NCBI GenBank assembly: GCA_913060695.1
Contig: CAJXUA010000028.1
Span: forward strand, 1-36,162
Reading direction: 5' to 3'
Source: an uncultured Gammaproteobacteria bacterium
GTDB taxonomy: Bacteria; Pseudomonadota; Gammaproteobacteria; Pseudomonadales; Pseudohongiellaceae
Length of the DNA stretch: 36,162 nt
Positions 1 to 36,162 of this stretch are shown piece by piece (the stretch's first letter is position 1; each line of letters begins with the position of its first letter). Under the pieces are notes generated by a model. It made no database searches and was not told where the DNA came from. It saw nothing but the letters and a program-made list of their open reading frames with translations. Made by a program: the position numbers and the translations under genes.

Positions 1-132
1 GAGCGCACTGAGATCCGTGTGCTTTATGACGACAAATTCCTGTATATCGGGGCAAAGGATCAATGGGGTCAGAGGGATTTGATCCTGATTCGGATGGGGC
101 TGAGCTGTAGTGATAAAATTACTCTGAATTAA
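1..132 (+). pseudogene. 3'-truncated fragment of a DUF5916 gene fused to a repeat element
   Basis: Bases 1-55 are identical to 2613-2667, inside the intact DUF5916 gene of this window, and are in the same reading frame (ERTEIRVLYDD...). Identity stops at base 55. Three bases later a family A repeat arm starts, and the frame runs through it to a TAA at 130-132. The remnant is therefore codons 82-99 of a second DUF5916 copy followed by repeat-encoded residues. Sequence upstream is outside the window, so the length of the 5' part is unknown. A caution is that an exact 55-base match at a contig start is also what a de Bruijn assembly with k=55 would leave at a branching node. Confidence 0.6.
58..126. 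repeat. Family A palindromic element R0 (degenerate)
   Basis: The left arm GATCAATGGGGTCAGAG (58-74) has one extra substitution against the consensus. The right arm survives only as AAATTACTCTGA (115-126) without the CCCCTTTGAT tip. It directly follows the DUF5916 fragment. Confidence 0.6.
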
Positions 133-435
133 TTTGCACCAGAAAATATTTTGTGCCTTTACCCACTTTCGAGTAGTCAACCACATACCCTACGTACTTG
201 CTCCATTTTGGCTGACAATTTGGAGCTATTATTTGGGTATTCTCATATTCATTAGTATTTAGCTGCATTGGCCATTTTCCACTTGTTAGTATTACCAATT
301 GGTGTAAAACTTTCCCTCAAGTAGCGGATAATTTCTCACAATAGCAAAAAACGTGTGTTAGGATCACAGTTTTGGACAAAATTTAAGTCACCTTTACGGC
401 GATAAAATATTCTGCTTGAACGAGGATGTTGAATC
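133..435. other. Non-coding stretch upstream of the FG-GAP gene
   Basis: AT-rich DNA of about 300 bases with no convincing gene on either strand. The minus-strand ORF here shows no recognisable domain. It probably holds the promoter of the downstream gene. An AT-rich segment (GATAAAAT, 401-408) could be a -10 region, but no well-spaced -35 was found. A CGAGG near 420 is a plausible ribosome site for the ATG at 436. Confidence 0.4.
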
Positions 436-2244
436 ATGCAAAAACGTGCATCGCTATTTTCCCTTGTTATTACTGTGTCCTTTACCAGCTCTTTTAGTTT
501 GGCCGATGACACTTGGCGAATCTCTGAAGGAGCGCCTCTGCCCCTATCCGATAGAGGCAAAAACCTGAGCACAGACTATTACCGGGCGGAGCAATTCGGG
601 ATCTTCACCATGAGCTCCACGCTCTGGCACGAGCAGTGGCTCTACCCAACCCATAACGATGTTAACCCAGCGGGTGTTTTCAGTGTTGCTGCCAACAAGG
701 TGGACTTCGGGGATTTTGACGGTGACGGTGACGAGGACGTCGTGATCAACTGGAGCATTTTTCCCCACGTTCTCGTGCACCCGCCGATTGCTCCCACGAT
801 ATTGCTGAACAATAACGGTGCGCTGCAGTTGCCGCCGGCAAATTTTATGGCAACTGCCCCAGAACGCATCTTTGCTTTTCATGCAGGGGCGGCAGATTTT
901 AATCTCGACGGGCGCGATGACGTTGTTGGAGCCTCAGGGGGCGTTCATTTTCGCAATGACGATGGCTCCCTGACCCAAACCTTCGAACCTATTCCTTTGA
1001 TGCTCAGCAGCACCGACGGTATGACGGATGGCTCCGCGCGGATCGCCGGTCAGGAGCTTGGAGGCTTGCCCGGAGCCTTCACCTATGCGCATGACTTGGC
1101 CGTGGGGGATCTCAGCGGCGATGGTATAGCGGATTTTTACCAAGGCCGGCACCTTTTCGTTAGCGATGGTACAGGTAAGTTCGAAGTTCGCAATGATTTG
1201 CTGCCTGTAGAAGCCACACTCGACGCAACCGTTAACCATTTTTTGATGTCCAGTGCTATCGGCGACCTCGACAATGATGGGGTTAGCGATCTGGTTATCG
1301 GAATTGCAGACGGCCAGTGGCAACCCGAACCCCAAAGCGGCTGGATTTTTCTCAGTGCTGGTTCCGGAAGCCTACGTGGGGGTACGCAGCAACTATTACC
1401 CCATGGACTTTACGGGCTGCTGAATACCAAGCACAACAGTATGCGGCTGGCTGATATCAACAATGACGGTCGCCTAGACATCCTCATCGGGCAAACAAAA
1501 GGAACTCCCTACTACGAAGGCCGCAGTTTGCAGTTGCTGGTGAATCATGGCAACGGTGTTTTTGTTGACGAAACCTCGACCCGGCTAGAGGCTGGTAACC
1601 GGCCCGATGCTTGGGGAGAAGGTATGATACGTATTCTGGATATCAATGGTGATGGCCATCTGGATATCGTGGATCAAGCTGGGAGTGCAGTGAAAGATTC
1701 CGCAATTCTAGTGAACGATGGCAGCGGTGTGTTCGCACGAATGCCAATGACGGAGCTCCCCATCTTGCAGGATTTTCATGTCGCCGAATTTGCCAGTTGG
1801 GAAGGAGAAGTGCATGGCTTTTCTGACACCAAGTATTTATTTCCCATCGACCTAGATGGCAATGGTATTGCGTCATTTCTTGTAGAGATGGGTTGGCCGC
1901 TGAAGAGATGGCCGATGGTAGAAGGGGATGCTACCCAGTCCACATACTATGTGTTAAGACCGGTGCAGCCTTATTTGCCGGTAGCCGGCGAGAAACGGGC
2001 CAATGATATAGAGTGCATCTTGAATTGGGTGGCAAGTTCCTATCCGGAAATCTTCCCAGGTGCAGGCACCCCTACGGACCGCCTCGACGCCTACAAATTC
2101 CGATACTATGCAGACGGCGATAGTTATTTAGCTGTTCGCGGCCGTACATTATTTGGCCTAGCACCATCCCTGGGCGGTATTGTCGATGCGGGAGGGATAG
2201 ATCAATATTTACCTGCTGCGCGAGCGGCGGGCTGTAACAAATAA
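436..2244 (+). CDS. Secreted FG-GAP/VCBS repeat protein with C-terminal 'RYY' domain
   Basis: A 602-aa protein with an N-terminal signal peptide (hydrophobic residues about 6-23, ending in SLADD), so it is exported. At least seven FG-GAP/VCBS-type calcium-binding loops follow, for example DFDGDGDEDVV, DFNLDGRDDVV, DLDNDGVSDLVIG, DINNDGRLDILIG and DINGDGHLDIVD. Such loops build a beta-propeller like the integrin alpha-chain. The last 75 or so residues (ECILNWVASSYPEIF ... FRYYADGDSYLAV) resemble a small domain of unknown function I recall at the C-terminus of other secreted proteobacterial proteins. No catalytic domain is visible, so a binding or surface role is inferred. The TAA stop lies in the start of repeat R1. 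Confidence 0.85.
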   Translation: MQKRASLFSLVITVSFTSSFSLADDTWRISEGAPLPLSDRGKNLSTDYYRAEQFGIFTMSSTLWHEQWLYPTHNDVNPAGVFSVAANKVDFGDFDGDGDEDVVINWSIFPHVLVHPPIAPTILLNNNGALQLPPANFMATAPERIFAFHAGAADFNLDGRDDVVGASGGVHFRNDDGSLTQTFEPIPLMLSSTDGMTDGSARIAGQELGGLPGAFTYAHDLAVGDLSGDGIADFYQGRHLFVSDGTGKFEVRNDLLPVEATLDATVNHFLMSSAIGDLDNDGVSDLVIGIADGQWQPEPQSGWIFLSAGSGSLRGGTQQLLPHGLYGLLNTKHNSMRLADINNDGRLDILIGQTKGTPYYEGRSLQLLVNHGNGVFVDETSTRLEAGNRPDAWGEGMIRILDINGDGHLDIVDQAGSAVKDSAILVNDGSGVFARMPMTELPILQDFHVAEFASWEGEVHGFSDTKYLFPIDLDGNGIASFLVEMGWPLKRWPMVEGDATQSTYYVLRPVQPYLPVAGEKRANDIECILNWVASSYPEIFPGAGTPTDRLDAYKFRYYADGDSYLAVRGRTLFGLAPSLGGIVDAGGIDQYLPAARAAGCNK

Positions 2245-2348
2245 ATGGGATCAATAAATGGGGTCAGTGTACATTTTTCTTAAAAGGAAAATGCAATAAA
2301 TGGGGTCAGTGTACATTTTTCTTAAAAGGAAAATGTACACTGACCCCA
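2242..2348. repeat. Family B palindromic element R1 with tandem left arm
   Basis: A 42-bp unit starting CAATAAATGGGGTCAGTGTA occurs twice in tandem (2252-2293 and 2294-2335). The second copy forms a perfect 19-bp inverted repeat (2301-2319 with 2330-2348) around a 10-nt loop. A shorter partial tip (AATAAATGGGATC) precedes the units and contains the TAA stop of the upstream gene. The next gene begins 21 nt after the right arm. Confidence 0.9.
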
Positions 2349-2369
2349 ATTAGTTTTTATGGAGAATGA

Positions 2370-4628
2370 ATGTACAAAGGACGATTCACCTCATTAGTAC
2401 TCTTGCTGCTGACACTGGTATTTGTATCACCGGCTAGCCTTGCGCAGAATACCATTAGCACCACCGAGGTCCGCCCTAGCATGCTGGCATATCGCACAGC
2501 CGGTGAAGCGGGTGTCGAGCTTGACGGCCTCCTCGATGAGGCAGTGTGGGCACAGGCTCAGCCCATTACGGAATTCCGCCAGCAGGAACCGGTGGAAGGG
2601 GGCGTGCCGAGTGAGCGCACTGAGATCCGTGTGCTTTATGACGACAAATTCCTGTATATCGGGGCAATGTTGTACGACTCTGATCCTTCTGGCATCCTCT
2701 CGTACCAGCTACAGCGTGATGCGGGGTTGGGCACCGATGACCGTTTTATGTGGATCATCAGCACCTTCGACGACAACCGCACTGGCTATTTCTTCGAAAC
2801 CAACCCAGCCGGTCTACTAGGTGACGGCCTTATCGAGGGCGGAGGTGGCTTCAACAAACGCTGGAACGGCATCTGGAATATCAGAACCGCAATTCAGGAC
2901 GATGGTTGGTCCGCGGAAATACGCATCCCTTTTTCAACGCTCAACTTCGATCCCGCGCTGGGTGCCTGGGGGATTAATTTCCAGCGCACTATACGCCGCC
3001 ATAACGAAGAGATTCTGTGGAATGGCTGGCGTCGAACCGAAGGGCTATTCCGGCCCATCTATACGGGGGAGCTGCAGGGCCTGAACGGCCTCAGCCAGGG
3101 CCGTGGCATAGAGCTCAAGCCCTTTGTCAATGTATCGACAAGCAGTGGCCCTGCCGCGGGTGCTACCGCTGGCGATGATGCCAAAACAGGCATTGATATT
3201 ACCTATTCACTTACGCCATCCCTGCGCGCGGCACTGACACTGAACACCGACTTTGCCGAGGTAGAGGTCGATAGTCGACAAGTAAACCTTACGCGTTTCC
3301 CAACGCGATTCCCGGAGCAACGTGAGTTCTTTCTTGAAGGCTCAGGGGTGTTCTCATTCAACTGGGCCGATCCCTTCTTCAGTCGCCGCATTGGTCTGGT
3401 GGAAGGACAAGAGGTCCCAATCGACTTTGGTGCGCGCTTGGGCGGCCAAGTGGGGGACTATGAGCTGGGCGTCTATCAGGTGCGAACCGGCGATACCACG
3501 CTAGAGAACGGAGATGGGACTGTGCGTCCCTGGGGCGCCGAGGATTTTACGGTTGCGCGGGTGAAGCGCCGCCTCTTCCAGCAGTCACATGTTGGCATGA
3601 TCTATACACGCAGAGCCTCGGAGGCTGCCCCCGGCGATGTCGATTTGTTTGATCGTCATACAGTGGGGGCAGACTTTGACTTCTATACCTCGCAATTCTT
3701 GGGTCAGTACAACGCTCAATTTGAAGGCTTCGTGCTTTACCATACCGACCCGGTCACCGGTGGTGAACTGAGCGCGTCCGAGCGCAGCTCTCGCGGTGTG
3801 CGCTGGTCATTCCCCAACGACCTGATTCGTGTGCATTCATCACACCGAGAATTCGGTGAAGAGTGGAACCCTGCGGTTGGTTTTGTGGAGAGGCGTGGAT
3901 TTAGGCGTCATCAACCCACACTGACAATTGCGCCGCGCCCCCAGAACTGGAAGTACGTTCGTCAAACTGAACATCAAGTTTACTTCGAATACCTAACGGA
4001 CTTGGACGACCGGCTGTTGACACGCAATGTCGATATCACGCCTCTGCAGGTGAATTTCGAAAGCGGCGATCGTTTCTCCTTTGAAGGCGGGCGTAACTTT
4101 GAACGCTTGGATAGCGCGTTTACCATCTACAGCCGCGGCGACGATGCCATTCACATCCAGCCCGGCGAATATGAATCCGATAAATGGTCTGTCAATTTTA
4201 GTACTGCCGGACGACGCATGCTGTCCGGCAGCGCGAACTACGAACGCTCTGAATTTTGGGGCGGTGACCGTGAAAGCGTCGATCTGGCCGGCACCATTCG
4301 CTCACGTAGAGGCATGTCGCTGACCGCTAACTATCAGCACAACGAGGTGTCTTTGCCACAGGGCGACTTCGACACCAATCTCCTGCGTTTATCTTGGGCC
4401 TGGAATCTGAGCCCCTTCACCGCAATCACAGGCAACGTCCAGTACGATGACCTGTCGAATGTTGTCGGCGTGTACGCCCGCTTACGTTGGATAATTCAGC
4501 CAGGCAATGACGTCTTCCTAGTGTGGAGCAACAACTGGCTGTATGACGATGGCCCACTTCGAGACAGCCGCTTCTCCACACTCTCAAGCGGCGGCGCCCT
4601 AAAATTGAATTACACCTTCCGCTTCTGA
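2370..4628 (+). CDS. DUF5916 outer-membrane protein with CBM9-like N-terminal domain
   Basis: A 752-aa protein with a signal peptide (about residues 1-25, ending SLAQ). Residues about 45-230 match the carbohydrate-binding family 9-like domain that precedes DUF5916 (LDGLLDEAVWAQAQPI, then VLYDDKFLYIGAMLYD). The rest is the long DUF5916 region with alternating hydrophobic strands. The final residues, NYTFRF, end in Phe as beta-barrel outer-membrane proteins do. Location in the outer membrane is inferred; the substrate is unknown. GGAG at 2361-2364 supports the ATG at 2370. The TGA stop overlaps the GATC of repeat R2. Codons 82-99 are duplicated exactly at the left edge of the window. Confidence 0.85.
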   Translation: MYKGRFTSLVLLLLTLVFVSPASLAQNTISTTEVRPSMLAYRTAGEAGVELDGLLDEAVWAQAQPITEFRQQEPVEGGVPSERTEIRVLYDDKFLYIGAMLYDSDPSGILSYQLQRDAGLGTDDRFMWIISTFDDNRTGYFFETNPAGLLGDGLIEGGGGFNKRWNGIWNIRTAIQDDGWSAEIRIPFSTLNFDPALGAWGINFQRTIRRHNEEILWNGWRRTEGLFRPIYTGELQGLNGLSQGRGIELKPFVNVSTSSGPAAGATAGDDAKTGIDITYSLTPSLRAALTLNTDFAEVEVDSRQVNLTRFPTRFPEQREFFLEGSGVFSFNWADPFFSRRIGLVEGQEVPIDFGARLGGQVGDYELGVYQVRTGDTTLENGDGTVRPWGAEDFTVARVKRRLFQQSHVGMIYTRRASEAAPGDVDLFDRHTVGADFDFYTSQFLGQYNAQFEGFVLYHTDPVTGGELSASERSSRGVRWSFPNDLIRVHSSHREFGEEWNPAVGFVERRGFRRHQPTLTIAPRPQNWKYVRQTEHQVYFEYLTDLDDRLLTRNVDITPLQVNFESGDRFSFEGGRNFERLDSAFTIYSRGDDAIHIQPGEYESDKWSVNFSTAGRRMLSGSANYERSEFWGGDRESVDLAGTIRSRRGMSLTANYQHNEVSLPQGDFDTNLLRLSWAWNLSPFTAITGNVQYDDLSNVVGVYARLRWIIQPGNDVFLVWSNNWLYDDGPLRDSRFSTLSSGGALKLNYTFRF

Positions 4629-4737
4629 TCAAAGGGGTCAGAGTAACTTGAAAATTTAAGCTTGTAGTGTCTTAATCAAATTACTCTGACCCCTTTGATA
4701 ATCAAATTACTCTGACCCCTTTGATAACCCCTTTGAT
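4627..4737. repeat. Family A palindromic element R2 with 2.4 right arms
   Basis: The left arm at 4627-4651 (GATCAAAGGGGTCAGAGTAA then CTTGA) overlaps the DUF5916 stop codon. After a 24-nt spacer the right arm appears at 4676-4699, again as a 26-bp tandem unit at 4702-4725, and a third time as only its tip, CCCCTTTGAT, at 4728-4737. Confidence 0.95.
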
Positions 4738-4755
4738 AATTCTTGGAGAAACAGC

Positions 4756-5202
4756 ATGTTTAGGCTCATCGTCGCTTTCGCTCTTTCCAGTGTTTTACTC
4801 GCCTGTCAACCCAATCTACCCACGGCTAGTGCCGCCGAAGCAGACCAACTGCCCGCTGCTCCCGAATATCTGAATCCTAACCCACGTGCGCCTTATTCCG
4901 AGGCTGTTCGCTATGGTGGTTTAATCTTTCTGGCCGGCAAAACTGGTGGTGCTGGCGAATCCGGTGTGCAGCCCGAAACACGGCGCGCCTTAGAATCCAT
5001 AAAGGACGCACTGGAGCGCTTCGGCTCTTCGATGGATCGCGTTTTGAAATGCACGGTATTTCTGGTCGACATGGCCGAATGGGGCGCCATGAACGAGGTT
5101 TACGCCGAGTATTTTCCGGTGAACAAGCCAGCCCGCACAGCCGTCGGCATCAGCTTGGGTGGCGACACCCGTGTGGAGATTGAGTGTATTGCGGCTGAAT
5201 AG
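4756..5202 (+). CDS. RidA/YjgF-family protein with a lipoprotein signal
   Basis: A 148-aa protein. Residues about 38-147 are a RidA (YjgF/YER057c/UK114) domain. The conserved arginine is in PARTAV (R127) and the conserved glutamate in VEIECIA (E141), matching the 2-aminoacrylate-binding residues of RidA. Unlike typical cytosolic RidA proteins it begins with a hydrophobic segment and a lipobox, LLAC (Cys17), predicting lipid anchoring outside the cytoplasm. Imine deamination is therefore possible but unproven here. GGAG 8 nt upstream supports the ATG. The gene sits between repeat R2 and a 207-nt intergenic stretch. Confidence 0.85.
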   Translation: MFRLIVAFALSSVLLACQPNLPTASAAEADQLPAAPEYLNPNPRAPYSEAVRYGGLIFLAGKTGGAGESGVQPETRRALESIKDALERFGSSMDRVLKCTVFLVDMAEWGAMNEVYAEYFPVNKPARTAVGISLGGDTRVEIECIAAE

Positions 5203-5409
5203 GGTCGATAGATGGGGTGTTATTCTCACTACTAATTCGATGTTTACGCTAACTAGATAGCTTGGGTTGAAGCCAGCTATAGAGTGGATTTAAGCGTAGA
5301 TTAAGGGCTGTAGCGCGATTTGCTGGGGCTGGCAAAGTTTTTGCTAACTCTTCTAGTGAGTACAAAACATTACAAACTAGAAGAGACCTAGCGCAGGAGA
5401 ACCCCATAG

Positions 5410-6231
5410 ATGGATGCCAGTAAGAGCAAACAGCAACAAAGTGCCATGGACCGCCGTTACAGCAGCGACGAAGTGGCCGAAATTATTCGCCTGAGCCTGC
5501 AGGATGAGAGTCGCAGGAGAAGCGACAACTCCGTTGACTACGCAGAGCTGCTGGCAATTGCCAAAGACGTAGGGGTAGATAGTGATCGAATTGATCATGC
5601 CGTGCATCTACTGGAAGAGGAGCTGCAAACTAGAGACAAAGAGCGAGCCTTGTGGGCGCGCTTCAAGGGGCATGCTCAACTCTTCGCAGCCATCAATCTT
5701 TTATTAATCACCGTCAACCTGCTTAGTGGCTCTACTAGTTTCTGGGCCATGTACGTCACATTCGGTTGGGGCCTGTTCCTGCTGGGCCACTATGCCGGGC
5801 TGCGCTATGCGCCTCAGTTTGTAGAGATGGCCATGCAGCGCACGCGCAATTTGATGGACTATAAACAGCAAGCAATGCCAGACAGCGAAGACCGAGTGCT
5901 CATTAGCACCAGCGACTCTATGGGCATGACTGAAACCTCTGGCATGCTCAGTCTAGAAGAAGGCAAACTGTTGCTGGAATATCAGACCATTGATGCAATA
6001 CTGGGCGTATTAAAATCCGGCATTAAGGTGGTTGAGATCTCACTGAGCGAATTGTCTTCGGCAAACGTCGAGCAAAAACTGTGGAGTGCCGAGCTGGTAT
6101 TGCAGGGCAAGAACATGCGCGTATTTAGCAATGTGCCAGGCGCCAGGCAAGGGCAGTTGCGCGCAAAGCTCAATCGGCAATCCATCATTGCTGCCAAGCA
6201 ACTCATTGAACAGATCAATAAATGGCAATAA
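5410..6231 (+). CDS. 2TM-domain membrane protein
   Basis: A 273-aa protein. The N-terminal 75 residues are charged and helical (SSDEVAEIIRLSLQ). They are followed by two closely spaced hydrophobic segments (about 92-108 and 112-128) separated by a short turn, the pattern of the 2TM domain family. The C-terminal 130 residues are soluble and resemble a PH-like or LytTR-associated beta-rich region, without a firm match. An AGGAG at 5396-5400 supports the ATG. No enzymatic motif is visible; a sensory or regulatory membrane role is only a guess. The TAA stop lies inside the left tip of repeat R3. Confidence 0.6.
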   Translation: MDASKSKQQQSAMDRRYSSDEVAEIIRLSLQDESRRRSDNSVDYAELLAIAKDVGVDSDRIDHAVHLLEEELQTRDKERALWARFKGHAQLFAAINLLLITVNLLSGSTSFWAMYVTFGWGLFLLGHYAGLRYAPQFVEMAMQRTRNLMDYKQQAMPDSEDRVLISTSDSMGMTETSGMLSLEEGKLLLEYQTIDAILGVLKSGIKVVEISLSELSSANVEQKLWSAELVLQGKNMRVFSNVPGARQGQLRAKLNRQSIIAAKQLIEQINKWQ

Positions 6232-6358
6232 ATGGGGTCAGTGTTAATTTAATTTAGGCAGTAATTACTTCGTCGATAAATTTGAGGCGCTTTGTGTTTG
6301 AAGATTAGCGGAAGGTAAAGCGAGAAAGTCTAAGAAAATGTACACTGACCCCATTTAT
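6228..6358. repeat. Family B palindromic element R3
   Basis: A 131-bp element bounded by a perfect 17-bp inverted repeat, ATAAATGGGGTCAGTGT at 6228-6244 and its complement at 6342-6358. About 97 bp of unrelated sequence lies between. It contains the stop codon of the 2TM gene on the left and an ATG (6338) in the right arm. Confidence 0.9.
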
Positions 6359-6361
6359 AAC

Positions 6362-6814
6362 ATGCTAAAACTTAAAGTGCCTCCGCCATTAGTTCTGCTT
6401 ATTTCAGCTGTGTTGATGTGGTTGTTATCTGAGCTCTTTCCTACTACAAACGAGAATTCGCTGAGGCTTTTTATTGCCCCTACGATCGCTATTATAGGTA
6501 TTATTATCGCGGTTTCCGGGATTTTATCCTTTAGAAGAGCTGCAACCACTGTAAACCCATTAAAACCAGAGAGAGCGACGTCACTCGTTATTGTCGGCAT
6601 CTACAAGTTCACCCGTAACCCTAAGTACCTAGGTCTGCTATTTATCCTTATTGCTTGGTCTGTGTATCTATTCAGTCTGTATTCGGCTCTTATGTTGATA
6701 GTTTTTGTCCTTTACTTAACCGAGTTTCAGATCAAGCCCGAAGAAAAGGCATTAACAGTTCTATTCGGCGATGACTATGTGGCGTACACAAAATCGGTGC
6801 GAAGATGGGTCTAG
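6362..6814 (+). CDS. Isoprenylcysteine carboxyl methyltransferase-family membrane protein
   Basis: A 150-aa integral membrane protein of the ICMT/PEMT-like family, which methylates lipid or isoprenoid-type substrates with SAM. Several hydrophobic segments are followed by the family signature around GIYKFTRNPKYLGLL, and near the C-terminus by EFQIKPEE, FGDDYVAY and RRWV, which form the SAM-binding end. I chose the ATG at 6362 (MLKLKVPPPL) because homologues start with a similar short MKLK-type leader. An in-frame ATG at 6338 would add eight residues encoded by the arm of repeat R3. Neither start has a clear Shine-Dalgarno site, perhaps because R3 replaced the native leader. Confidence 0.75.
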   Translation: MLKLKVPPPLVLLISAVLMWLLSELFPTTNENSLRLFIAPTIAIIGIIIAVSGILSFRRAATTVNPLKPERATSLVIVGIYKFTRNPKYLGLLFILIAWSVYLFSLYSALMLIVFVLYLTEFQIKPEEKALTVLFGDDYVAYTKSVRRWV

Positions 6815-6879
6815 ATAGATAAGGTCAATTGCAATTTTTCTGGCTGCTGACCGTTTCGTCGTCAAGGTAGATCCATTTT

Positions 6880-7683
6880 TTGAGCAAACGAGTTATCCCA
6901 AAGGATGCACAATTAGCGATGTCAGAGCCCGTTAACAAATCTCGACTACGGCTTTTCGGCTACATGTGGATTGCAGGCATGTTGGGTGTGGTCGTGCTCA
7001 CAGTGACGGTGGTGCCTCAGCTCATGGCTGATATGGCGCTTCCCGTGACCACGTGGGTGGTGATGCTGGTGAGTAGTGTGCAGAGCGCATTGCTTGTTGC
7101 ACTCGCTGTTTGGTTGGGCGTAGTGCTTGCGCCAAAAGTGGGACTTCGCGCTACCGCTTTTGAGGCTGCTGTTAATTCGGGCTCGATCTCACTAGCGCTG
7201 TGGCCGCAACTCTTACCCGCCTTTGTCGCTGGTGTGTTGGGAGGAGTTGGACTCTTCGCAATTGGCGGTTACGCCTCGCCAGCAGTCCTTGCAAATGCAG
7301 AACAACAGTTCACCGTTCCGCTACTCGCACGCGTGCTCTATGGTGGCGTAACAGAAGAGCTGCTTTTAAGATGGGGACTCATGACGGTCTTACTCTGGTT
7401 GTCTTGGCGATTCCTCCAGAGTGGGAGAGGCGCTCCAAAGCAAATCTATATTTGGTTTGCCATAATCGTGAGCGCATTGCTGTTTGGCGCGGGTCATCTG
7501 CCAGCTGCCGCTATTCAGGTAGGGGAGTTGACTGCGTACATAGCGCTATTTGTTGTCGGCGCGAACGCGATTTTTGGTTTGTTGTTCGGTTACCTCTATT
7601 GGCGCTATGGCTTGGAAGCCGCGATAATCGCTCATCTTACAGCACATGTAGTGAGTTATGCTTTGAGCTTGGGAGCGACATGA
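6880..7683 (+). CDS. CPBP-family intramembrane glutamic endopeptidase
   Basis: A 267-aa polytopic membrane protein. The CPBP (Abi/CAAX protease-like) motifs are present in order: EELLLR (E159, E160, R164), FGAGH (F202, H206) and the helix with H252 and H256. These residues form the active site in this family. Members process prenylated proteins in eukaryotes; bacterial roles vary and include bacteriocin immunity. The frame opens with TTG at 6880. An ATG at 6919 (MSEPVNK) with an AAGGA 13 nt upstream is an alternative, so the first 13 residues are uncertain. No partner gene is obvious. Confidence 0.8.
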   Translation: MSKRVIPKDAQLAMSEPVNKSRLRLFGYMWIAGMLGVVVLTVTVVPQLMADMALPVTTWVVMLVSSVQSALLVALAVWLGVVLAPKVGLRATAFEAAVNSGSISLALWPQLLPAFVAGVLGGVGLFAIGGYASPAVLANAEQQFTVPLLARVLYGGVTEELLLRWGLMTVLLWLSWRFLQSGRGAPKQIYIWFAIIVSALLFGAGHLPAAAIQVGELTAYIALFVVGANAIFGLLFGYLYWRYGLEAAIIAHLTAHVVSYALSLGAT

Positions 7684-7830
7684 CTTTATAGGGCGGTGAA
7701 CAATTTTGAGGCGCTAGCTTATCAACATCGAATTGCAAAAAATCTACTTTTCTCCATTTTTTCTAAACTTTTCCTGCCTTTGCTACGTCTAGTCTTTATC
7801 GCGTTCAGTAGATATTGCTAAGGGGTCGCA

Positions 7831-9303
7831 ATGAAAAATGTCCGAGCGTTACTAATCCTGCTAATTTCATCGCTGAGTGCTGTATGCATAGCGGCAGATT
7901 TTGAGGGCGGGGCTGAAGTGTCTTGGCTAGGTTCACTTTCAATCGCAGAAAGGTATCAGCTTGATTCTGAGCAATTGTCTGAAACCAGAGAGTTCTTTTT
8001 ATCATTGCCCCAGAGCTATGATAACTCGCAACACCATTATTCCGTGTTGTATCTGCTAGATGCAGATCAGAACATGGAGCATGCCGTTGCTAGCGCTAGA
8101 ATGTTGGCGCAATGGCGCGGTATTCCCGAGTTGATAATAGTAGGAATTCCCAGTACCAATCGACTTCGCGATTTTACCCCTACGCAAGATGTAAACTATT
8201 CGGAACAGAGTGGAGGTGGTGAGCCTTTCATGGCTTTCCTAAAAAAAGAGCTCATTCCCTACATCGATGCCAATTACAGAACTCATCCTTTTCGAATTCT
8301 ATCCGGACATTCTTTATCTGGCTTGTTAGCGGCAAACGAGCTGATGGGCGCAAGTAGTCTCTTCAATGCCTATATCATCACTGCCCCTTCTTTGTGGTGG
8401 AACGGTTTTGAAATACTGGATATTGCAGAGCAAAACTTCAAGCAAAACTTCAAGCAAAATCAACATAAAAGCAAAACGGCGTATTTTGGTATTGGTGAGC
8501 TCGACGGTTATGGTATGAAGCAGGAGCTTCTACGCTATATCGCTTCCATTGAGGCATCGGGCAACGACCAAGTTCGTTTCGAACATAGGGAGTATAGCGG
8601 GGAGGGCCATATGTCAGCCCCAATGTCAGTTACCTATGATGGTTTGCTTTCTGTTTTCTCGGATATTCCCTATCTCAAAGAGAGCTGGAGCAACTTTAGT
8701 AGCGATGCGTTCATAGCACGGGAGGAAAGTTTAGGAGCCAAGTATGGCAGCACCGCTATGCAAACGTCAGAGATCTATGTCGGGCTGGCAAATTATCTGC
8801 TAGAGAATGCTAACTTCAATGGCGCTGTTACGGTGTTCACTATTAATGCAGAAAGAAACCCGGAGTATGCACCCTATTACGATTGGCTCGCTAACGCCTA
8901 TGTCTTGGCAGGTAATGTAGAAAAAGCCATTGAAGTATATCGAACGGCGTATGACATTAGTTCCACAGCGATCAATGGGCAAGGCAATGCAAACCAATAT
9001 CTCGAACAAATAGAGTTGCTTCGCCACCCAATTGAGCTAAGTGAAGAGGATGCCCGGAGCCTAGTGGGGTGTTATGGAGAGGGAGACGATAGTTACGCCG
9101 TCTATTTGGAAAATGGCCGGCTCTACAGTCGGCATAGCGATTGGCAAGATTTTGAACTCTTTGCCAAAACCACAAAACAGTTTTTCATGAGGGTTCCACC
9201 AGGGCATCAATTTAGTTTTGTAGTGGAAGACTCGGTAACTACACTGCTTCTCGACGTATATGGCACTCAATCTAGGTTGCAGGCTGCACAGGGTGGATGT
9301 TAG
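7831..9303 (+). CDS. Exported alpha/beta-hydrolase (esterase D family) with TPR-like tail
   Basis: A 490-aa protein with a signal peptide (cleavage near CIAAD). Residues about 40-290 are a putative esterase domain of the esterase D/enterochelin esterase type. The nucleophile motif is SGHSLSG (Ser161), with VLYLLDADQNM before it and a likely catalytic His in GEGHMSAP. Residues about 325-390 look like TPR helices (FNAVTVFTINAERNP-type spacing, then VEKAIEVYRTAYD). AAGGGG at 7819 supports the ATG. An internal 12-bp tandem duplication (8431-8454) gives the repeated KQNF residues. Substrate is unknown. Confidence 0.8.
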   Translation: MKNVRALLILLISSLSAVCIAADFEGGAEVSWLGSLSIAERYQLDSEQLSETREFFLSLPQSYDNSQHHYSVLYLLDADQNMEHAVASARMLAQWRGIPELIIVGIPSTNRLRDFTPTQDVNYSEQSGGGEPFMAFLKKELIPYIDANYRTHPFRILSGHSLSGLLAANELMGASSLFNAYIITAPSLWWNGFEILDIAEQNFKQNFKQNQHKSKTAYFGIGELDGYGMKQELLRYIASIEASGNDQVRFEHREYSGEGHMSAPMSVTYDGLLSVFSDIPYLKESWSNFSSDAFIAREESLGAKYGSTAMQTSEIYVGLANYLLENANFNGAVTVFTINAERNPEYAPYYDWLANAYVLAGNVEKAIEVYRTAYDISSTAINGQGNANQYLEQIELLRHPIELSEEDARSLVGCYGEGDDSYAVYLENGRLYSRHSDWQDFELFAKTTKQFFMRVPPGHQFSFVVEDSVTTLLLDVYGTQSRLQAAQGGC

Positions 9304-9330
9304 TAATAATATACCGGAGCACCACTATGC

Positions 9331-10236
9331 TTAATCCCAGTTAGCTTTCTCAGCGATATTTTTAGAGAAAAAATCGATAAAAGCATTTACCTTTGGGCTT
9401 AAGTACCGCCGTTGTGGGTAAAGCAAATAAATAGAAACTTCTAATATTCTATAGTCATCAAAGAGAACCTGTAACTTTCCTTTGTTGACTTCATTGGCAA
9501 CCATAAAAGTTGGCATTCTGCAGATACCCATGTCACTAAGCAAGGCTTCCTTTAACGCCAAACTACTATTTATCTGCAAGCTACTGCTTAACTGAACCAG
9601 AACATCCTCGCCGTTAATATCTCTAAACTTCCATTCAAGAGCATGGTCTTGATGCTGATAGCTAAGAATATTGTGGCTCGTTAGTTGACTTGGATATGCG
9701 GGCTTACCGTATTGTTTAAGGTACTTAGGCGTTGCGACTATCGCATGCTTACAAGAAGCTATTTTCTTCGCTATCAGTGTAGAGTCAGTTAGTTCGGCAG
9801 TAATGCGCACAGAGATATCGAACCCCTCTTCGATCACATCTACTTGCCGATCATCGAGATGTAAATCTATTATAATCTCTGGGTATTGATGCCGAAAATT
9901 TGCTAGCGCAGGTGCAATGTACAATACCCCAAAAGACATCGGCGCATTGATCTTCAAAACTCCACGCGGCTTATCTTGTAATCGTGTTACCTCACTTTCA
10001 GCATCTTCAATTTCTTGAAGGCCTAGTCGTGTGTGCTCATAAAAAACTTTTCCTACCTCAGTCAGGCTTAATTTTCGGGTAGTTCGGTTCAACAATCGCG
10101 CATTAAGCCGATCTTCAAGCCGGCTAATGTATTTGCTCACCACCGATCGAGAAAGTTTAAGACGCTCTGCTGCCTTGGTGAAACTACCACTTTGTACTAC
10201 CTGAACGAATACGACGATATCGGTGAGCTTGTCCAT
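9331..10236 (-). CDS. LysR-family transcriptional regulator
   Basis: A 301-aa protein. Residues 1-60 form the winged helix-turn-helix of LysR regulators (FVQVVQSGSFTKAAERLKLS, then VSKYISRLEDRLNARLLNRT), and residues about 90-290 the effector-binding domain, beginning GVLKINAPMSFG. It resembles the AaeR/DhcR-like branch. It is transcribed away from the VOC-EamA-nitroreductase run that starts 137 bases upstream, and it most likely controls that run and itself, as is usual for divergent LysR genes. The inducer is not predictable from sequence. Confidence 0.92.
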   Translation of the reverse strand: MDKLTDIVVFVQVVQSGSFTKAAERLKLSRSVVSKYISRLEDRLNARLLNRTTRKLSLTEVGKVFYEHTRLGLQEIEDAESEVTRLQDKPRGVLKINAPMSFGVLYIAPALANFRHQYPEIIIDLHLDDRQVDVIEEGFDISVRITAELTDSTLIAKKIASCKHAIVATPKYLKQYGKPAYPSQLTSHNILSYQHQDHALEWKFRDINGEDVLVQLSSSLQINSSLALKEALLSDMGICRMPTFMVANEVNKGKLQVLFDDYRILEVSIYLLYPQRRYLSPKVNAFIDFFSKNIAEKANWD

Positions 10237-10373
10237 AATTAGTAAAGATACGTGAACAGTGTTGTTCGAATATAGCTAATTATCTTTCCAATGTTAACTA
10301 TTATCCTTCTTCTCGCAGTAATTAAGGAAATTTCGGCCAAATTGAATCTGGCAGGGCAAGTTGGAGAGAGGTT
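10237..10373. promoter_or_regulatory. Divergent promoter region between lysR and the VOC operon
   Basis: AT-rich 137-nt spacer that must carry both promoters. AAAGATA (10244-10250) and TATCTTT (10281-10287) form a 7-bp inverted repeat 30 nt apart that could be part of an operator. No confident LysR T-N11-A site was singled out. Confidence 0.35.
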
Positions 10374-10820
10374 ATGAGAGATCTAAAAGGGCTAGATCAC
10401 ATCGGAATAAGAGTAAGCGATTTCGAGAGTTCAATTGAATTTTATAAGGCATTCGGCTTCGAGCTACAGAGAGCTGACATCGAAGAGGGCGTAAGAGTAT
10501 TGGCTCATAAACAAGGACCAACTCTGAATCTACTCGACTCTACCACTAAGACTAGGGCAATACATAACGTCTTGATGGACGAAGAGACTAAACATACGGG
10601 TTATACCCACATCGCGCTTATTGTTCAGGACATTGCTAAGACAGTTGATTATATCAATAACCTAGGCCATGAAATTACAGAAGGGCCAGTTAGCTTTAGT
10701 GACGGAAAGACCTCTATCTTCATCCGTGATCCTGACAGAAATGTCATAGAATTTACGCAGTCTACACAAACGGTGCAATCTGCTACCTACAGTGTCGAAA
10801 ACAGTGGCGGTGAAATATGA
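10374..10820 (+). CDS. VOC-family (glyoxalase/bleomycin-resistance fold) protein
   Basis: A 148-aa protein with two beta-alpha-beta-beta-beta halves. Expected metal ligands are H9 (LDHIGIRVSD), H79 (YTHIALIVQD) and E126 (VIEFTQ). The family covers glyoxalase I, dioxygenases and thiol transferases to fosfomycin; the exact reaction cannot be chosen. GGAGAGAGG lies just upstream of the ATG. Its end overlaps the next start by 4 nt (ATGA), indicating translational coupling to the EamA transporter. Confidence 0.88.
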   Translation: MRDLKGLDHIGIRVSDFESSIEFYKAFGFELQRADIEEGVRVLAHKQGPTLNLLDSTTKTRAIHNVLMDEETKHTGYTHIALIVQDIAKTVDYINNLGHEITEGPVSFSDGKTSIFIRDPDRNVIEFTQSTQTVQSATYSVENSGGEI

Positions 10821-11701
10821 AAGCGCTACTTCTTCTGATACTTTCTGGTTCACTGACAGCTGCACTATACATGCTAAGGAAATTAGCAGGCGCGGAGTCG
10901 ATTCCCGTAACACTATTCTTATTCTGGCAATTATTCGGCAGTGCTCTGGTTGTTTTGACCGTCTCAATTAGGTCTCGACATTTTCCAATCTGGAATATGC
11001 AACACATACGGTACTATCTGATTGGTGGGCTACTGGGCACAACTATTCCATTCATTCTGGTGTTCGTGGTTTTAGAGCACCTACAGGTTGGGTTGGTTGG
11101 ATTGCTAACAGCGCTTTCACCTATTGCAACTTATTTCCTAGCAAGAATCATAGGCTATGAGCAGGCAAGTATGCTGCGCATTGTCGGATTGATTGTCGGG
11201 CTAGCGGGAGTTGCCTTTCTCATCACTTCTGGCGAATCGATTGATCAATCGACCAACTGGATATTCATTCTTCTGGCGTTAATGATTCCTCTGACACTAG
11301 CCGTTAGCAATATTTATCGTAGCCGTTATTGGCCTGTTGGAAGCGAAGCGATTTCCATAGTTATGGGCATGCTAACGGTTAATGGGGTTCTTCTGCTGAT
11401 TGTGAATGTGTGGCTTGGAAATTTTCACGAGAATATGTTCGAGAACACCCAAGTGCTCCCTTTGATAGTGGTTCTATCGCTATTAGCTGGTGCAGCTTAC
11501 ATAAGTTCTTTTCTGCTTCTAAAAGAGGGTGGTCCTGTTTACTTAAGCCAAATGGGCTATGTCATCACTGTTGTCACTATATTAGCCGGAATTCTATTTT
11601 GGGATGAGCAATACCATTCGAATGACCTAATTAGCATAGCGCTAGTCTTTGGTGGAGTTCTGATGACAACTTGGTCGCAGAAGAAGAATGTTGTTTCGTA
11701 A
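10817..11701 (+). CDS. EamA/DMT-superfamily transporter
   Basis: A 294-aa membrane protein with about ten hydrophobic helices arranged as two EamA halves, the length and layout of drug/metabolite exporters of the RhaT/EamA type. Motifs such as GLLTALSPIATYFLARI (helix 4) and the matching segment near the C-terminus (GYVITVVTILAGILFWDE) are typical. It starts inside the end of the VOC gene, so the two are co-expressed. A role in exporting the compound modified by its neighbours is inferred from context only. Confidence 0.88.
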   Translation: MKALLLLILSGSLTAALYMLRKLAGAESIPVTLFLFWQLFGSALVVLTVSIRSRHFPIWNMQHIRYYLIGGLLGTTIPFILVFVVLEHLQVGLVGLLTALSPIATYFLARIIGYEQASMLRIVGLIVGLAGVAFLITSGESIDQSTNWIFILLALMIPLTLAVSNIYRSRYWPVGSEAISIVMGMLTVNGVLLLIVNVWLGNFHENMFENTQVLPLIVVLSLLAGAAYISSFLLLKEGGPVYLSQMGYVITVVTILAGILFWDEQYHSNDLISIALVFGGVLMTTWSQKKNVVS

Positions 11702-11732
11702 AAAATACGTAAAAACAGGAGGAGAGTTAGAG

Positions 11733-12359
11733 ATGAGTGTAATAGAAGCGCTTAACTGGCGGTATGCCGTAAGAGAATTCTCAAATGAAAAAATCAGTGA
11801 TGAATCATTAAAAACACTTTTGGACGCAACTAGACTCGCCGCTACATCTTACGGTCTGCAGCCCTATAGACTAATGGTTATTGACGATAAGGAGTTACGT
11901 AAAAAGTTGTTGGAGTTCTCTTTTGGTCAGAAGAAAGTACTCTACTGCTCACACTTGGTTGTATTCGCAGCGCAAACAAATATTGGCGATTCTTTGGTTG
12001 ATAATTACATTCGAAAAGTTTCTAACGTCAGGAAAATTCCGATTACAGAGCTAAGAGATTATGCAGATCATATAAAAGCGGCACTCAGTAATAAGAGTGA
12101 TAAACAGAAAAGAGAATGGGCCCATCAACAAGCCTATATTGCCTTAGGCACCCTGCTAACTAGTGCGGCATTGTTGGGAATTGATACCTGCCCGATGGGT
12201 GGAATTGACGCGCGTGCCTATGATGACACGCTCAATTTTAAATCGATTAATCTGGAAACATCGATGGTCTGTGCTTTAGGTGTGCGTGCTCAACAAGATA
12301 AAAGTGCAGGGCTGAAGAAAGTTCGCTATGACGAATCTGAAATGCTTGTAACGATCTAA
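11733..12359 (+). CDS. Nitroreductase-family NAD(P)H-dependent oxidoreductase
   Basis: A 208-aa flavoprotein of the NfsB-like nitroreductase family. The N-terminal FMN-phosphate motif is seen in LNWRYAVREF, followed by LDATRLAATSYGLQP and, later, LLGIDTCPMGG. A longer frame opens at 11688 inside the transporter gene, but GGAGGAGAG at 11718-11726 places the true start at the ATG at 11733. It reduces nitro groups, quinones or enones with NAD(P)H in the cytoplasm; the physiological substrate is unknown. It belongs to the operon controlled by the divergent LysR gene. Confidence 0.9.
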   Translation: MSVIEALNWRYAVREFSNEKISDESLKTLLDATRLAATSYGLQPYRLMVIDDKELRKKLLEFSFGQKKVLYCSHLVVFAAQTNIGDSLVDNYIRKVSNVRKIPITELRDYADHIKAALSNKSDKQKREWAHQQAYIALGTLLTSAALLGIDTCPMGGIDARAYDDTLNFKSINLETSMVCALGVRAQQDKSAGLKKVRYDESEMLVTI

Positions 12360-12402
12360 AATTGACGAATCCAATATTCGGTTTCAACAGGAGGAAAGTG
12401 AG

Positions 12403-13374
12403 ATGTTCAAGAAAACCATGTTGCTAATTGCGGCTCTTCTTATAGTGGCTAATAGTGTAGCGCAGCAAAGATCTGTAGGCATTAGTCCTTGGGGTGCAGA
12501 AGATGAAATCGGCAGGTTGAACCTTATTACTCCAGAGTCTACATCTGCAATTCTCTCTAGAATTTCAGGTGGGAAAGTGTACGACCTTTCAGTGGATTAC
12601 TTTATAGGCATGCCGAGTTGGCAGGCAGCCGGCGATCCACACTATAGGATATGGATGACACATACTCCTAGAGGAAGCGTTATTGATGATCCTCTAAATG
12701 TTGGCAAAAGCGTCAACAAGCATGTTAGCTATACGGGAGCTGCAGTGTCGATGTATACCCATATGGGGACCCACATCGATGCGCTAAATCATTTCGGTCT
12801 AAATGGAGAAATATGGAATGGCTACCGTGCTGATGAGTATCTGGGTGATCAGGGGTGGCAAGTAGCTGGTGTAGAGAATATTCCTCCTATCATTGCGCGT
12901 GGAGTGCTAATCGATATTCCAGCGGCAAAAGGGATTGATATGTTGCCTGCAGGTTACCGGGTAACGCGGCAAGATATAATCGAGACCGTAGCTAGTCAGC
13001 AGATTGAGTTACATCCCGGCGATGTAGTATTGATTAGAACTGGCAGAATGCAGGATTACCAGAACACCCAAAAATACATGAGCAACCCCCCAGGAATGGG
13101 TTTGGATGCCGCACAGTATCTTGTAGAAGTCGCGGGGGCAATGATAGTAGGTGCGGATAATCTAAGTTTTGAAGCATTTCCAGCAGAATTGGAGACAGAC
13201 TATGTGCCAGTCCATACCTATCTGTTGTCACAACAGGGTTCGCCTATCATTGAGCTGATAGACCTTGAAGGTCTTTCACAAGACAGAGTATTTGAATTTG
13301 CGTTTATTGGTGGACCAATTAAGTTCAAAGGTGCTGATGCAGCACCAATTCGTCCACTCGCTATCCCTTTCTAA
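12403..13374 (+). CDS. Exported cyclase-family (kynurenine formamidase-like) metal hydrolase
   Basis: A 323-aa protein with a signal peptide (about residues 1-20, SVAQQ). It carries the cyclase/kynurenine formamidase signature HMGTHIDALNHF, with H120, H124, D126 and H130 as expected metal-binding or catalytic residues. The family hydrolyses amides such as N-formylkynurenine or cyclic imides and isatin-type compounds. The export signal argues against simple tryptophan catabolism in the cytoplasm. A strong AGGAGG lies upstream of the ATG. It follows the nitroreductase by 43 nt and appears to be in the same operon. Confidence 0.88.
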   Translation: MFKKTMLLIAALLIVANSVAQQRSVGISPWGAEDEIGRLNLITPESTSAILSRISGGKVYDLSVDYFIGMPSWQAAGDPHYRIWMTHTPRGSVIDDPLNVGKSVNKHVSYTGAAVSMYTHMGTHIDALNHFGLNGEIWNGYRADEYLGDQGWQVAGVENIPPIIARGVLIDIPAAKGIDMLPAGYRVTRQDIIETVASQQIELHPGDVVLIRTGRMQDYQNTQKYMSNPPGMGLDAAQYLVEVAGAMIVGADNLSFEAFPAELETDYVPVHTYLLSQQGSPIIELIDLEGLSQDRVFEFAFIGGPIKFKGADAAPIRPLAIPF

Positions 13375-13399
13375 ACTCAATACACTTTGTGAGTTAAAA

Positions 13400-14101
13400 A
13401 TGACAATTAAATCCTACAGAGAAGTTAACCCGTTATTTTCTGCAAGAGTTGCTGGCTTGCTTTATCTTATGATCATTGTATTTGGAGTTTCATCTGAGTT
13501 ATTGGTTCGAGCTCCTAATATTGATTTTACTGACCCAGTAGCAACAGCCAGAAATATCTCGAACCATGAATCCTTATTCCGGTTTGGGTTTCTGGCTGAC
13601 ACCATAATGTTAATGTGTGATATAGCACTAGCTGTTGTCTTTTATGTTCTATTTAGGCCAGTAAACGAGACCCTTTCGCTGCTAGCCGCTGCATTTCGAT
13701 TAACACAGGCTGTAATCCTTAGCGTAAATTTGCTGTTTTACTACTCTGCAATTCTTTTGCTAAGTAAATGGAGCTATTTTTCCTTACAAAATGATGAGAA
13801 TATTCTAGCCATGGCTACATTTGTTCTGGATATCCATAGTCACGGTTATGACCTTGGCTTGATCTTCTTTTCATTATCCAACTTCATACTTGCTTATTTG
13901 ATTATCAAATCGCAGTATATTCCACGCATTTTTGGATATGGTCTTTTAGCAGCGGCTATAGTCTATTTGGCAGGGAGCTATACGCGTTTTATGTTGCCAA
14001 GTTATATCGACACTATGCAAGTAATCTATTTGCTACCCTTGATAGCAGAGCTCGCATTGAGTGTTTACTTATTGTCCAAAGGATTAAGGTATATACAGTA
14101 G
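13400..14101 (+). CDS. DUF4386 multi-spanning membrane protein
   Basis: A 233-aa membrane protein with about six hydrophobic helices. The opening SARVAGLLYLMIIVFGVSSE and the later LADTIMLMCDIALAVVFYVLF resemble the DUF4386 family. An in-frame start at 13265 lies deep inside the cyclase gene, so the ATG at 13400, 25 nt after the cyclase stop, is the likely start, although its Shine-Dalgarno site is weak. It could be the last gene of the LysR-controlled run. Function of the family is unknown. Confidence 0.75.
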   Translation: MTIKSYREVNPLFSARVAGLLYLMIIVFGVSSELLVRAPNIDFTDPVATARNISNHESLFRFGFLADTIMLMCDIALAVVFYVLFRPVNETLSLLAAAFRLTQAVILSVNLLFYYSAILLLSKWSYFSLQNDENILAMATFVLDIHSHGYDLGLIFFSLSNFILAYLIIKSQYIPRIFGYGLLAAAIVYLAGSYTRFMLPSYIDTMQVIYLLPLIAELALSVYLLSKGLRYIQ

Positions 14102-14216
14102 ATCTGAGATGGTACGGCTAAGAAATGAGCAGCTTGAAAAAGTGCCGGATTGCCGAAATGATAGCGTCACTAATACCCAAGATCGAGTGCAAGAACGACC
14201 AACTCGAAGTTCCCAA

Positions 14217-14241
14217 GATCAAAGGGGTCAGAGTAATTTGA
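14217..14241. repeat. Family A half element R4 (left arm only)
   Basis: A complete left arm, GATCAAAGGGGTCAGAGTAA then TTTGA, with no right arm before the histidine phosphatase start at 14267. It lies 115 nt after the DUF4386 stop, one of only two loci not abutting an annotated stop codon. Confidence 0.9.
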
Positions 14242-14266
14242 AAACTAGTCAATTAGTGCCTGCCGC

Positions 14267-14854
14267 ATGATTGTGCTCCATTTGCTTCGACATGCGCAGC
14301 AGGATTGGGATAGAGAGACGCCAGACGTGGACTGGCCGTTGACGCCAACGGGGCGGAAGCAGGCCGCAGATCTCGTGGATGAGTTGGCAAAGCTACGCCC
14401 AGATAGTTTGTGGTGCAGCGAGACTCAACGTGCCTTCCAGACAATTCAACCCTATGCTGAGTGCTCGGGACTAACAGTGAGGCGGCTCCGTGACCTAGGC
14501 GAGCGGAGACTCACATGGCCTCTGCCCGCCATGGATGAGATGCAGGAGCATTATCGTAGGGGGTGGAAAGACCTTGATTATACCCTGGTGAATGGAGAAT
14601 CCAACCGCGAGGGGCAAGCCCGCTTCATGGAGGCACTCCATAAAATCGTCGAGCAAGAGAGTGTGGAGGAGCAGAACCGCTGCGTAGTAGTGTGTGCTCA
14701 CGGCAATGTCATTGCCTTAGCCGAGCATGCCGCTACTGGCACCTTTGGCGACACTAGCCTCGATTTCTGTGAGTTTCGTACGCTTACCTTGGGTCCGAAC
14801 GGATGGCAGTTGCTTGCTACCAAAGCCACGGAGGGATCAAAGGGGTCAGAGTAA
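14267..14854 (+). CDS. Histidine phosphatase-family protein with repeat-encoded C-terminus
   Basis: A 195-aa cytoplasmic phosphatase of the phosphoglycerate mutase-like superfamily. The catalytic motif is LLRHAQQ (R8, H9), with R55 in SETQRA, E79 in DLGERR and the second histidine in CAHGN (H145), so all core residues are present. These enzymes form a phosphohistidine and act on small phosphoesters or phosphoproteins. The last codons, SKGSE and TAA, are encoded by the left arm of repeat R5, so the original C-terminus seems to have been replaced or extended by a few residues. No clear ribosome site precedes the ATG. Confidence 0.88.
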   Translation: MIVLHLLRHAQQDWDRETPDVDWPLTPTGRKQAADLVDELAKLRPDSLWCSETQRAFQTIQPYAECSGLTVRRLRDLGERRLTWPLPAMDEMQEHYRRGWKDLDYTLVNGESNREGQARFMEALHKIVEQESVEEQNRCVVVCAHGNVIALAEHAATGTFGDTSLDFCEFRTLTLGPNGWQLLATKATEGSKGSE

Positions 14855-14920
14855 CTTGAAAGTTTGCTTTCGCGGGATTTAGATCAAATTACTCTTACCC
14901 CTTTGATCTACCCCTTTAAT
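14835..14920. repeat. Family A palindromic element R5
   Basis: The left arm at 14835-14859 overlaps the end of the phosphatase gene and supplies its stop. The right arm at 14884-14908 has one change (CTTACC for CTGACC). An extra tip copy, CCCCTTTAAT, follows at 14911-14920. Confidence 0.92.
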
Positions 14921-14944
14921 CGAGTTAAAAGTCGAGGTGGTGAG

Positions 14945-15547
14945 GTGAGCAAAGATTTTTTCGAACATAAAGCTGGTACGTACGAAAAGGATGATAATAG
15001 AGTTTCAAACGTGGAGAACATCGCAAATTCTATCATCGCAAGCGTAAGCCTAGATCGAAGCATGCATCTGATGGATTTTGGTTCCGGTACGGGGCTGTTG
15101 CTGGAGCGCATTGCGCCATTAGTAAACAAGATTACGGCTGTCGATATTTCAAAATCAATGAATGCTCAGCTTGCCAAGAAGCAAGCGAGTATTGGTTGTG
15201 AAGTAGAAATTCTCGAGATTGACTTGGCGACTGCTAATGTTAGCCAAAAATATGATGGCGTAATATCTTCCATGACAATGCATCACGTGCAAGATGTTGC
15301 TGCAATGTTCCTTAAGTTTCATTCTCTACTAAACGATGGCGGATTTATCGCGATATCTGATCTTGATAGTGAAGATGGCAGTTTCCACACAGAAGATACG
15401 GGCGTTTTCCATTCTGGTTTCGAGAGAGATTCAATTGCGCAAGCGGCGAAGCAAGCCGGGTTTCGAGATATTCAAGTCGTAGATGCAAGTACAGTCCGTA
15501 AACCCCATGGAGAGTATTCGGTGTTTTTGCTAACGGCTAAGAAATAG
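14945..15547 (+). CDS. Class I SAM-dependent methyltransferase
   Basis: A 200-aa cytoplasmic methyltransferase. The SAM-binding glycine-rich motif I is LMDFGSGTG (about residues 43-50), followed by the acidic end of strand 2 (ITAVDIS) and a motif IV-like DGVISSMTMHHV. The frame is open from an ATG at 14864, but that is inside repeat R5. The GTG at 14945 is preferred because of the GAGGTGG just upstream and because the product then starts where such proteins usually do (SKDFFEHKAGTYE). The substrate is unknown. The gene is bounded by repeats R5 and R6. Confidence 0.88.
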   Translation: MSKDFFEHKAGTYEKDDNRVSNVENIANSIIASVSLDRSMHLMDFGSGTGLLLERIAPLVNKITAVDISKSMNAQLAKKQASIGCEVEILEIDLATANVSQKYDGVISSMTMHHVQDVAAMFLKFHSLLNDGGFIAISDLDSEDGSFHTEDTGVFHSGFERDSIAQAAKQAGFRDIQVVDASTVRKPHGEYSVFLLTAKK

Positions 15548-15555
15548 GTGGTGTA

Positions 15556-15609
15556 GATCAAAGGGGTCAGAGTAGTTTGAAAGGTTCAAATTACTCTGAC
15601 CCCTTTGAT
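15556..15609. repeat. Family A palindromic element R6 (compact hairpin)
   Basis: Arms at 15556-15580 and 15586-15609 are separated by only 5 nt, giving a tight 54-nt hairpin. It begins 8 nt after the methyltransferase stop and ends 14 nt before the small ORF at 15624. Confidence 0.95.
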
Positions 15610-15623
15610 TTAGGGAGTAATCA

Positions 15624-15719
15624 ATGAAATTCATCTTTGTGAAGCTGTTGATCAGTGTGTTGGTGCTTGCTGGCATCGCCGCGATTGTCTACTACAGAGT
15701 GCTTAGTGGTAGCATGTAA
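15624..15719 (+). CDS. Putative 31-aa single-span membrane peptide
   Basis: ATG to TAA encodes 31 residues. Nearly all of it is one hydrophobic helix (LLISVLVLAGIAAIVYY), with a lysine-containing N-terminus and a short polar tail (RVLSGSM). AGGGAG at 15612-15617 is a well-placed ribosome site. It sits between repeat R6 and the aminotransferase, 73 nt before the latter. No family was recognised. It could be a small regulatory membrane protein; chance is not excluded. Confidence 0.5.
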   Translation: MKFIFVKLLISVLVLAGIAAIVYYRVLSGSM

Positions 15720-15792
15720 AAAGACTCCGGCCAGAAGTGCACCGGCTTGGTTTGTCTGGCAGCTACAGCATATGGGGTTTGAGGAAACTGAG

Positions 15793-16902
15793 ATGGAAGG
15801 GAAACGATCAACATATCGCACACTTTTTCCGGTAACTAAAAAATCGATCTATCTAAACAATGCTGCAGAATCACCTCTAAATACACGGGTTCATCAAAGG
15901 CTAAAAGAATATCTGCAGCTTGTAGCCGAAGAGCCGCAGAACAAGCCGGAGGTTCGTACCCCTCTACGCCAGCAGCTTTCTAGTATTTTTGGTGGAGCCG
16001 CAGATGAATATGCGCTTGTCACTAGCACTGGAATAGGAATCAACATTGTCGCTTCCGGTTACCAATGGCGAGACGGTGATAATGTTGTTGTGCCTATAGA
16101 TGAGCACTGGAACAATACATTTCCATGGCTGGCCTTGCGCGAACGGGGCGTGGAAGTACGTTTAGTGGAAGTGGGAGAAGATCAGCGCGTCAACTTAGAT
16201 AAGATAGCGAGTATGGTTGATGAGAACACTCGCATACTGTCAACCGCGGCTGTTCGTTTCAATACTGGTTTTCGTGCTGACCTTAGATCGTTAAGCGAAA
16301 TAGCGCATGCCAAGGGGGCGCTCTTGATGGTAGATGGCATCCAAGGCGCAGGAGTATTTCCTATCGAAGTGGTCGACGATGGCATTGATATTCTTGCCTG
16401 TGGCGGTTTCAAATGGTTGTTAGGGATGCATGGCACGGGTTTTTTATACATCAGCCAAAAGGCACAAGAAAAAATAAATCCAGTGCTGCCGGGAATGTTC
16501 TCTGCCGAGAGTAATTTACGCGAGTTACACTATTTTCCGGATGCTCGTAAGTACGAAACAGGTACGATTGCCTACTCACTTTTCCACGCGTGGACGGCTG
16601 GTTTAGAGCTTTTGCAGGAAATTGGCATAGCGAATATTCATACCCAGGTGTTGAAGTTAACCGACAGAATTATTGTCGGCCTACGTTCTAAGAATATTGC
16701 CATTACAACGCCTGTTGAGTTTGTAAACGAACGCTCGGGGATTATCTCATTTACTATGGGCTCTGAAGCTGCGAATCAACGCTGCTTTGAGAAATTGAGC
16801 AAGCACAACGTGATTGTTTCCCTGCGTGGAAGCCAGGTTCGAGTAAGTCCAAACTTCTTCAACGCAGAAGAAGAGATGGACCGATTTCTAGAGCTTCTAT
16901 AG
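15793..16902 (+). CDS. Class V aminotransferase-fold PLP enzyme
   Basis: A 369-aa PLP-dependent enzyme of the class V (cysteine desulfurase/isopenicillin N epimerase-like) group. The opening IYLNNAAESPLN, the PLP pyridine-binding aspartate in LLMVDGIQGAG (D181) and the Schiff-base lysine in GGFKWLLGMHGTG (K207) are all present. An active-site cysteine loop typical of IscS is not evident, so desulfurase activity is doubtful; an amino-acid lyase, epimerase or transaminase is possible. The frame opens far upstream at 15655, but GAGGA at 15781-15785 supports the ATG at 15793. The stop is 2 nt before repeat R7. Confidence 0.88.
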   Translation: MEGKRSTYRTLFPVTKKSIYLNNAAESPLNTRVHQRLKEYLQLVAEEPQNKPEVRTPLRQQLSSIFGGAADEYALVTSTGIGINIVASGYQWRDGDNVVVPIDEHWNNTFPWLALRERGVEVRLVEVGEDQRVNLDKIASMVDENTRILSTAAVRFNTGFRADLRSLSEIAHAKGALLMVDGIQGAGVFPIEVVDDGIDILACGGFKWLLGMHGTGFLYISQKAQEKINPVLPGMFSAESNLRELHYFPDARKYETGTIAYSLFHAWTAGLELLQEIGIANIHTQVLKLTDRIIVGLRSKNIAITTPVEFVNERSGIISFTMGSEAANQRCFEKLSKHNVIVSLRGSQVRVSPNFFNAEEEMDRFLELL

Positions 16903-16904
16903 AA

Positions 16905-16992
16905 GATCAAAGGGGTCAGAGTAACTTGATCGCTCACTTTCAATCGAAACGCGATCAGATTACTCTGACCCCTTTGATCGGCCCCGTTGATC
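16905..16992. repeat. Family A palindromic element R7
   Basis: Extended inverted repeat: 16905-16933 pairs with 16951-16979, including an extra CGC/GCG beyond the standard arm, with one mismatch. An altered tip copy, CCCCGTTGATC, follows at 16982-16992. It starts 2 nt after the aminotransferase stop. Confidence 0.95.
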
Positions 16993-17008
16993 CTTGAGAG
17001 GAGTTGTT

Positions 17009-17635
17009 ATGAGTAAGTCAGACAAGTTTTGGGATAGCAAGGCAGAGGCATATGCCAAGAGCAAGATCTCAGATGAAGATACCTATCAGCGCAAACTCGC
17101 CGAGACCCAAGCATTTTTTACTCCCGATATGCGTATCGTAGAGTTTGGCTGCGGCACTGGAGCTACGGCTGTGCAGCACGCGCCACACGTGCAACACATA
17201 GACGCAGTGGATGTATCCGAGAAGATGCTCGAGATAGGTCGAAAAAGGGCCGCAGAGGCGAATGTCGACAATATTAGCTTCACTCAAGGCACGTTGGCGG
17301 AATTCAATGCAGAGGCAGGGAGCGTTGATGCTGTACTCGGTTTGAACGTGATTCATCTAGTTCCAAATAGACATGAGGTGATTGCGGAGGTCGCTAGAAT
17401 TCTCAAGCCTGGTGGCATATTTGTTAGTAGCACTGGCTGTCTCGGCAATTCCTACCTTCGTTTCATCAAGCTGCTCGTACCTCTAGGCAAATTTCTGGGG
17501 ATTATGCCAGATGTGTTTATCATGACCGAGTCTGAGCTAGCGCAAGAGATCCGCAACGCCGGCTTCACAATCGAGACGCAGTGGCACCACGGCTCCAAGG
17601 GTATTGGCGTCTTCATCATTGCGCGTAGAACATAG
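17009..17635 (+). CDS. Class I SAM-dependent methyltransferase
   Basis: A 208-aa methyltransferase unrelated in detail to the one at 14945. Motif I is IVEFGCGTG (about residues 43-51), then IDAVDVSEKMLEI and the motif RILKPGGIFVSST characteristic of UbiE/Methyltransf_11-like small-molecule methyltransferases. GAGAGGA at 16996-17002 supports the ATG at 17009 rather than the upstream in-frame TTG. It is bounded by repeats R7 and R8, with a 5-nt gap between its stop and R8. Confidence 0.9.
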   Translation: MSKSDKFWDSKAEAYAKSKISDEDTYQRKLAETQAFFTPDMRIVEFGCGTGATAVQHAPHVQHIDAVDVSEKMLEIGRKRAAEANVDNISFTQGTLAEFNAEAGSVDAVLGLNVIHLVPNRHEVIAEVARILKPGGIFVSSTGCLGNSYLRFIKLLVPLGKFLGIMPDVFIMTESELAQEIRNAGFTIETQWHHGSKGIGVFIIARRT

Positions 17636-17640
17636 CGCGA

Positions 17641-17699
17641 ATCAAAGGGGTCAGAGTAATTTGAAAGAACACCGATCAAATTACTCTGACCCCTTTGAT
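17641..17699. repeat. Family A palindromic element R8
   Basis: A perfect 24-bp inverted repeat, 17641-17664 with 17676-17699, and an 11-nt loop. It lies 5 nt after the methyltransferase stop. Confidence 0.96.
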
Positions 17700-17708
17700 T
17701 CAAGGCAG

Positions 17709-17750
17709 CTGTGCCGTTTTGGAACAGAGGGGTGTTTCAGTTCGGCACAG
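17709..17750. other. Long imperfect hairpin upstream of the permease gene
   Basis: CTGTGCCG (17709-17716) pairs with CGGCACAG (17743-17750). Inside it GGAACA pairs with TGTTTC with one G-U. No U-tract follows, so it is not a standard intrinsic terminator. The rest of 17751-17945 has no gene and presumably carries the promoter of the permease. Confidence 0.5.
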
Positions 17751-17945
17751 TAGTGCTGGTTCGGTTATTAAGTTTATTCGTAAGGCATTGATTATAAAAT
17801 AAATAAGCATTGGTTCGGGATTTGCAATCTATGATGGAAACGCCTTTTCATTGAGGTGCTCTTGATCGTACACAGCGACTCTCGATTGATCTGAAGTGAC
17901 CCCAGATTAGTCCTGACTCAGAATAAGCGGAGGATAGGGATTACT

Positions 17946-20327
17946 ATGAGCTTCATCACACAATACTGGCGCCAGATTCGGGCGGACAAATCCTTCAGTG
18001 TGATCAGCCTTCTGGGCCTGACTGTCGCGACCACCTGCTCCCTGATTATCTTCATATACGTCAGTTATCACTCTTCCTTCGCTAACTTTCACAAAGATTC
18101 GGATCGAATCTATCGATTGCTCACAATCGACACCAGTCAAGTAGACAGCAATCCTGCGGGGATGGTAACCAATGCCCTAATACCGGCGATAAGAAGTGAG
18201 ATCCCAGAAGTAGAGCTGGCCACGCGATTTCAGTTTTCATTGTCAGTTGCGGTGCGCGTGAACAATACGCTGCGCTACCTAGACGAGGCGTTGATAGCGG
18301 ATCCGGAATTTTTCAGCATGTTCAATTTTCCCTTGGTCGCCGGCGTCAGTGGCGAGGCGCTAAGCGAGCCCAACACGGCTGTTATCTCGCAGTCATTCGC
18401 TAATCAGCTATTCGGGGAGCAAGACCCTATAGGCAAGGTGATTAACTTGTTCAACACACGCGATATGCGCGTGGTTGGGGTGATAGCGGACATGCCAGAA
18501 AACTCCCATATTCAATCCAAACTCATTTTCTCCCTACAACCAGATCCATCGTGGTCGGTGGCGTTCGCAGAGCGCAATGAGTCGTGGCGCAGTATTTCTA
18601 TGCAGTCCTACATCAAACTGTATCCGGGCAGCAATCCAGAGCTGGTAGAGCAGAAGCTTAAGAGGCTAATGGAGGAACGCGAGGGGTCGGGTTATATCTC
18701 TGTGCGTATGCAGCCTTTGGAAGATATTCATCTTCACTCTCAAGAGGTGCAGGCTGAGGTTAATGCGAACAAGATGGACTACCGCAAGATGCTAGTGCTA
18801 AGCGGTGTGGCGGGGTTGCTGATAGTCATTGCCGTCTGTAATTTCGTGAATCTCTCTACCGCGAAAGCGGTCACAAGGTCGAAAGAAATAGGCATTCGTA
18901 AAACAGTAGGAGCCTCCCGTGTGCAGTTGATAAGGCAGTTTCTTATCGAGTCATTCATCATGCTGAGCTCTGCCGCCATTCTCGGCCTGATCTTGATAGA
19001 GCTAATCTCCCCGTGGACAGCGCTACCGGCTATTGAGAATCAGCTGGCCTACCTCTTCGCCAATGCCACCCGAGTGTTTGTGTTTCTGGCAGCCTTAGTC
19101 AGCGTCGCCTTAATCGCAGGTATTTACCCAGCGTTGGTATTAAGTTCCCAGAAGAGCATTGGAGGGCTGAAAGGAAGTTTTGCGAAGAGTAAAAAAGGCA
19201 TAGTGGTACGCCGAGCTTTGGTAACGGTGCAGATAGCGATCTCAACCATGGTCATAATTGCCTTGCTAGTGATCAATGCCCAGATTGGATTTTTGCAAAA
19301 CAGATCCCTTGGATTCGATGCGAATGATCTTCTCTATGTCGACTTCCCGGAACAATCCATGCTCAGTAGTTACGAGACCTTGGCGAATGAGCTAGAGTCC
19401 ATTCCAGAGTTTAGCTCATTCACGAACAGCGACCTCCTTCCCGGTGGGCTTTGGGGAAAGTCCGGGTATACCCCTCAGCAGGGAGGGCAAAGTGGTGTGG
19501 AGGTATTGATCGATTCTGTTGGCATCGACGAGAAATATATTCAGACGCTTAAGCTCGATCTAATCGAAGGTCAGAGTTTTAACGTCACAATGAGTAACTC
19601 CGCACTCAAACCTATAATTCTCAACCAAGCGGCGGTGCGCAGTTTCGGGTGGGCAGATTCACCTATTGGTAAAATACTTCGGCACGGCAATGGCGAAGAT
19701 TATCGCGTGGTTGGAGTAGTAGCGGATGCCCTTTTCCGAGGGCCGCAATATGCCGTGCAGCCTCTGGCCTTTCACTACAACACGCAGCCGGCATGGGGGC
19801 TAATAGTAAGTGTCGCTCCACAGAGTATGTCGTCGGGCCTGGTAAAGCTTAGAGACGCTTGGGAGCGTATCTATCCTGATAACGTTTTTGAATACACAAT
19901 GTTAAGCGACAGAGTCGAAGGTCTGATCGATGACGAGGTGGAATTTGCTTCTCAGTTGTTCGATTTCACCTTTATTTCCATGCTCATCGCCTGTTTAGGT
20001 CTGTACGGCCATGCGACATTCTCCGCCAATCAGAATGCGCGCGAGATGGGTATCCGCAGGGTGTTTGGAGCCTCTAGTGGCGATATATTCAATCTGCTCC
20101 TTCGAGAGTACGGCGCGCTAGTATTGATAGCGAACCTTATCGCATGGCCCGTTGGGTTCATCCTAGTCAATCTATGGCTAGCCGATTTCGCAGAACCAAT
20201 CGATGCCCAGCTAAGCTATTTCGTGCAAGGCGCACTACTGGTGCTGTGTCTTGGTGGACTCACTATTTCCGCAAAGATGTGGGGCATCATTCGTAGAAAC
20301 CCGGCAACGACGTTGCGCTATGAATAG
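17946..20327 (+). CDS. MacB/FtsX-type ABC transporter permease, orphan
   Basis: A 793-aa inner-membrane protein with the duplicated layout of MacB-like permeases: a first helix (residues about 18-42), a periplasmic core, an FtsX block with three helices, a second periplasmic domain and a final FtsX block. The signature GIRKTVGASRVQLIRQFL recurs as GIRRVFGASSGDIFNLLL, and the end NPATTLRYE is typical. Such permeases transmit ATP-driven movement to the periplasm for export of lipids, peptides or drugs. No ATPase or membrane-fusion gene is adjacent, so it must pair with an unlinked ATPase or be a solitary member. GGAGG at 17930 precedes the ATG. The stop abuts repeat R9. Confidence 0.9.
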   Translation: MSFITQYWRQIRADKSFSVISLLGLTVATTCSLIIFIYVSYHSSFANFHKDSDRIYRLLTIDTSQVDSNPAGMVTNALIPAIRSEIPEVELATRFQFSLSVAVRVNNTLRYLDEALIADPEFFSMFNFPLVAGVSGEALSEPNTAVISQSFANQLFGEQDPIGKVINLFNTRDMRVVGVIADMPENSHIQSKLIFSLQPDPSWSVAFAERNESWRSISMQSYIKLYPGSNPELVEQKLKRLMEEREGSGYISVRMQPLEDIHLHSQEVQAEVNANKMDYRKMLVLSGVAGLLIVIAVCNFVNLSTAKAVTRSKEIGIRKTVGASRVQLIRQFLIESFIMLSSAAILGLILIELISPWTALPAIENQLAYLFANATRVFVFLAALVSVALIAGIYPALVLSSQKSIGGLKGSFAKSKKGIVVRRALVTVQIAISTMVIIALLVINAQIGFLQNRSLGFDANDLLYVDFPEQSMLSSYETLANELESIPEFSSFTNSDLLPGGLWGKSGYTPQQGGQSGVEVLIDSVGIDEKYIQTLKLDLIEGQSFNVTMSNSALKPIILNQAAVRSFGWADSPIGKILRHGNGEDYRVVGVVADALFRGPQYAVQPLAFHYNTQPAWGLIVSVAPQSMSSGLVKLRDAWERIYPDNVFEYTMLSDRVEGLIDDEVEFASQLFDFTFISMLIACLGLYGHATFSANQNAREMGIRRVFGASSGDIFNLLLREYGALVLIANLIAWPVGFILVNLWLADFAEPIDAQLSYFVQGALLVLCLGGLTISAKMWGIIRRNPATTLRYE

Positions 20328-20409
20328 GATCAAAGGGGTCAGAGTAATTTGAAAGCTCCGCGATCAAGTTACTCTGACCCCTTTGAAAATTACTCTGACC
20401 CCTTTGATC
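20328..20409. repeat. Family A element R9 between convergent genes
   Basis: The left arm at 20328-20352 starts directly after the permease TAG. Right arms occur twice, at 20364-20386 and 20387-20409. The last one overlaps the stop codon of the prolyl oligopeptidase gene on the other strand, so the element is shared by two converging gene ends. Confidence 0.95.
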
Positions 20410-22480
20410 AGCGCAGCTCTTCCCACAAATACGCGTACATCAACGCGGTCACGCGTGCGCGTTGTTCGTTGTTTGCGGAGCCGGCGTGGCCGCCCTCGGT
20501 GTTCTCGAAGTACAGCACGTCGTGTCCCATGTCGGTCATCTTCGCGACCATTTTTCTGGCATGTCCGGGGTGAACTCGGTCATCACGCGTGGAGGTGGTA
20601 AAGAACACTCTCGGGTATTCCACATCCGCTTTCACGTTGTGGTAGGGAGAATAGGTTTGAATATATTCCCAGTCCTCGGCGATATCGGGGTTGCCATATT
20701 CCGCCATCCAGCTAGCGCCCGCTAGCAGCTTGTTGTAGCGCTGCATGTCTAGCAGTGGCACCTGGCACACTACGGCATTGAACAACTCTGGTCTGCGGGT
20801 GAACACCGAACCCACTAGTAAACCGCCATTGCTGCCGCCTTGCATGCCGAGATGAGGCGAGCTAGTGATGCCGCGCGCAATTAGGTCTTCGGCGACAGAT
20901 TCGAAGTCCTCGAACGCCTTATGGCGATTGTGCAGAAGCGCAGCCTGATGCCACTTGGGTCCGAATTCACCCCCACCGCGGATATTGGCCAGTACATATA
21001 CGCCACCTCGGTCGAGCCAGTTGCGCCCGGTAGTCGCGGAGTAGTTAGGCCCGTAGGATATCTCGAAGCCGCCGTAACCATACATCAGTGTGGGGTTGCT
21101 GCCATCGAGAGTGATGTCCTTACCGCGCACGACGAAGTAGGGGATCTTCGTGCTATCGGTAGACGTGGATTCGAACTGCTCCACAACGTAGCCGCTGGCG
21201 TCGAACATCGCAGGCAAGCCCTTGAGGCGTTCGTTCTGCAGGTTGCTGCCATCAACGCGATACACCGTAGGGGGAGAGAGGAAGTCCTGATAACGCACAA
21301 AGAAGTCTTCACTATCCCTGTCTGTGTTGAATACGGATATGGCCCCGTTGCTTGGAAACTCCACAGGGCTTGCCTGCCACTGGCCATCCACACGACGATA
21401 ACGTTCGACACGGCTACGCACATTGTCTAACCATGTGACGAGTATCGAAGAGCCAGTGAAGTTGATGGCATCTATCGAAGCACGCTCGGCTGGTGCGATG
21501 AATAGTGAGAACTCTGCGCTACCACCAATCAATGCATCGTAGGGCGCATGGATGATGGCGCCTTGGGGCATGCCTTGCCAGTCGCTCTTGAGCTGTATAA
21601 AGATGTCGTCTTGAAATATGCCGAGCAAGGAGGCATCCAGTGGTATGTTGAGGCTGATCATCTGGCCATCGCGATAGGCCCAGCGCTGGGTAGAGAAGAA
21701 CGACGGAGTTTCCTGCACCACATAGTGCGCTTTGTCGCCGTCACGCAGCGTATAGGCAGTAACGGAAACAGAATCGGCATTGCCCTCATAGAGAGTCTGC
21801 GCTTCGGCTAGCGGCGTGCCACGACGCCAGATCTTCGTGATACGTGGGTAGCCAGAATCAGTAAGGCTTCCGGCCCCGAAATCTGTGCCGACAAATAGCG
21901 TGTCCTTGTCCATCCACGATGTTCTAGATTTAGACTCAGGAACGTGAAAGCCACCTTCCACGAAGCTTTTGCTAGTCATGTTGAACTCGCGGGTAACCAC
22001 CGCGTCCGCGCCGCCAACTGAGAGGTCGATGAGGCAAAGCTCGTAATCCGGAAACAAACAATCTACGCCCTTGTAAACCCAGGCCATCCCCTCACTCGCT
22101 GCCAGTGCGTCTAGATCCAAGACCGTTTCCCAAGCCGGACTCTCCTTGCGGTACTCCTCCAGCGTGGTGCGACGCATGATGCCACGCACGTGCTCCGCGT
22201 CCTGCCAGAAGTTGTAGTAGTAATCGCCGCGCTTGCTGACATCGGGAATACGCGCATCCGAATTAAGAATCTCCAGCGTGTTCTCATACAGCTCCTGATA
22301 ACCCGGGTACGCAGTGATATGCGCCACCGAGCGGCTATTTTGCGCCTCCACCCACGCCAGCGGTTGCTCACCCAAGACCTCCTCCAGCCATTGATAGTCG
22401 TCGGCGGCACTGCTACTTGCGGCGGTAATAATCACGGGAATAAAAAGCCTCTTGAGGTTCTTGAATGAGATGTCGAACAC
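20408..22480 (-). CDS. Exported prolyl oligopeptidase-family (S9A) serine peptidase
   Basis: A 690-aa peptidase with a signal-like N-terminus, an N-terminal beta-propeller (about residues 70-440) and a C-terminal alpha/beta-hydrolase domain. The catalytic triad is visible: Ser550 in GGSNGG, Asp634 in TRDDRVHPGH and His665 in EGGHAG. It would cleave short peptides after proline in the periplasm. The frame extends to 22543, but AAGGAG 6 nt upstream of the GTG at 22480 marks the likely start, which also gives a normal signal peptide. It converges with the permease gene, and its TGA lies in repeat R9. Confidence 0.92.
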   Translation of the reverse strand: MFDISFKNLKRLFIPVIITAASSSAADDYQWLEEVLGEQPLAWVEAQNSRSVAHITAYPGYQELYENTLEILNSDARIPDVSKRGDYYYNFWQDAEHVRGIMRRTTLEEYRKESPAWETVLDLDALAASEGMAWVYKGVDCLFPDYELCLIDLSVGGADAVVTREFNMTSKSFVEGGFHVPESKSRTSWMDKDTLFVGTDFGAGSLTDSGYPRITKIWRRGTPLAEAQTLYEGNADSVSVTAYTLRDGDKAHYVVQETPSFFSTQRWAYRDGQMISLNIPLDASLLGIFQDDIFIQLKSDWQGMPQGAIIHAPYDALIGGSAEFSLFIAPAERASIDAINFTGSSILVTWLDNVRSRVERYRRVDGQWQASPVEFPSNGAISVFNTDRDSEDFFVRYQDFLSPPTVYRVDGSNLQNERLKGLPAMFDASGYVVEQFESTSTDSTKIPYFVVRGKDITLDGSNPTLMYGYGGFEISYGPNYSATTGRNWLDRGGVYVLANIRGGGEFGPKWHQAALLHNRHKAFEDFESVAEDLIARGITSSPHLGMQGGSNGGLLVGSVFTRRPELFNAVVCQVPLLDMQRYNKLLAGASWMAEYGNPDIAEDWEYIQTYSPYHNVKADVEYPRVFFTTSTRDDRVHPGHARKMVAKMTDMGHDVLYFENTEGGHAGSANNEQRARVTALMYAYLWEELR

Positions 22481-22852
22481 TTGGAACTCCTTATCTTGCG
22501 TCCTGCGTTGATGGAGAGGTGTGGGAATGCTACACCTACGCACTTAGATTACAAAATAGTTAGAAGCTAAAATTTATCAATCTCCTCCTCAGTAAGGCGG
22601 CAAGGCTTCGGGAGCATCCACTTTCATAGCGAATTAAGAGAAGCTAAAAGCAAGTTCTGAAAGAAGAGAAAGCTTAATTTATTGCTAGATAGCGGCTCTC
22701 CGTTTTTCTAGTACTGTAGCGCCAATAACAGGTCTTATACGACGAGTTTTCACAATCTATTTCACGGGACCTTGTGACATTTTGGAGGGTGCTGACAGTA
22801 GATATAGATAGCATGTACCTCTAATTTTTAGATAAGAGAAAAGGAGAAAAAG
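22481..22852. other. Divergent non-coding region
   Basis: About 370 bases between the peptidase and lipoprotein start codons, transcribed apart. No credible ORF, RNA gene or family A/B repeat was seen. It must hold both promoters. AAAAGGAG just before 22853 is the lipoprotein ribosome site. Confidence 0.4.
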
Positions 22853-23644
22853 ATGAAGAAGTTGAAATTACTCCTCTTGCTATCATTTCTTATATCGAGC
22901 GTAGGTTGTTCAGTTCTTGAATCTCCAGCATCTTGGTACGCTAAGCCTCCAGTTTTAGATGTTAACCAGGAGCAATACAAGGCAATCATAGCTGCAGGCG
23001 ACATGACGAGCTTAAAAAATGCTGGGAATAGTATTCGCGCAAGAATACAAGAACTGATTTCAGAGAATCGAGAAAACTTAGATCGTTCATCTGGTGGGAA
23101 CTATGGAGCAGGATTATTAGCCAGTGCTGCTGCTCTTTCTAGCGTTCATAGCGACGTGCTTTTAGGCGCGGGGTTCTTAGGGGCAACACATGTTGCTTTA
23201 TCGCAACGGCTTTCTCCTGCTGCCTATTTGCAATTGCTAAACAATTCATCCAATTCTTTTTACTGTCTCAATCAGGCAATCCAAGAGTTAAGTGATAGCG
23301 CTACAAAAGCGAATAGCACTAAGCTTACTGTTGGTTTTGCGGTAATGGATGATCTAAATCTACAAGGCTTTACTGATAATGTAGACGGATATTACGCGAG
23401 TAGTGTACACAGCGCACGGGAGGCCTACCTTCGCGCGCTCGAGATATCGCAGAATAAATTGGATGCTCAAATTTCGCTAGCAAGCCCTCTAGATATCCAA
23501 AACCAATTGCTGACTTCAGCGAGAGAAGCCTCTGGTGTGACACAGGGAATTCAAGAAACCACTGCGGACTCCACTTTAAAGGAATTCCTAATTACGCAAG
23601 AAGAGCTGAAAACCGAGCTACTTGCTTGTCTTGCCTTGATTTAG
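22853..23644 (+). CDS. Hypothetical lipoprotein
   Basis: A 263-aa protein with a clear lipoprotein signal: MKKLK, a leucine-rich core, then the lipobox SVGC (Cys19). The mature part is mostly helical and polar with a hydrophobic, Ala/Gly-rich stretch (about residues 86-115), where LASAAALSS and LLGAGFLG could form a helical hairpin. No known domain was recognised. A strong AAAAGGAG precedes the ATG. It is 71 nt upstream of the tyrosinase gene on the same strand, so co-expression is possible. Confidence 0.8.
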   Translation: MKKLKLLLLLSFLISSVGCSVLESPASWYAKPPVLDVNQEQYKAIIAAGDMTSLKNAGNSIRARIQELISENRENLDRSSGGNYGAGLLASAAALSSVHSDVLLGAGFLGATHVALSQRLSPAAYLQLLNNSSNSFYCLNQAIQELSDSATKANSTKLTVGFAVMDDLNLQGFTDNVDGYYASSVHSAREAYLRALEISQNKLDAQISLASPLDIQNQLLTSAREASGVTQGIQETTADSTLKEFLITQEELKTELLACLALI

Positions 23645-23715
23645 ATATATGACGATCAGGAAGTAGAAAATACCCTTTGCACTAGAGAATAGTAAGACAA
23701 CAAAAGGAGCAAGCA

Positions 23716-24672
23716 ATGGCGACTTGGGCACATCTACCAAAAGGACATCATCCCGATTCAGGTTTCACTACTGTGGAATTGCCGGAAAGTGCGGTGCGCG
23801 ATCAATTGGAGTCTCTTCCATCGATGGAAGCGTTTGAGCTTGCAAGCGAGTTGAAATTTCTAAGGGAAGAAGCGTTAGCGGGCAGGGAAGCGAATCTACT
23901 CCAATTACGACGGAACCAAAGCGCATTCACCACTTCGCAGAAAACTGCATTCAAGGCGGCCATCAATAAGATGGTACAAGACGGGACCTATGCTAGCCTA
24001 GTGCTGGTGCATGTCGATATGTCACACAACATGCATGGATCAATGGGGGATACAGGCTTGCTGCGTTTCCTTGGATGGCATAGGCAATACTTAATGGAGT
24101 TTGAAAAATTACTGATTGCAGCTGATAGAGATCTTAGGCCTGCAGCAACAGATCGCCTTTATCTTCCATATTGGAATTGGAATGATCCCTTTCCTGAATG
24201 GTTGGAAGACTATCTTCCTGCTAGACACCCAGGTACAGGAGCCGCCGTTTCGGCACGGGTAAAAAACTCCCCTCCTGAGAAGCCGACGAGCAAGGATGTG
24301 ACTCTAATAATCGATAAGTTCCGAGATCAGTTGCCCGATACCAACTTTCCTGACCCAAATGTAGCTGATTATGTTCGCTTTACTTGGGCGCTTGAGGGGT
24401 GGGGTAGAAGACCTGATGGTTCAAGTCTCCCATCTCACAATCATGTTCATGACTGGGTTGGTGGTATTATGTCAAATCCGAGTTATTCTCCCACTGATCC
24501 GATATTCTGGCTGCACCATGCTGAAATTGACAGGATATGGAGCGTATGGCAATCGAGAAATCAGCATGCACATCCTCCTTTGAAAGCTAAGGACAGAATC
24601 TTCGATCCATGGATCGCTACATACGATACTGTTAAGTCCACTGAAGGTATGGGATACACCTACCAAACATAA
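23716..24672 (+). CDS. Tyrosinase-family binuclear copper protein
   Basis: A 318-aa protein with both copper sites of tyrosinases. CuA candidates are H99, H104 or H107 and H122 in FLGWHRQYLMEFE. CuB is HNHVHDWVGGIM (H241, H245) and FWLHHAEIDRIWSVWQ (H267/H268). Tyrosinases oxidise phenols to quinones. No signal peptide or C-terminal lid domain is visible, so it is either cytosolic or exported with a partner, as some bacterial tyrosinases are. AAGGAG lies 7 nt before the ATG. A thioesterase-like gene follows after 32 nt. Confidence 0.92.
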   Translation: MATWAHLPKGHHPDSGFTTVELPESAVRDQLESLPSMEAFELASELKFLREEALAGREANLLQLRRNQSAFTTSQKTAFKAAINKMVQDGTYASLVLVHVDMSHNMHGSMGDTGLLRFLGWHRQYLMEFEKLLIAADRDLRPAATDRLYLPYWNWNDPFPEWLEDYLPARHPGTGAAVSARVKNSPPEKPTSKDVTLIIDKFRDQLPDTNFPDPNVADYVRFTWALEGWGRRPDGSSLPSHNHVHDWVGGIMSNPSYSPTDPIFWLHHAEIDRIWSVWQSRNQHAHPPLKAKDRIFDPWIATYDTVKSTEGMGYTYQT

Positions 24673-24704
24673 CGACTTAGTGAATAGTTGGAGCTAGAGA
24701 AAAA

Positions 24705-25100
24705 ATGAATGTTGGAGACAAGACCGAAGTTAAATACCAAGTCCAATCGAGCGATCTCGCTAAGACATTATCACTAGATCCGCAGGATGACTTCCCCGAA
24801 GTCTTTGCTACATCTCGTATGGTGGCACTTATGGAGCTTGCCGCGGCGCGGCTAATGAAACCTTTGCTATCAGATGGCGAGTTGTCTGTCGGTGTAAACG
24901 TGAACGTAAATCACCTAGCCGCTACGCCTATTAATGCTAAGGTAAGAGCCGTTGCAACATTCTTAGGAATGGAGGGTAAGCTGTATAAATTCAGTGTTGC
25001 ATTATTCGACCCCGCGGGTGAGGCGGGGAATGGGACTCATACTCGTGCGGTTGTAAAAACGGAGCGTCTAGTAAGCGGCGCTGCGAAGCGTGCGGAGTAA
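24705..25100 (+). CDS. FlK-like hotdog thioesterase
   Basis: A 131-aa hotdog-fold protein of the fluoroacetyl-CoA thioesterase (FlK)-like family. The catalytic residues of that group can be placed at T36 (ATSRMV), E44 (LMELAA) and H70 (NVNHLAATP), followed by the family segment GTHTRAVV. It would hydrolyse small acyl-CoA thioesters in the cytoplasm; most members do not act on fluoroacetyl-CoA. It is closely downstream of the tyrosinase gene, without an obvious chemical link. Confidence 0.85.
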   Translation: MNVGDKTEVKYQVQSSDLAKTLSLDPQDDFPEVFATSRMVALMELAAARLMKPLLSDGELSVGVNVNVNHLAATPINAKVRAVATFLGMEGKLYKFSVALFDPAGEAGNGTHTRAVVKTERLVSGAAKRAE

Positions 25101-25349
25101 GGGTAAGGGTATGGATTGCTCAATTCCAGCTTGTATTCTCTCTATAAATCGTCATAGGTTCCCATGAGTAGCAACCGGTTTAGTCATATTTTTCTTATAC
25201 AGCATTAGTATTTGGCAAATGTTAACTAGGCCTATCAACACCTTAATAGTCCATCAATAAACTTCCTGCCTATGATTAAATCCCGACCACAACTTGTTTC
25301 GGGACTTGATTGTTGCTAGCGTATTTCATTCAAATTTGAAGGTTGTTTT

Positions 25350-26063
25350 ATGCAAATTCTGGACTCGCTGTCCCACGGTATAGTTGACGACTTCGTGGCA
25401 ACACTGTGTGCGGAATTTGTGGAAATTCTCTATCAAGATGAAGACATCCTGCTGATCAACAAACCCAGTGGGCTGCTTAGCTTATCGGGAAAGAATCCTC
25501 TTAACTGGGATTCGGTGCACCATCGTTTAGTATATGGTCAAGAGGGGATTAGTGCGGCGTTTTCAGAGGCGAAGCTGCCACATCGATTAGACTTCGGGAC
25601 TTCGGGCATTATGGTGGTGGGCCTGCATGCGCAGTCCTCTCAACACCTCAATAAGCAGTTTCAGGCGCGCAAAGTGCAGAAGCGCTATGTTGCAATGCTC
25701 GAGGGCTGGGTTGTCCAAGATCAAGGGTCGGTTACAGCGCCCATCGCTAAAGATAGACAGAATTTTCCACTAGTGAGAATCTGCCACAGCTCCGGCAAAG
25801 AGGCGACTAGCGAATACAAGGTGTTAAGTCGCTTCGACGGGCCGCGTAGAAGCTTGGTGCAATTTACTCCGCATACAGGGCGTACTCACCAACTGCGAAT
25901 TCATAGTCGGGAGATGGGGCACCCCATTCTTGGCTGTGATCTTTATAAAAGCAAGACTAGTGAGCAGATGGCGAATCGATTGATGTTACATGCTAGTGAG
26001 TTGTTTTTTGAGCACCCGAGCAGCGACAGCATAATTCATGCACAATGCCCCATTTCGTTCTGA
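25350..26063 (+). CDS. RluA-family pseudouridine synthase
   Basis: A 237-aa RNA-modifying enzyme. The catalytic motif HRLDFGTSGIMVVG contains the essential aspartate (D81). Further family segments are LLINKPSGLLSLSGK near the start, KRYVAMLEGWV, and TGRTHQLRIHSREMGHPI near the end. It lacks an N-terminal S4 domain, as short RluA or YqcB/TruC-like members do. It converts uridine to pseudouridine in rRNA or tRNA; the exact site cannot be stated. A weak AAGG precedes the ATG. Confidence 0.9.
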   Translation: MQILDSLSHGIVDDFVATLCAEFVEILYQDEDILLINKPSGLLSLSGKNPLNWDSVHHRLVYGQEGISAAFSEAKLPHRLDFGTSGIMVVGLHAQSSQHLNKQFQARKVQKRYVAMLEGWVVQDQGSVTAPIAKDRQNFPLVRICHSSGKEATSEYKVLSRFDGPRRSLVQFTPHTGRTHQLRIHSREMGHPILGCDLYKSKTSEQMANRLMLHASELFFEHPSSDSIIHAQCPISF

Positions 26064-26137
26064 ATAGAGGAATTTGACTAATCTCTCGGGCTGGTGGATG
26101 CAACCCTCTGATATACGTCACTTTATTACAATACATT

Positions 26138-26764
26138 ATGGCTAAAAACATTCTTTACTATGTACACGACCCTATGTGCAGCTGGTGCTGGGCACACCGC
26201 CCACAATGGGCGCTACTCGAGCAGGCCTTAGCTAAGTTGGATGTGAAGGTACAGTATGTTCTGGGGGGGCTTGCCCCAGACAGCGATGTGCCTATGCCAA
26301 AAGAGCAGATAGCGGCCATTTCCGGATATTGGAAGAAAATAGAGTCACTTTTGGGCACGGAGTTTAATCACGATTTTTGGATCAAGAACACGCCGCGCCG
26401 TTCCACCTATCCCGCTTGTCGTGCTGTGCTCGCCGCGGCATGGCAGGGGGCTGAAATCCCTATGATCTCGGCATTGCAACATGCCTATTACCTACGCGCT
26501 CTGAACCCCTCTGATCAGTCCATACATCGACTGTTAGCGCAGGAGTTAAATTTGGATGTCGACAAATTCATCGGTGACCTAAATTCAGAGACCTTGGAGC
26601 AAGCCTTCGTAGAGCAATTAAACTTCGCGCACAGCTTACCCATTCAAGGCTTCCCTTCTATGGTTTTGCAGCGCGATGATCAGTTGCACAGCATAGTGCT
26701 GGACTATAAAGATTACCGTGGTCCGTTGGCACAGGTGGAGGAGATACTGCAGGAATCAAACTGA
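26138..26764 (+). CDS. DsbA-family thioredoxin-fold protein
   Basis: A 208-aa cytoplasmic protein of the DsbA/FrnE-like group. The redox motif is DPMCSWCWAH (C14, C17) at the very N-terminus, followed by the helical insertion and the conserved cis-proline region GFPSMVLQ. There is no signal peptide, which fits the cytosolic DSBA-like oxidoreductases rather than periplasmic DsbA. Likely activity is thiol-disulfide exchange or isomerisation. No close operon partner. Confidence 0.88.
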   Translation: MAKNILYYVHDPMCSWCWAHRPQWALLEQALAKLDVKVQYVLGGLAPDSDVPMPKEQIAAISGYWKKIESLLGTEFNHDFWIKNTPRRSTYPACRAVLAAAWQGAEIPMISALQHAYYLRALNPSDQSIHRLLAQELNLDVDKFIGDLNSETLEQAFVEQLNFAHSLPIQGFPSMVLQRDDQLHSIVLDYKDYRGPLAQVEEILQESN

Positions 26765-26998
26765 GATAAAGCAAGCTTTACGCCAGCCGGTGCAGCACTG
26801 TGTTCCCAACCAATAGATGCCTTGGACTATTTTAGAGCCTCAAGAGAGACCCTTCGCAACGCAACGCCCCGTAGCGCCTGTGTTCGCCAGTAAATTTGCT
26901 CATTTGCGACGATTGCTAGCGAAACCCATTGAAATATAATAGCTTTCAACTCTGTCTTTTAAGTTCATGTTCAATAAACGTAATAAGGAAATATGCAA

Positions 26999-27478
26999 AT
27001 GACAAGAAAACTAACTAAAAGTCTGATGATTGCACTGATGTTCTTGTTCTCGGCCGCCGCAACGGCCCAAGACGATGCTAGCAAGATGACCTATGCAATG
27101 GCGGAAACCGCAATGGAAGCCGCGGAGGCTTATGCCCGCGATAAAGGCTGGAATGTCACCATCCTAGTTGCCGACCAGCATGGTACCCCTGTAATGCTAC
27201 GCCGCATCGATGGCGCGTCTGCACGCACCTTCGATATCGTGATGAGCAAGGCTCTTGTAGTGCTGCAAACAGGCCTCACTTCTGGTCAGTACGGCGCAAT
27301 GCTTGCAGCCGGTGAGATCGAAGAGATTGAAGGCGGTGTTACCTTCCAAGGCGGTGTGCCAGTTTACGTAGGCGGCGAGTTAGTCGGCGCGGTTACTGCA
27401 AGCGGCGTTAGAGGCAACCAGGACGAAGAAGTCTCTATCGCTGGCGCTACAACCATTGGTAGCATCACGAAAGACTAA
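26999..27478 (+). CDS. Exported GlcG/HbpS-family protein
   Basis: A 159-aa protein with a signal peptide (cleavage near ATAQD). The domain is of the GlcG/HbpS type (MAETAMEAAEAYARDKGWNV, then GGVPVYVGGELVGAV and the ending of the family). Members bind haem or act as accessory proteins in sensing and catabolism. An ATG at 26993 is only 3 nt from AAGGA, so the second ATG at 26999, 9 nt away, is preferred. The upstream 235 bases hold no recognised feature. Confidence 0.88.
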   Translation: MTRKLTKSLMIALMFLFSAAATAQDDASKMTYAMAETAMEAAEAYARDKGWNVTILVADQHGTPVMLRRIDGASARTFDIVMSKALVVLQTGLTSGQYGAMLAAGEIEEIEGGVTFQGGVPVYVGGELVGAVTASGVRGNQDEEVSIAGATTIGSITKD

Positions 27479-27545
27479 GCCTCCTTATGGATTAAGCTAC
27501 CGAGAGATCCAATGGATCTTTGGGCTGTGAAGATAGAGCTCCGTA

Positions 27546-28289
27546 CTAAATTTTCACGCAGATGAAAATGGCGTTGCCGGAGCTCTTATTCCAAGGGCTT
27601 ATTTTCTCATAGTCATGTTCAAAGACATGCACCTCAAACAAGCTCTGCAAACTATCTAGCAGTTCGTCAAAACTTAAAGCCACCATAGAATGCTCGTCAT
27701 CCCATCTTTGTGCTACATCGAGGCCGGTTTTCTCTATGCTGAGCTTTAGCGACTTTTTCTCACCCTGGCCGCAGTAACTCCACGCCGAGCGAAAAGTGAA
27801 CAAGCATTGTTCGTGCTGCGTTGTATGCCGCATGAACAAGTCATTGTTGATCTGTTTTCTGTCGACGGCGTTAAAGCAGAAAACACCCCCCGGTTTTAGC
27901 GCTCGATGCACGCTTGCTATGCATTCTTTCCACTTTTGCACTCCGTCGCTGTAATGGATGGAATACAAGAAGCAGGTGATTAGGTCTACGGGGGCGGTAA
28001 CCGTGAAATTGCTCATGTCCTGCAAAGAGAAATGCGCCTCAGGACACCTAGTTTTCGCGATATCTAGCATTGGCTGATTGATATCTAGACCGGCGCTTTG
28101 ATAGCCAAAGTCGGTGAAGTGACGAATATGCGGGCCGGTTCCACAGGCTAGGTCGAGGTGTGACTTGCCGTTATTACCGAAAATCTGCTGTAGTCTATGT
28201 ACGCAGTTGCTTTGGGCTTTATAGTCGATCTCCGCACACATCAGATCGTAGTAGCTAGACAAGTCGGTATACAGTGCGTTGGTAGACAT
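27546..28289 (-). CDS. Class I SAM-dependent methyltransferase
   Basis: A 247-aa methyltransferase. Motif I is HLDLACGTGPHIRHF (about residues 45-57), followed by SAGLDINQPMLDIA and LKPGGVFCFNAVDR. The pattern is that of the Methyltransf_25/SAM-binding enzymes related to glycine or small-molecule N-methyltransferases; the substrate is unknown. It is the only minus-strand gene between 22.5 kb and the window end, converging with the GlcG/HbpS-like gene and diverging from dapD. Confidence 0.9.
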   Translation of the reverse strand: MSTNALYTDLSSYYDLMCAEIDYKAQSNCVHRLQQIFGNNGKSHLDLACGTGPHIRHFTDFGYQSAGLDINQPMLDIAKTRCPEAHFSLQDMSNFTVTAPVDLITCFLYSIHYSDGVQKWKECIASVHRALKPGGVFCFNAVDRKQINNDLFMRHTTQHEQCLFTFRSAWSYCGQGEKKSLKLSIEKTGLDVAQRWDDEHSMVALSFDELLDSLQSLFEVHVFEHDYEKISPWNKSSGNAIFICVKI

Positions 28290-28364
28290 TTTGGCCTAGT
28301 CGATTAAGTGCAGATTTTTGGGGTGGCGCATCTTAAGCTAATCCCTTAGCTTTGCGAAGAGGAT

Positions 28365-28439
28365 ATGCTGTTTAACTGCGAAGAGTTACTCGACGCCGAA
28401 GACAAATTAATTAGTAATTTAAGCTGCGAGGATCAATGA
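28365..28439 (+). CDS. Possible 24-aa upstream ORF coupled to dapD
   Basis: An ATG-TGA frame of 24 codons (MLFNCEELLDAEDKLISNLS...) whose TGA overlaps the dapD ATG as ATGA. AGAGG lies only 2 nt before its ATG, which is too close for a strong site. It could couple translation of dapD, but could also be chance. Confidence 0.25.
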   Translation: MLFNCEELLDAEDKLISNLSCEDQ

Positions 28440-29335
28440 GTATAAAAAGAATAGGGCATCGCTATATAGACTCCGAGCCTGGGCTAACGCTTGATTGTTG
28501 GTTCGCGCGGGACAATCAAAGAATCGAGCGCAGTTGCCTTGCTAAGAAATGCGGGCTTATTCGTAGTGACTTCGTAGAGGTTGAGATCGCTGATTTAGCT
28601 GCAGCGCCCAAAAGTACTGAGGATGCATATCTGCGGCTTCATCTATTGTCCGAATGTGCGATAAAGCCAAACGAGGCCAATCTAGAGGGGCTATTCTCCC
28701 TTCTTGCCAATGTGGCTTGGACTTCCGCTGGGCCCGTACTGCCGGCGAAGGTGGAAGAGTTGCGTAGACAGGTATCCAGTGAACACCATCACTTGTCTGT
28801 ATTTGGCATCGATAAGTTTCCGCGGATGCTGGACTACGTTACTCCGCCTGGAGTGCGTATAGCCGATGCTGATCGCGTAAGGCTTGGCGCACACCTGGCG
28901 CCTGGCACAACCGTAATGCACGAAGGCTTTGTGAACTTCAATGCAGGCAGCTTGGGTGAGTGCATGATCGAGGGCAGGGTTACGCCGGGGGTAGTGGTCG
29001 GTGAGAAATCCGACGTTGGTGCTGGCTCTTCCATCATGGGCACTTTGTCCGGTGGTGGTAAGCAGGTGAACTCAATAGGTCAGCGCAGCTTGCTTGGTGC
29101 CAACGCAGGCATAGGCATCTCTCTTGGGGACGACTCGATTGTCGAGGCGGGTCTATACGTTACTGCCGGAACCAAAGTGAAGCTGCCAGATGGCAGCGTG
29201 GTGTCTGCGCGTACTTTGTCCGGCAAGCCGGGCCTACTTTTCAGGCGCAATAGTCAGACTGGGGCGGTAGAGGTGCTAGCCACTGACTCTAGTCGCTGGG
29301 GTGGTATAAACTCTCAGCTACATAATAATGATTAA
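28436..29335 (+). CDS. dapD: Tetrahydrodipicolinate N-succinyltransferase (DapD type 2)
   Basis: A 299-aa left-handed beta-helix acyltransferase. The segment MHEGFVNFNAGSLG, then MIEGRVTPGVVVGEKSDVG and SIMGTLSGGGK, is the pattern of the DapD form found in Pseudomonas and actinobacteria, which succinylates tetrahydrodipicolinate in the diaminopimelate-lysine pathway in the cytoplasm. The protein is somewhat shorter at the N-terminus than the Pseudomonas enzymes I recall. GAGG precedes the ATG. No other dap genes are adjacent. Confidence 0.85.
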   Translation: MSIKRIGHRYIDSEPGLTLDCWFARDNQRIERSCLAKKCGLIRSDFVEVEIADLAAAPKSTEDAYLRLHLLSECAIKPNEANLEGLFSLLANVAWTSAGPVLPAKVEELRRQVSSEHHHLSVFGIDKFPRMLDYVTPPGVRIADADRVRLGAHLAPGTTVMHEGFVNFNAGSLGECMIEGRVTPGVVVGEKSDVGAGSSIMGTLSGGGKQVNSIGQRSLLGANAGIGISLGDDSIVEAGLYVTAGTKVKLPDGSVVSARTLSGKPGLLFRRNSQTGAVEVLATDSSRWGGINSQLHNND

Positions 29336-29367
29336 ATGCTTCAGATTTCTTTAGAAAAGTATTTCAT

Positions 29368-30009
29368 ATGCGATTACAGGGAAGAATCACACAGTGGGAT
29401 GACGACAAAGGCTTTGGCTTTATCTCGTGGCATGGCGATGGAAGCAGGGTTTTTGTGCATATCAAGTCGTTCGCACGCGGCTCTCGGCGACCTATAGTTG
29501 GAGATATAGTCACTTATGAGATTGGTGAGGGTAAGAACGGAAAGTCGAGCGCCACAAACGTTCGTTTCTCGGATCGAGTTCAAGCTAATAAAAAAACAGT
29601 TACAAAACAAAAGGGCGGCTCATTCGCGGGAACTCTTGTCTCATTTTACATGGGGCTCCTCCTTCTTGCGGCCCTTACTAACCGGCTCTCTTACTTAGTA
29701 CTCGTGATCTACTTAGCGGCGAGTGTAATTACATTCGTCGCCTATGCTTGGGATAAATCCGCGGCGCGAAATGATAGGTGGCGTACTGCTGAGTCTACCT
29801 TGCAACTGATGAGTTTTCTCTGTGGGTGGCCTGGGGGGCTCGCTGCGCAACGACTATTGCGACACAAGTCCAGCAAGAAGGAGTTTCTGTTCGTGTTTTG
29901 GCTGATGGTGTTTTTGAATATTGCGGCAATTTCTTACTTGGCGTGGCTTGGAGATGGGAGCTTCATAAATCAAGGACTAGAGGTCATATGGCGCGGTGTG
30001 AGCAGTTAA
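29368..30009 (+). CDS. Cold-shock domain fused to DUF1294 membrane domain
   Basis: A 213-aa two-domain protein. Residues 1-66 are a cold-shock nucleic-acid-binding domain with RNP-1 KGFGFI and RNP-2-like VFVHI. Residues about 85-205 are a DUF1294 membrane domain with four hydrophobic helices and the family segments AYAWDKSAARNDRWRTAE and GWPGGLAAQRLLRHKSSKK. This fusion is a known proteobacterial architecture whose function is not established. The ribosome site is weak. It is 32 nt after dapD. Confidence 0.9.
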   Translation: MRLQGRITQWDDDKGFGFISWHGDGSRVFVHIKSFARGSRRPIVGDIVTYEIGEGKNGKSSATNVRFSDRVQANKKTVTKQKGGSFAGTLVSFYMGLLLLAALTNRLSYLVLVIYLAASVITFVAYAWDKSAARNDRWRTAESTLQLMSFLCGWPGGLAAQRLLRHKSSKKEFLFVFWLMVFLNIAAISYLAWLGDGSFINQGLEVIWRGVSS

Positions 30010-30057
30010 ACTGCGCGGGTCTAAATGGTTCCGGATATTTTCAATGAGCGAGCGGTG

Positions 30058-31314
30058 ATGAGTAAATTAGCATTGTATTGGAGTGTCTGCATAAGCATCG
30101 CGATGCTCTACGTGCCGCTTGGTTCTGCCAGTGAAAATACGTTTCCACAGTTTCAGGGTTGCTCAGTAGACGAAGCGCGCTGTCTAGAGAATGTTTACTA
30201 CATGCATTGCGCGGATCGCGGTACGGGTTTCGAAAGTTGCCTAGCGCTCGCGCAAGACCTTCTGGCTCAAAGACAACTGACACCCACAACCGCGGTTGGA
30301 GATATCCTCGGGCAGGTCTACTATCGTTTGGCGCAAATGGCTTTATTCGCCCGCGCCGAAGACGTTGAGGAGCAATACCGGGCGCGAGCCCGTGAGATAT
30401 TCTTAGATGTCATCGCTCAAGACAAATCCGCGGCTAACTCCTATCTGATGCTTTCAGTCATCGACAATGACTCGCCCGCAGTAAGCTTGGCTTGGAAGCG
30501 AAAGGCCGTTGAGCTCGATCAGAAATGGGCAAATAGTCTAGCGACTAACCTAGTAAGGACCGGCACAGCAGACGGAATTGCAGAGGCGATCGAGGTGGTT
30601 CAAACTGCATATTCGAAAGCTGCGCCAGGTAAGGAAAAGTGGCGCAGCGCGAGTTATGCTTACGCCACGTTTGAGTCTATAAATTTTCAATATCCTAATC
30701 TCTACGACAGCAGGGCTGCGGATAAGTTTGTCGCGCGTGTGCGCCGAGATAGCAAGTGGAATCTTGTGTCGCGAATTCTCGAAGACCCAACCTCTGCGCC
30801 CCGGTTTGTGAGAGATGCGCTGGAAACTGCCTGCAGTTTGACTGATGTTTTTGGCAATGAACTTTGCTTGCGCGCCGGTGAAAGCGCTGTGCAGGCTGTA
30901 CTTGATGCGCCAGATAGCGCCTATGCACAGACACTTGCAGACGCGGCTGCGACAGGGATGCAGGCCCATGGCGGTGGGCATTGTATGGTTGATTGCCCAG
31001 ACTACAACACGCCGCGGGTTAAACAGTTGGAACAGTTTGTGAAATTTGGTCTGGATTCCCTCGCAGTACTAGAGGCGATTGCGACGATTTCCCGTGAACC
31101 GGATCAGTGGCTAGAGGCGCGCAGAGAGATCGTGGCGCGCTATCCGGACAATGGCGAAGCGAGGTTTCAGCTAGGCAAGGTTTACTACGACCAGAAACGC
31201 TGGGCAGAGGCCGTTGTTCAACTAGAATTTGCCATAGAGCTTTCGCCACCTGAAGACCAGTATTTCATCGCCAATTATCTTCGCCAAGCCAACATAGAGC
31301 TTGAACTTAATTGA
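30058..31314 (+). CDS. Exported TPR-containing protein
   Basis: A 418-aa protein from the preferred ATG at 30058, giving a signal peptide (hydrophobic region to about PLGSASEN). An earlier ATG at 30025 would put charged residues before it. The mature part is helical. The C-terminus has one clear TPR pair (ARFQLGKVYYDQKRWAEAVV then QLEFAIELSPP), and earlier helices suggest further divergent repeats. Several cysteines near the N-terminus (GCSVDEARCLENVYYMHC) could form disulfides in the periplasm. A role in protein-protein contact is inferred. Confidence 0.75.
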   Translation: MSKLALYWSVCISIAMLYVPLGSASENTFPQFQGCSVDEARCLENVYYMHCADRGTGFESCLALAQDLLAQRQLTPTTAVGDILGQVYYRLAQMALFARAEDVEEQYRARAREIFLDVIAQDKSAANSYLMLSVIDNDSPAVSLAWKRKAVELDQKWANSLATNLVRTGTADGIAEAIEVVQTAYSKAAPGKEKWRSASYAYATFESINFQYPNLYDSRAADKFVARVRRDSKWNLVSRILEDPTSAPRFVRDALETACSLTDVFGNELCLRAGESAVQAVLDAPDSAYAQTLADAAATGMQAHGGGHCMVDCPDYNTPRVKQLEQFVKFGLDSLAVLEAIATISREPDQWLEARREIVARYPDNGEARFQLGKVYYDQKRWAEAVVQLEFAIELSPPEDQYFIANYLRQANIELELN

Positions 31315-31451
31315 TGTGAGATAGTAGATCTTGCGCAAGCTTCTAGAAATTGTATTGGGGTCCTGCATCCTGATGGAAAGTTATCAGCGAATATTTTGAC
31401 AAATTGTAGTCGTAGAAAAGGGGTTAAGACATGCCAACGAAAGGACCTGAA

Positions 31452-31895
31452 ATGAACCGACGCGGTTTTCTAGCAGCGGGTGGTGGGGCGCTTGCCCTTG
31501 CCGGGGTGGCCCGGTTTGCGAGTGCAGCGGAACCAACGAGTGATGAGCAGTCCAATATCCAACTCGTGAATGACTTCTGCGCTGCATGGCCTAGTCACGA
31601 TCTAGATAAAGTAATGGCGTTTTTCGCAGACGACGGAGCATATCGGATGACGGAGACGACCCCGCTGGCCGACGGTCGTGACGCCGTGTCCGCCCGTATA
31701 CAAACGATCATCAATAATGTCGACCGCTTCGAGGTGCTAGAGAGCTTCGCCAGAGGCCCAATGGTAATCAACGAGCGGGTCGACCACTTCTCCGACTTCA
31801 CTATTAAGTCATGGCACGGCGTTGGGGTATTCTTCATCAGGGACGGCAAGATCGTCGACTGGTACGATTACACAATCAATATGGAAATGGCTTAG
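31452..31895 (+). CDS. Tat-exported limonene-epoxide-hydrolase-like (NTF2-fold) protein
   Basis: A 147-aa protein. It starts with a Tat signal (NRRGFLAAGGG). The mature part is an NTF2/SnoaL-fold domain resembling limonene-1,2-epoxide hydrolase. The Asp-Arg-Asp catalytic set of that enzyme can be placed at R109 and D111 (NERVDHF) and D139 (DWYDYTI). AAAGGA 6 nt upstream supports the ATG at 31452 over the one at 31431. Epoxide hydrolysis in the periplasm is plausible, but the substrate is unknown. Its stop lies 3 nt before half repeat R10. Confidence 0.82.
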   Translation: MNRRGFLAAGGGALALAGVARFASAAEPTSDEQSNIQLVNDFCAAWPSHDLDKVMAFFADDGAYRMTETTPLADGRDAVSARIQTIINNVDRFEVLESFARGPMVINERVDHFSDFTIKSWHGVGVFFIRDGKIVDWYDYTINMEMA

Positions 31896-31898
31896 AAG

Positions 31899-31922
31899 CA
31901 AACTACTCTGACCCCTTTGATC
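31899..31922. repeat. Family A half element R10 (right arm only)
   Basis: A single right arm, CAAACTACTCTGACCCCTTT then GATC, without a left arm. It fills almost the whole gap between the hydrolase stop (31895) and the GrpB start (31926). Confidence 0.92.
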
Positions 31923-31925
31923 CGC

Positions 31926-32468
31926 ATGCGAATAATTGAGCTACAAAGAAGGACTGCCTGGAGCGCTGAGTTTCTAGCGCATGCCGCCGTTATACGCGCG
32001 GCATTAGGGGCGCTAGTGGTCGAAGTTCATCATATCGGCAGCACAGCGATTCCTGGCATTGCCGCGAAGCCAATAATCGATATTCTTCTCGAAGTATCTT
32101 CGCTAGAGCAGCTAGACCGATCCGCTCACTTACTAGAAAACTTGGGCTACGAGGCCCTTGGTGAGTTCGGCCTGGCCGGTCGTAGGTATTTCCGCAAGGG
32201 GGGCGAGCAACGTACACATCATCTTCATGCCTATGAATCGGGACATCCCGATATACACCGGCATATAGCTTTTCGAGATTACCTAAAGGCGAATAGGGTG
32301 GCGGCAACGCAATATGAGAGCGTTAAACTCGCAGCCGCCAAGGAATTTAGAGATTCTCCGGACGCCTATGCGCAGAGCAAGTCAGCAATTATTACAAAGC
32401 TAGAGCAGGAGGCGTTGCTGTGGGCGGCAAAGTTTGCCGATGACGAAACTGGACATGAGCTCGCTTAG
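31926..32468 (+). CDS. GrpB/UPF0157-family nucleotidyltransferase-like protein
   Basis: A 180-aa protein of the GrpB family (nucleotidyltransferase fold). The signature is VEVHHIGSTAIPGIAAKPII followed by D-containing DILLEV, and later HHLHAYESG and RDYLKANR. Function of the family is not settled; some members are fused to dephospho-CoA kinase. The ATG lies only 3 nt after the repeat R10 arm and has no visible ribosome site, so translation may depend on coupling to the upstream gene. Confidence 0.85.
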   Translation: MRIIELQRRTAWSAEFLAHAAVIRAALGALVVEVHHIGSTAIPGIAAKPIIDILLEVSSLEQLDRSAHLLENLGYEALGEFGLAGRRYFRKGGEQRTHHLHAYESGHPDIHRHIAFRDYLKANRVAATQYESVKLAAAKEFRDSPDAYAQSKSAIITKLEQEALLWAAKFADDETGHELA

Positions 32469-32597
32469 TAGATACCTTTTATTCTTCAGATAAGCAGAAT
32501 ATGATAAGTAGGATTAAGTTACTCCCCACAACAATAAGATTAAGCCCTCACGCCGCAATGGCTCTAGGGTCATTGGTCTGTTACGAGCGGTGCTTCA

Positions 32598-33206
32598 ATG
32601 CTTAATAGATATATAATCGTAGACGATTTTTATAACGACCCAGATGAATTGGTTCGAGTCGCTGAAAGTACCTTAAGAGTAGAAGACTCTCCCACTGGCG
32701 GCTATGCTGGGGTCATGACCACCCAGGCTTTTTTAGGTGAAGCGCAAAGAGACATCTTTCAAAAATTAACGCTAGAGCCCTCTATAAATTCTTCAACAAA
32801 CGCGAACGGAAGAATTAGATTTACGAAAGAGAACGACACATTTAAATTCCACATTCATTACGATGTGGACATGCAAACTAAATGGGCTGGAGTTGTTTAC
32901 CTCTCCAAAGACCACCCCAAGGCCGATGGCACAAATTTCTGGAGACATTTGCGCACCGGTTTGGAGATAGCACCAAATACTGTAGAAGGTTTCGCGAAGT
33001 ATGGCTGGAAATCCTTTCAAGACCTCAAGGAGTTTCTTGAAACAGAAGGGCTCGATGAATCGCTGTGGGAAAAGACATTTTCCATACCCTACAAATACAA
33101 TAGATTGGTTCTGTTTAGGCCATGGTTGCTGCACTCTCCTGGTGCCGCATTTGGCGACACGATAGCGACCTCTCGAAAAGTCCAAACCATATTCTTAGGT
33201 AATTAG
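32598..33206 (+). CDS. 2OG-Fe(II) oxygenase-like protein (DUF6445-like)
   Basis: A 202-aa protein. The spacing HIHYD (H87, D89), a distal histidine in PWLLHSPG (H179) and an arginine after it (TSRKVQ, R193) fits the HxD...H...R pattern of 2-oxoglutarate/Fe(II) oxygenases. The overall pattern (YIIVDDFYNDPDELVRVA at the start, WAGVVYLSKDHP, YKYNRLVLFRPWLLH) resembles the DUF6445 group. The substrate is unknown. No domain search was possible, so the family name is tentative. Confidence 0.6.
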   Translation: MLNRYIIVDDFYNDPDELVRVAESTLRVEDSPTGGYAGVMTTQAFLGEAQRDIFQKLTLEPSINSSTNANGRIRFTKENDTFKFHIHYDVDMQTKWAGVVYLSKDHPKADGTNFWRHLRTGLEIAPNTVEGFAKYGWKSFQDLKEFLETEGLDESLWEKTFSIPYKYNRLVLFRPWLLHSPGAAFGDTIATSRKVQTIFLGN

Positions 33207-33275
33207 CATCTGTGCCGCTTCCTTTTAGTTGAGTTGCGTCGACTAGCAGAAGCTTACAATGTTTGAGGACTAAGT

Positions 33276-33797
33276 TTGCAAATTCGCAGAATTCAAGTAG
33301 ACGATGTTCCTGATTTTCTGGCGCTGTGGGCGAAGGTGTATTCAGAAGGCGCCTTTTTGTCGAAGGGTCCTCCTCCTGAGAGCCTAGTGCTGCAAGTCGT
33401 CGAGCGGGTAGTGAAAGAGCAGATTCCCAATTTCGTAGCCATAGATGTTCAAGAGCTAGTTGGGGCGGTAGAGGTATTTCCGGGCTCGCTGTGTGGGTTC
33501 AGCGACGAGAACGCCGATCGGCGAGGCTATCTGGGGATTCAGCTCGCTTTGGTATATAGGGGCAAGGGGATCGGCCGTAAGCTCATGCAAGCCGCAATCG
33601 ACGACGCTAAGCGTTATGGGTTCGAGGTGATAGAGCTTACAGTCTTCCAGTCTAATTTCGCAGCAATCGAGCTGTACGAGAAGCTCGGTTTTAAGCTTAC
33701 GGGCCTTGGCAAAAGTGTAATATTGCCTGTTGGGCTCGCCACAACGGAGCAACATATGGCACTCAGTCTCAAAAATGTCTCAAAAATTGAGAAATAA
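33276..33797 (+). CDS. GNAT-family N-acetyltransferase
   Basis: A 173-aa protein with the acetyl-CoA-binding motif A in YLGIQLALVYRGKGIGRKLM (R95-G100) and the following helix and strand (YGFEVIELTVFQSNFAAIEL, then YEKLGFK). These are the hallmark segments of GNAT acetyltransferases acting on small amines or proteins in the cytoplasm. The start is a TTG at 33276 with GAGGA 7 nt upstream; no nearer ATG would keep the N-terminal strand. Confidence 0.9.
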   Translation: MQIRRIQVDDVPDFLALWAKVYSEGAFLSKGPPPESLVLQVVERVVKEQIPNFVAIDVQELVGAVEVFPGSLCGFSDENADRRGYLGIQLALVYRGKGIGRKLMQAAIDDAKRYGFEVIELTVFQSNFAAIELYEKLGFKLTGLGKSVILPVGLATTEQHMALSLKNVSKIEK

Positions 33798-34149
33798 TTC
33801 AGCCAAGCTCTGCAGGAGTCTTTTGTGGGCAATATATGCCTTGAAGCCCTTAGATTCGGGTCTTTAGGTGCTTTGGCTTAGGGCTAAAGAGCGATCAAAA
33901 CCAGCAGTTAAACTACTCCACGCCGTTTTATCAATTTACAAGCTAAGTTAACAACGTATTATGGCTGTCTAATTAGACAGTTATGATTGGTTTCAGTCGC
34001 CCTAGAAAGCGGGCATACTGAGCAATCTGCCGTTTGTAGTGTCCTTTGAAAGGATCGCTATTAGGGTTTTAGAAAGTTTCAGCTTTGTATTCGAACTGGT
34101 GGATTCGTATGCAATTTTTTATATCTCACCAAAACTATGAGTAAAGAAA
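33798..34149. promoter_or_regulatory. Long leader region of the cold-shock gene
   Basis: About 350 bases with no gene. Long 5' leaders are common for cspA-type genes, where RNA structure senses temperature. Visible elements are a 16-bp palindrome at 33965-33980 and a short hairpin TCCTTTGAAAGGA at 34042-34054. No match to the E. coli cold box was recognised. Promoter positions are not assigned. Confidence 0.4.
33965..33980. promoter_or_regulatory. Perfect 16-bp palindrome CTGTCTAATTAGACAG
   Basis: CTGTCTAATTAGACAG is a perfect inverted repeat 170 bases upstream of the cold-shock start. Its form suits a dimeric repressor operator, for example of the TetR or MarR type. No such regulator is encoded nearby. 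Confidence 0.4.
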
Positions 34150-34356
34150 ATGAGTAATGGTACAGTTAAGTGGTTCAATGCCGACAAAGGTTTCGGTTTT
34201 ATTACACCTGAAGATGGCGGCAAAGATTTGTTTGTTCATCACTCAGAAATTCAAGCCGGCGGTGGTTACGCAACATTGAACGAAGGCCAGGCTGTTGAAT
34301 TCGAAGTTGGCCAAGGTCAGAAAGGACCATGTGCGAACAAAGTAGTTGCTGTTTAA
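34150..34356 (+). CDS. CspA-family cold-shock protein
   Basis: A 68-aa single cold-shock domain, the usual length. RNP-1 KGFGFI and RNP-2 LFVHHS are intact, as is the start GTVKWFN. It binds single-stranded RNA and DNA as a chaperone in the cytoplasm. The ribosome site is weak. A six-codon frame (34137-34157) overlaps the start and might interfere with or couple initiation, but is probably chance. Confidence 0.95.
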
Positions 34357-34668
34357 ACGGCACTAAATAACAAGTCAGGCAGGCAGTTGGCCTCGCCAGC
34401 GCTGCTTGATGCGTTATTAGTCTCTTTGAATGCAATCCCCATGAGTATCAAAACCTCTGCGGCTAAGCCTACGACGGTTATCTTCTTTTTTGCGTTGTTC
34501 CCTCAGTTTTATCTGCTCCAAATCCTGTACTACCTTTAATTATTTTCCTAAGCTTAACTTAGCTTCTATGGGATGGTTTATTCTATGCTTTTAGGAATGA
34601 AGGTTAATACGTAGAGCTAATTACTTATTAGTGCCACTTGGCGAGTTTTTCTGTTGGAGTGTTGTTAA
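34357..34668. other. Non-coding stretch upstream of the beta-lactamase
   Basis: About 310 bases with no convincing gene, no family A/B repeat and no recognised terminator or promoter. A 32-codon frame at 34441-34539 has no ribosome site. GGAG at 34656-34659 belongs to the beta-lactamase start. Confidence 0.4.
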
Positions 34669-35577
34669 TTGAAGTCATTACTGAAAGCCCTGAAACAATC
34701 GCGGGGTTTAAACGCTGCGGTTGTTCTTACTTATATCTTCTTTGTTAGCGCATCTGTAGCGCAAGATGGCGACCTAATTGAGACCATCACTCAGATCGAG
34801 GCTCAGCTAAACGCTCGTATAGGCGTAGCGGCATACTCCGTCGGCTCCGATACGCGCTGGCAGTACCATGCTGATGATCGCTTTCCGATGTCCAGCACAT
34901 TCAAAACACTGGCCTGTGCAGCATTGCTTCATCGTGTTGATTCTAATCAGGAAAGTCTTGATCGAGTAGTTAAAATAGAGGCAAAAGACATTGTGTCTTA
35001 CTCGCCTATCACGGAGACGCGGCTTGCTGATGCAGGAATGACTCTAGCCGAACTCTGCGATGCATCGATAACGGTCAGCGACAATACCGCGGGTAACTTG
35101 GTTCTAGGCGCCATCGATGGCCCCCAAGGTCTTACGCGATTTATGCGCTCCATAGGCGACAATGTCACACGCCTAGACCGCATGGAAACGCAACTCAATG
35201 AAGGCCTGCCAGGGGACCTGCGCGATACCACTACCCCGAACGCAATGGCCAAAGCAATGGAGAACTTGGTTCTGGGCGATGTGTTGACTGCTTCGTCTCG
35301 AGCGCAATTGGAGACATGGTTGCGAGGTGACACAGTGGCCGATGCACTGTTCAGAGCGGGCATTCCCATAAGCTGGGAGATCGGCGATAAGACCGGCGCG
35401 GGTGGTTATGGCTCTCGCTCTATTGCCGCGATCATGTGGCCTCCCTCTGGCAACCCAATTGTTGCCACGGTCTACATCACAGAGACCGAGGCCTCATTCG
35501 ATGATCGAAACTCGGCAATAGCACAAATCGGCGCCGCGATAGCGAAAGAATATGCCCGATCAAAGGGGTCAGAGTAA
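34669..35577 (+). CDS. Class A beta-lactamase
   Basis: A 302-aa precursor of an Ambler class A serine beta-lactamase, exported to the periplasm (signal to about SVAQD). All active-site motifs are present: SSTFK (Ser76, Lys79; S70-xx-K73 in Ambler numbering), SDN (137-139), ETQLN (Glu173, the E166 equivalent) and KTG (241-243). The stretch GDLRDTTTPNAMA resembles the CARB/PSE branch, but that branch has RSG where this has KTG. There is no cysteine just before the active serine. The start is a TTG with GGAG 9 nt upstream. The last residues SKGSE and the stop are encoded by repeat R11. Confidence 0.93.
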   Translation: MKSLLKALKQSRGLNAAVVLTYIFFVSASVAQDGDLIETITQIEAQLNARIGVAAYSVGSDTRWQYHADDRFPMSSTFKTLACAALLHRVDSNQESLDRVVKIEAKDIVSYSPITETRLADAGMTLAELCDASITVSDNTAGNLVLGAIDGPQGLTRFMRSIGDNVTRLDRMETQLNEGLPGDLRDTTTPNAMAKAMENLVLGDVLTASSRAQLETWLRGDTVADALFRAGIPISWEIGDKTGAGGYGSRSIAAIMWPPSGNPIVATVYITETEASFDDRNSAIAQIGAAIAKEYARSKGSE

Positions 35578-35623
35578 CTTGGTCGATCAGGTTACCCTGA
35601 CCCCTTTGATCGCTGCCCCGTTG
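35558..35623. repeat. Family A palindromic element R11
   Basis: The left arm at 35558-35582 lies over the 3' end of the beta-lactamase gene and ends in TTGG rather than TTGA. The right arm at 35587-35611 differs at two bases. A partial tip, CCCCGTTG, follows at 35616-35623. Confidence 0.93.
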
Positions 35624-35664
35624 GTTGACCGTTTGATAAGTCCTTTCAAAGCGAATATAAAAGT

Positions 35665-36096
35665 ATGATGAGCATAGCTATAGCCAGTGATCATGCAGGT
35701 TTCGAGTACAAATCAGCTATTAAATCCCATCTCGAAGGCAAGGGGATCGAAGTTGTTGATTTGGGGACCAACTCGGTTGAGCCCGTAGATTATCCGCAGT
35801 TCGTACGAGCGGCGGCACAATCCGTAGCGCAGGGGCGTCAGACCCTTGGCATTATCTTGGGTGGAAGTGGAAACGAAGCCATTGTTGCCAATAGGCTGCG
35901 CGGAATTCGTTGCGCAGTGGTATGGAACGAGCAAACGGCTCGCCTGGCCAAAGAGCACGGCGACTGCAATATGATCGGCATAGGCCAGCGACAGATGTCG
36001 AAGGAGTTAGCTATTGCCATTGTAGATGTATGGTTGAATGCGACATTCAAAGGCGGGCGTCATCAGAGGCGCATTGACCAAATCGACGAGTTCTAG
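35665..36096 (+). CDS. rpiB: RpiB/LacA/LacB-family sugar-phosphate isomerase
   Basis: A 143-aa isomerase. The N-terminal IAIASDHAGFEYK and the HGDCNMIGIGQR segment identify the RpiB family, which interconverts ribose 5-phosphate and ribulose 5-phosphate or related sugars. The loop GGSGNEAIVANR resembles the mycobacterial form, which has no catalytic cysteine and uses a glutamate; here the loop is one residue shorter. Two adjacent ATGs (35665, 35668) are both possible starts with only a weak ribosome site. Its TAG is directly followed by repeat R12. Confidence 0.88.
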   Translation: MMSIAIASDHAGFEYKSAIKSHLEGKGIEVVDLGTNSVEPVDYPQFVRAAAQSVAQGRQTLGIILGGSGNEAIVANRLRGIRCAVVWNEQTARLAKEHGDCNMIGIGQRQMSKELAIAIVDVWLNATFKGGRHQRRIDQIDEF

Positions 36097-36162
36097 GATC
36101 AAAGGGGTTATCAAAGGGGTCAGAGTAACTTGATCGATCAAGTTACTCTGACCCCTTTGATA
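36097..36162. repeat. Family A element R12: perfect 54-bp palindrome at the window end
   Basis: An extra tip copy, GATCAAAGGGG (36097-36107), precedes a perfect, loopless palindrome from 36109 to 36162 (27 + 27 bases) centred on GATCGATC. It starts at the first base after the rpiB stop and runs to the last base of the window. Confidence 0.95.

What the first reader, a model, noticed from the sequence alone, without database searches (positions are those of the whole stretch)
4627..36162. Dispersed palindromic repeats punctuate single genes across the window
Eleven family A loci (R0, R2, R4-R12) share the arms GATCAAAGGGGTCAGAGTAA and TTACTCTGACCCCTTTGATC, with unrelated 0-50 nt loops. Eight lie between 4.6 and 20.4 kb and then at the 31.9-36.2 kb end. 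The layout, with hairpins between genes and variable loops, is like REP/BIME elements, which are moved by RAYT (TnpA_REP, Y1 HUH) transposases. No such gene is in the window, so they are non-autonomous here. Genes between neighbouring elements are unrelated accessory functions, as in a cassette array.
Basis: partly seen in the sequence, partly recalled or inferred. Interest (0 to 1): 0.75.

Follow-up and report, generated by a model that had tools for sequence, protein, structure and literature searches.

The report
Transposase-linked hairpin repeats between accessory genes
Short DNA palindromes dispersed in this bacterium's genome, very probably spread by a relative of a known hairpin-cutting transposase that the same genome encodes elsewhere, sit mostly just after the ends of accessory genes, and some mark the edges of genes present in one sister species and absent in another.

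Summary
In detail: ten loci with the arm GGGGTCAGAGTAA (eight inverted pairs, two single arms) lie in the window, far above chance; the genome has 132 exact cores. It is not a canonical GTAG-type REP; the core fits GGGGWSAS of TIR-associated tyrosine transposases (TIRYT/TIRtron; PMC3733652, PMC6006769). New detail: in 58 transposase loci that have such arms, the arm is itself a hairpin, with a loop of about 13 nt that holds the core and a co-varying stem. Arm families are lineage-bound. The window element at 4634 has an empty site in G001. 'Single genes' is true for 6 of 9 intervals. Element gaps are more often synteny breaks (31 of 45 against 69 of 169), but not clearly so in the array contigs alone (p=0.18). 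A cassette mechanism is not shown. New members of a known kind, with a structural refinement.

The parts
4627..4738 (+). Family A element: inverted arm pair plus a third arm and a partial arm, between a DUF5916 gene and an L-PSP gene; no element in the same gap of G001
14217..14243 (+). single family A arm, upstream of the His_Phos_1 ORF
14835..14908 (+). family A inverted pair, 34-nt loop; its TAA is the stop codon of ORF 14267-14854
15556..15610 (+). family A inverted pair, 15-nt loop; an element also lies after the orthologous gene in G012
16905..16979 (+). family A inverted pair, 35-nt loop; an element also lies after the orthologous gene in G012
17640..17700 (+). family A inverted pair, 21-nt loop, after the methyltransferase ORF 16994-17635; the related gene in G001 (68%) has a C-family hairpin on its 5' side, none after its stop
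20328..20409 (+). family A inverted pair plus third arm, between convergent MacB-like and peptidase S9 genes
31896..31922 (-). single family A arm (1 mismatch), between SnoaL-like and GrpB genes
35558..35611 (+). family A inverted pair; its TAA is the stop codon of the class A beta-lactamase ORF
36097..36162 (+). family A inverted pair with a partial arm, at the contig end, after an RpiB-like gene
2253..2354 (+). family B arms (GGGGTCAGTGTAC), two direct and one inverted
6227..6360 (+). family B arms, widely spaced pair

Best explanation
The palindromes are non-autonomous copies of the terminal inverted repeats of a TIR-associated Y1 tyrosine transposase (TIRYT, a relative of RAYT/TnpA-REP) encoded on another contig of the same genome. 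One arm is a small hairpin (7-nt stem sides, 13-nt loop GGGGTCAGAGTAA); two arms in inverted order make the long palindromes. Inferred steps: the enzyme recognises the arm as a single-strand hairpin, cuts it and joins it elsewhere as in IS200/IS605 chemistry, so arms or pairs spread into intergenic DNA, mostly just after stop codons. The repeats then act as short recombination seeds, so genes lying between two elements are sometimes deleted or inserted with junctions inside the arms, which gives the cassette-like look of an accessory island.
For: Shown: transposase C36:13501-14226 lies between arms at 13466(+) and 14285(-); the 86%-identical enzyme in G012 lies between arms at C16:47170(+) and 47996(-). 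Y1_Tnp 60.2 bits (cut-off 23); NCBIfam REP_Tyr_transpos 73.8 (cut-off 80, so just under) against IS200 25.4 (cut-off 55); both histidines of the HUH motif and Y---NP are invariant in the 8 aligned enzymes (Y---NP as class-2 signature). Of the best 80 related transposase loci, 51 have a GGGGTCAG core within 300 bp and 31 an inverted flanking pair; 125 cores in 46.8 kb near, 78 in 493 kb far. Stem pairing peaks at loop length 13: 4.88 of 7 against 2.23-3.74 at the 15 other lengths (95 arms); one arm per locus, 58 loci: 4.88 against shuffled mean 3.37, maximum 4.05 of 2000. Lineage-bound families: A core 132 in G000 and 99 in G012; C arm 32 in G001, 27 in G003, 0 in the other 12; B arm 15 in G000, 0 in the other 13. 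Element edge to stop codon: median 10 nt (n=68); to start codon 51 (n=44). No element in G001 in the gap of window 4634; family B in G000 but family A in G012 in one orthologous gap. By my reading the G012 junctions for two genes that it lacks there lie inside arms.
Against: No cleavage or transposition was tested. 29 of 80 transposase loci have no core within 300 bp. The core was my search term, so its constancy in the arms is partly by construction; only the stem is tested, and the shuffles do not correct for relatedness. The enzyme falls just under NCBIfam's RAYT cut-off. 12 of 16 element-bearing conserved gaps have elements in both G000 and G012, so turnover is slow; of the other four, one is a diverged palindrome, not an empty site, and the flanks of two others are not clean. 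There is one clean empty site against an outgroup, too few to fix a target. The link with synteny breaks is inflated by tight co-directional gaps, which carry no elements: without them the comparison is 31 of 45 against 55 of 123; in the array contigs alone it is 19 of 28 against 36 of 70, p=0.18; comparisons with G001 have too few cases and show nothing significant.
Confidence: 0.85

Rival explanations
1. A cassette system: the moving unit is one gene plus one arm or hairpin, moved as single-stranded DNA by the transposase between existing elements, as integrase moves cassettes between attC sites.
For: Reading by eye, C28+C36+C33 against G012 C16 show 14 variable gene runs; 6 have family A elements at both edges in G000 (two of these rest on inferred contig joins), 4 at one edge, 4 at none. 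A gene with its 3' hairpin (C12:25957-26865) sits 6-7 kb away in G012. The C36:5854 gene has 62-64% relatives in G001 and G003 beside a different gene conserved between those two, with no core in the stretches held.
Against: 12 of the 28 run edges have no element; G012 has what looks by eye like a degenerate remnant at the old C12 place; no same-genome duplicates were flagged for the array genes among the stretches held; repeat-mediated deletion explains the same junctions; G001 lacks an element in a gap whose two genes are the same.
Confidence: 0.1
2. The hairpins are transcription terminators or mRNA-end stabilisers kept by selection, not mobile.
For: They sit a median 10 nt from stop codons and are rarer in divergent gaps: 5 of 56 elements against 56 of 294 gaps; one pair of orthologous palindromes differs yet stays palindromic (case 4).
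Against: Only 2 of 14 terminator-like hits in 4-23 kb overlap an element, and the total does not exceed shuffles (14 against mean 17.2); families are lineage-bound and shared with a transposase's ends. Could be a side effect.
Confidence: 0.05
3. Decayed integron (attC) array.
For: Accessory genes of the kind seen in integron arrays (recalled); of six genomes searched, two relatives, G005 and G013, have an integron integrase over the cut-off.
Against: No match over the cut-off in G000 or G012; their weaker matches are of a kind that also rings in all 14 control genomes. The arms belong to the Y1 transposase.
Confidence: 0.01

Closest known systems
TIRYT / TIRtron and their TIR families (PMC3733652: passages read; PMC6006769: sections 12 and 27 and further passages read)
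   Same: RAYT-like Y1 enzyme flanked by inverted repeats with GGGGWSAS; repeats also elsewhere in the genome as singles, dimers or groups
   Different: The C36 and G012 enzymes have no HTH match in Pfam at E 0.1, while the 20 TIRYTs placed in subclass 2.1 are said to include one; the 2018 paper reports no REP-like sequences for subclass 2.1, here the arm is a co-varying hairpin; concentration in an accessory island is not mentioned in the parts I read. I did not place this enzyme in a subclass.
REP / REPIN / BIME with RAYT (TnpA-REP)
   Same: cognate class-2-type Y1 enzyme, inverted pairs, intergenic, downstream of genes, family tied to its enzyme
   Different: no conserved GT[AG]G foot on the side tabulated; the shared core is in the loop
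IS200/IS605 transposons (IS608, ISDra2; recalled and PMC6006769 passages)
   Same: Y1 HUH enzyme, hairpin ends
   Different: the enzyme scores below NCBIfam's IS200 cut-off (25.4 against 55) and lies beside the same neighbour gene in two species
Integron gene cassettes (recalled)
   Same: one gene then a folded repeat near the stop codon
   Different: no integrase over the cut-off in G000 or G012, mixed orientation and many genes without a repeat; attC not searched

Membership tests
TIRYT/TIRtron | Y1 HUH transposase with class-2 Y---NP motif | tested here: met
   motif
TIRYT/TIRtron | gene flanked by inverted repeats with GGGGWSAS | tested here: met
   GGGGTCAG inverted on both sides in G000 and G012 and in 31 of 80 loci
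TIRYT/TIRtron | same repeats dispersed as singles, dimers or groups | tested here: met
   75 loci at up to 1 mismatch in the G000 stretches held; a few may be family B arms one base away, such as C24:27126
TIRYT/TIRtron | C-terminal HTH domain (common, not taken as defining) | tested here: not met
   no Pfam HTH at E 0.1 in the C36 or G012 enzyme
canonical REP/REPIN | 5' GT[AG]G tetranucleotide at hairpin foot | tested here: not met
   in 201 exact CAAAGGGGTCAGAGTAA arms of the G000 and G012 stretches the bases outside the 7-nt stem side (positions -7 to -4) show no consensus; the foot on the other side of the arm was not tabulated
canonical REP/REPIN | cognate RAYT in the genome | tested here: inconclusive
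   REP_Tyr_transpos 73.8 bits, cut-off 80
canonical REP/REPIN | cleavage by cognate enzyme | not testable with these tools
   needs biochemistry
integron cassette array | integron integrase (TIGR02249) | tested here: not met
   none over cut-off in G000 or G012
integron cassette array | attC sites | not tested
   no attC model run
MITE | target-site duplication | tested here: inconclusive
   none visible to me at the one clean empty site

The most novel reading that the evidence does not exclude
A Y1 HUH transposase with a shared-loop, variable-stem hairpin code maintains an integron-like gene-cassette island without an integrase: single genes are captured, moved and lost between its hairpins, and sister lineages run parallel islands with different hairpin codes in a corresponding chromosomal region.
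Probability: 0.12. Interest if true: 0.8.

Novelty: new member of a known kind. Interest (0 to 1): 0.42.

Why it matters
It gives a RAYT-like clade a concrete, testable recognition unit (a hairpin whose stem changes between enzyme lineages around a shared loop core), where the published survey reports no REP-like sequences for the subclass that holds most TIRYTs. It also gives a set of related genomes with different element families in homologous island regions, in which one can ask whether such repeats only decorate gene ends or help to shuffle accessory genes.

Tried and rejected
Integron: six genomes searched for the integrase, none over the cut-off in G000 or G012. Rfam: no match in the window at gathering thresholds. 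Terminators: not enriched in 4-23 kb. PDB by sequence: no match. Breakpoint test with G001 and G003: few cases, no signal. Target site: at one clean gap the element follows TGAT, which overlaps the gene's stop codon; too few to claim. Literature: 'REP-associated tyrosine transposase' with 'gene cassette' gave 2 papers, listing only; RAYT/REPIN searches gave listings; the bare core gave 965 papers, 15 listed, none used; the core with 'transposase' and 'palindrom' gave 2 listings on other subjects by their titles; 'TIRYT' gave 2 papers, both read in part. I found no report of arrays of this kind in those searches; the library lacks most subscription papers. I did not run structure prediction, the count of structure pairs or an attC search; co-variation was computed in my scripts. 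Gene calls come from a simple greedy ORF caller of mine, so gap counts carry its errors. The 14 variable runs were counted by eye. An earlier count said that the G001 relative of the methyltransferase gene is followed by a hairpin; one search shows that the hairpin is on its 5' side, and the report uses that. The loci include two overlapping stretches of one contig (L163, L188).
Full report
WHAT IS THERE. The window is contig C28 of a 3.73 Mb genome in 47 contigs. GGGGTCAGAGTAA with up to 2 mismatches occurs 26 times against 0.47 expected. At 1 mismatch and a 130-bp joining distance there are ten family A loci: eight inverted pairs and two single arms. A second family, B, is at 2260-2347 and 6234-6352. 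The eight pairs fold strongly as single strands (z -6.9 to -14.3); the one single arm tested does not. Genes between are mostly unrelated accessory functions by Pfam. One gene per interval is true for 6 of 9 intervals. Two ORFs of the window (14267-14854 and the beta-lactamase 34669-35577) end in the TAA of an arm.

GENOME. There are 132 exact cores; the reversed-pattern control gives 1. In the stretches I hold I count 75 loci at up to 1 mismatch, 29 of them in C28, C36 and C33; a few of the 75 may be family B arms one base away (C24:27126 is one). The window ends in an element and C36 begins and ends in one, so the assembly probably broke there. Genes of C28, C33, C36, C45, C12, C43 and C5 have relatives in one 80-kb stretch of G001 contig C19, so these contigs probably form one accessory island (inference).

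THE ENZYME. PF01797 has four matches in the genome, none in the window. The C36 copy lies between arms at 13466(+) and 14285(-); the G012 copy, 86% identical, lies beside the same 372-aa neighbour and between arms likewise. Other enzymes of the genus (45-49% identical to the C36 enzyme) carry other arms around the same core.

ARM STRUCTURE. From those 80 and eight loci of the genus I took the nearest arm in the expected orientation on each side where there was one: 95 arms from 58 loci of 88. The core GGGGTCAG was the search term, so its constancy is given; what is tested is the pairing of the 7 bases on each side. It peaks at loop length 13 (4.88 of 7; 2.23-3.74 at the other 15 lengths, of which 12 is the highest because some arms have a 12-nt loop; 58 of 95 with at least 5 pairs at 13). 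With one arm per locus, 2000 shuffles reach at most 4.05. The four innermost pairs have both A-T and T-A forms in numbers, two of them C-G as well. So the arm is a hairpin with a stem that changes on both sides. In the parts of the two papers that I read, TIRs of TIRYTs are described as unrelated to REPs (though some include self-complementary tracts), and subclass 2.1 as lacking REP-like sequences. I did not place this enzyme in a subclass.

FAMILIES ARE LINEAGE-BOUND. A core: 132 in G000, 99 in G012. The core also occurs in G003, G008, G009, G011 and G013 (11-56 copies). In G008, G009 and G013 the transposase flanks that I saw have another stem, so those counts may be of the loop only. In G003 at least one is a true A-like arm (C66:9590) although its best enzyme is 49% identical to the C36 one, so A is not confined to G000 and G012. 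Outside the genus the core was found a few times in 7 of the 24 genomes searched. C arm: 32 in G001, 27 in G003, 0 in 12 others. B arm: 15 in G000, 0 in 13 others.

INSERTION. Of 114 gene adjacencies conserved between G000 and G012 in the stretches held, 98 have no element, 12 have one in both, 2 only in G000, 2 only in G012. Base by base: C43:17186 is a plain absence in G012; C24:28435 and C25:37382 have diverged flanks; C12:38533 is a diverged but still palindromic element, not an absence. The window element at 4634 is present in G012 and absent in G001, where the same two genes are 59 bp apart; of 20 adjacencies compared with G001 or G003 this is the only one with an element in G000. One gap (C24:27107) holds family B in G000 and family A in G012. 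Elements lie a median 10 nt from stop codons (68 neighbours) and 51 from start codons (44); 5 of 56 are in divergent gaps against 56 of 294 gaps (63 elements in 12 contigs, 7 dropped for want of two usable neighbours).

ARRAY AND GENE TURNOVER. Reading by eye, C28+C36+C33 against G012 C16 show 14 variable runs: 6 with elements at both edges in G000 (two through inferred contig joins), 4 at one edge, 4 at none; that is 16 of 28 edges. For C36:5854 and C36:12934 the G012 junction lies inside an arm by my reading, as expected of recombination between arms or of insertion at an arm. Overall 31 of 45 element gaps are broken against 69 of 169 others (p=0.0012); 46 of those 169 are tight co-directional gaps without elements, and without them the comparison is 31 of 45 against 55 of 123. 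From G012's side it is 23 of 37 against 64 of 164 (p=0.016). In C28, C36, C33, C12 and C5 alone it is 19 of 28 against 36 of 70 (p=0.18). With other pairs: G001 to G003 3 of 4 against 20 of 41, G003 to G001 4 of 6 against 19 of 39, G001 to G012 3 of 3 against 34 of 47, G001 to G000 2 of 2 against 32 of 44, none significant. So the link is modest and partly regional. No same-genome duplicate was flagged for the genes of C28, C36 and the first 12 kb of C33 among the stretches held.

READING. These are TIR elements of a TIRYT-like enzyme, probably spread by it in trans, and many are old enough to be shared by two sister species. They probably act as seeds for gene loss and sometimes gain. A dedicated cassette mechanism is possible but not shown. 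Shown: the shared arms, the enzyme, the co-varying hairpins, lineage-bound families, presence and absence. Inferred: cutting, joining, the single-strand route, the recombination role.

Noticed in passing
window 2253-2354, 6227-6360; G000 C1, C3, C17, C24, C25, C27, C47: Family B arms (15 exact copies, only in this genome of 14). None of the four Y1 transposase loci of the genome shows B arms beside it in what I printed, so its enzyme may be lost, acting in trans, or missed.
   Followed up: partly
G000:C23:42938-43384: A Y1 transposase relative with an internal TAG and arms GGGGTCAGGTTCGTTGATC nearby: a probable relic.
   Followed up: no
G000:C10:74594-75217 and the 323-372-aa matches: A long Y1 relative (25-27% identical), one match in each of 12 of the 14 genomes of the genus; no core printed in L011, L054, L056, L057 and one in L059. 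Looks vertically kept.
   Followed up: no
L116 (G003:C22) 8909-11868: A C-family transposase with C arms lies near the ortholog (89%) of the gene that neighbours the A-family transposase in G000 and G012, while the enzymes are about 50% identical: replacement or fast divergence in one neighbourhood.
   Followed up: partly
G000:C12:38533 against G012:C18:257005: Orthologous palindromes that differ in the arm but stay self-complementary in both species.
   Followed up: partly
window 34669-35577: Class A beta-lactamase (NCBIfam bla_class_A 317.8 bits, cut-off 200), its stop codon inside an element arm.
   Followed up: partly
G005:C29:35656-36597, G013:C25:465-1406: Integron integrases over the cut-off in two species of the genus; attC sites were not looked for.
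   Followed up: no
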